Source: Microglena sp. YARC
Lineage: Eukaryota; Chlorophyta; Chlorophyceae; Chlamydomonadales; Chlamydomonadaceae
DNA length: 64,000 nt
Assembly: GCA_022414725.1 (NCBI GenBank)
Contig: CM039467.1
Location: 10,072,924-10,136,923 of the forward strand
Reading direction: 5' to 3'
Part shown: in pieces, positions 1 through 64,000 of the stretch
Layout: each line of letters starts with the position of its first letter
Position numbering within the stretch: position 1 is the first letter of the stretch
Notes under the pieces: generated by a model
The model's database searches: none
Told to the model about the DNA's origin: nothing
The model's input: only the letters and a program-made list of their open reading frames with translations
Position numbers and translations under genes: made by a program

Positions 1-27
1 AACAACATGATCAGCAAAAACAAGCAC

Positions 28-82
28 CACCACCACTTACACTTCCACCACCACCACCAACATCACCACCACCGACACCACC

Positions 83-135
<53 letters not shown>

Positions 136-147
136 AAAAACAGCATG
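28..147 (+). repeat. CAC/CAA and AAC triplet repeats
   Basis: CAC/CAA-rich triplets followed by a pure AAC run of about 55 nt. The open frame through it (His/Asn-rich) is a by-product of triplet structure. Confidence 0.9.
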
Positions 148-366
148 ATCAGCAACAACAGTAACTTGTTGAGTATAATTAGCCTTGCAAGTGCTTTGGA
201 ACGTTGTCTTCCATGATTAAACCTGGGCGTGGTTACAAAGTAGCATCCAAGGCAATAATGTGATCATTGTTGGAGCATCAGGCCAGGTATGGTCCTTTTA
301 GTAGTGAGTATCGGTCTCCATGTCAACTACTTCAGACCTTGCAAGTGCTATGGAACGCTTTCTTCT

Positions 367-515
367 ATTGTGTGTGTGTGTGGTGCTGGTGGTGGTATGT
401 TTGTGTGGTGGTGCTGGTGCTGGTGTGTGTGTGTGGTGCTGGTGCGGGTATGTTTGTGTGGTGGTGCTGGTGCTGGTGCTGGTGTGTGTGTGTGTGTCTG
501 TGTAGTGCTGGTGGT
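367..515 (+). repeat. GT and GGTGCTGGT repeat
   Basis: TG dinucleotides mixed with GGTGCTGGT units, open in several frames. The stretch 148-366 shows no recognisable feature. Confidence 0.8.
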
Positions 516-523
516 GGCGTTTC

Positions 524-2560
524 GCATCCTCCTGGTTGTATGCAAACTTATACATCGCACACTTTTTTCTGCTTTCCGTCTTTTTAAGGCGTTTCGCATC
601 CTCTTGGTTGTATTCAAACTTATACAGCGCACCCTTTTTTCTGCTTTCCGCTTTTTTAAGGCGTTTCGCATCCTCCTGGTTGTATGCAAACTTAAACATC
701 GCACACTTTATTCTGCTTTCCGCCTTTTATGGCGTTTCGCATCCTCCTGGTTGTATGCAAACTTATACATCGCACACTCCTTCCTGCTTTTCCGACTTTC
801 TTTATGGCGTTTCACATCCTCCTGGTTGTATGCAAACTTATACAGCGCACACTTTTTTCTGCTTTCCGCCTTTTTATGGCGTTTCGCATCCTCCTGGTTG
901 CATTCACATACAAACACTTATGCACCTCACACTCCTCCCTGTTTTTTCAGACTTTTTATAGTGTTTCACATCCTCCTGGTTGTGTACAAACACTCATTGT
1001 ACATCACACACTTATTGTACATCACACACTTCTTCCTGCTTGACTGCACCCCACATGCAAGCTCAATGTTCGAACTTCGTCAGTCGACGTCCTCCTTAAG
1101 GATGGACATGCTGCTGCTAATGAATCACAAATTCCTGCCTTTTCCAACTTTTTATGGCGTTTCGCATCCTCCTGGTGGTACACACACATGTACCTCAAAC
1201 CTTCTTTCCTGCGTGGCTGCAGCCCACATACAAGCTGACTACACGAACCTCTTCAGTCAGCGTCTTCCTTAAGGGAGGACATGCTTAAATATCACACACA
1301 CCTCCCTGCTTTTCCAACTTGTTATTGCGTTTCGCATCTTCCTGCCTGGCTGCAGCCCACATACAAGCTGACTGTTCTGACCTCGTCAGTGGACGTCCTC
1401 CTTACGAGAGGTGTATACAAACGCTTATACATCACACACTCCTTCCTTATTGGCTGCAGCCCACCTACCAGCTGACTGTTCGAACCTTGTCAGTCGACCG
1501 CTTCCTTAAGAGACTTGTATACAAACACTTACACCACACACCACACTCCGTCCTGCTTAACTGCAGCCCACACACAAGCTGGCTGTTCAAACCTCGTCAG
1601 TTCGAACCTCATCCTCGAGGGACTTGTATACACACGTCTACTGCTTAAGGGACTTGTGCACGAACACTTACACCACCCACCACAATCCGTCCTGCTTAAG
1701 GGACTTGTGCACAAACACTTACACCACCCACCACACTCCGTCCTGCTTAAGGGACTTGTGCACAAACACTTACACCACCCACCACACTCCGTCCTGCTTA
1801 AGGGACTTGTGCACAAACACTGACACCACCCACCACACTCCGTCCTGCTTAAGGGACTTGTGCACAAACACTGACACCACCCACCACACTCCGTCCTGCT
1901 TAAGGGACTTGTGCACAAACACTGACACCACCCACCACACTCCGTCCTGCTTAACTGCATCCCACATACAAGCTGGCTGTTTGAACCTCGTCAGTCAACG
2001 TCCTTCTGAAGGGAGGACACACTTATACCTCACACACTCCTTCCTATTTTTTCCGACTTGTTATAGCGTTTTGCATCCTCCTGGTCCTATGCAAACAGCA
2101 ATACAAACATTTGTACTTTGTATGGCCTTTCGTATCCTCCTTGTTGTCTACAAACACGTACACACCTCACTCCTCCCTGCTTTCTGACTTTTTATGGCGT
2201 TTCACATCTTCCTGCCTGGCTGCAGCCCACATACAAGCTGACTGTTCTGACCTCGTCAGTCGACGTGCTCCTTAAGGGAGGTCATGCTGGTGCTAGTGAA
2301 TCACAAATTCCTGCCTTTTCCAACTGTTTATGACGTTTCGTATCCTCCTGGTGGTACACACACGTATACCTCACACCTTCTTTCCTACTTGGCTGCAGCC
2401 CACATACAAGCTGACTACTCGGACCTCGTCAGTGGACGTCCTCCTTACGAGAGGTCATGCTTAAACATCACACACTCCTTCCTGCCTTTTCCGACTTTTA
2501 TGACGTTTCACATCCTCCCGGTTGTGTACACATACACACACATATACCTCACACCTTCTT
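524..2560 (+). repeat. Array of about 70-bp units plus exon 1 5'-edge copies
   Basis: Units start GGCGTTTCGCATCCTCCTGG and end in a pyrimidine tract. From about 1,030 they alternate with copies of the exon 1 start (GGCTGCAGCCCACATACAAG). Many units carry ATG before GCGTTTCGC, giving MAFRILLVV, which could be the remnant 3' edge of an upstream first exon; that is inference. Confidence 0.75.
1642..1955 (+). repeat. 51-bp tandem repeat, about six copies
   Basis: CCTGCTTAAGGGACTTGTGC recurs at 1691, 1742, 1793, 1844 and 1895, a 51-bp period. Because 51 is a multiple of three, both strands stay open (Cys-rich 143-aa frame on the minus strand); I do not regard these as genes. Confidence 0.9.
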
Positions 2561-2576
2561 TCCTTCTTGGCTGCAG

Positions 2577-2744
2577 CCCACGTACAAGCTGACTGTTCGA
2601 ACCTCGTCAGTCGACGTCCTTCTTAAGGGAGGTCATGCTACTGCTCGTGAATCCAGCACCCAACAGACAGAGGACGGAGGCTACAACGAAACAGCCCTCC
2701 TGCGTGAGGTCTACAACAGCTGCTGTGCCTTGTTTGATAATGAG
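2577..2744 (+). CDS. Exon 1 (phase 0-0): N-terminal region before the LRR cap
   Basis: 56 codons. The acceptor is a pyrimidine-rich stretch ending GGCTGCAG and the donor is GTGAGT at 2745. It contains the YNETALL segment (an N-glycosylation sequon) and a CC pair, resembling the ALLxxxxxxxC start of plant LRR N-caps. Partial copies of its 5' edge recur upstream (about 1,219 to 2,391) and copies of its 3' edge recur downstream (about 2,885 to 3,830). Confidence 0.6.
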
Positions 2745-5700
2745 GTGAGTTTCTGGTGCAGGGGCGGGAGCGGGGCCCCCAAGGTCACCCCGTTGTCTGT
2801 TTGTCTGTTAGTTTGTTTGTGCGACCTGACTAGACATGACTAGGACACTGACCCATTGCTCTTGTCCTAAAAATTCTAAAAATAAGACTACAATGAAACC
2901 ACCCTCCTGCGTGAGATCTTCGACATTGATGCTGTTGTGCATTGTTTGATAACGAGGCGAGGAAAGTATAAATGTTGCAGTGGGACTGGCCCATTGCCCT
3001 TGTCCTAAGAATGCTAAAAATGAGTCTACAATGAAACAGCCCTTCTGCGAGAGATCTCCAATAGCTGCTGTGCATTGTTTGATAACGAGGCGAGGAAAGT
3101 ATAAATGTTGTAGTTGGTCTCGAGCCGCAGAAATAAGGGTCACCCCATTGTCCGTTTGTCTGTTAGTTTGTTTGTGCGACCAGCCTAGACCTGACTAGGT
3201 CACTGATCCTTTGCCCTTGTCCTAAGAACAAGACTGTAATGAAAGCGCCCTCCTGCTGCTGTGCATTGTTCAATAACGAGGTGAGGAGAGTGTAGACAGT
3301 TTGAAGACATGATTAGGTCACTGACCCATTGCCCTTGTCCTAAGAACAGGACTGTAATGAAAGCGCCCTCCTGCTGCTGTGCATTGTTCAATAACGAGGT
3401 GAGGAGAGTGTAGACAGTTTGAAGACATGATTAGGTCACTGACCCATTGCCCTTGTCCTAAGAACAAGACTGTAATGAAAGCGCCCTCCTGCTGCTGTGC
3501 ATTGTTCAATAACGAGGTGAGGAGAGTGTAGACAGTTTGAAGACATGATTAGGTCACTGACCCATTGCCCTTGTCCTAAGAATGCTAAGAACAAGGCGAC
3601 ACTGACCCCCCCTCGTGCGTGAGGTCAACAGCAGCTGTTGTGCCGTGCTCGATAACAAGGCGAGTTTTTTATTGTTGTTGTGGGAGATGAAGTTGCGATA
3701 TCAAGGTGTGAGAACTTGTCTAGGTCACTGACCCATTGCCCTTGTCCTAAGAATGAGGCAACACTGAAACCCCCCTCCTGCATGAGGTCTACAGCAGCTG
3801 TTGTACCGTGCTCGATCACGATATGAGTTTTTTGTTGTTGTTGTTGTAGTGGGACTTTGTTTTTTTGTTATAGTGGGACTTTTGTGTTGTTGTAGTGGGA
3901 CTCTAGTTTTTGTAGTTGCGATATTGAGTTAAGGAGTAGTATAACATTAATACATTGCATTCACTCCTAAGTGATGGACAGGTGTGTGTGTGTGTGTGTG
4001 TGTGGTGGTGGTGGTGGTGATGGGGGGGGGGGGGGGCAGGAAGACAGATTTTGGAACCGCATGTTCAAACGGTGTCCGATTCGATTTTCAATCGATTTTG
4101 AATCCCTCCGATTCTGCTGGGGGTTGGAATTGTGAAAATTTCAAACAAAAGGCGTGGGAACATATAGTTGGGATAAAGGTAATGATAACGCCTGGTGGGG
4201 CGTGGTGTTAAGGGAGCCCATCGTACGCGCGTAGGGAGCGGTATTCTACCTTAACTGGACAAGCTACCATCGCGGTTGACAACAACCTGCAACGCCAAGA
4301 GCGACCAAAGGGGGAATCGACCCCCCCACTCTTCATCCTCAAAGTGATTTGGTCTACCACAAGAAAGAGGCAGGGGAAATTTAGTTGGGAAAAGTGTGTA
4401 CCCTCCCCTTGGTGAAGAATGCACATACATGGGTGTGTACAGTTTGAAGACATGACTAGGTCACTGACCCATTGCACTACCTAACGTGTGATTATATTCT
4501 TGCAAGAGAGCCATTCCTGTGTAACCTCCATTCAAGCTTTTTGTAACCACCACCACCACTAACCACCACCACCACCAACACCAACACTACCAACACCACC
4601 AACACCACCAACACCAACATCAACACCAACACCAACACCACTACCTACCATATGCAGGGAGGAGAGGCACGCCAAATGCTACATCGTGCGTTGGTACCAC
4701 CACTAACCACCAACACCAACACCAAACACCAACACCAACACCAACACCACCAACACCAACACCAACACCAACACCAACACCAACACCAACACCAACACCA
4801 ACACCAACACCAACACCTACCATATCCAGGGAGGAGAGGCATGCCAAATGCTACATCGTGCCTTGGACCCTGCCTCTGGCTGGCAAGATGACATTTGCCA
4901 GCAACCACCTAATCAGGTAAGCTAGACTGGATTGGTGTCATGCTCTATCTGCCCCTACGCTGCTCACCGTCTGCTGGCGATTGGTGCTGGTCTGCGGAGT
5001 GAGTGTGGGAAGATCACATTTGCTAGCAACCTCGTAATCAGGTAAGCTAGACTGGATTGGTGTCATGCTCTATCTGCCCCTAGGCTGCTCACCGTCGAGT
5101 CTTGACTTGATTGGTTGATTGGTTGATTGGTTGGTTGGTTAACTTGATTGGTCTTTCTCTTGATTGGTCTTCTTTTGATTGGTCTTCCTCTTGTTGGTCT
5201 GTGTCTTGGTTGGTCTTCCTCTTGTTGGTCTTTCTCTTGTTGGTCTTCCTCTTGATTGGTCTGTCTCTTGTTGGTCTTCCTCTTCTTTGGTCTTCCTCTT
5301 GAAGGTCTTTCTCTCGTTGGTCTTTCTCTTGATTGGTCTTTCTCTTGAAGGTCTTTCTCTTCTTTGGTCTTCCTCTTGAAGGTCTTTCTCTTGTTGGTCT
5401 TTCTCTTGATTGGTCTTTCTCTTGAAGGTCTTTCTCTTCTTTGGTCTTCCTCTTGAAGGTCTTTCTCTTGTTGGTCTTTCTCTTGTTGGTCTTTCTCTTG
5501 AAGGTCTTTCTCTTCTTTGGTCTTCCTCTTGAAGGTCTTTCTCTTGTTGGTCTTTCTCTTGATTGGTCTTTCTCTTGAAGGTCTTTCTCTTATTTGGTCT
5601 TCCTCTTGAAGGTCTTTCTCTTGTTGGTCTTTTCTTGATCGGTCTTTCTCTTGAAGGTCTTTCTCTTATTTGGTCTTCCTCTTGAAGGTCTTTCTCTTGT

Positions 5701-8700
5701 TGGTCTTTCTCATGATTAATCTTTCTCTTGAAGGTCTTTCTCTTGCAGCGATAGGTGTTGGTTGGCGGAGCGAGTGTAAAAATTATTGGTCTATCTCGTT
5801 TTGACCTTTATCTTATTTACCTATCTCTTTATTACCTCTGTGTTTTTGACTTTGTGCAGTGCAACCATGCCGGGTATCTGAAGCGATTGGTGTTAGTTTG
5901 ACCACCAGCACCATCTACGACTCCACAACCACCGCTAACCACCTCCACCACCACCACTAACCACCACCACCACCGCCACAACCACTAACTAGTGCGACCA
6001 TGATGGATACTCGCGGCGATTGGTGTTGGTCGTTCTCGTTTGACCTCTGTCCGTTTGACTTTGTGCAGTGTGACCATGAAGGGTACTTGCGGCGATTAGT
6101 GCTGGTCGGCGGAGTGAGTGGAAACTTCATCTGCCTCAAGTTTCCTAAGGAGTTTGGCCAGTGAGTCTGTCTATGTGACCACAACTAGCTCTAACACTAA
6201 CTGTAGCATTTACACTACCTCTAGAACTAGCACTGGCACAAGTTTCTGGCACTGGCACTGGCACAAGTTTCAACCATGATTTCCCGGCCTGGATGTTTGA
6301 TCAAATTTCACATTGATTTAGGCAGCAGATGCGCAGCATACAACTCCCTCCTTCCCCCCCTCTCTCCCTCCCTCCCTCCCTCCCTCCCTCCCTCTCTCCC
6401 TCTCTCCCTCCCTCCCTCCCTAACTCCCTCCCTAACTCCCTAACTCCCTAACTCCCTCCCTCCCTAACTCCCTAACTCCCTCCCTCCCTCCCTCCCTCCC
6501 TCCCTCCCTCCCACCCTCCCTCCCTCCCTCTTTCCCTCCCTCCCTCCTTCCCTCCCTCCCTCTCTCCCTCCCTCCCTCCCTCCCTTCCTCCCAGATATCT
6601 CATGCCTCCCTCCCTCCCTCCTCCCTCCCTCCCTCCTTCCCTCCCTCCCTCTCTCCCTCCCTCCCTCCCTCCTTCCCTCCCTCCCTTCTTCCCTCCCTCC
6701 CTCTCTCCCTCCCTCCCTCCCTCCCTTCCTCCCAGATATCTCATACCTCCCTCCCTCCCTCCCTCCCTCCCTCCCTCCCTCCCCCTTTCCTCCCTCCCTC
6801 CCTCCCTCCCTCTCCCCCTCCCTCCCTCCCTCCCTCCTCCCACCCTCCCTCCCTCCCTCCCAGATATCTCATACCTCCCTCCCTCCCCTCCTTCCCTCCC
6901 TCCCTCCCTTCCTCCCAGATATCTCATACCTCCCTCCCTCCCTCTCTCCCTCCCTCCCTCCCTTCCTCCCAGATATCTCATACCTCCCTCCCTCCCTCTC
7001 TCCCTCCCTCCCTCCCTTCCTCCCAGATATCTCATACCTACCTCCCTCTCTCCCTCCCTCCCTCCCTCCCTCCTCCCTCCCTCCCTTCCCTCCCTCCTCC
7101 CTCCCTCCCTCCCTCCCTCCCTCCCTCCCTCCTCCCTCCCTCCCTCCCTCCCTCCCTCCCTCCCTCCCTCCTTCCCTCCCTCCCTCCTTCCCTCCCTCCC
7201 TCCCTCCCTCCCTCCTCCCTCCCTCCCTCCTTCCCTCCCTCCCTTCTTCCCTCCCTCCCTCCCTCCCTCCCTCCCTCCCTCCCTCCCTCCCTCCCTCCCT
7301 CCCTCCCTTCCTCCCAGATATCTCATACCTCCCTCCCACAATCCAATGCAATGACTCATGCACAAGTACACAAGTACACAAAAGTACACACACGCCCTCC
7401 CCCCCTCCCCCCCCCCCTCCTCCTCCCCCCCCAATCTTCAATGCCATGACACATGCACAAGTACACACAAGTACACACATGTACACACATGTACACACAA
7501 GTACACACAAGTACTCACAAGTACACTCATGTACACACAAGTACACACAAGTACACACAAGTACACACATGTACACAGAAACATGGTACACGCCTCCCTC
7601 CCACTCGTCAATGCAATGGCACGTGCACATGTACACATGCGAACACACATGTACATACAAGTATACACAAGTGCAGACAAGTATGTACAAGTATACAAAA
7701 GTGCAAACAAGTGCATACAAGAACATGCACATATACAAAAGTAGACACAAGTACACACAAACACGGTACAAACAAGTATCTACAAGAACATATCCCCGTT
7801 CGGAATTGGATGGCTCTATCGTAGAAGCAGGTGCGGGGTCTTATCAGGTTGCTGGTTCGAACCCCATCGAGGTAACCTGGGCCCATACCGGAGGGTCGTC
7901 GACCGGCATAGTAACTGGACTCTAGGTGTAAGCCCGTCCATCGCATGCTTACGAGCCGGGTCCCTTAACCCTACGTCCTTAGAAGTATCATTGTGACCTA
8001 TCTTGGAAGTTATGACTTTTTTTTACAGGAACATGCACATATACAAAAGTAGACACAAGTACACACAACACACAGTACACAAGTACACAAGTACACACAT
8101 ACACAAGTACGAACATACACAAGTACAAACAAGCTTGGTACACACACATACACAAGTACAAGCAGGCATGAGATACACACATACACAAGTACACACATAT
8201 GCAAGTACGCACAAGCACATTCACAAATACACACATACACAAGTACACACATATGCAAGTACGCACACACACATTCACAAGTACACACGCACACCCCATC
8301 TTCAATGTAATGGAACATGCACAAGGACACACACGTGCACAAGCACACACAAGTACGATATAGACCTCCCTTGCCATGCTATGACAACTCTTTGGCACAA
8401 GTACACAAGCACATTCACAAGTACACACGCCCACCCCATCTTCAATGTAATAGAACATGCACAAGGACACACACGTGCACAAGCACACACAAGTACGGTA
8501 CAGACCTCCCTTGACATGCTCTGACAACTCTTTGGCACAAGTACACACACATTCACAAGTACACACTCACACACCCTCTTCAATGTAATGGAACATGCAC
8601 AAGGACACGCACGTGCACAAGCACACACAAGTACGGTGCAGACCTCCCTTGCCATGCTATAACAACTCTTTGACCTGCATCCGTGTTTCAATGTGATGGC

Positions 8701-11700
8701 ACGTGCACAAGGACACAGAAGCACACGCACACAAGTACGGTACACACACAAGCACACGCACACAAGTACAGTACAGACCTCCCTTGACATGCTCTGACAA
8801 CTCTTTGGCCTGCATCCGTATTTCAATGTAATAGAACATGCACAAGGACACACAAGCACACGCACACAAGTACAGTACAGACCTCCCTTGCCATGCTATG
8901 ACAACTCTTTGGCCTGCATCTGGTTTCAATGTGATGGCACGTGCACAAGGACACAGAAGCACACACACACAAGTACGGTACACGCACATGCACACGTACG
9001 GTACAGACCTACCATTGACCTGCTATGACAAATCTTTGACCTGGATCCGTGTTTCAATGTAATGGCACGTGCACAAGGACACACAAGCACACGCACACAA
9101 GTACGGTACACGCACATGCACACGTACGGTACAGACCTACCATTGACATGCTCTGACACATCTTTGGCCTGCATCCTTGTTGCAGATTTAAACGCTTGGA
9201 AGTTCTTGATTTGAGCAATAATTTCATGATTGGTGAGTTACTTGAAGTATCAAGCTGCATGTCTAGCTACATTACAGCTACATACTCAGCTACATATCCA
9301 GCAGAGGTAATTAACTTGATATGTGCGATTACTTCATGATTGGTGAGTAACATTAAGTATCAAGCTGTATGTCTAGCTACATTACAGCTACATATTCAGC
9401 TACATATCCAGCAGAGGTAAGTAACTTGATTTGAGCAACAACATCATGATTGGTAAGTAACTAGAAGTATCAAGCTACATGTCTAGCTACATTAGAGCTA
9501 CATATTCAGCTACATATCCAGCAGAGGTAAGTAACTTGATTTGAGCAACAACGTCATGATCGGTGAGTTACTTGAAGTATCAAGCCATATATATAGCTAC
9601 ATTAACAGCTACATATTCAGCTACATTATTTGAGCAACAACTTCATGATCGGTGAGTTACATGAAGTATCAAGCCATATATCTAGCTACATTAACAGATA
9701 CATATTCAGCTACATTATTTGAGCAACAACTTCATGATCGGTGAGTTACATGAAGTATCAAGCTACATGTCTACCTACATTTTCAGCTATATATTCAGCT
9801 ACAGATCCAGCTACATAATTTGAGCAACAATTTTATGATCGTTGAGTAACATGAAGTATCAAGCTACACATATAGCTACAGATCCAGCTACATATTCAGC
9901 TACAGATCCAGCTACATCATTCATTTATATTGCAGTTATTTATTATATATTTATACCTAGGAGAGGAGCTCCTGGAGACTAATGCAGCTGCACCTGCAAT
10001 TCATACACAATATTTATTACTTCATTCACTACAATATTTATTACTTATTACTTCATTCACACACAATTTTCATTCATACTTCATTCATACACACTATGTA
10101 TTACTTATTACTTAATTCACTACAATATTTATTAACTCTGACTCTGGCTAACACCCCAATTAATTGGTTTGCACACAATATCCTGCTCAAGTTAAACCTT
10201 GAGACATGCAGGTCATGGTACTTCCAAGCGCGCGCTGGCGCGCTGCCTTTTTGAGCCCCATTGCGCGTTTCGCGCAGTTTTTTGCACCCCCCTGTGGGCG
10301 CAGCAAGCAATTTATGCGCTTTTTGCACTGCAAAGCGCAGTTTATATTTGATTTGATCATTGTTTGAAGTGCACTTAAGCGCTGGCCAGTTTGGTTTACG
10401 GAAGCACCCTAATGCAGGTGGGCTGGAGGGTGTTTCCGACTCCATGGTTAACCCGAATGGCAGGCAGCTGCCGTTTCCTTTTTATTTATAGTGGGCTGAA
10501 CCTTGTGGCACAACAGCTGAACCTGGTGACACAACAGCTGAACCTTGTGGCACAACAGCTGAACCTGGTGACACAACAGCTGAACCTGGTGACACAACAG
10601 CTGAACCTTGTGGCACAACAGCTGAACCTTGTGGCACGACAGCTGAATCTTGTGGTACAACAGCTGAACCTTGTGGCACAACAGCTGAACCTTGTGGCAC
10701 AACAGCTGAACCTGGTGACACAACAGCTAAACCTGGTGACACAACAGCTGAAACTTGTGGCACAACAGCTGAACCTTGTGGCACAACAGCTGAACCTTGT
10801 GGCACAACAGCTGAACCTTGTGGCACAACAGCTGGACCTTGTGGCACAATTTCAATTTCAATTTCATGCCCAAGCTGAACCTTGTGGCACAACAGCTGAA
10901 CCTTGCGGCACAACAGCTGAACCTTGTGGCACAACAGCTGAACCTGGTGACACAACAGCTAAACCTGGTGACACAACAGCTGAACCTTGTGGCACAACAG
11001 CTGAACCTTGTGGCACAACAGCTGAACCTTGTGGCACAACAGCTGAACCTTGTGGCACAACAGCTGGACCTTGTGGCACAATTTCAATTTCAATTTCATG
11101 CCCAAGCTGAACCTTGTGGCACAACAGCTGAACCTTGCGGCACAACAGCTGAACCTTGTGGCACAACAGCTGGACCTTGTGGCACAATTTCAATTTCAAT
11201 TTCATGCCCAAGCTGAACCTTGTGGCACAACAGCTGAACCTTGTAGCACAACAGCTGAACCTTGCGGCACAACAGCTGAACCTTGTGGCACAACAGCTGG
11301 ACCTTGTGGCACAACAGCTGAACCTTGTGGCACAATTTCAATTTCAATTTCATGCCCAAGCTGAACCCACAACAGCTGAACCTTGTGGCACAACAGCTGA
11401 ACCTTGCGGCACAACAGCTGAACCTTGTGGCACAACAGCTGGACCTTGTGGCACAACAGCTGAACCTTGTGGCACAATTTCAATTTCAATTTCATGCCCA
11501 AGCTGAACCTTGTGGCACAACAGCTGAACCTTGTGGCACAACAGCTGGACCTTGTGGCACAACAGCTGAACCTTGTGGCACAATTTCAATTTCAATTTCA
11601 TGCCCAAGCTGAACCTTGTGGCACAACAGCTGAACCTTGCGGCACAACAGCTGAACCTTGTGGCACAATAGCTGGACCTTGTGGCACAACAGCTGAACCT

Positions 11701-14700
11701 TGTGGCACAATATCAATTTCAATTTCATGCCCAAGCTGAACCTTGTGGCACAACAGCTGAACCTTGCGGCACAACAGCTGAACCTTGTGGCACAACAGCT
11801 GGACCTTGTGGCACAACAGCTGAACCTTGCGGCACTATTTCAATTTCGATTTCATGCCCAAGCTGAACCTTGTGGCACAACAGCTGAACCTTGTGGCACA
11901 ACAGCTGAACCTTGCGGCACAACAGCTGAACCTTGTGGCACAACAGCTGGACCTTGTGGCACAATTTCAATTTCAATTTCATGCCCAAGCTGAACCTTGT
12001 GGCATGCTGGGGGGCTGAAAATGTCCGGGGTATGGGGTATGGGGTTGGGGGTTGGGGGTTGTCAGGCTCTTTAGATACAATGGCAAACGAAAGTTGTTGC
12101 CCACTCCATGTATCACTTGTACAGCTTGAAGCAGATTTCGCACCTATGATTCATGAGTACAGCCTAATACTTGTTGCGTGCAGGTGGGCTGGAAGATGTT
12201 GCCGAGTCCTTGGGTGAACTAAAGACCCTGAAGCAGTTGTACTTGTCGGTCAACAATTTTGAGGGTCCCATTCCTTGCGACTTCTTCTTTTCCGTGAGTT
12301 CTGTTAAACATATAAGTCGCATCACAACGTGCGTCACGCTCGGCACAATATTGTCCTGGAATGGAAAAACAATGCTGTTAAAAAACATCCCAATCGGTCT
12401 AGACTTAAGTAGGATGCTCGCTATTTTTTCCACAGCATGATACCCTTGAGGTTGTGTGGTTGGGATGGAACGCCATCATGGGGCGCATCCCATTGTGCGT
12501 CACACTGGGCATTGTAGTTTCTTGAAATAAACAAGTAAATAAAAATGCCGTATAAAAAGCATTCAGAGCAGTCTAGACTTACATATGCTGCTCGCTATCT
12601 TATTTACGCAGCATGATACCCTTGAGGTTGTGTAATTGGGATGGAATGCCGTAATGGGACGCATTCCATCGTGCGTCACACTGGGCATTGTAGTTTCTTG
12701 AAATAAAAAAGTAAATAAAAATGCCGTAATGGGGCGCATCCCATCGTGCGTCACACTGGGCATTGTAGTTTCTTGAAATAAACAAGTAAATAAAAATGCC
12801 GTAATGGGGCGCATCCCATCGTGCGTCACACTGGGCATTGTAGTTTCTTGAAATAAACAAGTAAATAAAAATGCCGTAATGGGGCGCATCCCATCGTGCG
12901 TCACACTGGGCATTGTAGTTTCTTGAAATAAACAAGTAAATAAAAATGCCGTAATGGGGCGCATCCCATCGTGCGTCACACTGGGCATTGTAGTTTCTTG
13001 AAATAAACAAGTAAATAAAAATGCCGTAATGGGGCGCATCCCATCGTGCGTCACACTGGGCATTGTAGTTTCTTGTAATAAACAAGTAAATCAAAATGCC
13101 GTAATGGGGCGCATCCCATCGTGCGTCACACTGGGCATTGTAGTTTCTTGAAATAAACAAGTAAATAAAAATGCCGTAATGGGGCGCATCCCATCGTGCG
13201 TCACACTGGGCATTGTAGTTTCTTGAAATAAACAAGTAAATAAAAATGCCGTAATGGGGCGCATCCCATCGTGCGTCACACTGGGCATTGTAGTTTCTTG
13301 AAATAAACAAGTAAATAAAAATGCCGTAATGGGGCGCATCCCATCGTGCGTCACACTGGGCATTGTAGTTTCTTGAAATAAACAAGTAAATAAAAATGCC
13401 GTAATGGGGCGCATCCCATCGTGCGTCACACTGGGCATTGTAGTTTCTTGAAATAAACAAGTAAATAAAAATGCCGTAATGGGGCGCATCCCATCGTGCG
13501 TCACACTGGGCATTGTAGTTTCTTGAAATAAACAAGTAAATAAAAATGCCGTAATGGGGCGCATCCCATCGTGCGTCACACTGGGCATTGTAGTTTCTTG
13601 AAATAAACAAGTAAATAAAAATGCCGTAATGGGGCGCATCCCATCGTGCGTCACACTGGGCATTGTAGTTTCTTGAAATAAACAAGTAAATAAAAATGCC
13701 GTAATGGGGCGCATCCCATCGTGCGTCACACTGGGCATTGTAGTTTCTTGAAATAAACAAGTAAATAAAAATGCCGTAATGGGGCGCATCCCATCGTGCG
13801 TCACACTGGGCATTGTAGTTTCTTGAAATAAACAAGTAAATAAAAAATGCCGTAATGGGGCGCATCCCATCGTGCGTCACACTGGGCATTGTAGTTTCTT
13901 GAAATAAACAAGTAAATAAAAATGCCGTAATGGGGCGCATCCCATCGTGCGTCACACTGGGCATTGTAGTTTCTTGAAATAAACAAGTAAATAAAAATGC
14001 CGTAATGGGGCGCATCCCATCGTGCGTCACACTGGGCATTGTAGTTTCTTGAAATAAACAAGTAAATAAAAATGCCGTAATGGGGCGCATCCCATCGTGC
14101 GTCACACTGGGCATTGTAGTTTCTTGAAATAAACAAGTAAATAAAAATGCCGTAATGGGGCGCATCCCATCGTGCGTCACACTGGGCATTGTAGTTTCTT
14201 GAAATAAACAAGTAAATAAAAATGCCGTAATGGGGCGCATCCCATCGTGCGTCACACTGGGCATTGTAGTTTCTTGAAATAAACAAGTAAATAAAAATGC
14301 CGTAATGGGGCGCATCCCATCGTGCGTCACACTGGGCATTGTAGTTTCTTGAAATAAACAAGTAAATAAAAATGCCGTAATGGGGCGCATCCATCGTGCG
14401 TCACACTGGGCATTGTAGTTTCTTGAAATAAACAAGTAAATAAAAATGCCGTAATGGGGCGCATCCCATCGTGCGTCACACTGGGCATTGTAGTTTCTTG
14501 AAATAAACAAGTAAATAAAAATGCCGTAATGGGGCGCATCCCATCGTGCGTCACACTGGGCATTGTAGTTTCTTGAAATAAACAAGTAAATAAAAATGCC
14601 GTAATGGGGCGCATCCCATCGTGCGTCACACTGGGCATTGTAGTTTCTTGAAATAAACAAGTAAATAAAAATGCCGTAATGGGGCGCATCCCATCGTGCG

Positions 14701-17700
14701 TCACACTGGGCATTGTAGTTTCTTGAAATAAACAAGTGAATAAAAATGCCGTAATGGGGCGCATCCCATCGTGCGTCACACTGGGCATTGTAGTTTCTTG
14801 AAATAAACAAGTGAATAAAAATGCCGTAATGGGGCGCATCCCATCGTGCGTCACACTGGGCATTGCAGTTTCTTGAAATAAACAAGTGAATAAAAATGCC
14901 GTAATGGGGCGCATCCCATCGTGCGTCACACTGGGCATTGCAGTTTCTTGAAATAAACAAGTAAATAAAAATGCCGTAATGGGGCGCATCCCATCGTGCG
15001 TCACACTGGGCATTGTAGTTTCTTGAAATAAACAAGTGAATAAAAATGCCGTAATGGGGCGCATCCCATCGTGCGTCACACTGGGCATTGCAGTTTCTTG
15101 AAATAAACAAGTGAATAAAAATGCCGTAATGGGGCGCATCCCATCGTGCGTCACACTGGGCATTGCAGTTTCTTGAAATAAACAAGTGAATAAAATGCCG
15201 TAATGGGGCGCATCCCATCGTGCGTCACACTGGGCATTGCAGTTTCTTGAAATAAACAAGTGAATAAAAATGCCGTAATGGGGCGCATCCCATCGTGCGT
15301 CACACTGGGCATTGCAGTTTCTTGAAATAAACAAGTGAATAAAAATGCCGTAATGGGGCGCATCCCATCGTGCGTCACACTGGGCATTGCAGTTTCTTGA
15401 AATAAACAAGTGAATAAAAATGCCGTAATGGGGCGCATCCCATCGTGCGTCACACTGGGCATTGCAGTTTCTTGAAATAAACAAGTGAATAAAAATGCCG
15501 TAATGGGGCGCATCCCATCGTGCGTCACACTGGGCATTGCAGTTTCTTGAAATAAACAAGTGAATAAAAATGCCGTAATGGGGCGCATCCCATCGTGCGT
15601 CACACTGGGCATTGCAGTTTCTTGAAATAAACAAGTGAATAAAAATGCCGTAATGGGGCGCATCCCATCGTGCGTCACACTGGGCATTGCAGTTTCTTGA
15701 AATAAACAAGTGAATAAAAATGCCGTAATGGGGCGCATCCCATCGTGCGTCACACTGGGCATTGCAGTTTCTTGAAATAAACAAGTGAATAAAAATGCCG
15801 TAATGGGGCGCATCCCATCGTGCGTCACACTGGGCATTGCAGTTTCTTGAAATAAACAAGTGAATAAAAATGCCGTAATGGGGCGCATCCCATCGTGCGT
15901 CACACTGGGCATTGCAGTTTCTTGAAATAAACAAGTGAATAAAAATGCCGTAATGGGGCGCATCCCATCGTGCGTCACACTGGGCATTGCAGTTTCTTGA
16001 AATAAACAAGTGAATAAAAATGCCGTAATGGGGCGCATCCCATCGTGCGTCACACTGGGCATTGCAGTTTCTTGAAATAAACAAGTGAATAAAAATGCCG
16101 TAATGGGGCGCATCCCATCGTGCGTCACACTGGGCATTGCAGTTTCTTGAAATAAACAAGTGAATAAAAATGCCGTAATGGGGCGCATCCCATCGTGCGT
16201 CACACTGGGCATTGCAGTTTCTTGAAATAAACAAGTGAATAAAAATGCCGTAATGGGGCGCATCCCATCGTGCGTCACACTGGGCATTGCAGTTTCTTGA
16301 AATAAACAAGTGAATAAAAATGCCGTAATGGGGCGCATCCCATCGTGCGTCACACTGGGCATTGCAGTTTCTTGAAATAAACAAGTGAATAAAAATGCCG
16401 TAATGGGGCGCATCCCATCGTGCGTCACACTGGGCATTGCAGTTTCTTGAAATAAACAAGTGAATAAAAATGCCGTAATGGGGCGCATCCCATCGTGCGT
16501 CACACTGGGCATTGCAGTTTCTTGAAATAAACAAGTGAATAAAAATGCCGTAATGGGGCGCATCCCATCGTGCGTCACACTGGGCATTGCAGTTTCTTGA
16601 AATAAACAAGTGAATAAAAATGCCGTAATGGGGCGCATCCCATCGTGCGTCACACTGGGCATTGCAGTTTCTTGAAATAACAAGTGAATAAAAATGCCGT
16701 AATGGGGCGCATCCCATCGTGCGTCACACTGGGCATTGCAGTTTCTTGAAATAAACAAGTGAATAAAAATGCCGTAATGGGGCGCATCCCATCGTGCGTC
16801 ACACTGGGCATTGCAGTTTCTTGAAATAAACAAGTGAATAAAAATGCCGTAATGGGGCGCATCCCATCGTGCGTCACACTGGGCATTGCAGTTTCTTGAA
16901 ATAAACAAGTGAATAAAAATGCCGTAATGGGGCGCATCCCATCGTGCGTCACACTGGGCATTGCAGTTTCTTGAAATAAACAAGTGAATAAAAATGCCGT
17001 AATGGGGCGCATCCCATCGTGCGTCACACTGGGCATTGCAGTTTCTTGAAATAAACAAGTGAATAAAAATGCCGTAATGGGGCGCATCCCATCGTGCGTC
17101 ACACTGGGCATTGCAGTTTCTTGAAATAAACAAGTGAATAAAAATGCCGTAATGGGGCGCATCCCCATCGTGCGTCACACTGGGCATTGCAGTTTCTTGA
17201 AATAAACAAGTGAATAAAAATGCCGTAATGGGGCGCATCCATCGTGCGTCACACTGGGCATTGCAGTTTCTTGAAATAAACAAGTGAATAAAAATGCCGT
17301 AATGGGGCGCATCCCATCGTGCGTCACAACTGGGCATTGCAGTTTCTTGAAATAAACAAGTGAATAAAAATGCCGTAATGGGGCGCATCCCATCGTGCGT
17401 CACACTGGGCATTGCAGTTTCTTGAAATAACAAGTGAATAAAAAATGCCGTAATGGGGCGCATCCATCGGCGTCACACTGGGCATTGCAGTTTCTTGAAA
17501 TAAAACAAGTGAATAAAAATGCCGTAATGGGGCGCATCCCATCGTGCGTCACACGTGGGCATTGCAGTTTCTTGAAATAAACAAGTGAATAAAAAATGCC
17601 GTAATGGGGCGCATCCCATCGTGCGTCACACTGGGCATTGCAGTTTCTTGAAATAAACAAGTGAATAAAAATGCCGTAATGGGGCGCATACCATCGTGCG

Positions 17701-20700
17701 TCACACTGGGCATTGCAGTTTCTTGAATAAACAAGTGAATAAAAATGCCGTAATGGGGCGCATCCCATCGTGCGTCACACTGGGCATTGCAGTTTCTTGA
17801 AATAAACAAGTGAAATAAAAATGCGTAATGGGGCGCATCCCATCGTGCGTCACACTGGGCAGGCTTGCAGTTTCTTGAAATATAAACAATGAATAAAAAT
17901 GCCGTAATGGGGCGCATCCCATCGTTGCGTCACACTGGGCATTGCAGTTTCTTGAAATAAACAAGTGAATAAAAATGCGTAATGGGGCGCAATCGTGCGT
18001 TGGGCATTGCAGTTTCTTGTAAAAATGGACATCCCATCGTGCGTCACACTGGGCATTGCAGTTTCTTGAATAAACAAGTGAATAAAATGATGGCGCATCC
18101 CAACTGGGCAGAAAAACACATCCCACGGCGACTGGGCATTGCAGTTTCTTGAAATAAAACAAGTGAATAAAAATGCCGTAATGGGGCGCATCCCATCGTG
18201 CGTCACACTGGGCATTGCAGTTTCTTGAAATAAACAAGTGAATAAAAATGCCGTAAATGGGGCGCATCCATCGTGCGTCACACTGGGCATTGCAGTTTCT
18301 TGAAATAAACAAGTGAATAAAAATGCCGTAATGGGGCGCATCCCATCGTGCGTCACACTGGGCATTGCAGTTTCTTGAAAATAAACAAGTGAATAAAAAT
18401 GCCGTAATGGGGCGCATCCCATCGTGCGTCACACTGGGCATTGCAGTTTCTTGAAATAAACAAGTGAATAAAAATGCCGTAATGGGGCGCATCCATCGTG
18501 CGTCACACTGGGCATTGCAGTTTCTTGAAAATAAAACAAGTGAATAAAAATGCCGTAATGGGGCGCATCCCATCGTGCGTCACACTGGGCATTGCAGTTT
18601 CTTGAAAATAAACAAGTGAATAAAAATGCCCGTAATGGGGCGCATCCCATCGTGCGTCACACTGGGCATTGCAGTTTTTCTTGAAATAAACAAGTGAATA
18701 AAAATGCCGTAATGGGGCGCATCCCATCGTGCGTCACACTGGGCATTGCAGTTTCTTGAAATAAACAAGTGAATAAAAATGCCGTAATGGGGCGCATCCC
18801 ATCGTGCGTCACACTGGGCATTGCAGTTTCTTGAAATAAACAAGTGAATAAAAATGCCGTAATGGGGCGCATCCCATCGTGCGTCACACTGGGCATTGCA
18901 GTTTCTTGAAATAAACAAGTGAATAAAAAATGCCGTAATGGGGCGCACTCCCATCGTGCGTCAACACTGGGCACTTGCAGTTTCTTGAAATAAACAAGTG
19001 AATAAAAATGCGTAATGGGGCGCATCCCATCGTGCGTCAACTGGGCATTGCAGTTTTTGAAATAAACAAGTGAATAAAATGCCGTAATGGGGCGCATCCC
19101 ATCGTGCGTCACACTGGGCATTGCAGTTTCTTGAAATAAACCAAGTGAATAAAAAATGCCGTAATGGGGCGCATCCCATCGTGCGTCCACACTGGCATTG
19201 CAGTTTCTTGAAATAAACAAGTGAGATAAAAATGCCGTAATGGGGCGCATCCCCATCGTGGCGTCACACTGGGCATTGCAGTTTCTTGAAATAAACAAGT
19301 GAATAAAAATGCCGTGATGGGCGCATCCCATCGTGCGTCACACTGGGCATTGCAGTTTTCTTGAAATAACAAGTGAATAAAAATGCCGTAATGGGGCGCA
19401 TCCCATCGTGCGTCACACTGGGCATTGCAGTTTCTTGAAATAAAAAGTGAATAAAAATGCCGTAATGGGGCGCATCCATCGTGCGTCACACTGGGCATTG
19501 CAGTTTTCTTGAAATAAACAAGTGAATAAAACAATGCGTATTGGGGCGCATCCATCGTGCGTCACACTGGGCATTGCAGTTTTCTTGAAATAAACAAGTG
19601 AATAAAAATGCCGTAATGGGGGCGCATCCCATCGTGCGTAATACACACTGGGCATTGCAGTTTCTTGAAATAAACAAGTGAATAAAAATGCCGTAATGGG
19701 GCGCATCCCATCGTGCGTCACACTGGGCATTGCAGTTTCTTGAAATAAACAAGTGAATAAAAATGCCGTAATGGGGCGCCATCCCATCGTGCGTCACACT
19801 GGGCATTGCAGTTTTCTTGAAAAAAATAAACAAGTGAATAAAACAATGCCGTAATGGGGCGCATCCCATCGTGCGTCACACTGGGCATTGCAGTTTCTTG
19901 AAATAAACAAGTGAATAAAAATGCGTAATGGGGCGCATCCATCGTGCGTCACACTGGCATTGCAGTTTCTTGAAATAAACAAGTGAATAAAAAATGCCGT
20001 AATGGGGCGCATCCATCGTGCGTCACACGGGCATTGCAGTTTCTTGAAATAAACAAGTGAAATAAAAATGCCGTAATGGGGCGCATCCCATCGTGCGTCA
20101 CACTGGGCATTGCAGTTTTTTCTTGAAATAAACAAGTGAATAAAAAATGCCGTAATGGGGCGCATCCATCGTGCGTCACACTGGGCATTGCAGTTTCTTG
20201 AAATAAACAAGTGAATAAAAAAATGCCGTAATGGGGCGCATCCCATCGTGCGTCACACTGGCATTGCAGTTTCTTGAAATAAAACAAGTGAATAAAAATG
20301 CCGTAATGGGGCGCATCCCATCGTGCGTTGGGCATTGCAGTTTCTTGAAATAAACAAGTGAATAAAAATGCCGTAATGGGGCGCATCCCATCGTGCGTCA
20401 CACTGGGCATTGCAGTTTCTTGAAATAAACAAGTGAATAAAAATGCGTAATGGGGCGCATCCCATCGTGCGTCACACTGGGCATTGCAGTTTCTTGAAAT
20501 AAACAAGTGAATAAAAATGCCGTAATGGGGCGCATCCCATCGTGCGTCACACTGGGCATTGCAGTTTCTTGAAATAAACAAGTGAATAAAAATGCCGTAA
20601 TGGGGCGCATCCCATCGTGCGTCACACTGGGCATTGCAGTTTCTTGAAATAAACAAGTGAATAAAAATGCCGTAATGGGGCGCATCCCATCGTGCGTCAC

Positions 20701-23700
20701 ACTGGGCATTGCAGTTTCTTGAAAATAAACAAGTGAATAAAAATGCCGTAATGGGGCGCAATCCCATCGTGCGTCACACTGGGCATTGCAGTTTCTTGAA
20801 ATAAACAAGTGAATTAAAAAATGCCGTAAATGGGGGCGCATCCCATCGTGCGTGGGGCGCACACTGGGCATTGCAGTTTCTTGAAATAAACAAGTGAATA
20901 AAAAATGCGTAATGGGGCGCATCCCATCGTGCGTCACACTGGGCATTGCAGTTTCTTGAAATAAACAAGTGAATAAAAATGCCGCTAATGGGCGCATCCC
21001 ATCGTGCGTCACACTGGGCATTGCAGTTTCTTGAAATAAACAAGTGAATAAAATGCCGTAATGGGGCGCATCCCATCGTGCGTCACACTGGGCATTGCAG
21101 TTTTCTTGAAATAAACAAGTGAATAAAAATGCCGTAATGTGGGGCGCATCCCATCGTGCGTCACACTGGGCATTGCATTGCCAGTTTCTTGAAATAAACA
21201 AGTGAATAAAAATGCCGTAATGGGGCGCATTCCCATCGTGCGTCACACTGGGCATTGCAGTTTCTTGAAAATAAACAAGTGAATAAAAATGCCGTAATGG
21301 GGCGCATCCCATCGTGCGTCACACTGGGCATTGCAGTTTCTTGAAATAAACAAGTGAATAAAAATGCCGTAATGGGGCGCATCCCATCGTGCGTCACACT
21401 GGGCATTGCAGTTTCTTGAATAAACAAGTGAATAAAAATGCCGTAATGGGGCGCATCCCATCGTGCGTCACACTGGGCATTTGCAGTTTCTTGAAATAAA
21501 CAAGTGAATAAAAATGCCGTAATGGGGCGCATTCCATCGTGCGTCACACTGGCATGCAGTTTCTTGAAATAAACAAGTGAAAAAATTATCATTCACACGT
21601 GCGACTGCAGTTTTTCTTGAAATAAACAAGTGAATCAAAAATGTAATGGGGCGGCATCCCGACGTGCGTGCGCCGCACACGGCCATTGCAGTTCCTGAAA
21701 TAAACGTGAATGCGTAAAACACTGGGCATTGCAGTTTCTTGAAAACAAGTGAATAAAAATGCCGTACATGGTGGCGCATCCAGTTTCACAGTCGCGACCA
21801 CTGCGCAGTTTGCAGTTTTTCTTGAAATAAACAAGTGAAATAAAAATGCCCGTAATGGGGGCGCATCCCATCGTGCGTCACACTGGGGCATTGCAGTTTC
21901 CTTGAATATAACAAGTGAATAAAAAAAATTGGCGTCAATGCCGGTAAGGGGGCGATCACCATCGTGCGTCAACACTGGGCATTGCAGTTTCTTGAAATAA
22001 AAGTGAATAAAAATGCCTAGGGGCCGTGAATGGGAGCCCGCATGCCCCCATCGTGAGCCTGGGCCTAAGTTTGCATAAAAATGCATTGCAGTGAATATAA
22101 AATGCCGCAATGGGGCGCATCGCATCGTGCGTACCAGCTGGGGCATTGCAGAAATAAAACAAGTGAATAAAAATGCCGTAATTAAGAATCACACTGGCAT
22201 TTGATTGCGAGTTTCTTGAAATAAAAGTGAATAAAAATGCCGCAATGGGGCGCATCCCATCGCTGCGTTGGGCATGCAGTTTTCACTTGAAATAAACAAG
22301 TGAATAAAAGTGCTGCCCGCAATGGGGCGCATCCCATCGTGCGTCACACTGGGGCATTGCAGTTTCTTGAAATGACAAGTGAATAAATGCCGTAATGGGG
22401 GGGGTCAACACGCAGTCGTGCGTCACACTGGGCATTGCAGTTTCTTGAAATAACAACAAGTGAAATAAACCGGTCCAAGTGAATAAAAATGCGGTATATG
22501 GGCGTCGCCACTCGTGGCGCATGAGTTGCGTTTGCTTGAAATGGTGAATAAAAATGCTGTATATGGGGCGCATCCCATCGTGCGTCACACTGGGCATATT
22601 GCAGTTTTCTTTGAAATAAACAAGTGAATAAAATGCCGTGTAATGGGGCGCATCCCATCGTGCTTCACACATTTTGATCTGGTTGAATAAAAAATGCCAG
22701 TTTCATGTGGCGTCACACCTCGCGCTGGGCATTGGTTGCACGTCTCTCTTGAAATAAACAGGTGATAAGTGAAATAAAAATGTAATGGGGCAATGGGGCC
22801 ATCGCATATCGTGCGTAATCAACTGGGCATTGTCAGTTTTTGAAAGTATAACAAGTGGAGATAAAAATGCAAGTGCAGATAATAGAGATATGGGGGCGCA
22901 TCCATCGTGCGGCGTCACACTGGGGCATTGCAGTTTTCTTGAAATAAACAAGTGAATAAAAATGCCGTAATGGGGGCGCATCCCATTCGTCGTCACACTG
23001 GGCCAGTCGTGCACGTTTCTTGAAATAAATCAAGTGAATAAAAATGCGCCAGTATGGGCGCATAGCCGGGGCGGCAATCGTGTATACTGGCATTGCAGTT
23101 TCTTGAAATATAACAAGTGAATAAAAACGTCATGTCGTGCGTCACACTGGGCCATCGTTCTTGAATAAAAGTGAATAAAAATGCCACTCGCGTATGGGGG
23201 CGCAATCCCATAGTTTGCGTAATTGTTTTCTTGGTGAATAATGGGGCGCGCATCCGTAATGGGGCGATTCCCATCGTGCGTCACACTGGCATTGCAGTTT
23301 TGGAAATAACAAGTGAATAAAAATGCCGTAATCGGGCGCACCATCGTGCGTCACACTGGGCATTGCAGTTTCTTGAAAAAATAAACAAGTGAATAATTGC
23401 CCGAATGCCGTAATGGGGCGGCATCCCATCCCATCGTGCGTCACATGGGCATTGCAAGTTTCTTGAAATTGAATAAAAATGCGGCATGGGGCGCATCCAT
23501 CCGTCACACTGGGGGATTGCAGTTTTCTTGTAAACAAGTTAATAAAAATGCCGTAATGGGGCGCATCCCATCGTGCGTCACACTGGGGCATTGCAGTTTC
23601 TTGAAAATAAACAAGTGAATAAAAAATGCCGTAACGCCCATCAACCATGTGGGGCCGCCACAATGGGGCAAGCATTCTGTGAAACTGGGCAAACGCCGTC

Positions 23701-26700
23701 GAAATTTCATTGAGTGTCGAAAATAAAAATGCCTGGGCATTGCATCCAAACAGTGGTAGAATGCATCGTGCGTTCACACTGGCATTGTTTCCTTGAAATA
23801 AACAAGTGAATAAATGCGTAAATCCCATTCTGTGCGTCACACTGGGCTAACACAGTGAATAAATGCCTAATGGGGCCCATCCGCATCGTTGCTATGTCAC
23901 ATCGTGCGTGCATTGAGTTGTCTTGAAATAGTGAAAAAATGGGGCGCATCCATCGTGCGTCACACTGGGCATTGCAGTTTCTGAAATAAAACAAGTGAAT
24001 AAAAATGCCGTAACAAAAAGCATTCCCGAAAAAAAGTCCTAGACGAAATGTGCTGCATACTATTTTTCCGCAGCATGATACCCTTGAGGTCGTGTGGTTG
24101 GGATGGAATGCATCAGGGACGGGGCATCCATCTGCGTCACAATCTGCACACTATTGTCTTGGAATGTAAAGCCAAGTATTAAAAAAAACATTCAGAACGG
24201 TATAGACTGAAGTATGTGCTCACCATGCCTTAAATTTACACCGATGATACCCTTGAGGTTGTGTGGTTGGGATGGAATGCCATAATTCAACGCATCCCCA
24301 TTGTGGGCGTCACACTCGCAAAATATTTTCTTGGAATAAAACAAATACATGTATAAATATAGAGTCTAGACAAAAAACATTTAGAACGGTCTAGACTGAA
24401 ATGTGCTGCCCGCTACCTTTTCTTCGCAGCATGATACCCTGGAGGTTGTGTGGTTGGGATGGAACGCCATCATGGGTCGCATCCCATCGTGCGTCACTCT
24501 GGGCATTGTGGTGAGGGAGCTGGTATTGTCTGAGAACTACCTGTTGGGCACACTTCCGGAACTGCTGGACTCTTCTCCTCTGGAGAGATTCTCTATTTTT
24601 TATAATAATTTTACAATTCTAAAGATGATTCCTCGCCCGTTTTCGATGTTAGCAACAACGGTAAGATGGGGCGGTGGGTGTGTGTGGGTGGGTGTGTGTG
24701 TGGTGGGGGGGGGGGGGGGGGCGGTGGTGTGTGTGGTAGGAGGGGGGGAGGTGTGTGTGGTGGTGTGTGTGTGGGGGGGGGGGTGGGGGGGGGGATGGGG
24801 GGCAAGGTATGTGGTGTGTTGTGGGGGGGATGGGGGGGCAAGGTGTGTGAGTGTTTGGGGTGGGGAGGTGGGGGGGCAAGGTGGTGGGGGGGTGGGGGTG
24901 GGGGTGGGGGGTGCCCGATGGTGGGAGCTGGCCTTGGCTGAGAACTACCTTTTGGTGCTTCCAGAACACTTCGGCACTTCCAGAACTGTTGGGCTTCTTC
25001 ACCTCAGGAAATGATCGACGTCAGCAACAACGGTAAGATGGTGGTGTGTGTTGTGGTGGTGGTGGTGGTGGTGGTGGAGGGCAGGAATGGGTGTGTGGGT
25101 TCATGTAGTGTGGTGGTGTGTGTGTGTGTGTGTGTGTTGTGTGTGTGTGTGTGTGTGTGTGGGGGGGGGGGTCTTGTGTTGTTGGGGAGCTCGTCTTGGC
25201 AGAGAACTACCTTTTGGGCACACTTCCGGAACTACTCCTGGGCTCTTCACCTCTGGAGATGATCGATGTTAGCAACAACCGGTGCAAGGTGGAGGCGGTG
25301 GGGGTGTGTGTGTGGTGTGTGTGTGGTGGTGTGTGTGGTGTTGGGTGGAGTGAATATTGGCTGAGAACAGACTTATTGGGCACTTTTCCGGAGCTGCTGG
25401 GCTATGTTTCAACCTCTGGAGAATGATCGAGTTTTAAACAGATGGTAAGTTGTGGCGGTGTGTGTGTGGTGTGTGTGTGGTGTGTGTGTTAGAGAGGGGG
25501 GGGGGGGGGGGGGCAAGGTGCGTGTGTGTTTGTTTGTGTGGTGGTGGTGGGGGTGTTGTGGGGTGGGGTGGGGTGTTGTGGGTGGGGGGCGGGTTGTGTG
25601 TGTTGTGTGGAATGATCGATGTTAGCAAGAACAAAAACGTTGTGTTTTTTACAACTTATTTTTTGGTACAAGCTTGGGAGATTCCATTATTCATAATTCA
25701 TGGAGGTGGTGGTCGTGGGTGGGTTGTAAGGTGGGTGGGGGTGTAGGTGGGGGGTGGGTGTGTAGGTGGGAGGGTGGGGGGGTGTAGCGAGGTGGGGGTG
25801 TGGGTGGGGTGGGGTGGGGATTAATTTATGATCAACACGGTCGCGTGCACTTGCTTGTTTTTGGTACAGGAGCTTGGGAGATTATAATTCATAATTCAAT
25901 GGAGTGGTGTGGTGTGGGTGGGTGTAGGTGTGTGTGTGTGTCGGTGGGGTGGTGTTTGTGTGGGTGGGGTGGGTGTGGGTGGGTGGGTGGGTCGCTGGGG
26001 GTGGGGTGGGGGATTAATTTTACGGAGCAAACAGGTGCGTGTACTACTAATTTTGGGTACAAGCTTGGGAGATTCATAATTCATGGAATGGTGGTGTGGG
26101 TGGGTGGTGTGGGTTGGTGGTATACAATCTAGGCATGGTCTGGTAAATATTGCCTTAGTCACCCTGGCCTGGTGGTGGTCTGGTGGGTTGTGGTGGGGTG
26201 TGTGCCGTGGGTGTGGGTGTGGGTGGTGCCGGTTGTGGTGGGTGTGGGTGGTGGGTGGGTGGTTTTTAATTTTTGGTTGCATTTCACTCAAATTGGTTGG
26301 TTGGTTCAGGTGGTGGTTGGTGGTTGGTGGTTTTCATTTTTGGTTGCATTTCACTCACAAATTGGTTGGTTGGTTGGTTAGTGGGTTGGGTAGATGTTGC
26401 GTCGGCTGGCTGTTGTGCGTGGTTGGTGGTTGGTGGTGGTGGATGGTGTGTGGCTGGTGTGTCGTGGCTGGTGGGTTAGGTGGTATGGTTGTGGTGGGTT
26501 GGTTGGGTTGGTGGTGGTGGATGATGTGTGGTGGCTGGTGGTTGGTGGTTTTTCATTTTTGGTTGCATTCCAATCACAATTCACCTTGCAAACCTTTTAC
26601 ACCCTTCAAACACTGAAACCCTGAAACCCTGAACGCAGACCATCTCCTTTTATTAGGGGGCTTCATATTTAAACCCTTTTAACACTGAACCCTAGACCTA

Positions 26701-29700
26701 AACCCTGAACTTCTTGAACCCTAACCCTGAGACCTAAAACTGAACCAAACGCATTTTTTTATCAGGTGGCTTCATATTTTAAACCCTTCAAACACTGAAC
26801 CCTGGACCCTAGACCCTGAACCATACCATTTCATTTTATCAGGTGGATTCAAATTTTAAACCCTTCAAACACTGAACCCTGGAACCTGAACCCTTTAAAC
26901 CCTGGACCCTAACCCTAAACCCTGAACCCTAAAACCTGAACCCCAAAACCCTGAACCCTAAACCCTGAACCAATACCATTTTTCCTATTAATCAGGTGGC
27001 TTCAATATTTTAAAACCCTTCAACACAGAACCCTGGACCCTGAACCATACCATTTCCTTTTATCAGGGCTGGCTTTCCTGGACTTAAAACCCCTCAAACC
27101 CTGAAACCCTGAACCCTGAGCCCTAAACCCTGAACGCCTAAACCTTCCCTATGACCTGAACCAAAAAAGTCCTTTTACTTCAGGTGACATCATATTCATT
27201 GGTCATAGGAGCTATCACCCCCCCGTCCCCCCCCTCCCCCAAAAAACTTTCAGATAAAAAAAAACTGCATGTCTCCCGACGTTTCCCTTCCTGGAATCGG
27301 GCCCATGGTCACAACTGAACCATTCCATTTCCTATTATCAGGTGGATTTCATATTCATTGGGATCATAGGAGCTATCCCCCCCCCCCCCCCCCCCCCCCC
27401 CTAGGCTTTGTAAAGCCCCCCCTCTCCAATGTCCCCCCCCCCTTGCTTTTGAAAGCCCCCCTTCTCCACCAATGTCCGCCCCCCTAGGCTTTGTTAAGCC
27501 CCCCCCTCTCGATGTCAATGTCCCCCCCCCCCTAGGCTTTGTAAAGCCCCCCTCTCCATGTCCCCCCCCCTAGGCTTTGAAAAGCCCCCCCCTCTCCAAT
27601 GTCCCCCCCCTACGGCTTTGTAAAGCCCCCCCCTCTCCAATGTCCCCCCCCCTAGGCTTCTGTAAAGCCCCCCCAATGCCCCTAGGCTTTGTAAAGCCCT
27701 CAAAAACTGCATGTCTCCCGAATTTCCCCTGCCAGCGGGCCATGTCACAGTCAACGCTGAACCATACCATTTTCCTTTTATCAGGTGACTTCATATTCAT
27801 TGGGATCATAGGAGCTATCACCCCCCTCACCCCATGTCCCCACTCCTGTGGGGGTTGGCAGTAGTCTCTACATGGGGGAGGGGGGAGGGCGGGGGACACC
27901 AAGTGACCACACAATGGGTGAGGTGGGTCCGAGTGTGTGTGTGTGTGGTGGTGGTGGGTGGTGGTGGGTGGTCCCCCCCTAGGCCACTGGCCCTATGGTC
28001 AGCTGAACCATTCCATTTCTTTTCATCAGGTGACTTCATATTCATCGGGATCATAGGGACTATCCCAAGCAGCTGGATGGAATCGCCTCGACTCACATTC
28101 ATTGATGTATCCAGGAACAATATATCAGGTGTGTGTGCGTGCGTGTTGGGGGGTGGAGGGTGAGGTGTGTGTGTGTGCGTGTGTGTTTGTGCATAGGGAC
28201 TATCCCAAGCGGCTGGATGGAATCGCCTCGACTCACATTCATTGATGTATCCAGGAACAATATATCAGGTGTGTGTGCGTGCGTGTTGGGGGGTGGAGGG
28301 TGAGGTGTGTGTGTGTGTGTGTGCATAGGGACTATCCCAAGCAGCTGGATGGAATCGCCTCGACTCACATTCGTTGATGTATCTAGCTGAACAATATATT
28401 TCAGGTGTGTGTGCGTGCGTGTTGGGGGGTGGAGGGTGAGGTGTGTGTGTGTGTGTGTGTGTGCATAGGGACTATGCCCAAGCAGCTGGATGGAATGAGA
28501 ATCGCCTCGACTTCACAAGTTCGTTGATGTATCCAGGAACAATAATATCAGGTGTGTGTGCGTGCGTGTTGGGGGTTGGAGGGTGAGGTGTGTGTGTGCG
28601 TGTGTGTGTGTGCATAGGGACTATCCCAAGCAGCTGGATGGAATCGCCTCGACTCACATTCGTTGATGTATCCAGGAACAATATATCAGGTGTGTGTGCG
28701 TGCGTGTTGGGGGGTGGAGGGTGAGGTGTGTGTGTGCGTGTGTGTGTGTGCATAGGGACTATCCCAAGCAGCTGGATGGAATCGCCTCGACTCACATTCA
28801 TTGATGTATCCGAGGAACATATATCAGGGTGTGTGTGCGTGCGTGTTGGGGGGTGTGAGGGTGACGGTGTGTGTCTGTGCGTGTTGTGTGTGTGCATAGG
28901 GACTATCCCAAGCAGCTGGATGGAATCGCCTCGACTCACATTCATTGATGTATCCAGGAACAATATATCAGGTGTGTGTGCGTGCGTGTTGGGGGGTGGA
29001 GGGTGAGGTGTGTGTGTGTGCGTGTGTGGGTGTGCATAGGGACTATCCCAAGCAGCTGGATGGAATCGCCTCGACTCACATTCATTGATGTATCCAGGAA
29101 CAATATATCAGGTGTGTGTGCGTGCGTGTTGGGGGGTGGAGGGTGAGGTGTGTGTGTGTGTGTGTGTGCATAGGGACTATCCCAAGCAGCTGGATGGAAT
29201 CGCCTCGACTCACATTCGTTGATGTATCTAGGAACAATATATCAGGTGTGTGTGTGTGGGTTTGTGTGTGTGTGTGGGGGGGGTATGGGTTGTGGGGGGG
29301 GGGTGTTTGTGTGTGTGATGTGGGGTGGGTGTGGAAGGTGGTTGTGGGGGGGATGGAATCGCCATCGACTCACATTCATTGATATATCCAGGAACAGCAT
29401 ATCAGTGTGTGTATGGGTGGTATGGGTTGGTGTGTGTGTGTTGGGGGGGGGGGGGGGGCTCTGGGGGGGGATGGCACTGCGCCTCGACTCACATCATTGA
29501 TATATCCAGGAACAACATATTAGGTTTGTATGGGTGGGTGGTGTATGGGTTTGTGTGTGGGGGTGTGTGGGGGGGGGGCCCGTGATCGGCACCGCCTCGA
29601 CTCACATTCATTAACTGATATATCTAGGAACAAACATAGGGGTGTGGGTGTGTGGGGTAGGGGGGTGTGGTGGGTGTTGGCGGAGTTAGGAATGATTATT

Positions 29701-31213
29701 GGGAGCAGGAGGTGTGGGGGGGTGGGGGGCTGGGGGGGGTCTGCTGGGGAGGGGGGCATCGGTGATTTATTAGTGAATTAGGGTATTTGTTATCTTGTAC
29801 ACCGATAAATGGGTACACATCTCCATTTACGATGGTTAGTATACATCGGTTCTATTCTTAGCGCATTTGTGGAAAATGATTACTTTTTTTAATCTTGACA
29901 CTACTGGGCTAAATATTTTCTTAAATTGCTCTCGCTTCTTAGTAGTGTCAATACGAGCATCTTAAGTAAAGAAGTCTGGATAGAATCGCCTTGAATCACA
30001 TTCGTTTGACCGATTCCAGGAACTACATAGCAGGTGTGTGTGTGTGTGTGGTTTAGTGTGTGTGTGTGTACGCGTGTTGTGTGTTTTGTGTGCGGGGGGG
30101 GGGAGGGGGGAAAGGAATATCTTAGAAAGAAGCTGGATAGAATCGCCCTTGAATCACTTCGGTCGTAAATGACCTATCCAGGAAACACATAGCAGGTTGT
30201 GTTAGTGTGGGGGTGAGTGTGGGGGTAACTGTGGGTGGGGGGGAGGTTTGTGTGAGGCTATGCTTGGGTGTTGTCGGTATGGGGGGGGGGGGGGGGGGAG
30301 GGGGGGGGCATAGATAAATATCTTAAGAAGCTGGACTAGAATCGCCTTTGAATCACATTCGTGACCTATCAGAACAACATAGCAGGTAATGTCAGATACA
30401 TGTGTGTGGATGTTGGGGGGGGGCACTATGGTGGTGGGGTGTGGGGTTGTGGGGGTATTGTGAGTGTGGGTGATGTGTGGGGGTGTGGGAGGTGTATGTG
30501 GTGAGGGTGGCACGTGGGTGGTGGTGGGGGGGTGAGGGGGGCATTTAGTAAATATCTTAAGAGCTGGCTAGAATCGCCTTGAATCACATTCGTGACCTAT
30601 CAGGAACAACATAGCGTGTGTGTGTGTGGGTGGGGGGTGGGGCGGTTGGGGTTATGTGTGTGTGGTGATATGGTGTGTGTGGGGGGTTGTGGGGGGGGGG
30701 GCATAGGAAAGTATCTTAAGAAGCTGGATAGAACGCCGTTGAATCACATTTGTGACCTATCCAGGAACAACCAGTAGCAGGTGTGTGTGTTTGGGGGGGG
30801 GGGGGGGGGGGGGGGCATTAGGAAATATCTTAAGAAGCTGGATAGAATCCGCCTTGAATCACATGATCGTTTGACACTATCCAGGAACAACATAGGCAGA
30901 GTTGTGTGTGTGTGTCATGTGGGGTGGGGGGGGGTAGGGGAGGTATGTGTGTGTGTGTGTGGTTGGGTGGGTGGGGGGGGGAGAGGGGGGCATAGGAAAT
31001 ACTTAAGGAAAGCTGGATGAATGCGCCGTTGAATCACATCGTTGACCTATTCAGACGAACAACCATTAGCAGGTGATAGTGTGTGTGTGTGGGGGGGGCG
31101 CGCTGGGGGGTGGGGAGGGGAGGGGGGCATAATGGAAAATATACTTAAGAAGCTGATTAGAATCGCTTGAATTCACATTCGTTGACCTGATCAGCGAACA
31201 ACATAGCAGGTGT

Positions 31214-31244
<31 letters not shown>

Positions 31245-34200
31245 GGGGGTAGGAACAATTCACATTACAGTTGAGATGAATCGCTCCTCGTCTCATATGC
31301 ATTGATGTATCGGAACAATATATTCCAGGTGGGTGGGTGGATGTTGGTTGGTGGGTGTATGTGTGTGTTGTGTGGTGGTTGTGTGGTGATGTGTCTGTGT
31401 GTGTGTATCTGTGTGTGTGTGTGTGTTGGTTATGTGTGTCTGTGTGTGTTGTGTTTGTGTGTGTCTGTGTGTGTGTGTGTGATGTTGTGCGTCATGGGTG
31501 TGCGTGTGTGTGTAGGAACTATCCAACCAGCTGGATGAAATCGCCTTTGACTCACATTACTTGACATAATTAGGCTGTAGTGTGTGTGTGTTGGTGTTTG
31601 GGTGGGGTGGGGTTAGGGGTAGGATGAAAATACGACGGACTTGTGAGTACCGCAGTAGTGTGTGTATGGGTGGGGCGGGGTGGGGTGGGGGAGGGTGTGT
31701 GTTGTGTTTGGTGGCGTGGGAGGGTTGGAGGTGAGGCGTGCGTTGTTTGGGTGGGGGAGGGGGGGCGGGGGGGGGGGCTTGTAGCAAAATCCCTTATTTC
31801 CCTAGGATCAATTGGAGTTCGGTAGGCACCAAGACCAAACTTAAAAATTATCATCATCATCATTCGATCTTCATCATTCATATCATCATGGTTCATCATC
31901 ATCATCATGTCACATCATCATCAATCATCAATATCATCATCATTAATTACCACCACCATCAATCATCATCATACATCACCAACACCCCATCATCCATGAT
32001 CATCATTCAACCCTGACAAAATGCACATTCACCAACTCACACGTCACCATTTCACCATCACCATCAGCATCCACACCATCACCATTCACAACCTCCATCA
32101 TTCATCAGCAGCAGCAGTAGCAGCAGCACCACCATCAAGCCCTCTACTAGCTGCCCAGCAGTCAACATATCTCAACCTCTCAGTGCACCTCACACTGCTC
32201 ACAACACTCTGCAGATGCAAGCCTGAGTCAACCATAAACTGCTCACCTCGCACTGAGGAAATGATCACAAATACTGCAGGTGCTTTCCCCCAAACAGCTG
32301 CCTGATGGTCAACCAAGTTTTCATCTGTAACAGCAAACCGCCTCACCCTCACCCTGCCCGAGACATTAGCGAACAGCACATTCGTCAATCTACCCAGCGC
32401 AAGCAGGCAGCATCAAGCCTCCTGACTAGTCTCCCACCAGTCAGCATATCTCAACCTCACAGAGCACAACACACTGCTTACCACACACTGCTCACAGCTC
32501 ACTGCTCACAACACTCTGCAGGAGCTTTCCCCCAGAAACTGCCTGAGTCAACCCAAGTATTCATTTGTGACAGGAACCGCCTCGCCCTCACCCTGCCTAA
32601 GACATTAGCCAATAGCAACTCGTCAATACTACCACCATCAGCAGCAACAGCATCAAGCCCCCTACTAGCTCCCCACCCACCAGCACATCTCAACCTCACA
32701 GAGCACAACACACTGCTTACCTCACACTGCTTACAGTACACTGCTCACAAAACACTGCAGGTGCTTTCCCCCAACAGCTGCCTGAGTCAAGCCAAGTTTT
32801 CATCTGCGAGAGCAATCGCCTCTCCAGCACCCTGCCCCAAACATTTGCCAACCCACCACGCCTGCGGGCTCTCCTGGCTGGAGGTAACAAAATTACAGGA
32901 TCCCTGCCACAGAGTGAGTTTGCCTTGTCTCTTGTTTGGGGTGCCCCACCCTGCCCCACACATTTTCCAAGCCACCACGCTTGCAGGCTCTCCTGGCTGG
33001 AGGTAACAAAATTACAGGATCCCTGCCACAGAGTGAGTTTGCCTTGTCTCTTGTTTGGGGTGCCCCACCCTGCCCCACACATTTTCCAAGCCACCACGCT
33101 TGCAGGCTCTCCTGGCTGGAGGTAACAAAATTACAGGATCCCTGCCACAGAGTGAGTTTGCCTTGTCTCTTGTTTGGGGTGCCCCACCCTGCCCCACACA
33201 TTTTCCAAGCCACCACGCTTGCAGGCTCTCCTGGCTGGAGGTAACAAAATTACAGGATCCCTGCCACAGAGTGAGTTTGCCTTGTCTCTTGTTTGGGGTG
33301 CCCCACCCTGCCCCACACATTTTCCAAGCCACCACGCGTGCAGGCTCTCCTGGCTGGAGGTAACAAAATCACAGGATCCCTGCCACAGAGTGAGTTTGCC
33401 TTGTCTCTTGTTTGGGGTGCCCCACCCTGCCCCATACATTTTCCAACCCACGCCTAAGGGCTCTCCTGGCTGGAGGTAACAAAATTACAGGATCCCTGCC
33501 ACAGAGTGAGTTTGCCTTGTCTCTTGTTTGGGGTGCCCCACCCTGCCCCATACATTTTCCAAGCCACCACGCTTGCAGGCTCTCCTGGCTGGAGGTAACA
33601 CAATTACAGGATCCCTGCCACAGAGTGAGTTTGCCTTGTCTCTTGTTTGGGGTGCCCCACCCTGCCCCATACATTTTCCAACCCACGCCTAAGGGCTCTC
33701 CTGGCTGGAGGTAACACAATTACAGGATCATTGCCACAGAGTTAGTTTGCTCTGACTACAATGGTTATGGCTTCCCCACCCTGCCCCAAAACATTGCCAA
33801 GCCACGCCACCTAAGGGCTGTCCTGGCTTGAGGTAACACAATTACTGCATCATTGCCAGTAAGTTTACAATGCCTTCTCTTTTTATTGGTGCCCCACCTT
33901 GCCCCCAAGCATTTGCCAAGCCACGCCACATAAGGGCTGTCCTGGCTGGAGGTAAAAAGGTTACAGGATCATTGCCACAGAGTGATTTTGCCCTGCCTTC
34001 TCTTTTTAATTCTTCACCCACCTTGCCCCAAAACATTTGCCAAGCCACGCCACATAAGGGCTGTCCTGGCTGGAGGTAACAAGGTTACAGGATCATTGCC
34101 ACAGAGTGATTTTCATAACGTTTCTATGTATAGGTGTGTGAAGATTGAGTTAATTCAACCTGATTCAACCCTAAGATGTAATTTGCCTTGCTTTCTCTTT

Positions 34201-35085
34201 GTATGGGTGCCCCCACCCTGCCCGCACATTCGCCAAGCCATGCCACACCACGCCTGTGGGCTGTTCTGGCTGGAGGTAACAATATTACTGGATCATTGCC
34301 ACAGAATGAGTTTGCCCTGCCTTCTATTTTTATTGGTGCCCTACCCTGTCCCAAACCTTTGCCAACCCACCACGCCACCTAAGGGCTCTCTTGGCTGGGC
34401 GCAACAAGGGTACAGGATCACTGCCACAGAATAAGCTTTCTAACATTCCTATGTATGGGTGTGTGAGGATTGAGCCGGCCCACCCCTCAGATTTAGTTTG
34501 CCTTGCCTTCTCTTTGTATCGGTGCCCCACCCTGCCCCACATTTGCCACGCCACGCCACCAAAGGGCTGTCCTGGCTGGACTGAAGAAGGTGACAAGGTC
34601 ATTGCCACAGAGTAAGGTTGTGAACTATTATATGTATGGGTGTGTGAGGATTGAGCCGGCCCACCCCTCAGATTTAGTTTGCCCTGCCTTCTCTTTGCAT
34701 GGCTTCCCCACCCTGCCCCACACATTTTCAAACCCACAATACATGAAAGCTGCCCTTCTTGGACGTAGTGAGTTTGCAGGATCCATCCCTCTGAGTTAGT
34801 TGTCTACCTTGTATACTTATGCGTGTGCGAGGATGAGGTGTTACCTTCCTTCACAATGAGTTTGATTTGCCTTATACTTGTATTGGTGCCCCACACTCCC
34901 CCAAGCAATTGCCAACCTACACACCCCTCAGAGTGAGTTGAATACCTTATGTATGAATGGCTATCTAAGGATGACACACACACACACAAACAAACACGCA
35001 CGCAAATGCACACTCACACACACACACACACACACACAAACACGCACGCAAACGCACACTCACACACACACAAACACGCACGCAA

Positions 35086-35132
<47 letters not shown>

Positions 35133-35633
35133 AACACACACGCAAACGCACACTCACACACACACACACAAACAAAAACGCACGCAAACGCTCACTCACA
35201 CACACACAAACAAACACGCACGCAAACGCACACTCACTCACACACACACACACACACACACAAACACGCACGCAATCGCACACTCACACACACACACACA
35301 AACAAACACGCACGCAAATGCACACTCACACACACACACACAAACAAGCACGCAAACGCACACTCTCACACACACACACACAAACAAACAGGCACGCAAA
35401 CGCACACACACACACACACACAAACAAGCACGCAAATGCACACTCACACACACACACAAATACGCACGCAAACGCACACTCACACACACACAAAAAAACA
35501 GGCACGCAAACGCACACTCACACACACACACACAAACACGCACGCAAACGCACACACACACACACACACACACAAATACGCACGCAAACGCACACACACA
35601 CACACACACAAACACGCACGCAAACGCACACAC

Positions 35634-35670
<37 letters not shown>

Positions 35671-38600
35671 CACCACACGCAAAACAAACACGCACGCAAA
35701 CGCACACTCACACAAACACAAACAAACACGCACGCAAACGCACACTCACACACACACACACACAAACAAACACGCACGCAAACGCACACACACACTCACA
35801 CACACACAAACAAACACACACGCAAATGCACACTCACACACACACACAAACAAACACGCACGCAAACGCACACTCACACACAAACACAAACAAACACGCA
35901 CGCAAACGCACACTAACACACACACACAAACAAACACGCACGCAAACGCACACACACACTCACACACAAACAAACACGCACGCAAACGCAAACTCACTCA
36001 CTCACACACACAAACAAACACGCACGCAAACGCACACTCACTCACACACACAAACAAACACGCACGCAAACGCACATTCACTCACACACACACACAAACA
36101 AACACGCACGCAAACACACACTCACTCACACTCACAAACCCACCCAAATGCTACAGACATCAAATCAGCCGCGCAGATGGAGTACTTGGAGTCATAAAAC
36201 ACCAGGGTATAAACCCTCCACCACCACCACACACGCGCGAGAAAACAAACTTGACACAACCACACACCTAAACACTCCACTACACACACACATATAAAGA
36301 ACTCCACACCTGTACCCAAACGCACCTTAACTCAAACGCTACAGGTATCAAATCAGCAGCTCAGCTAAAGTACTTGGAGTTACAAGACAACCAGACCCCA
36401 CCACACCCCCACACCCCACCCCACCCACACCACAACCCCTCCACACCACAACACCCCCCCACCCCCCACCCCCACCCCACCCCCCACACACCACACACAC
36501 ACACAAATAAATAACTCCACACCTGTACCCAAACACTACAGGCATCAAATCCGCAGCTCAGCTAGAGTACTTGGAGTTACAAGACAACCAGATGACTGGG
36601 TCTGTGGTGGTGCCCAACTCTGAAGTAAATTCGCACTTCAGAGGACTGGATCTATCCAACAACAAGTTTTCAGGCGAGCTGGCTGTTTTGACTGTTTTCG
36701 ATTGTTTCGTTTATTTTATAGTTGTATACCCTTTGCGACCCATTGCCTTCATTCGTCTAACTGCGGGCACCTTTGGAGACCAGCAGGGCACCAATAGTGC
36801 AATAATCATAACAAAATAATATGGTTGTATTGTGTGTTTTTGGTATTTAAAGGTCTGTGGTGGTGCCCGACTCTGAAGTCAATTCGCACTTCAGAGGACT
36901 TGACCTATCCAACAACAAGTTTTCAGGTGAGCTGGCTGTTTTGGCTGTTTTGTTGTATAATTGCTGTTTTGGCTGTTTGTTTTTGACTATTTTGTTGTAT
37001 TACAGTATTTGTTTGGCATGGTAGGGCCTGGGGTGGTCCCCGACTCCGAAGTCAATTCCCAATCCAGGGGCAGTATCTATCCAATAACAAGTTTTCAGGT
37101 GAGTCGCCTGTTTTGACTGTTTTTGACTGTTTGTTTTGACTGTTGTGTTGTATAATTGCTGTTTAGTCTGTTTGTTTTTTACTATTTTGTTGTATTACTG
37201 TATTTGTTTGGCGTGGTAGGGCCTGGGGTGGTCCCCGACTCATAAGTCAATTCCCAATTCAGGGGCAGTATCTATCCAATAACACGTTTCCAGGTGAGCT
37301 GGCTGTTTTGCATGTTTTTGACTGTTTGTTTTGGCTGTTGTGTTGTATAATTGCTGTTTTGTCTGTTCGTTTTTGACTATTTTGTTGTATTACAGTATTT
37401 GTTTGGCGTGGTAGGGCCTGGGGTGGTCCCCGACTCATAAGTCAATTCCCAATCCAGAGGCAGTATCTATCCAATAACAAGTTTTCAAGTGAGTCGCCTG
37501 TTTTGACTGTTTTTGACTGTTTGTTTTGACTGTTGTGTTGTATAATTGCTGTTTTGTCTGTTTGTTTTTGACTATTTTGTTGTATTACTGTATTTGTTTG
37601 GCGTGGTAGGGCCTGGGGTGGTCCCCGACTCCGAAGTCAATTCCCAATTCAGACGCCTGGATATATCCAACAAGAAGTTTTCAGTTGAGCTGCCTCACTG
37701 GCTGTCATGTTTCAGGTGAGTTGACTGTTAGAGCATTCAAGGCACCAACGAGATTCGACGATCATCACCAAACTGGTTTCCTTCCATTATTTTCCTTTTT
37801 GTATGATACTGTTTTTGTTGCATTTAGGGTTTAGGGCCTGTGGTGGTTACAAACTCCAAAGTGAATTCCGACTTCATTGGACTGGTTAACCTTTCCAACA
37901 ACAGGATTGAAGGTGAGCTGACTGCTAGTGGTGTTGGTGGTGGTGGTGGTAGTGGTAGTGGTGGTGGTGGTGGTGGTGGTGAGCTGACTGCTAGTGCTTT
38001 CAAGGTGCTAGAAGGAAATCAACTGGATGGCAACTCATTCACCAAATGAGCAAGGCTAATTCCGTGCAAATCGCTAACAACGAATCTCCTTCATCACCCA
38101 GGGTGCGTCTGCCGCACTCCCTTGCGTCCAGTCCACTGCATTGAGGTGTGCGGCAATGGACTGGGCAGCAGCACCCAATAAGCAAGCCACATCCAGGTCA
38201 AATCGCTAACAATGAATCCCCCCCATGAACCCCGGGGCCCCTTCCACACTCCCTTGCTTCTAGTCCATTCGTCCACTGCATTAAGCTAGGTGGCAATACA
38301 CTGGACGGCAAATCTTTCACATTTTTTGAAGTCAGGCAAATCCAGAGCAAATCGCTAACCATTTGATCTCCTTCAACAGCCTAGGGGCAATGCCTCACTC
38401 CCTCGCTTCCACTCCAATTTAACACTTTATTGAGGGGGCTGTAAATCAACTGGACAGCAACTCTTTCGCCAAATAAGCAAGGTAAACCGCTAACCATGTA
38501 ATCTCTTCCATCAACCCAGGGGCCGCGCCACACTCCTTCGCTTGTAGTCCAATCATCCTCCTCATTGAGCTGGGCGGCAATGCACTGGACAGCAACTGTT

Positions 38601-39388
38601 GGACCAAACAAGCAAGGCAAATCCAGGGCAAATCGCTAACCATATAGTCTCCCCCATCACCCCAGGGCCCCTGCCTCACTCCCTTGCTTCAAGTCCAATC
38701 GTCCACTTTATTAAGCTGGGTGGCAATAGACTGGATGGTAGTCTGGAGGCTTTCGGCGAAGCTCTTCCTCAACACACGCAAGATGAGCTGAACAACCGGC
38801 TGATGGTGCTCAACGTGACAGGAAATTTGCTGACTGGCAGCCTGTCAGGGTCGTTTGAGAAGCTTGGCATGTTTCACTTGTAAGTCACGATATGTATCAG
38901 TGTGGGTGTATGTCTGATAGCAATTTTCTCACTGGCACCCTGCCAGGTTGTTTTAGAAGCTTGGCATGTTCCATTTCACCATTTGCAAGTCACTAGTTTA
39001 ATCTATGTATGCGTATGACTGATAGCAATTATCTCAGTGGAAACATGTCAGGGTCCTTTGAGAAGCTTGGCATGTTTCACTTGTAAGTCATGATTTGAAT
39101 CTGTGTGGTTGGGTAGATAGCAGCCTGGAGGCTTTTGGCAGAGCTTTTCTTCAGCACACAGAAGATGAGCTTATTGCTGAGCTGATGGTGCTGAACGGGA
39201 CGGGAATTTTGTGCTAACTGAATTTCATATATATATATATATATGTATGAATGTCAGTAATATATATATATATATTTATATATACCTGCAACGCCAAGAG
39301 CGACCGAAGGGGGAGTCGTACTCCCGACTCTTCATCCTCAAGTGATTCGGTCTACCAGTAGACCATTGTATATCACTGAAAGGGGCTT

Positions 39389-39428
<40 letters not shown>

Positions 39429-41210
39429 AAATCATGGTCGTGGTGGTCGTGGTGGTGTCATCGCGTAACCGACTTAACCGACTTCCCGCCCAGCCATTTC
39501 CCGCCCAGCCAATTCCCGCTCAGCCAATTCCCGCTTTTAATCCCTCCTGCTTCAACTTTCTGCCTGATTGGCCTCCTGCGAATTCTGCCTTATGCAACCT
39601 TCGCCTCCTGCGTATTCTACCTGTTGCGCATCCTGCCCGATTTCTCCGTTTCCCGCCTGATTTCATCCACCTGATTTCGGTAGCGCTACAGTTCGTCTTC
39701 CTACAAGCTTTTCCCCCTGCATCTCTGCAAGACCTTTCCCTTGCGTCAAGAGACCTGTCGCTGCGCACAACGGGAGGTGACTTGGTGAGTCAGCCAACCT
39801 GTCAGAAATGTCCGAATCGCATCCATCCCATGTCACAAACTTGACTGCAAATTCTTCCCACTGCATTGAGAAACCTGTCGCTCCGCATTGTGCCATAGCA
39901 AGTACGCATCAAAGTTGACCGAATGAAAAATCTCGCTGAGCATTCTCGCCCTAACTTGACCGAACATCTCAAATCAGCAACTTGACTGCAACTTCTTCCC
40001 ACTGCATCGAGAAACATGTCGTCGCTGTGCATTGTGCTATAGCGAGCACGCGGCAAAGTTGAATGGATGAACCTAGCGATGTTTCCAAGTCTCAGATCGA
40101 GTTGACTTCGGGAGCAGTTGCGGTTAACAGGATTGTTCTTCGGCCGAACTGAATACATGCTCGCTAAAAAGATGCTTTAGTTATGTAAAAGGTTGCGATT
40201 GCGCAGGTTCAGCTTTTCAGTGGGGTCGACTATCGATCACAGCTGAGGTGGCAGGGAAGCAGGTCCGATGCTTTTAGCGGAGTCGGATGATGCGCAAACG
40301 TTGTCGATGCTCTTCGTCCCGTTTGCCTTTCAGCTATGGCAAAGCCCACAGCTGAAGTGGAGGGAGGCAGATATGGAGTGTGTGTGCTGGTGGGTGCGTG
40401 TAGGAGGGAGGGAGGGATGAGAGTGGGGAGAGGGTGGGGGCTGGTGGGATGGCTGGGGTAGGGGAAGGGATGGAGTCAGGAAATATGTCAGGAAGAGTTA
40501 AGGAGTATGTTTGTGGGCGGGGTACATGGTTGGGTGGGGGTGGAGATAACTGGGTGGGGGGGGGGAGGGGGGGAGGACGGTGGTGTTTGTGTGCTTGTGG
40601 GTGCACAAGGGAGACCATTGCAAATCCGTCAATGTTTTAAGTTGCATGCACTGCAGAGAAAACCGTTTTGCGACCCAGCCCAAAACAGGTGTGGCCAACG
40701 GGAGGGAATGGGGGAGGGGGCGGATAATGGTTTGGTGGTGGTGGTGTGTGAATGGGGGGGGGCTTCAAATGTAAACCATTATGTAACCAGCTCCCAATAG
40801 GTGTGGCCTAAGGCCGAACGGGCACCGTACTATGATTGGTGTGTGTGTGTGTGTGTGTGGTGTGTGTGTGGGGGGGGGGGGGGGGGGGGGGGGGGGTCTT
40901 CGTGAGAGTAGGCGTGGCCACCGGCCACACGGGCTACCGTACTAGTATATATATATATATACACTCACAGGTCAGTAACGTATCCTGTGCTCTCCTGGCA
41001 GTGGGTGAGGTCATTCTTGCTGTGAGCATGAAAAAGTGCTCACATAACTCACATCAAGGATGAGTGGTGGTTTAACTCACTCTACTAGGTATATATACAT
41101 CAGTAACGTATCCTGTATACATCTATATATATGTATATATCAGTAACATATCCTGTTATTTGTTTATACATCTATATATATGTATATATCAGTAGCATAT
41201 CCTGTTCTTT

Positions 41211-41259
<49 letters not shown>

Positions 41260-43627
41260 CATATTTATATATATATATATCAGTAACATATCCTGTTCTT
41301 TGTTTGACACAGGGGGAATGAGATGGCAGCTGGTAAGGTCATTCTCGACGTGAGCATGAACAAGTTGGATGGAGATTTCCCCGTCTGGATTTTTGAGTCT
41401 TTGAAAGCTGTCACTGAGGACCAGCTAAGGGGTATGAAGGTTCTCATTTCCCAACAGGTGTGCATGTCTGAATTTGAATATGTATGCATTCAATTTATTG
41501 TTCTGTATATGTATGCATTCAATGTATTGTTCTGTATATGTATGCATTCAATGTATTGTTCTGTATATGTATGCATTCAATGTATTGTTCTGTATATGTA
41601 TGCATTCAATGTATTGTTCTGTATATGTATGCATTCAATGTATTGTTCTGTATATGTATGCATTCAATGTATTGTTCTGTATATGTATGCATTCAATGTA
41701 TTGTTCTGTATATGTATGCATTCAATGTATTGTTCTGTATATGAAACTGTACAACGAGATTTGGAAGCTGTCACTGAAGACTTCTCATTTCCCAACATGT
41801 GTGTATGCTTGAAAATGTATATGAATGAATATATTTATGTATTAATGATGTATGCTGGTGCTGCCTATTCAAAGGCACGCATGAGTCTTTGGAAGCTGTC
41901 ACTGAGGACCAGCTAAGGGGAATAAAGGTTCTCATTTCTTAACAGGTGCGCTCTCAACACATTGCTTGCTTGCTTGCTTGCTTGCTTGGTACTATGTGCA
42001 TGTGTGTATATATATGCCACTGAAGACCAGCTAAAAGGAATGCAGGTTCTAATTTCCCAACAGGCATTCCCAAAGGTCATCACTTAAACTTCGCTACCCT
42101 AACCCTAACTCCAACTTCACACCCCAAACCCCACCACACACCAAACATCACCACTCTAACATCACTACCCTGCCCCTAACACCAACACCCTTCCACCAAC
42201 ACCCCACTACAAACCAAACCTCACCACTCTTACATCACTACTCTAACACTAACAGCAACACCCCTCCAACACCCCTCCACCAACAACCCACCATAAACCA
42301 AACGTCACCACTCTAACATCGCTACTATAACACTAACAGCACCACCACCCCACCAACTTTCCATCACAAATAAAAGTCACCACTCTTACATCACTACCCG
42401 AACCCTAACACCAACACCCCTCCACCAAGACCCCACCACAAGCCGAGCGTTTCCACCCTTACTTCACTACCCTAACACCAACACCCTCCACCAACACCCC
42501 ACCACAAGCCAAACGTCACCACACTAACATCACTACCCTACCCTTAACACCATCACCCCTCCACCAACTCCCCACCACAAGCCAAACGTCACCACACTTA
42601 CATCACTACCCTACCCTTAACACCATCACCCCTCCACCAACACCCCTCCACCAACTCCCCAACACAAACCAAACGTCACCACTCTAACATCAATACCCTA
42701 ACACTAACAGCAACAACCCACACCCAACTCCCCACCACAAACCAACGTCACGACTCTAACATAATCACCCTAACCCTAACATCAACATCCCTCCTCTAAA
42801 ACCCCACCACAAACCGAACGTTACCACACTAATATCACTACCCTAACCCTAACACCAGCACCCCTCTACTGGCACACCACCACAAACCAAACGTCACCAC
42901 ACTAACATCACTACCCTAACCCTAACACCAGCACCCCTCTACTGACACACCATCACAAACCGAACGTTACCACACTAATATCACTACCCTAACCCTAACA
43001 CCAGCACCCCTCTACTGACACACCACCACAAACCAAACGTCACCACACTTACATCACTACCCTAACACTAGCACCCCTCAGGCTGACAATGGTCTACTAG
43101 AGTGTCCGGCTTTGGATACTATCGACCATACTGTTCTAGCGGCGATGGCAGCCAACCATCTTCTCATACAGCTGCCATCTTGCCGGTCTATTTTGTGACG
43201 GCATCATAAGCATTACCCTCACCACCCCAACATGTACCCCCCCCCCACCCCCCACCCCACCAAGCCCCACACACCTCTGGCCAACGGCAGTCTACTAGAA
43301 TGCCTCTCATTAGATACTATCGACCATACTGTTCTAGCAGCGATGGTTGCCAACCATTTGCTCATTCAGCTGCCTTCTTGCCGGTTTCTTTTGCGGCAGC
43401 ATCATAAGCATTACCCTCACCACCCCAACATGTCCCCCCACACCATCCCACACACGCCCATCCCCCACCCCAGGCAATTGGCTTTCACCTAAAATGCCGT
43501 TTTGGATTCTATCGACCATACTGTTCTAGTGGCGATGGCAGCCAACCATCTGCGAATTCAGCTGCCATCTTGCCGGTTTTATTTGCAGCAGCATCATACG
43601 TTTTACCCTCACCAACTCAACAAGTAC

Positions 43628-43658
<31 letters not shown>

Positions 43659-46355
43659 ACACACACCCACACACCCACCACCACCCATCATCACCCACTC
43701 ACCACAGGCCAACGGCAGTCTGCTGGAGTGCCCCTCATTGGATACTATCGACCATACTGTTCTAGTGGAGATGGCTGCCAACCATCTGCTCATACAGCTG
43801 CCATCTTGCCGGTTTCTTTTACAGCGGCATCATACGCATTACCCTCACCAACCCAACATGTACCCCACCCACCCCTCCCCCACCCCCCCAGGCCAATGGC
43901 AGTCTGCTGGAGTGCCCCTCATTGGATACTATCGACCATACCCTTCTAGTGGAGATGGCTGCCAACCATTTGCTCATACAGCTGTCATTCCTGTACAAGT
44001 TGAAGTGTCGCAGCGTGGAGTGGGGAGATGTAAGTCTAGGGAACGGTAGTGGGGGGCAGAATGGCCTGGTGGTATGTAGGGAACGGCACTATGATATCAT
44101 GTCAACAATTTGCTCATACAGCTGTCATTCTTGTACAAGTTGCAGAGTGGTAGCGTAGATTGGGGAGCTGTAAGTAAGCTGATTTTACTGAGCTGTTTTT
44201 ACCGAGCTGTGCTGATTTTACTGAGCAGGTTTTACTGAGCTGGCAGGCATAACCAGCACCTTGATGTACCACAAGTTGAAGTGTCACAGCGTGGAGTAGG
44301 GAGATGTAAGTCTAGGGAACGGTAGTGGGGGGCGGGGGGGGGGGCAGAATGGACTGGTGGTAGGTAGAAACGGCAGTATGATATCATGTCAACCATTTGC
44401 TCATACAGGAGTCATTCTTGTATGAGTTGAAATGTCGCAGCGTGGAGTGGGGAGATGTAAGTCTCATTTTGCCTATTCGTGTGGTGTATGACGCATACGA
44501 CTCCTTACATTACCCAATCTGACACCATGTTTCCCTCATACACCACCATTTGTATTGACTCATGGCTTGAGTGTTGATTGGGGAGATGCAGATCTAGAGA
44601 ACGGCAATACGATACCACGTCAACTATTTGCTCATACAGCTGTCATTGTTGTACAAATTGGAGTGTCGCAGTGTCGATTGGGGAGATGTAAGTCTAGGGA
44701 GCAGTAGTGGGGGGGGGGGGGGGGGGGGGCAGAATGGCCTGGTGGTAAGTAGGGAACGGCATTATGGTATCATGTCAACTATTTGCTCATACAGCTGTCA
44801 TTCTTGTACAAGTTGAAGTGTTGCAGTGTCGATTGGGGAGATGTCAGTATAGGGAACGGTAATGGTGGTGGGTTGGTGGTGGGGAAGAATGGCCTGGTGG
44901 TATAAAGGGAACGGCAATATGATATCATGCCATAATATGATATCATACGATGATGGCAGTCTGACTTGACCCAAGTTACCATTTATATATAATATCATAT
45001 GATGCAACTTGTATGATATCATACTCGCCTTTGGTCAACATCATATGATATGCCGGTCTCTATGTAAGTCACATTCGGCTATTTGTATTGACTTGGCCAA
45101 CTTGGCTGAATTAGGACTTTAGGCTATTTGTACTGACTCAGCTACCTTGGCTGATTTAGGACGTTTGGCTGTTTGTATTGACTTGGCCAACTTGGCTGAA
45201 TTAGGACGTTTGGCTGTTTGTATTGACTTGGCCAACTTGGCTGAATTAGGACTTTAGGCTATTTGTACTGACTCAGCCAACTTGGCTGAATTAGGGGCTT
45301 CTATTAGGGCTAGTTCACAAAGTTACACCACCACCAAAGACCAACATATGTGATGCTTTGACACGTCTTGCCAACACCTCCAACATCTCCAACACCAACA
45401 CGTCAACACCAACACAACCAACAACCAATATCACCAACACCAACACCACATATGTATATCAGTGATGCACTGTCACGTCTTGTCAACACCTCCAACACCA
45501 GCACATCAACACCAACACGACCAGCACCAACAAAACCAACACTATCAACACCACGGACACCACATATCTACATCAGTGATGCGCTGCCATGTCTTGCCAA
45601 CACCTCCAACATCAACAACAACACATAACACCAACACCTCCAACACCAGCACCTCAACACCAACTCGACCAACACCAACAACACGAACATCAGCTACACC
45701 ACCACCACCACCACGGATATACACCAGTGATGTTATGTCACGTCTTGCCAACACCTCCAACACCAACACCTACAACACCAACACATCAACACCAACACAT
45801 AACACCAACACCTCCAACATCAACACCAACACCTCAACACCAACAAATTAACATTAACACAACTAACATAACCAACACAACCAACACCACAGATCTAAAT
45901 CAGTGATGTGCTGGCACGTCTTGCCAACACCTCCGACACAAGCAACACCAACACCAACACAAGCAACAACACCAACTCCAACACCACAGTTCTACATCAG
46001 TGATGAGCTGTCACGTCTTACCAACATCTCCAACACCAACACTTCAACACCAACACATCAACACCAACACACAACACCAACACATAACACCAACACCTCC
46101 AACATCAACACCAACACCTCAACACCAACAAATCAACACCAACATGACCAACATAACCAACACCAACAACACCACAGATCTACATCAGTGATGCCCTGTC
46201 ACGTCTTGCCAAGACTCTTCCAGAGAGGTGAGAGGCAAGGTTTTAAATTACTGGGTTTTTGTTTTTTTATGAAAGGAATTTCACCCCATGAGGTGGTTCT
46301 CTCGACACAAACCTGGGGCACCGAGGATTCAGTTCGTGGCCCTGAAGATGATCCT

Positions 46356-46393
<38 letters not shown>

Positions 46394-49300
46394 CGGAACC
46401 AATGGCACCTTGATATGCGTGATTGATTTAACAGACACATCGTTCCCTCCCCACATTCAAGATTCAAGCTCCTCAAGTCATCCTCTTCCTCATCCTCATC
46501 CTCATCCCCTCCTCTATTCAATAAACAACTCATCCCCTTCTCTATCCATCCCAGTCAATCTGGGCCTGTCAGTTCTGGGGCCCTGAGAAATAGCCTAGGA
46601 GATGACTCTAGAAGAGGCGGCAATGGCACCAAGATATGCGTGATTGCTCCAACAAACACATCATCCCCTCCCCACCTTCAACATTCAAGCTCCTCAAATC
46701 ATCCTCTTCCTCATCCTCATCCTCATCCTCATCCCCTCCTCTATTCAATAAACAACTCATCCCCTCCTCTATCCATCCAAGTCAATCTGAGCCTGTCAGT
46801 TATGGGGCCCTGGAAAATAGCAAAGGAGATAGATCTGGAAGAGGCGGAACCAATGGCACCTTGATAGGCGTAATTGTTTCAGCAAACACATCATCCCCTC
46901 CTTACATTCAACAACCAACACCCCCCCTCCTCTTTCATGCCAGTCCACCTCAGCCTGTCAGCTCTAGAGCACCGAGCAATGGCTCCGGGGGAGGGGGATG
47001 GGAGCCAAAGGCACCTTGATATATGCGTGATTGCTCCAACAAACACATCCCCTCCTCTCTCCGTCCCAGTCAACCTAATCTCGGCAGCTCTGAAGAACCG
47101 AACAATGGCTCCGAGGGAGGGGGAGGCGGTACCAACGGCACCTTGATAGGCGTCATTGTTCCAGCAAACACAACATTCCCGTCCTCACATTCAATAAACA
47201 AGCTCCTCAAATTCACCTCATCCTAATCCCCTCCTCTCTCCATCCCAGTAAACCTGATCTCGGCAGCTCTGGAGAACCGAACAATGGCTCCGAGGGAGGG
47301 GGAGGCGGTACCAACAGCACCTTTATAGGCGTGATTGCTTCAACAAACACATCATCCCCTCCTCACATTCAACAAACAAGCTCCTCAAATTCATCCTCAT
47401 ACTCATCCTTATCCTCATCCTCATCCCCTCCTCTCTCCATCCCAGTAAAACTGATCTCGGGAGCTCTGGAGAACCGAGCAATGGCTCCGGGGGAGGTGTA
47501 GGCGGAACCAACGGCACCTATATAGGCGTGATTGCTTCAACAAACACATCATCCCCTCCTCACACTCAACAAACAAGCTCCTCAAATTCATCCTCATCCT
47601 GATCCCCTCCTCTCTCCATCCCAGTCAACCTGATCTGGTCAGCCCTGGGGCCCCGAGCAATGGCCGAGAATGTGACACTAGGCCCCAATGTAGCCCAACA
47701 GCATATAATTGGGGTGAACCTCCTCGAATTCAAAAAACAAAACTTCTTCACTTTCCACCCCAGAAAAATTGATCTCGGCAGCTTTGGAGAACCGAGCAAT
47801 GGCTCCGAGGGAGGGGGAGGCGGTTCCAATGGCACCTTGACAGGCGTTATTGTTACAACAAACACATCATACCCTCCTCACACTGAACAAACAAGCTCCT
47901 AAAATCCATCCTCATCCTCATCCTCATCCCCTCCTCTCTCCATCCCAGTCCACCTGAGCCTGTCAGCCCTGGAGAACCGACCAATGGCTCCAAGGGACGG
48001 GGAGGCGGTTCCAATGGCACCTTCATAGGCGTGATCGCTCCAACAAACACATCATCCCCTCCACAAATTCAGCAAACAAGCTCATCAAATTCATCCTGAT
48101 CCTCATCCCAATCCACTTATCAATTCAACCAACAACTCATCCCCTCCTCTTAACTTCCCTGTCAACCTGATCTGGTCAGTTCTGGGGCCCCGAGCAATGG
48201 CCAAGAATGTGACCATAGACCCCAATGTAGCTCTATAGCATACTATAAAAAAATATCCCCTCTTAACTTCCCTGTCAACCTCATCTGGTCGTTTCTGGGG
48301 CCCAAGCAATGGCGATCAATGGCTATGGTAAAGATGGAGGCGGAACCAACTGCACCTTGATAGGTGTGATTGCTCCAACAAACACACCATGCCCTCCTCA
48401 GTCCTCACATTCAACAACCAACTCATCCCCTCCTCTTTCATGCCAGTAAACCTGAGCTGGTCAGCTCTGGAGCCACGAGCAATGGCTCCGGGGGAGGGGG
48501 AGGCGGAACCAATGGCATCTTGATAGGCGTGATTGCTCCAACAAGCACATCATCCCCTCCTTACATTCAACAACCAACTCATCCCCTCTTCTTTCATGTC
48601 AGTAAACCTGATCCTGTCAGCACCGAGCAATGGCTCTGGGGGAGGGGGAGGCGGGACCAACTGCACCTTGATAGGCGTGATTGCTCCAACCAACACATCA
48701 TACCCTCCTTACATTCAACAACCAACTCATCCCCTCTTCTTTCATGTCAGTAAACCTGAGTCTGTCAGCTCTGGTGCACCGAGCAATGGCTCCGGGGGAG
48801 GGGGAGGCGGGACCAACTGCACCTTGATAGGCGTGATTGCTCCAACGAACACATCATACCCTCCTTACATTCAACAACCAACACATCCCCTCCTCTTTCA
48901 TGCCAGTCCACCTAAGCCTGTCGGCTCTAGAGCACCGAGCAATAGCTCTGGGGGAGGGGGAGGGGAACCAATGGCACCTTGATAGGCGTGATTGCTCCAA
49001 CAAACACATCATCCCCTCCTCACATTCAACATTCAAGCTCCCCAAATTCATACTCATCCTCATCCTCATCCCCTCCTAAATTCGACAAACACCTCATCCC
49101 CTCCTCTTTCCATACTAGGAATGGCCGAGAATGTGACCCTAGGCCCCACCATAGCCGTCCAGCATATAATTGGCCTGAAGCTCCTTTACTTCTGGAACCC
49201 CAAGCAATTGCTGAGAATGTGACCCTAGGCCCGACCATAGCCGTCCAGCATATAATTGGCCTGAAGCTCCTTTATTTCAACAATACAAACTTCTTCCCTC

Positions 49301-52300
49301 TCCATCCCAGCCAACCTGATCCAGTTAGCTATGGGACCCGGAGCAATGGTTGAGAATTTGATCCTAGGCCCCACCATAGCCGTCCAGCATATAATTGGCC
49401 TGAAGCTCCTTTACTTCAACAATACAAACTTCTTCCCTTCCCATCCCAGCCAACCTGATCCACTTAGCTATGGGACCCGGAGCAATGATTGAGAATGTGA
49501 TCCTAGGCCCCACTGTAGCCTTGCAGCATATAATTGGGGTGAACGTCCTAAAAATCAGCAAACACGACTTCTTCCCTTCCCATCCCAGTCAACCTGAGTT
49601 GGTCAGCTCTGGAACCCCGAGCAATTGCTGAGAATGTGACCCTAGGCCCCACTGTAGCCCTACAGCATATAACCTGGGTGGACCTCCTATAATTCAACAA
49701 ACAACCTCCTTCTCTTGTCATCCTAGTCAACCTGAGCCGGACGGCTCTGGAACCCCGAGCAATTGCTGAGAATGTGAACCTAGGCCCAGCTGTAGCCCTA
49801 CAGCATATAACCTGGGTGGACCTCCTATAATTCAACAAACAACCTCCTTCTCTTGTCATCCTAGTCAACCTGAGCCGGACAGCTCTGGAACCCCGAGCAA
49901 TTGCTGAGAATGTGACCGTAGGCCCAGCTGTAGCACTACAGCATATAACCTGGGTGGACCTCCTATAATTCAACGGACAACCTCCTTCTCTTGTCATCCT
50001 AGTCAACCTGAGCCGGACAGCTCGGGAGCCCCAAGCAAGTGCTGAGAATGTGACCCTAGGCCCAGCTGTAGCCCTACAGCATATAACCTGGGTGAAACTC
50101 CTTTATTTCTACAAACACAACTTATTCCCTTCCCTTCTCATCCCAGTTAACCTTAGCCGGCCATCTCAGGAGCCCCTTACATACCTGCAATCTTCACAAA
50201 CAGGACTCCCTGTCCTACAACATTCTACAAACACCTCATTCCCTCCTAACCTTTAACAAACAAACTCCACGTGTCTTCATCCCAGTCAACCTGAGCAGGT
50301 CAGCTCTGGAGCCCTGAGCAATTGGCGAGGAGATGAATCTGAGGGAGTGATGGAGGGGGGGGGGGGGGGGGGGGGACAGGAGGCAGAAGCAAAGGCACCT
50401 TGATAGCAGTGCTTGTTTCAATAAACACTGCATGCCTTGCTCACATTCAACAAATAACTTATCCCCTCCTCTTTTCCATCCCAGTCAATCTGATCTGGTG
50501 AGCTCTGAAGCCCCAAGCAATGGCCCTGAAGATGACTACGGGGGGGGGGGGGGGGGGGGGGGAGGGGGGGGAAAGCAATGGCACCTTGATAGCAGTGCTT
50601 GTTTCAACAAACACCACATCCCCTCTCCATGGCCAACAAACAAGCTCCGCAGATTCATCCTCATCCTCATCCCTTCCTCAATTCAACAAACAAGCCCCTC
50701 TCATTCAACGAATAAGCCCCTCTCATTCAACGAACAAGCCCCTCTCATTCAACGAACAAGCCCCTCTCATTCAACGAACAATCTCCTCAAATTCATCCTC
50801 ATCCTCATCCCCTCCTCAATTCATCAAACAAGCCCCTCACATTTACCAAACAAGCTCCTAATCCTTATCCCCTCCTCTCTCCATCCCAGTCAACCTGATC
50901 TGGCCAGCTCTGGAGCCCTGAGCAATGGCTCCGGGGGAGGGGATGGCCGAACCAACTGCACCTTGATAGGCGTGATTGCTCCAACAAACACATCATGCCC
51001 TCCTCACACTCAACAACCAACTCATCCCCTCCTATTTCATCCCAGTAAACCTGATCTCGGCAGCTCTGGAGCACCGAGCAATGGCTCCGAGGGAGGGGGA
51101 GGCAGTACCAACGGCACCTTGATAGGCGTGATTGCTCCAACGAATACATCATCCCCTCCTCACATTCAACAACCAACTTATCCCTTCCTATTTCATCCCA
51201 GTAAACCTGAGCCTGTCAGCTCTGGTGCACCGAGCAATGGCTCCGAGGGAGGGGGAGGCGGTACCAACGACACCTTGAAAGGCGTGATTGCTTCAATGCA
51301 CACATCATCCCCTCCTTACATTCAACAACCAACACATCCCCTCCTCTCTGCATCCCAGTCAACCTAATCTCGGCAGCTCTGGAGAACCGAGCAATGGCTC
51401 CGAGGGAGGGGGAGGCGGAACCAATGGAACCTTGATAGGCGTGATTGCAGGCGTCTCTGCTGCAGCCATCTGCCTGTTGCTTGCAGCTTTGTACTTGTTG
51501 CACGTCAGACGCGCAAAGAAGGCTGACGAGGGTGCTGCACGTGCTACCGCAGCTACAACTGCAAGGCCAACATTCTATAACGTAAGTCTTTGTGCGTCCT
51601 GTTTTGTGAATATGATAGGTTAGGTCCCGTTTGTGATGATCACTGTTCCATGATGTAACACAATATCATGTTTTTGACAAGGGTGCTGCACATGCTGCCA
51701 CCGCTACTACTGCATGGCCAACATTCTATAACGTAAGTTTGATAACATTCTGCTTGTGAAGATGTTGTAGGATAGGATAGCCCCTGTCCGTGCAGATCAC
51801 TGTTACATGATGTGAATAAGTGTGTAGTGTTCTTGACGAGGGTGCTGCACATGCTGTGGCAGCTACTACTGCAAGGCCAACATTATATAACGTTATAAGT
51901 TGTATAACATCCTGTTTGTGAGGATGTTGTAGGGTTTGTGATGGGATGTGAATAGGTGTGTAGTGTTCTTGACGAGGGTGCTGCACATGCTGTGGCAGCT
52001 ACTATTGCAAGGCCGAAATTATATAACGTAAGTTGTATAACATCCTGTTTGTGAGGATCTTGTAGGGTTTGTGATGGGATGTGAATAGGTGTGTAGTGTT
52101 TGTGGCGAGGTTGCTGTGGCAGCTACAACTGCAAGGTTAACATTCTATGACGTAAGTCCTGTTTTACTAGATACATGGAAACACCAGGGTAATTCAAAGC
52201 GCGACCTTTTGCGCTTTTGAGCGGTGACTTTTTTACCCCCACTGCGCTTTAAGCGCAGTTTTTTGTAACTCCCGTAGGCGCAGCAAGCAATTTTTGCGCT

Positions 52301-54911
52301 TTTTGCACTACAAAGCGCAGTTTTCAAGTGTGCTAAAGCGCTGGCCAATTTGGCCATTTGAAGTACCCTGGTAAACACCCATTCCATCTAAGTAAATGCA
52401 TCTCACTAGATGAGTCTGAACCCATTCCCCTTAGTCGCTGCAGAACCCTGTTGTCTTCACTGCAATACTTATTAACACTCATCCAAGATGTGTACCAGCT
52501 TAAGTCCATGCTCCCTCGCATGCTGACGTCACTGATGTGAATCTAAACACCTATTTCTCTTGTCACTGCAGAACCCTGTTGTCTTCACTGCAACACTTAT
52601 AAACACTCATCCTCGATGTGTACCAACTACAGCCCATGCTCCGTCATATGCCAATGTCACTGATGTGAATCTAAACACCCATTCCCCTTGTCACTGCAGA
52701 ACCCTGTTGTCTTCACTGCAACACTTATAAACACTCATCCAAGATGTGTACCAGCTTAAGTCCATGCTCCCTCATATGCCAATGTCACTGATGTGAATCT
52801 AAACACCCATTTCCCTTGTCGCTGCAGAACCGTCGTCTTCCCTGCGACACTTATAAGCACTCATCCTACATGTGTGCCAACTACAGCCCATGCTCCTTCC
52901 CCCCCCCCCCCCCCCCGCCCCCCCCCATCCACCCATACCCATCCACACAACCATCCACACAACCATCCACACATCCACACATACCCACATGCTGACGTCA
53001 CTGATGTGAATATAAACAGCCATTCCCCTTGTCACTGCAGAATCCGTTGTCTTCACTGCAACACTTATAAACACTCATCCTCGATGTGTACCAACTACAG
53101 CCCATGCTCCGTCATATGCCAATGTCACTGATGTAAATCTAAGCAGCCATACCCCTTGTTGCCGCAGAATCCGCTATCTTCACTATGACACTTATAAATA
53201 GAGAACGGCAATATGACACTTATAAGCACCCACTTCACGCGTACCGGCTTCAGTCCATGCTCCCTCATATACTGATGTGAATCTAAACACTCATTCCCCT
53301 TGTCACTGCCGAATCCGCTATCTTCATTATGACACTTATAAATAGAGAACGGCAATATGACACTTATAAGCACCCACTTCACGCGTACCGGCTTCAGTCC
53401 ATGCTCCCTCATATACTGATGTGAATCTAAACACCCATTCCCCTTGTCACTGCCGAATCCGCTATCTTCACTATGACACTTATAAATAGAGAACGGCAAT
53501 ATGACACTTATAAGCACCCACTTTACGCGTACCGGCTTCAGTCCATGCTCCCTCATATACTGATGTGAATCTAAACACTCATTCCCCTTGTCACTGCCGA
53601 ATCCGCTATCTTCACTATGACACTTATAAATAGAGAACGGCAATATGACACTTATAAGCACCCACTTCACGCGTACCGGCTTCAGTCCATGCTCCCTCAA
53701 ATACTGATGTGAATATAAACACCCATTCTCCTTGCCACTGCAGAATCCGTTGTCTTCACCGGAGGTTCCCACCCTCGGCCTGCCCCTTTCCTTAGCTGAC
53801 AATCTTGGAAACGAGGGCATCAGGGATGCCAGGCCATGGGTCGGTGTGCAGGCTGACACTAATGCAGATGCTTCTTGGTACCAGAAGTTTGGAAAGATGC
53901 TGGGTGGAAACTCAGGTGGGTGAATATTACAAAATAGTGACAGATAACAACATATGGTTTGGCTTTCATGAAGTCTGGTTATTCAATTGAAGAGTCAGTG
54001 TGCAGGCTGACACTAATGCAAATGATTCTTGGTACCAGAAGTTTGGCATGATGCTGGGTGGAAACTCAGGTGGGTGAATATACGAAATAGTGACAGGTAA
54101 CAAAATAGTGACATATATCAGAATAGTGACAGATAACAACATAGATAGTGACATGTGTGGTTTAGCTTTCATGAAGTCTGGATATTCAGGATTAGGGTCA
54201 GTGTGCAGGCTGACACTGATGGAGATGCTTCTTGGTACCAGAGGTTTGGTAAGATGCTGCGTGGCAATTCAAGTGGGTGCTGAGTTTCCATTTTTTGTAC
54301 TGATTGCCACCGAAGCAAGTGGGTCTCCCTCCAGTGACCCCCTTCCCGAAATATTATCGTGTGTGGATAGATATTGGTTATAATTCATTAATTCTTATTA
54401 GACAGTTAAAGGGCCAGTGTGCAGGCTGACACTAATGGTGATGCTTCTTGGTACCAGAAGTTTGGAAAGATGCTGGGTGGAAACTCGGGTGGGTGCTGAC
54501 TTCCATTTTTATTTTTTATGAAGGATTTCCACCGAAACAAGTGGGTCTCCCTCCTGTTACCCCCTTCCCAAAATATTATTGCGTGAACAGGTGTTGGTTA
54601 TAATTCATGAATTATGTTTATTCAGTTGAAGGGTCGGTTTGCAGGCTGACACTAATGCAGATGCTTCCTGGTACCAGAGGTTTGGCAGGAAGCTGGGTGG
54701 CTACTCAGGTGGGTGGTTCAGACAAATACGATTGCAGGTGGAGTGTTTGCAAAGGAGAGCAGGTGGGGAAAGGTACATGATGTAACTCATGCCCCCCACC
54801 CCCACCCCACACACACCAATCTGGTTGCAGGTGGAGTGTTTGCAGGGGAAAGAGCGGGGTGGGGAAAGATAAATATTCCAACTCAGCCACACACACCCCT
54901 CCACACGTCCG

Positions 54912-54962
<51 letters not shown>

Positions 54963-55327
54963 CTGCCCCCCCCCCCCACCACCACCACCACCACACACAC
55001 CACACTACACCATACACACACCACCCCAATTTGATTGCAGGTGGCGTGTTCAATAGAGGGTCCAGCAGTGGAGGGAGCTCCAAATCATGCCCACCACCAC
55101 CACCACCACCACACACACCACACACACCCACACACCCCAATGTGATTGCAGGTGGCGTGTTCAATAGAGGGTCCAGCAGTGGAGGTAGCTCTAACGGTGG
55201 AGGAGGAAGGGGTGCATCTGGCAGCACTGGTGCTCGCGCACAGTGGACCTCTAACTTTCTCTTTACTCAGCACCAAGCTAAAGGAGGTAGTAGTGGTGGG
55301 GTTGGCGATTCAGAAAAAGCACTTTAA
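2577..55327 (+). CDS. LRR single-pass membrane protein, 16-exon gene model (5' end incomplete)
   Basis: Spliced model of about 745 codons. In order it encodes an N-terminal cap with Cys residues (exons 1-3), about 14 plant-type LRRs (exons 3-11; signatures [33 protein letters not shown]), a Cys-bearing C-cap (exon 12), a short linker (exon 13), a Ser/Gly stalk plus transmembrane helix (exon 14) and a tail without kinase or TIR motifs (exons 14-16). Proteins of this design are usually cell-surface receptors or scaffolds; ligand and partner cannot be inferred. All junctions except exon 6 to 7 keep codon phase, and split codons rebuild expected residues (CA+A gives Gln in [16 protein letters not shown]+G gives Leu; AG+T gives Ser). 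No start Met or signal peptide is assigned. Introns occupy about 96% of the span and are mostly tandem copies of the exon edges. It could be a decaying gene, but open exons and preserved phases argue against that. Confidence 0.75.
2745..3835 (+). repeat. Tandem copies of the exon 1 3' edge and donor
   Basis: Copies of the exon 1 end (GAGGTCTACAACAGCTGCTG, then TTTGATAATGAG and a GT-rich donor) at about 2,885, 3,028, 3,236, 3,354, 3,472, 3,620 and 3,785. The middle three have a 118-bp period. Some have lost codons, so they are decoys rather than coding exons. Confidence 0.8.
3836..4050 (+). repeat. TTG-rich, TG repeat and poly-G
   Basis: TTGTTG and TAGTGGGACT repeats, then a TG run (3981-4003) and a G16 run at 4021. 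No coding feature. Confidence 0.8.
4190..4365 (-). repeat. Dispersed repeat, copy 1
   Basis: Contains CCTGCAACGCCAAGAGCGAC through GATTTGGTCTACCA (4287-4361), which recurs at 39,284-39,363. The left end (CGCCTGGTGGGGCGTGGTG, TTAAGGG) is also echoed at about 56,443. It may be a SINE or other short mobile element; orientation is a guess. Confidence 0.5.
4540..4825 (+). repeat. ACC and ACCAAC repeats with an exon 2 5'-edge copy
   Basis: CCA triplets and CAACAC hexamers in two blocks, separated by a copy of the exon 2 start (CATATGCAGGGAGGAGAGGC at about 4,649). Confidence 0.85.
4830..4916 (+). CDS. Exon 2 (phase 0-0): LRR N-terminal cap, Trp/Cys part
   Basis: 29 codons between ATATCCAG and GTAAGC. 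The product contains [16 protein letters not shown] followed by DDIC, matching the W...C spacing that precedes CDxxGxLxxLxL in LRR N-caps; exon 3 supplies exactly that continuation. A copy of its 5' edge lies at about 4,650 and a copy of its 3' edge with donor at about 5,010-5,046. Confidence 0.7.
4917..6068 (+). repeat. Intron 2: exon-edge copies around a TTGGTCTTTCTCTTGA array
   Basis: A copy of the exon 2 3' edge with donor (ATCAGGTAAGCTAGACTGG) ends at about 5,056. From 5,105 to 5,745 a 15-18-bp unit with TTGGTCTTTCTCTTGAAGG variants repeats about 35 times. Copies of the exon 3 start (GACCATG, GCGATTGGTGTTGGTC) follow at 5.75-6.04 kb, with a CCA triplet block at 5,905-5,985. Confidence 0.8.
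6069..6160 (+). CDS. Exon 3 (phase 0-2): end of N-cap and first LRR
   Basis: Begins after TTGTGCAG with [15 protein letters not shown] and ends FPKEFGQ, with the Gln codon split CA|A. The donor is GTGAGT at 6161. The CD-x-x-G-Y-L-x-x-L-x-L pattern is typical of the cap-to-LRR1 transition. Three or four degraded 5'-edge copies precede it (about 4,975, 5,750, 5,865, 5,990). Confidence 0.75.
6335..7345 (+). repeat. 1-kb CCCT homopyrimidine tract
   Basis: Almost pure C/T on the plus strand, built of CTCC/CCCT tetramers. It is interrupted about seven times by an island reading CAGATATCTCATAC, at about 6,592, 6,734, 6,861, 6,917, 6,969, 7,024 and 7,315. The Gly/Arg/Glu minus-strand and Pro/Ser/Leu plus-strand frames across it are artefacts. 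Confidence 0.95.
7355..9180 (+). repeat. ACAAGTACAC arrays flanking a SINE
   Basis: ACACAAGTACAC-type octamers fill 7,358-7,780 and 8,029-8,300. From 8,300 to 9,180 they form about 100-bp higher-order units containing GACCTCCCTTGCCATGC, CAACTCTTTGGC and TTTCAATGTAATGG. A poly-C block (7,398-7,432) precedes the array. Confidence 0.85.
7792..8024 (+). mobile_element. tRNA-derived SINE
   Basis: A-box-like TGGCTCTATCG at 7811 and a perfect B box GGTTCGAACCC at 7854, about 43 nt apart as in Pol III tRNA promoters, then an unrelated body and a terminal T8 run (8017-8024). It is flanked by TACAAGAACAT (7781) and TACAGGAACAT (8024), a likely target-site duplication with one mismatch. It is not a tRNA gene: the cloverleaf 3' half is absent. 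Confidence 0.7.
9186..9232 (+). CDS. Exon 4 (phase 2-1): LRR core
   Basis: 47 nt after TTGTTGCAG, encoding [16 protein letters not shown] with the Gly codon split G|GT. The donor is GTGAGT at 9233. The perfect LxxLxxLDLSNN core identifies it. Six or seven copies of its 3' edge with the donor follow to about 9,850. Confidence 0.85.
9233..9930 (+). repeat. Tandem copies of the exon 4 3' edge
   Basis: Units of about 80-115 bp carry TTGAGCAACAACNTCATGAT followed by a GGTGAGT-like donor, then AGTATCAAGC and AGCTACAT repeats. Copies start near 9,311, 9,424, 9,535, 9,628, 9,717 and 9,818. Confidence 0.85.
9931..10200 (+). repeat. AT-rich CATTCACTACAATATTTATT repeat
   Basis: Short A/T-rich units with ATTTATTAC and TTCATTCAC between 9,990 and 10,135. 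The flanks are unique intron sequence with no recognised signal. Confidence 0.6.
10214..10411. mobile_element. hAT-type MITE, copy 1
   Basis: A 198-bp GC-rich element flanked by perfect 8-bp direct repeats ATGCAGGT (10206-10213 and 10412-10419). Imperfect terminal inverted repeats are CATGGTACTTCC on the left and TAGGGTGCTTCC as the right-end complement. The interior is full of GCGC and shares GGCGCAGCAAGCAATTT and GCGCTGGCCA with copy 2 at 52.2 kb. 8-bp duplications are the hAT hallmark. No ORF, so non-autonomous. Confidence 0.75.
10411..10440 (+). repeat. Partial exon 5 5'-edge copy
   Basis: TGCAGGTGGGCTGGAGGGTG matches the exon 5 acceptor and first codons (TGCAGGTGGGCTGGAAGATG). It directly abuts the MITE, whose right target-site repeat contains the copied acceptor. 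Confidence 0.6.
10492..12005 (+). repeat. 21-bp CAGCTG satellite with a higher-order spacer
   Basis: A 21-bp unit built on ACAGCTGAACCTTGTGGCAC repeats about 60 times. From 10,849 a spacer reading TTTCAATTTCAATTTC then ATGCCCAAG recurs every 106-232 bp, in nine blocks. The period is a multiple of three, so open frames arise on both strands; I reject them as genes. Confidence 0.95.
12184..12293 (+). CDS. Exon 5 (phase 1-0): LRR
   Basis: 110 nt after GCGTGCAG. It encodes [20 protein letters not shown], then [16 protein letters not shown], one clear plant-type LRR. The donor is GTGAGT at 12294. A partial copy of its start (AATGCAGGTGGGCTGGAGG) lies at about 10,411, immediately 3' of a MITE. Confidence 0.85.
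12294..12640 (+). repeat. Long-form copies of exon 6 and its upstream intron
   Basis: Two copies of about 170 bp hold intron text, acceptor (CACAG or CGCAG) and the exon 6 start CATGATACCCTTGAGGTTG at 12,436 and 12,612. The 75-bp array begins inside the second. Confidence 0.85.
12640..24010 (+). repeat. 75-bp satellite from exon 6, about 150 copies
   Basis: The unit is AATGCCGTAATGGGGCGCAT, then CCCATCGTGCGTCACACTGG, then GCATTG plus about 29 bp of AT-rich text with TTTCTTGAAATAAACAAG. The first 45 bp encode [15 protein letters not shown], the second half of exon 6's first LRR. Two variants are ordered in space: TGTAG with AAGTAAAT up to about 14.7 kb, and TGCAG with AAGTGAAT beyond about 15.1 kb. 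Copies are near-identical to 17.1 kb, then increasingly broken by indels, extreme at 21.5-24.0 kb. The long minus-strand frames (up to 872 codons) exist because 75 is a multiple of three. Confidence 0.95.
24011..24429 (+). repeat. Long-form exon 6 5'-edge copies, right flank
   Basis: Two degraded copies with GATACCCTTGAGG (about 24,077 and 24,246) precede the intact exon 6. They mirror the long-form copies at 12.3-12.64 kb on the other side of the satellite. Confidence 0.8.
24430..24660 (+). CDS. Exon 6 (starts phase 0; 3' end uncertain): two LRRs
   Basis: Starts after TTCTTCGCAG with [20 protein letters not shown] and runs on in frame through [18 protein letters not shown], two LRRs. The donor GTAAG at 24661 would end the exon in phase 0, whereas exon 7 begins in phase 1. 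Copies of its tail near 24,921, 25,187 and 25,341 lack about 53 nt present here (24587-24644); the 25,187 copy reads [12 protein letters not shown] in frame, and the donor AACG|GTAAG shared by the copies would then give phase 1. So the end used, or the sequence itself, is in doubt. GTGAGG at 24511 is an alternative donor. Confidence 0.6.
24661..25610 (+). repeat. Exon 6 3'-edge copies separated by G/T-rich tracts
   Basis: Copies of the exon 6 tail (GAGAACTACCTTTTGG, then AGCAACAACGGTAAGATGG) at about 24,921, 25,187 and 25,341, separated by 100-250-bp runs of TG and poly-G. The G runs could form quadruplexes. Confidence 0.8.
25611..26590 (+). repeat. G/T-rich intron with short recurring segments
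   Basis: ACAAGCTTGGGAGATT with TTCATAATTCATGG occurs at about 25,667, 25,869 and 26,058. TTTTTGGTTGCATTTCACTC occurs at about 26,270 and 26,337, with a related form at 26,557. GGTGGGTG runs fill the rest. These might be edge copies of an exon I cannot identify. Confidence 0.6.
26591..27185 (+). repeat. Telomere-like AAACCCTGAACC repeats with exon 7 5'-edge copies
   Basis: Degenerate AACCCTGAACCCT and CCCTAAACCCTGAAC units, interleaved with TTATCAGGTGGCTTCATATT, the acceptor and first codons of exon 7, near 26,655, 26,765, 26,838 and 26,994. Confidence 0.75.
27186..28029 (+). repeat. Poly-C/TAGGCTTTGTAAAGCC array with exon 7 5'-edge copies
   Basis: CCCCTAGGCTTTGTAAAGCC repeats at 27.4-27.7 kb between C runs. 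Exon 7 starts (TTCATATTCATTGGGATCAT) recur at about 27,190, 27,348 and 27,789. Confidence 0.8.
28030..28128 (+). CDS. Exon 7 (phase 1-1): LRR, founder of the 72-nt cassette array
   Basis: 99 nt after TTTCATCAG. It encodes [16 protein letters not shown], then [17 protein letters not shown], ending G|GTGTGT. An internal CATAG at 28052-28056 marks where the downstream array units begin. From there to the donor is exactly 72 nt, one 24-residue LRR. 5'-edge copies precede it (26,650-27,800) and eight cassette copies follow. Confidence 0.8.
28129..29250 (+). repeat. Array of 72-nt LRR cassettes with AG and GT ends
   Basis: Eight units of about 130-147 bp. In five, the segment between GTGCATAG and GTGTGTG is exactly 72 nt in phase 1-1 and encodes one complete LRR ([15 protein letters not shown], then IDVSRNNIS): 28197-28268, 28618-28689, 28900-28971, 29040-29111 and 29174-29245. 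A sixth (28756-28827) is 72 nt with compensating indels; those starting at 28329 and 28469 are broken. Confidence 0.85.
29251..31570 (+). repeat. Diverged exon 7-like copies in TG/poly-G sequence
   Basis: Further copies with GATATATCCAGGAACAACAT, then a second family with TTAAGAAGCTGGATAGAATC, TTGAATCACATTCG and CTATCCAGGAACAACATAGC at about 29,970, 30,120, 30,320, 30,550, 30,710, 30,830, 30,990 and 31,140. Many indels. The unique stretch 29,780-29,960 holds nothing I recognise. Confidence 0.7.
31840..32115 (+). repeat. ATC/CAT triplet repeat
   Basis: Imperfect CATCATCAT and CACCATCA triplets, with GCAGCAGCAGTAG at the end. No gene; 31,570-31,840 is G/T-rich intron. Confidence 0.9.
32240..32760 (+). 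repeat. Two 240-bp copies of the exon 8 5' edge
   Basis: CTGCAGGTGCTTTCCCCCAA and the following codons (through GTTTTCATCTG) recur at 32,275 and 32,515 before the intact exon at 32,761. Each is followed by about 150 bp of shared intron rich in TCAACCTCACAG and CACACTGCT. Confidence 0.85.
32761..32913 (+). CDS. Exon 8 (phase 1-1): two LRRs
   Basis: 153 nt after AACACTGCAG. It encodes [20 protein letters not shown], then [12 protein letters not shown], then [18 protein letters not shown]. The donor is GTGAGT at 32914. It continues exon 7 in frame ([13 protein letters not shown], a normal LRR step). Two 5'-edge copies precede it (32,281 and 32,521) and about ten or more 3'-edge copies follow. 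Confidence 0.85.
32914..34800 (+). repeat. 119-bp array of the exon 8 3' edge
   Basis: About seven near-identical units (32.9-33.75 kb) carry GCTCTCCTGGCTGGAGGTAA, then the CCACAGAGTGAGTTTG donor region. More diverged units continue to 34.8 kb, with intercalated GTATGGGTGTGTGAGGATTG. In the units the exon text CTGCGGGCT has become TTGCAGGCT, creating a new AG. Confidence 0.85.
34970..36145 (+). repeat. CA / AACACGCACGCAAACGCACA repeat
   Basis: 1.2 kb of CACACA tracts punctuated by AAACACGCACGCAAACGCAC about every 40 bp. His/Thr frames on plus and Cys/Val frames on minus are artefacts. Confidence 0.95.
36146..36541 (+). repeat. Copies of the exon 9 5' edge
   Basis: GCTACAGACATCAAATCAGC (about 36,151) and GCTACAGGTATCAAATCAGC (about 36,338) repeat the acceptor and first codons of exon 9, with TACTTGGAGT. 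The CCCCACACC-rich stretch 36,395-36,490 separates them from the exon. Confidence 0.8.
36542..36673 (+). CDS. Exon 9 (phase 1-1): two LRRs
   Basis: 132 nt after CACTACAG. It encodes [20 protein letters not shown], then [13 protein letters not shown], then [12 protein letters not shown]. The donor here is GCGAGC, a GC-AG type; the next copy of the same edge (about 36,926) has GTGAGC, so either may be used. The phase-1 join to exon 8 rebuilds Ser (A|GC). Confidence 0.8.
36674..37920 (+). repeat. Copies of the exon 9 3' edge
   Basis: Copies of the exon 9 second half (GTGGTGCCCGACTCTGAAGT through TTTTCAGGTGAGC) at about 36,857, 37,030, 37,212, 37,423, 37,614 and 37,846. Later ones show GGCCTGGGGTGGTCCCCGAC. 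Intron parts share CTGTTTTGACTGTTTTTGAC. Confidence 0.85.
37921..38665 (+). repeat. GGT repeat and copies of the exon 10 5' edge
   Basis: GGTGGTGGT (37,935-37,980), then about four copies of CACTCCCTTGC, AGTCCA and TGGGCGGCAATGCACTGGAC, the exon 10 acceptor side, at 38.10, 38.24, 38.39 and 38.53 kb. Confidence 0.8.
38666..38879 (+). CDS. Exon 10 (phase 1-2): two LRRs with a loop
   Basis: 214 nt after CACCCCAG. It encodes [20 protein letters not shown], then [11 protein letters not shown], a polar insertion [10 protein letters not shown], then [16 protein letters not shown] (NVT sequon) and [10 protein letters not shown] with the Leu codon split TT|G. The donor is GTAAGT at 38880. 5'-edge copies lie at 38.1-38.65 kb and 3'-edge copies at 38.93-39.2 kb. 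Confidence 0.85.
38880..39215 (+). repeat. Copies of the exon 10 3' edge
   Basis: AGAAGCTTGGCATGTTTCAC with the donor TTGTAAGTCA recurs at about 38,957 and 39,060. A further piece at 39,119 repeats the middle of the exon (AGCCTGGAGGCTTTTGGC). Confidence 0.8.
39220..39425 (+). repeat. AT microsatellites and dispersed repeat copy 2
   Basis: TA runs at 39,226-39,275 and 39,397-39,424 flank CCTGCAACGCCAAGAGCGAC through GATTCGGTCTACCAGTAGAC (39,284-39,364), related to 4,287-4,361. It contains a GAGTCG/CGACTC hairpin. Confidence 0.65.
39430..40380 (-). other. Unexplained island with internal direct repeats
   Basis: Less repetitive than its surroundings. CTTGACTGCAAATTCTTCCC and TGAGAAACCTGTCGCT recur at 39,840 and 39,980 (about 140 bp apart), with a weaker copy at 39,740. 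A minus-strand frame of 118 codons (39,802-40,158) is internally repetitive. No family recognised; an old transposon fragment is possible. Confidence 0.3.
40385..41312 (+). repeat. G-rich tracts, TA microsatellite and exon 11 5'-edge copy
   Basis: GGGAGG and GGGTGG tracts plus a run of about 26 G (40,870-40,896). Then CAGTAACATATCCTGTTCTT-type units at about 40,972, 41,100, 41,143, 41,190 and 41,281. The first carries an exon 11 start copy (GGTCATTCTTGCTGTGAGCA). A TA run of about 40 bp lies at 41,216. Confidence 0.75.
41313..41457 (+). CDS. Exon 11 (phase 2-0): last LRR
   Basis: 145 nt after TTGACACAG. It encodes [20 protein letters not shown], then [20 protein letters not shown] and MKVLISQQ. 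The donor is GTGTGC at 41458. The first base completes the Leu codon of exon 10. A 5'-edge copy lies at about 40,998 and two or three 3'-edge copies at 41.76-42.06 kb. Confidence 0.8.
41480..41745 (+). repeat. 29-bp tandem repeat, about nine copies
   Basis: TGTATGCATTCAATGTATTG recurs every 29 bp from 41,481. All three plus-strand frames stay open through it and give the same cyclic peptide. Confidence 0.95.
41755..42070 (+). repeat. Copies of the exon 11 3' edge
   Basis: GAAGCTGTCACTGAGGACCA and TTCTCATTTC, then CAACAGGTG, at about 41,763 (diverged), 41,890 and 42,017. A GCTT microsatellite lies at 41,966. Confidence 0.8.
42090..43080 (+). repeat. CCCTAACACCAACACC repeat with 70-80-bp units
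   Basis: Units combine ACTACCCTAACCCTAACACC, CCCCTCCACCAACACCCC and ACAAACCAAACGTCACC. CCCTAACCCTAAC resembles telomeric repeat, but no end is indicated. Confidence 0.85.
43081..43891 (+). repeat. Copies of the exon 12 5' edge, about 200 bp each
   Basis: Four copies of GATACTATCGACCATACTGT and GCAGCCAACCATCT, most with the preceding AG acceptor, at about 43,086, 43,270, 43,495 and 43,707. They are separated by C-rich tracts (CCCCCACCCC). Confidence 0.85.
43892..44029 (+). CDS. Exon 12 (phase 0-0): C-terminal cap of the LRR domain
   Basis: 46 codons after a C-rich tract ending CCCAG. It encodes [20 protein letters not shown], then [19 protein letters not shown] and RSVEWGD. The two Cys (LEC, KLKC) and the NGS sequon suit an extracellular C-cap. 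The donor is GTAAGT at 44030. 5'-edge copies lie at 43.08-43.8 kb and 3'-edge copies at 44.1-44.86 kb. Confidence 0.8.
44030..45060 (+). repeat. Copies of the exon 12 3' edge
   Basis: TTTGCTCATACAGCTGTCAT through GGGGAGATGTAAGTCTAGG recurs at about 44,109, 44,265 (partial), 44,397, 44,628 and 44,787. Poly-G runs lie at 44,330 and 44,708. Confidence 0.85.
45061..45300 (+). repeat. About 60-bp repeat, four copies
   Basis: CTATTTGTATTGACTTGGCC, then AACTTGGCTGAATTAGGAC, repeats between 45,078 and 45,300. Origin unknown. Confidence 0.85.
45320..46177 (+). repeat. Exon 13 copies in a CAACACC repeat
   Basis: CATCAGTGATGCACTGTCAC and GTCTTGCCAACACCTCC, the exon 13 start, recur about every 115-140 bp within CAACACCAACACC repeats. 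Confidence 0.85.
46178..46227 (+). CDS. Exon 13 (phase 0-2): short linker
   Basis: 50 nt after AACACCACAG, encoding [16 protein letters not shown] plus a split Ser codon (AG|T). The donor is GTGAGA at 46228. At least six upstream copies of this exon start at about 45.34 to 46.0 kb. The assignment rests on acceptor, donor, phase fit and repetition; no domain is recognised. Confidence 0.6.
46228..51358 (+). repeat. 5-kb array of the exon 14 stalk edge
   Basis: About 20 units of 130-180 bp. Each has CCATCCCAG (acceptor), codons matching the stalk (GCAATGGCTCCGGGGGAGGG, ACCAATGGCACCTTGATAGG), then CGTGATTGCTCCAACAAACA and CTCCTCACATTCAACAA. A variant unit at 49.1-50.1 kb carries GCTGAGAATGTGACCCTAGG and AGCATATAA. 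Poly-G runs lie at 46,353 (about 42 G), 50,347 and 50,540. Only the last copy continues into the TM segment. Confidence 0.9.
46235..46330 (+). repeat. Short dispersed segment shared with 57.37 kb
   Basis: GGGTTTTTGTTTTTTTATGA, then AAGGAATTTCACCCCATGAG, resembles 57,368-57,427 in the LINE region. It may be a small LINE-derived insertion. Confidence 0.4.
51359..51581 (+). CDS. Exon 14 (phase 2-0): Ser/Gly stalk and transmembrane helix
   Basis: 223 nt after GCATCCCAG. The stalk has [20 protein letters not shown] with two N-glycosylation sequons. A hydrophobic stretch of about 23 residues follows ([12 protein letters not shown] through ALYLL) and ends at HVRRAKK, a classic stop-transfer signal, giving type I topology. 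The cytoplasmic start is Ala/Thr-rich and ends ARPTFYN. The donor is GTAAGT at 51582. The array at 46.3-51.35 kb is made from the stalk part of this exon. Confidence 0.85.
51582..52165 (+). repeat. Copies of the exon 14 3' edge
   Basis: GACGAGGGTGCTGCACATGC and AAGGCCAACATTCTATAACG with a GTAAGT donor recur at about 51,680, 51,837, 51,972 and 52,105. Confidence 0.85.
52185..52370. mobile_element. hAT-type MITE, copy 2
   Basis: 186 bp with terminal inverted repeats CAGGGTAATTCAAA and TTTGAAGTACCCTG (13 of 14 paired), flanked by GGAAACAC and GTAAACAC (7 of 8 identical). The body shares GGCGCAGCAAGCAATTT, GCGCTTTTTGCACT and AAGCGCTGGCCA with copy 1 at 10.2 kb. No ORF. Confidence 0.8.
52371..53743 (+). 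repeat. Copies of the exon 15 5' edge
   Basis: CCCCTTGTCACTGCAGAACC and TGTTGTCTTCACTGCAACAC recur at about 52,425, 52,555, 52,682, 52,808 and 53,024. From 53,150 an altered 145-bp unit (TGACACTTATAAATAGAGAA) repeats four times. The acceptor CAG has become CCG in several of these. Confidence 0.85.
53744..53915 (+). CDS. Exon 15 (phase 0-1): cytoplasmic tail
   Basis: 172 nt after CCACTGCAG. It encodes [20 protein letters not shown], then [30 protein letters not shown] and KMLGGNSG. The donor is GTGGGT at 53916. No family recognised; it is not low-complexity, so a conserved tail is plausible. 5'-edge copies lie at 52.4-53.7 kb and 3'-edge copies at 54.0-54.7 kb. Confidence 0.75.
53916..54730 (+). 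repeat. Copies of the exon 15 3' edge
   Basis: GTGTGCAGGCTGACACTAAT through AACTCAGGTGGGTG recurs at about 53,999, 54,202, 54,416 and 54,638. Each is a 67-nt segment between AG and GT, phase 0-1. Confidence 0.85.
54731..55151 (+). repeat. Copies of the exon 16 5' edge
   Basis: GATTGCAGGTGGAGTGTTTG-type starts at 54,732, 54,825 and 55,033. They are separated by CCCCACACACACC tracts. Confidence 0.85.
55152..55327 (+). CDS. Exon 16 (phase 1): last coding exon with stop codon
   Basis: After GTGATTGCAG. It encodes [18 protein letters not shown], then [29 protein letters not shown] and VGDSEKAL, with the stop TAA at 55325. The tail is Ser/Gly-rich and likely flexible. Earlier 5'-edge copies sit at 54.74, 54.83 and 55.04 kb. 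Two copies of its 3' part follow at about 55.4 and 55.6 kb. Use of GGAG|GTAGTA as a donor instead cannot be excluded. Confidence 0.65.
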
Positions 55328-55745
55328 AGGACCCCCTATTAAACCGCTTTCAAGTAGAGAAATATTATCAGCTTCTAGGTAGCTCCTTGACCACTGCAGC
55401 CTAGTGCAGATCTGGCAGCAGTGGTACTCACACACCATGGAGGCATGGACCTCTAACTTTCTCTTTACTCAGCACCAAGCTAAAGAGGCAGTAGTGGTAG
55501 GGTTGGCGATTCAGAAAAGGCACTTTAAAGGCCCCCCTATTAAACCGCTTTCAAGTAGGAAAAGATTAGCAGCTTCTAGGTAGCTCCTTAACCACTGCAG
55601 CCTAGTGCAGATCTGGCAGCAGTGGTAATCACACACAATGGACCTCGAACTTCTCTTTACCTAGCACCAGGCTAAAGGTGGTAGTTAGTGGTGGGGTTGG
55701 CGATTCAGGAATTGCACTTTGAAGGAGCCCCCTTCCTTAGCAGCA
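55328..55745 (+). repeat. Copies of the exon 16 3' part and 3' flank
   Basis: GGACCTCTAACTTTCTCTTT, CAGCACCAAGCTAAA and GTTGGCGATTCAGAAAA recur at about 55,447 and 55,640, each with CTTCTAGGTAGCTCC. Sequence 55,745-56,300 holds ACCGG-rich unique text with no feature I recognise. Confidence 0.8.
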
Positions 55746-56299
55746 GCTTCTAGGTCGCTATCCAGCCACTAGCTGAATTTCCAATGGAGGGGGAAGGACA
55801 CTGGTAAAATAACGGTATGTAACCAAAGTCTGTAAACAGAGCAGAGTACAGGTTTACAGACTGTACCCCTGTAAACCCCCTGTACCCCTGTAAACCGATT
55901 GTAAACCCTACGTAACGGGGTCAGTAAAGAGCCCGAATATCGATAGTGATAACAGCAAAAATGTAACACAGTTAGCTCTTCTCCGCCATTTTACCAGATA
56001 CCGGAAACCCAGGCCGGATTCCGGTTGGTCTAACCTGAATTCGCCCTCAGAATTCTTCGGTGCATACCGGAAGGGACTCGCAGAAAGTTCCGGGCAAACT
56101 GACATTGCGATTTTTTGGCTCCGGTATACCGACCATCAAATACCCGCATACCGACCGGTTTGTTCTACCCTCAAACCAGTTTGTTCTACCTTGCCCTTTG
56201 CGACAAAAAACAATTTTTTAGCTTGTTTAGATCGGTGGCCGCTCCCTCCACGTGGGTGTGCTGCTTTGGGTGCCCTGGGGCCCATTTGCAAAACGGGCT

Positions 56300-56855
56300 T
56301 TTTTCCTTGGTCACGCAGGGCTAGGTGTTATCAGATGCGCCAGTGCCTGGTTTCCCCCCTTGCAAAACAAAATGTAACAAAAAACGGGGCTGGTGGAAGG
56401 TTCTTTAGGCCTCCCAATGCCGTCAAGTTAAAAAAAAGATACCGCCTGGAGGGGCGTGATGTTAAGGGGACCCTCCCTAACGCCGCAGCTAGGGAAAGTC
56501 ACCATGGCTCGTCAAGTTATATTTCCCGCATGCCTCTGCATGTGTCCTTGGGTCCTTGCCCTCTCTCATTTTTCTTCTTCTCTTGTCGTCATCTTAGTAG
56601 GTTCAGCCCACTCTCTTGGGCTTATTAGTTTCTTTTCGGGATTTCTTTGTTCCTTTTTTCCTTTCGTGTCCACATCCTCCCTTGTCCCTTTTTTGTTTGC
56701 AAGGGAGAAACCAGGAAAGGTTACATCATCGAAGGAAAGGTTGCAGTTCCCCTGCAGCTCTGGCCTCCCTCTGTCTGTTTTCCTTGGTCGCAAAGGGCTA
56801 GGCTAGGATCAGATACGCATTTTCCTGGTTCCCCCCTTGTAATAAAAAAGGCGCC
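56300..56855 (+). mobile_element. LINE 3'-end fragments
   Basis: The 3' module CTTGGTCACNNAGGGCTAGG, then ATCAGATGCGCC and CCTGGTTCCCCCCTTG, occurs at about 56,310-56,370 and 56,785-56,848. It matches the 3' end at 61,255-61,310. The region 56,570-56,700 also resembles 61,080-61,180 (CTCTTGGGCTT, CCTTTGTCCC-like text). Confidence 0.7.
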
Positions 56856-56856
56856 C

Positions 56857-57465
56857 AATGTGGTCACACGCATGAAGGACCACAGCCTCAGGGCGGAGGG
56901 AGATGGGGATGCACCAAAGGGTGACGTCGTCACGTAAGAGGAAGAAGGGGCAGCAAGTAAGGCGCTGCCCACCTGTGAGGGTCTCCCAGGTGGATAGAAG
57001 CTAGTCGATGATGGGGACAGAGTAAGGGCAATCCAAGAAAGCGTGAAACAGGGTGTCCGCGGTGTGTAGCTGCAAGCATTCAGGGCTGGTGCAGACAACA
57101 ATGGCGCTGGAGAAAGGGGGGGTCTTGGATGGTTGGCCTGTTTAAAAGCGACCTCGGACATGGGCTAGGAACGCGTTGAAGTCCAATGTGCCATGCAGCA
57201 AGCTCCGGTAAGTGATAGCACATGGACGGTGAAGGGTCTTGTCAATCTGCGTTGCCGCACCTGCGGGCAACCTTCACCGAGGGGGAAGGAGACATGAGGT
57301 CGTTGTGCAGTTCTATCCACCGGCCTGGTGGCGGTGGTGGTATGTGCGGGGGGGGGGGGGGGGGGGGGTAGGTTTTTGTTTAGTTGTAAAAGGAATTTCA
57401 CCCCAAGCAAGAGGTGGGTCTTCCGACACGTTGAAAGTCCACGTGCGCTGGATTTCATCAGGGAA
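56857..57465 (-). pseudogene. LINE ORF C-terminal fragment, inverted
   Basis: The minus strand encodes CLQLHTADTLFHAFLDC and WETLTGGQRL, LRLWSFMRVTTLGA, clearly homologous to the plus-strand copy at 59.6-60.05 kb. The C-x4-C, H, H, C zinc pattern is kept, but a stop replaces a Trp codon and frames shift. It lies head to head with the neighbouring plus-strand fragments. Confidence 0.7.
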
Positions 57466-57945
57466 AGGCCCCGGTCCCCTCGGGTGGGGTGGGGGTGGGG
57501 GGGGGGGGCCTAGCCTAGAGCAATCTCAAAGAACATTCATGCAGAAGGATGGGGGATTATGGGGAAGGAGATCTTAGATTCATGGGATGAGGCACCGGCA
57601 GATGAAACAAGTCCCATGGGTGGACATCCACCTGGAGAGGCATAGAACATGGAATCTATGGTGGCAGGAGGAGGAAGAATTCTTGCTTTTCAGGAGAGAA
57701 AGCCCGATAACTGATAGGGTGAGGAAAGCTGAGAAGGGGACTGTGTCTCTCTGGGTCTGGGACTATTTCTCTCGGGGTCCAGGGGAGGAGCTGGAATTGG
57801 GTCTTGAACTAGGTCTAGGATGAGATCTGGGATGAGTTCTGGGATTTTCTTTTTTACCAGGTGGAAACCAGGAAAGGCGCATCTGATAAAAACTAGCCCT
57901 ATGTGACCAAGGAAAAAAGAAGGAAGAAGATAAGAACGGAAAGAT
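57466..57945 (-). mobile_element. Rearranged LINE fragments, minus strand
   Basis: The minus strand holds the 3' module (CCTTGGTCACATAGGGCTAG, 57,895-57,914) and Pro/Asp/Leu-rich codons (IPDLILDLVQDPIP) similar to the acidic tail. No intact frame. Confidence 0.5.
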
Positions 57946-58515
57946 AGGATCTTTTGCGCCATGATTGGGGTCACTCCCTGTGACCAGGAGCCTGATACCC
58001 GCACCATGGAAATGACAATCCCCATGGCCCCAGCGCTCCTTACAATCCCAGACCCTGTCCTAAAATCGGATCAAGACCCAGACCCAGACCAAGCCTTTGA
58101 TCTAGACCATGATCTGAACCCTGACCCAGATCCAGCCCATACCCCAGATCTAGACCCTGATCGAGACCCTGACCCAGACCTAGCCCAAGCCCTAGCTCTA
58201 GACCCTGTTCTAGTCCCTGACCCAGATCCAGCCCAAGCCCAAGATCTAGACCCTGTTCTAGACCCTGTCCCAGATCCAGCCCAAGCCCAAGATCTGGACC
58301 CTGATCTAGACCCAGACCCAGATCCAGCCCATTCCCCGGATCTAGACCCTGCTCTAGACCCTGACCCAGACCCAGCCCAAGCCACAGCCCTAGACCCTGA
58401 TCTAGACCCTGACCTAGTTCCAGCCCATGCTAGACCCTGACCTAGATCCAGCCCAAGCCCAAGATCAAGACCCTGAACCAGATCAGGAACAGGTTCCAGA
58501 TTTGGACACAGCTCA
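57946..58515 (+). pseudogene. LINE ORF acidic tail, duplicate copy
   Basis: Begins ATCTTTTGCGCCATGATTGG and encodes MIGVTPCDQEPDTRTMEMT, then a long run of DPDPA, LDPDLDPD and AQAQDLDP repeats. It is a direct duplicate of 60,272-60,660. The Asp-Pro repeat itself is a 6- to 12-nt tandem repeat (GACCCAGATCCAGCCC). Confidence 0.8.
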
Positions 58516-60708
58516 CGACCACGTTCTACATCTTCCCGTCTTCTGTGGACATCGCCTCAATCACCACCAACTTGACCCGGGAAAGTGCAGAGGCTTTTCT
58601 CCTGCTGAACATTCGTAGAATTATCGCTCCGCCCATGCAGTGCCCCCAATCCATCCTACTGGAAACCACCTTCAACAACACCCTTTTCCGTCCATGCCCA
58701 TCACCTCAAACCAAGTGCTCTCCTCCCAAGCACTCTCGTGGCACCGTCTCAAGGACATCCGCTCAGCTCATCAACAACGAGCTCACCTCCCTCCCGCTGC
58801 TGTCCAAGACCTTGACTTCATCCTCTCCTCTCTGCCAGACCCCTGGCGGGATGCTGTCCTCCTTCCTGAACTTCCACCTCCCAAATGGAAGCTCTTTCCC
58901 GCTGTGGCCCCTGCTGGTCCCCTTGCAGAGGGGCCAGATCCCCTCACTGGAGAGGACCGTCTTTGGGAGGTCTGGCCCTCTGGCCGGTTACAACCTCTCA
59001 CCCTTCCTGCCCTTCCCCCCCAAGGACACCCCCAAGCTGCCCTCATCACCCTACGCAAGAAACCTCGAGAAGCATGGTTACGGGCAGACTTTGAGGAGCA
59101 GCTGATCCAGCAAGGCCTCCCCCCCCACCAGAGGCAAGAGCTCTTGGAACCATGGCTGGTTGGTCTTTGGGAGGACCTCCAACTGGACCCAACAACATGG
59201 GGTCTCCACCTCAATGATGATACTGAGGTGAACCTTCTTGAACTCTCTGTGCGCCAAGCACGGCAGGCCCTTCTTCACCAACATATCATGCAACAAAGCC
59301 CCAGTTCCCACCATTTTGTGCCAGGTTATACCGAGGAACGTGCTGCTTGGCCCAGGCTGTGGAGCATTCTACCCCCTCCACCTTGGACACTCACCCTAGC
59401 ACTAACCCTGACCTGCGAGGCCTCCGTGGTCTTGAATCCCGATGGATTGCCTCAGCAACAGAGAGAGCGCTCGTTGTCACCCCTATTCCAGTCCCCTCCC
59501 CTGAAGACCTCCCACAGAACGCTTGGGTGGACTTACAACGTGTCCGCCCCTCCCGTCCAGGCCCAGCGGAGAGAACTGCTCAAAGACAAGACGAACCTCA
59601 AGTCTCCCTCCCACTACGTGCAGGCTTTTCGCAGGTGTGGGTACGCCTCGCTGACAAGACTCTCCAACGTCCTTATACCATCACTTGCCGGAGCTTGCTT
59701 CATGGCACCCTGGGCTGCAATGCGTTCCTTGCTCATGTACGAGGACGCTTCCAACGGGTCAACCAAGACGACCCCCCCTCCATAGTCTGCTCCAGCCCTG
59801 ACTGCTTGCAGCTGCACACTGCTGACACAATGTCTCACGCTTTCTTGGAATGCCCTGATTCTGCCCCTGTCATAGACTGGCTCCTTTCCACTTGGGAGAC
59901 CCTCACCGGTGGGCAGCGCCTTCCTCGTTGCCCCTTCTTCCTCCTCGGTGACGACATCACCCTTTGGCCCGGGACACCCCCTCCTCCCTCTACCCTAAGG
60001 TTGTGGTCCTTCCTGCGTATAACCACCTTGGGCGCGATATGGCAGGTCCGTTCGTCCCGGGCTGACAGACTGGACCATTCTGAGCCCCTTCACCACAAGG
60101 CTATCTGCCTTGCCCTTGGCCACCTTCACCAAGCCATCGTCAGGGATTGGATGCGCACCCAGACGGATCTTCGACACCTTGATAATGGCGCCTTCTGTCA
60201 AGATTGGTGGCGTGGCCTAGATTGCTCTCTCACAGTGGCTTCCTTTGCAAGCTTATGGGCCACCCCCCCGATCTTTTGCACCATGATTGGGGTCACTCCC
60301 GGTGACCAGGAGCCTGATACCCGCACCATGGAAATGACAATCCCCATGGCCCCAGCGCTCCCTACAATCCCAGACCCAATCCCAGACCCGGCCCAAGCCC
60401 TAGTTCTAGACCCTGATCTAGACCCTGACCCAGATCCAGCCCATTACCCGGATCTAGACCTTGCTCTAGACCCTGACCCAGACCCAGCCCATTCCCGAGC
60501 TCTAGACCCTGATCTAGACCCTGACCTAGGTCCAGCCCAAGCCCCAGCTCTAGGCCCCGATCTTGACCCTGACCTAGATCCAGCCCAAGCCCAAGATCAG
60601 GACCCTGCCCCAGATCAGGATCAGGTTCCAGATTTGGACACAGCACACGACAACGTTCCAGATCTGGGGCTAGATCTGGACCGAGATCAAGGTCCAGATC
60701 TGCGCTAA
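58516..60708 (+). pseudogene. LINE (non-LTR retrotransposon) ORF, 3' part
   Basis: A frame from 58,640 to about 59,350 encodes REAWLRADFEEQLIQQGLPP and RAAWPRLWS. A frameshift near 59,360 passes into the frame 59,347-60,708. That contains RGLRGLESRWIASA, GCNAFLAHVRGRF and C-x4-C-x3-H-x6-H-x4-C (CSSPDCLQLHTADTMSH, then AFLEC), the zinc motif found C-terminal to many LINE reverse transcriptases. It ends in an Asp-Pro-rich tail and TAA at 60,706. No YxDD catalytic motif or endonuclease is seen, so the element is 5'-truncated. Assignment to a clade needs alignment. Confidence 0.75.
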
Positions 60709-61332
60709 GATCCAGATCCAGATCTCGATCTTGATACTGTCTCTGTCTTCATTCCTGTTGTACATGCCCAGACCAGTCTTTTAGGTTTTCGCTTTGCTTC
60801 CAGCTGTCTTTCTTCTTTTCTGGTTGCCTCCCTGCTTTTGGCTTGTTTTTGCAGTTTCTCCCTTAGTTTGCTTCCCCTAGTTCAGTTTCCACCCTTAGTT
60901 GCCTCCTTAGTTTCCCCCTCAGTTGCCTCCTTAGTCCCCCCCCCCCCCCACCCCTCCCCCCTTTTTTTCTCTTAGTTTCTCGCATAGTTTTTCCTTTCAG
61001 TCCTCCTTAGTTTGCATCTCCTCTTTCAGTCTTCTGATCCGGTGAGGTTGCAATGTTATGGCCCCCCCCTTCATAGGTCTTTTTTCTTAGTAGTCCTAGC
61101 CCCTTCTCTTGGGCTTCCTGTTTTTGGCTTCTTCCTTGCCTCTCTGGTTTGTTTGTCTCCTGTTCCCGTCCTCCTTTGTCCCTTACGTCGCCCAGGTGGT
61201 GTCCGTCCCTTAGCTGTACCTTAGCCGTTCTTGTCTTTTTCTTTGGTATTTTCTCCTTGGTCACAAAGGGCTAGGTTTTATCAGTTGCGCCTTTTCCTGG
61301 TTCCCCCCTTTGTAAAAAAAAAAAAAAAAAAA
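60709..61332 (+). mobile_element. LINE 3' untranslated region with A-tail
   Basis: T/C-rich sequence (CCTCCTTAGTTTGC, TTAGTTTCCCCCTCAGTTGC) ends in the shared module CTTGGTCACAAAGGGCTAGG, CCTGGTTCCCCCCTTTG and an A18 tail (61,315-61,332). The tail confirms plus orientation. 60,935-60,965 holds poly-C and poly-T runs. Confidence 0.75.
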
Positions 61333-61360
61333 GGTCTAGATCTGGACCAGATCTGGGCTA

Positions 61361-61780
61361 TGTTATTCGCCGGTTCTCCCGGTGCACCTAGAGTGACTTA
61401 GAGTGCACAGGACTCCCGCCCTGTAGCACTGTACTGTAGTGCCGCTGCCAGCTATGGCACGGACTCTGCATGCCGGTATCCGGAGGTACCGTGCTATCTC
61501 ACTACTTCCCCTAGCGCATTCTCTGAATGCTTTATCTAAGTGTAACGATCAGATTCTCTCGCCACTTCCCTTCGTCTCTGTGCTCTGCACGAACTCCGGA
61601 AAGCTTTAGGTTACGGTCCTCTCATTGCTTGATTGGCCTCGCTGCGGTACTAACGCCGAGCAAGGACATTTTGTCTGTTGATTTACTGAATCTACCAACT
61701 TTCAAAAGGAGAGTAGGTTAACCTCTCTAACCCCGTGACGCTGCCTTCCCCTGTGTGGAACCTCATTGTGCACAACAACA
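61361..61780 (+). mobile_element. Possible 5' LTR of the copia-like element
   Basis: About 420 bp of unique sequence from TGTTATTCGCC to GTGCACAACA, giving TGTT...AACA ends and lying upstream of gag. No second LTR is in the window and no primer-binding site is recognised, so the ends are tentative. An A18 run and a C run of about 46 (61,927) lie between it and gag. Confidence 0.25.
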
Positions 61781-61925
61781 AAAAAAAAAAAAAAAAGTGA
61801 CATTGTCTCCCCCCTGCAGACCAACAATGTGCACGACCATCAGCCGCGTCCGGACTGATCGCTCCCTAGAGCCCAGAAGCTGTCCTACAGTCGTCAACAA
61901 GACAAACCAAACCAAACCTCGTGCG

Positions 61926-61975
<50 letters not shown>

Positions 61976-62130
61976 TCTCACATCCCTCTTGCTCTCAACC
62001 ACCTCTTTCAGAAACCCTATCTCACCGATTCCGAGTTTATTCCCCAAAACTCAGATCTGCTACTTTACATTCCCTGTAAACCACATTGTTGCTTCGCAAC
62101 TCCACTTCCACCTTACCGCTACCGCCCAAC

Positions 62131-63982
62131 ATGGAGATGAAGCCCGGCTCCCAGTTTGACGGTAAGGGTGACACCACCACTTTTTCAACCTGGTACATGA
62201 ACCTTACCAGCCCTATGATGCACCACTTCTGCAAATCATATGTTCTAGACGGAGATATCGACATTACCCCCTCCATGGAACTAGTAGATGGCATGCATTA
62301 TCCCTCAGACTCCCTCGACCACAGAATAACTGTGTTCAGCAACTTTGCGGCAATGGAGCAAATCTGCAACTCGCTTCACCCGTCCATTGCTCTAACCCTT
62401 CAGGATCGCACCAACAATGCTGCCTTTGCACTGCGGTACTTAAGAAAAGAGTATGGATCGGGATTCAAACTTACCACAGCTATTTCGACCACACAACCCT
62501 CCAAACCCACCCTTCTGAACTCCTCTCGACACTTTATCCATAGCCATGCAAGGCAAGAATGAAACCAGATCTACGCAACAAGAACAGCCATTTATGGAAA
62601 CTCCAGCACCACCTCCAAAGATGCCCACTGATCCCCTGGATCTTTGCCCATTGGACGACGCGAAGATCCTCGCTTTGCTCCTCAGGAGTGCACAACGTCA
62701 ACAGTTGCTGGAGAAGGATCCAAACTTTTTCAAAGACATCCGAAAAGGTTGCTACAAGACGCAACCTGCTCCTCCTGCAACCCAACCAAGGCCCGCTGCA
62801 GAGCTGCGGCCTACCGCCGCGAAGATCCTCGCTTTGCTCCACAGGAGTGCACAACGTCAACAGTTACTGTAGAAGGATCCAAACTTTTTCAAAGACATCC
62901 GAAAAGGTCGCTACAAGACGCAACCTGCTCCTCCTGCAACCCAACCAAGGCCCGCTGCAGAGCTGCGGCCTACCGCCGCGAAGATCCTCGCTTTGCTCCA
63001 CAGGAGTGCACAACGTCAACAGTTACTGTAGAAGGATCCAAACTTTTTCAAAGACATCCGAAAAGGTTGCTACAAGACGCAACCTGCTCCTCCTGCAACC
63101 CAACCAAGGCCCGCTGCAGAGCTGCGGCCTACCGCCACTGGCCTCCCCTCGTCGGCAGGGCGAGAGTTCTGGATCGGTGATGACACACCTGCAGAGGAGC
63201 CACAGGATGTTCCCCTAAGGGGGACATCCACAACATTGCCATCTGTGGAAGATTCTGCCTCCGAAGATGCCCACCTCCCCGGGTGGTACCCGGAATGGAA
63301 AGAAGATTTGTACAAGCTCAAGGAAGAAATGGAAAAGGGTGAGACATCAGGATCCCTGTCCTATCCTGCTGATAATCCTGTACTCCACACTTTCTCAGAG
63401 GTAGGAAATACCCACACTCTGCAGAACACCCACAGTAGTGGAGACCTAGAAGACCATGCTACCACCTCTGATCCTGCTACTCCTCAGCACCCCTCCGGCA
63501 GAATGATACTTTGCTACTACCCAACCCAGCCTATGGCCAATAACTGGGTACTTAGCTCTGACTCGATTCACCATCTGACCTACAACAGATATTCCCTCAT
63601 CAGAACCACAGCCCTTGCCACACCAGTTCCTATCTTCTACCCTGGAGATGACCAACCCATCAAGGGCGCAGCAGTTATTGAGGCCAAAGATGGCCTAGTT
63701 CTGACCCTTAAAAATGTGCACATATACCCCCTTGACCATGATCCTATCCCCCTGATAATTCCTCACAATGGCATACCCATGCACCTAATGAGCATCCCAG
63801 CTATGATGAGGCATGATGATGACCTTACCATTTCTGTGAATGACTGCCAGGCTACCCTATGCCTCCCCTACCAAGGAGAAGATGAGCTTGGACCATCCTA
63901 CCAGCCTGTACTGTCATGCTGCACCAATGCCAGAGGGGAAGTGTATGTCACAGACGTGTTCCACCCCAGCCATACATGGTGA
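62131..63982 (+). pseudogene. Ty1/copia-like gag-protease region, decayed and cut by window end
   Basis: The ATG at 62,131 opens a gag-like frame (MEMKPGSQFDGKGDTTTFST, LRYLRKEYGSGF) with the copia gag arrangement. A one-base shift near 62,524 moves to the frame with DTLSIAMQGKNETRSTQQ. A 159-bp in-frame segment is then triplicated (62,662; 62,821; 62,980), and copies two and three carry TAG stops (62,870 and 63,029). Downstream, 63,236-63,982 is open and includes NNWVLSSDSIHHLTYNRYSL, which aligns with the copia protease WxLDSGAxxHM but has Ser-Ser-Asp where Asp-Ser-Gly is expected. It ends TGGTGA before any integrase. Non-functional as read. Confidence 0.7.
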
Positions 63983-64000
63983 TCACCCAGATCATGACAG

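Follow-up and report, generated by a model that had tools for sequence, protein, structure and literature searches.

The question raised by this locus is how a gene with little exon sequence comes to occupy so much DNA. In the window (the whole 64-kb stretch analysed here, on contig C6 of a 568-Mb genome in 2,390 contigs), we modelled a leucine-rich repeat (LRR) gene of 16 exons on the plus strand (2577–55327; all coordinates below are also on the plus strand), in which 2,237 nt of exon are spread over 52,751 bp. These values agree with the gene of about 52.7 kb and 2.2 kb of coding sequence described in an earlier note on this DNA; the end at 55727 given there proved not to be an exon and matches copies of the 3′ end of the last exon and its flank. 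Exon borders were set from the sequence using AG/GT dinucleotides (one GC) and the reading frame. Exons 7–16 joined into an open frame of 500 aa ending at the TAA, and exons 1–6 into a stop-free 245 aa. The latter frame does not run on into exon 7 because exon 6 has an insertion relative to its own array copies and to the EukProt entry P0001. Since the first modelled exon opens with an acceptor (ctgcag; its donor is gtgagt), an upstream exon is missing from the model. Rfam and tRNA scans of the 64-kb window found nothing.

The product carries leucine-rich repeats of the extracellular type that characterises plant-type LRR receptor-like proteins, with Pfam LRR_1 and LRR_8 scoring 81.4 and 57 bits, both above the Pfam cut-offs; its 189 C-terminal residues matched no Pfam family. 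By eye, exon 14 encodes a hydrophobic, membrane-span-like segment. P0001 aligned over 75% of the LRR part with 91% identity, and the named matches ranking after it were largely plant receptor-like proteins. As judged by eye, P0001 begins within exon 6, has junctions 8/9, 9/10, 10/11, 11/12, 14/15 and 15/16 in common with our model, and lacks exon 7, exon 13 and the beginning of exon 14.

Alignment of each exon with 60 nt of flank on either side against the window gave 281 further matches with 12 nt or more of exon sequence in each; every one lay on the same strand and none was inverted. The copies are local and lie head to tail, as in the expansion of intronic tandem repeats (minisatellites). 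We then placed a 60-nt probe over each junction and counted copies that straddle the junction (crossing copies). Crossing copies of acceptors were found in the upstream intron for 14 of the 16 sites and in the downstream intron for none (0/16); those of donors were found in the downstream intron for 12/15 and in the upstream intron for 0/15. Only one of 620 shuffled junction probes had any match, confirming the earlier claim that exon edges are copied across their junctions, far above chance. The acceptors of exons 4 and 11 and the donors of exons 3, 5 and 13 had no crossing copy, and the exon-13 acceptor probe had one extra crossing match elsewhere in the window, probably a simple-repeat match. 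By a looser rule, 14 of the 15 introns of the LRR gene hold edge copies, so that the claim that every intron does so was a slight overstatement, intron 3 being the exception. This one-sidedness is in large part a geometric consequence of tandem duplication, and it therefore tests tandem origin and not neutrality.

The arrays differed widely in size. Exon 1 (2577–2744) is preceded by eight acceptor-edge copies (1001–2461; exon-to-window alignment and junction probes) and followed by seven donor-edge copies (2885–3830; alignment), five of which were detected by the 60-nt probe. Exon 2 (4830–4916) has one copy of each edge, at 4600–4694 (acceptor) and 5006–5096 (donor). Exon 3 (6069–6160) has an acceptor-edge copy at 5824–5892 and a second copy, starting at the edge, at 5991–6032, and neither alignment nor junction probes found donor copies for it. 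The 47-nt exon 4 (9186–9232) has six donor-edge copies (9315–9902; alignment and junction probes), and exon 5 (12184–12293) has a single acceptor-edge copy at 10413–10447 and no donor copies that we found.

Exon 6 (24430–24660), the exon with the frame-shifting insertion, has two nearer acceptor-edge copies (approximate limits 24040–24310) and two donor-edge copies (approximate limits 24990–25360). Alignment placed two more acceptor-edge copies about 12 kb upstream of the exon (12380–12694), beside an array in intron 5 (12645–21585) in which a 75-bp unit is repeated about 119 times. The unit comprises an inner piece of exon 6 and non-exon sequence, and the array is a secondary amplification of an edge copy. 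Its indel bases rise from 0–0.1 per 100 before 17 kb to 2–11 per 100 beyond it, and from 17 to 21 kb it is nearly without mismatches. Together with the frameshift in exon 6, this is what would be seen if unpolished long reads had invented or multiplied the repeats. Indeed, the assembly seems to have unpolished stretches at about 17–24 kb and, by eye, at 28.3–31.5 kb, and the array lengths past 17 kb and the frame of exon 6 are unreliable. As an account of the whole pattern, however, an assembly artefact is very improbable: many copies differ by 5–30%, with substitutions and spacings of their own that an assembler would hardly make; the edge-copy pattern is present in loci on contigs C1, C2, C5 and C6; and array sequence is seen by eye in P0001, itself probably the product of a different assembly.

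In the remainder of the gene, alignment placed five acceptor-edge copies (26740–27819) ahead of exon 7 (28030–28128), which encodes one LRR, and 19 copies behind it (28192–31564), 18 of which include the donor edge. Exon 8 (32761–32913) has two acceptor-edge copies (32238–32612; alignment) and 14 donor-edge copies (32947–34801), which become less like the exon the further they lie from it, identity dropping from 97% to 71%. According to the alignments, exon 9 (36542–36673) lies between two acceptor-edge copies (36142–36395) and six donor-edge copies (36852–37924); its own donor is the GC site, and GT stands in five of these six downstream copies. Exon 10 (38666–38879) has four acceptor-edge copies (38049–38589) and three downstream copies (38922–39211), two with the donor edge, and exon 11 (41313–41457) likewise has three downstream copies (within 41782–42064), two with the donor edge. 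Four acceptor-edge copies (43074–43804) and five donor-edge copies (44100–44916) flank exon 12 (43892–44029), while the 50-nt exon 13 (46178–46227) has six acceptor-edge copies (45326–46024). The largest set of acceptor-edge copies, 25 in number (46502–51291), precedes exon 14 (51359–51581), behind which lie four copies (51675–52158), three with the donor edge. Exon 15 (53744–53915) has eight acceptor-edge copies (52503–53615) and four donor-edge copies (53994–54715), and exon 16 (55152–55327), terminated by the TAA, has one acceptor-edge copy (54976–55083). At 55410–55731 are two further copies that take in the final 112 nt of exon 16, run across the stop-codon border and include part of the 3′ flank; here the same process has acted on a border other than a splice site.

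These arrays could have been private to their own exon, or they could belong to a family of mobile introns or introners that brought the sequences in, a reading to which the numerous, repeat-rich introns lend themselves. A whole-genome search with one exon-9 stretch returned at least eight matches (the search skips simple repeats, so match counts are lower bounds), seven in the LRR gene and one a 37-nt stretch on another contig. When the 31 junction probes of the LRR gene were compared with 26 other loci (257.9 kb), four had some match and none (0/31) had a crossing copy. The check proposed earlier, that the units might be dispersed away from the gene, thus showed no dispersal for the one exon-9 query and the 31 probes. 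Within this limited test, no family common to introns of different genes appeared, and the copies are direct, with none of the 281 inverted; an origin from mobile introns is therefore the least credible of the alternatives considered here, with hardly any likelihood left to it.

We examined four additional multi-exon genes, with exon edges placed by hand. An ArgD-like gene (locus L018, in the contig C6 series) was recognised by inspecting six of 23 fetched loci; these six had been picked for many direct repeats, and the gene is thus not an unbiased choice. Three chaperonin genes were taken from Pfam Cpn60_TCP1 matches (6–7 matches within 10 kb) and were chosen for exon number; such matches formed about eleven clusters of at least three, of which these genes represent three. 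Two of the chosen clusters show overlapping profile ranges, which could hint at copies and was not a selection criterion. The seven exons of the ArgD-like gene joined into an open frame, as did the exons of two of the three chaperonin genes. In the third (L038), where the joined frame is not open and the start of the first exon is uncertain, the edges are less sure and one exon probably carries an indel. In another (L039), a stretch of the profile between model exons 5 and 6 had no match, and intron 5 may hide an exon. The five-exon join of chaperonin alpha (L040) was identical at 367 of 367 residues to the EukProt entry P0242, and its nearest named entries came from Sanguina (80%) and from Astrephomene and Chlamydomonas (79%), which places the organism among the core chlorophytes.

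In these four genes, crossing copies of acceptors were present upstream for 14/25 and downstream for 0/25, with 11/25 having none, and crossing copies of donors were present downstream for 11/23 and upstream for 0/23, with 12/23 having none. None of 480 shuffled probes matched, and an inverted match occurred in 2 of the 48 probes. Over all five genes, 30 of the 37 introns have edge copies (LRR gene, 14/15; ArgD-like gene, 5/6; chaperonin genes, 11/16) and seven have none. What had been described as a property of one gene is therefore found in several unrelated ones, and the genome-wide extent that we propose is extrapolated from these five genes on four contigs. Donor-edge copies were also noticed, outside any sampling, behind two exons at two more loci, one unnamed and one that we call LSm4-like on the basis of its own sequence. 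A contig of 266,940 b carries two copies of rbcL and is reminiscent of the large plastid genome of Dunaliella.

Is the duplicating process aimed at splice junctions, for example through breaks at junction-proximal RNA–DNA hybrids during splicing? Such a process would fit the LRR gene, 26 of whose 31 junctions are copied. However, random probes from the introns of this gene had a copy within 15 kb in 182 of 200 cases, so that junctions are about as repeated as introns in general; in the control flank at 56–64 kb the figure was 74/200. Probes from exon interiors had a copy in 66/82 cases, and the copies extend up to 154 nt into the exons. Exon-overlapping copies cover 45% of the intron bases of the LRR gene, leaving 55% uncovered, and cover 18–46% in the four other genes. 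The proportion of intron probes with a copy was 46%, 51% and 60% in the three chaperonin genes, as against 9/18 acceptors and 7/17 donors with crossing copies. Local direct repeats are abundant in sampled loci as well: stepwise sampling of C6 gave 20 loci of 10 kb (two contain N over 1–2.5 kb), in which the share of 60-nt probes with a direct copy in their own locus had a median of 34%, compared with 55–93% in the six 10-kb blocks of the window from 1 to 60 kb and 33% at 54–64 kb. Since the stop-codon border is copied too, and such copies are also harmless, a general process followed by a filter is favoured over a splice-directed one. We therefore rejected splice-site targeting, which we consider unlikely, and with it the part of the neutral-ratchet proposal in which exon edges would be preferred.

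The exons themselves fit such a filter. No internal duplication was found in the 40 exons of at least 60 nt in the five genes (two shorter exons were left out), compared with 57 of 120 intron segments of matched lengths. Whole-exon copies, as expected of tandem exon duplication, were likewise not found in the five genes. Given the unit lengths, only 1.66 of 48 arrays would be expected to contain one (P(0) 0.14), so that this absence is not significant, and avoidance of whole exons was discarded as evidence for selection. The ratchet also predicts that identity decays with distance, as would follow from new copies being formed close to the exon. Identity to the exon fell with distance in 11 of the 16 arrays with at least four copies, the trend being absent or reversed in 5/16. 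The pooled permutation p value was 0.0008, and it was 0.044 without the exon-7 donor array; the predicted decay is thus present but weak once that array is left out.

We next considered how the copied splice sites (decoys) relate to splicing. In all 17 introns of the five genes that hold both kinds of copy, the donor copies all lie before the acceptor copies (17/17), and in no intron does a donor copy lie within the 400 nt after an acceptor copy. Because of this order, no decoy acceptor–donor pair would make an extra exon. The decoys are not dead: on a matrix derived from the real sites (38 donors, 41 acceptors), the 10th percentile of those sites was exceeded by 74 of the 102 donor decoys and 93 of the 114 acceptor decoys, with medians of 7.4 versus 8.7 for donors and 6.6 versus 7.3 for acceptors (decoy versus real). 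The splice dinucleotides are kept in 61/76 (AG) and 59/73 (GT) decoys, compared with 71% for neighbouring dinucleotides. This slightly better keeping is not predicted by neutrality and would suit a junction-aimed process. Under the established idea of exon definition, a site without a partner across the exon is ignored, and the arrays would therefore be silent. Judging from open reading frames and database entries (the 500-aa frame, the ArgD-like gene, two chaperonin genes and P0242), splicing apparently uses no copy but the terminal one, which adjoins the exon body.

P0001 departs from this rule, since by eye it takes two array copies as exons, one of them seemingly the first donor-edge copy of exon 12. 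This observation counts against silent arrays and would support a different reading, in which the arrays would serve as a functional reservoir from which cassette exons are drawn to diversify an LRR receptor. By eye, a 72-nt stretch after the AG in the exon-7 array is readable in frame, so that exon-7 copies could each add an in-frame LRR of 24 residues. Against such a reservoir, the housekeeping genes show the same pattern, no intron holds an acceptor-to-donor pair of aligned edge copies within 400 nt, and P0001 may be an ab initio prediction. We regard a cassette reservoir as improbable.

Together, these results lead us to propose, with a probability of roughly 0.8, that rampant local tandem duplication, filtered by the need for the mRNA to stay unchanged, makes introns grow from copied exon edges. 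Local tandem duplications would be frequent in the genome, and most would measure between some tens of base pairs and about 240 bp. Those inside exons would be removed by selection on the mRNA, and those crossing a single border would be retained, the exon keeping the outermost, intact junction. The extra copy, comprising exon edge, splice site and intron edge, would turn into intron, and a next event could follow, so that introns would grow inward from both ends. Each intron would thereby come to have decoy donors following the exon at its 5′ end and decoy acceptors preceding the exon at its 3′ end, where they would be ignored, as a lone acceptor or a lone donor defines no exon. In this scheme, the copies would be neutral, splicing would proceed by exon definition, and the duplicating process may be slippage or unequal exchange. 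The neutral ratchet put forward in the earlier note is well supported, and it can be made more specific, in that the reading frame points to use of the terminal copy and the uniform order of the decoys would leave unpaired sites unable to form an exon.

Tandem repeats are known to enlarge introns, as in intronic minisatellites and satellite-filled giant introns. The repeat in those cases is unrelated to the exon, whereas in this green alga it holds the exon edge and the splice site. Zhuo et al. (2007) reportedly described human tandem arrays and intron gain by tandem duplication. In Drosophila, introns have been gained by tandem duplication of exonic AG|GT sequence, and according to the passages on this process tandemly duplicated coding sequence becomes intron there too; the new intron, however, arises within an exon, while existing introns seem to grow in the alga, with units that straddle an existing junction (PMC2891723). 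Internal tandem repeats at human exon–intron boundaries, for which 27 intron modifications are reported, similarly alter exon versus intron status; in the relevant passages they give rise, among recent duplicates, to new introns or to coding repeats that vary (PMC2812944), whereas the edge arrays of the alga fill introns of unrelated conserved genes and leave the model protein unchanged. The LRR genes of Tetrahymena, with arrays of 90-bp exons, also underwent tandem amplification, for which unequal crossing over has been proposed, but the passages concerned describe whole exons and introns that were multiplied and are coded (PMC6564038). In the alga, the copies examined hold only exon edges and never whole exons, and they are not restricted to LRR genes. 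Growth of the introns of unrelated genes from exon edges does not appear in the passages on these nearest known systems, nor is it described in the sections seen of PMC5741210 and PMC3488318. We found no description of it in the open-access literature, a scope that leaves out most subscription papers. On balance, we incline to the view that this is an undescribed, genome-wide mode of intron growth, which would proceed inward from both flanking exons by serial cross-border tandem duplication, be tolerated through exon definition, and leave a fixed order of decoys and a readable history.

Long introns are usually explained through transposons. In this genome, the source of much new intron sequence can be read, and it is the exon itself. 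Many near-perfect copies of splice sites stand beside the sites that are apparently used, which offers a natural test of exon definition, and neutral gene growth becomes measurable event by event. There is also a warning here for gene finders, which may treat edge copies as exonic; P0001 seems to be an example.

The 75-bp array, about 119 copies of a 75-bp unit in intron 5 of the LRR gene (12645–21585), stood out from its surroundings in CpG: the CpG observed/expected ratio was 1.04–1.06 in the three 4-kb blocks with the array (12001–24000) and 0.28–0.53 in all remaining blocks of the window. Within the arrays, the stretch 17000–24100 contained many indels by measurement and almost no substitutions as far as 21 kb, and a second indel-rich stretch was seen by eye within an array at 28320–31500. 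Both stretches resemble typical unpolished long-read sequence, and the frameshift of exon 6 (24430–24660) may share this cause. Exon 9 of the same gene has a GC donor at 36673, with GT found in five of the six copies downstream of it; the exon 4 donor of a chaperonin gene elsewhere in the genome (locus L039) likewise seems to be GC.

The long ORFs at 58600–60700 and 62000–64000 look by eye like retroelement proteins, and a Pfam search with two pieces of them returned no match. Two stretches in different introns, 10200–10330 and 52195–52370, appeared alike on inspection, both carrying 'aagcgcag' blocks, and likely represent a dispersed element. An inverted stretch resembling them was noticed at ~9640–9740 of L018, a sampled 10-kb locus with an ArgD-like gene.

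Four rbcL copies (L034–L037) were found on contigs C996, C1833 and C2356, each covering the full profile with equal score; two lie in opposite orientations on C996 (266,940 b). The rbcL piece tested showed at most 94% identity to database representatives among the 120 listed.

Finally, the near copies at 28192–29241 of exon 7 (28030–28128), which encodes one LRR, contain by eye a 72-nt stretch behind an AG. Judging from sequence, this stretch, if spliced, would add one in-frame 24-residue LRR, a possible source of new LRR modules.
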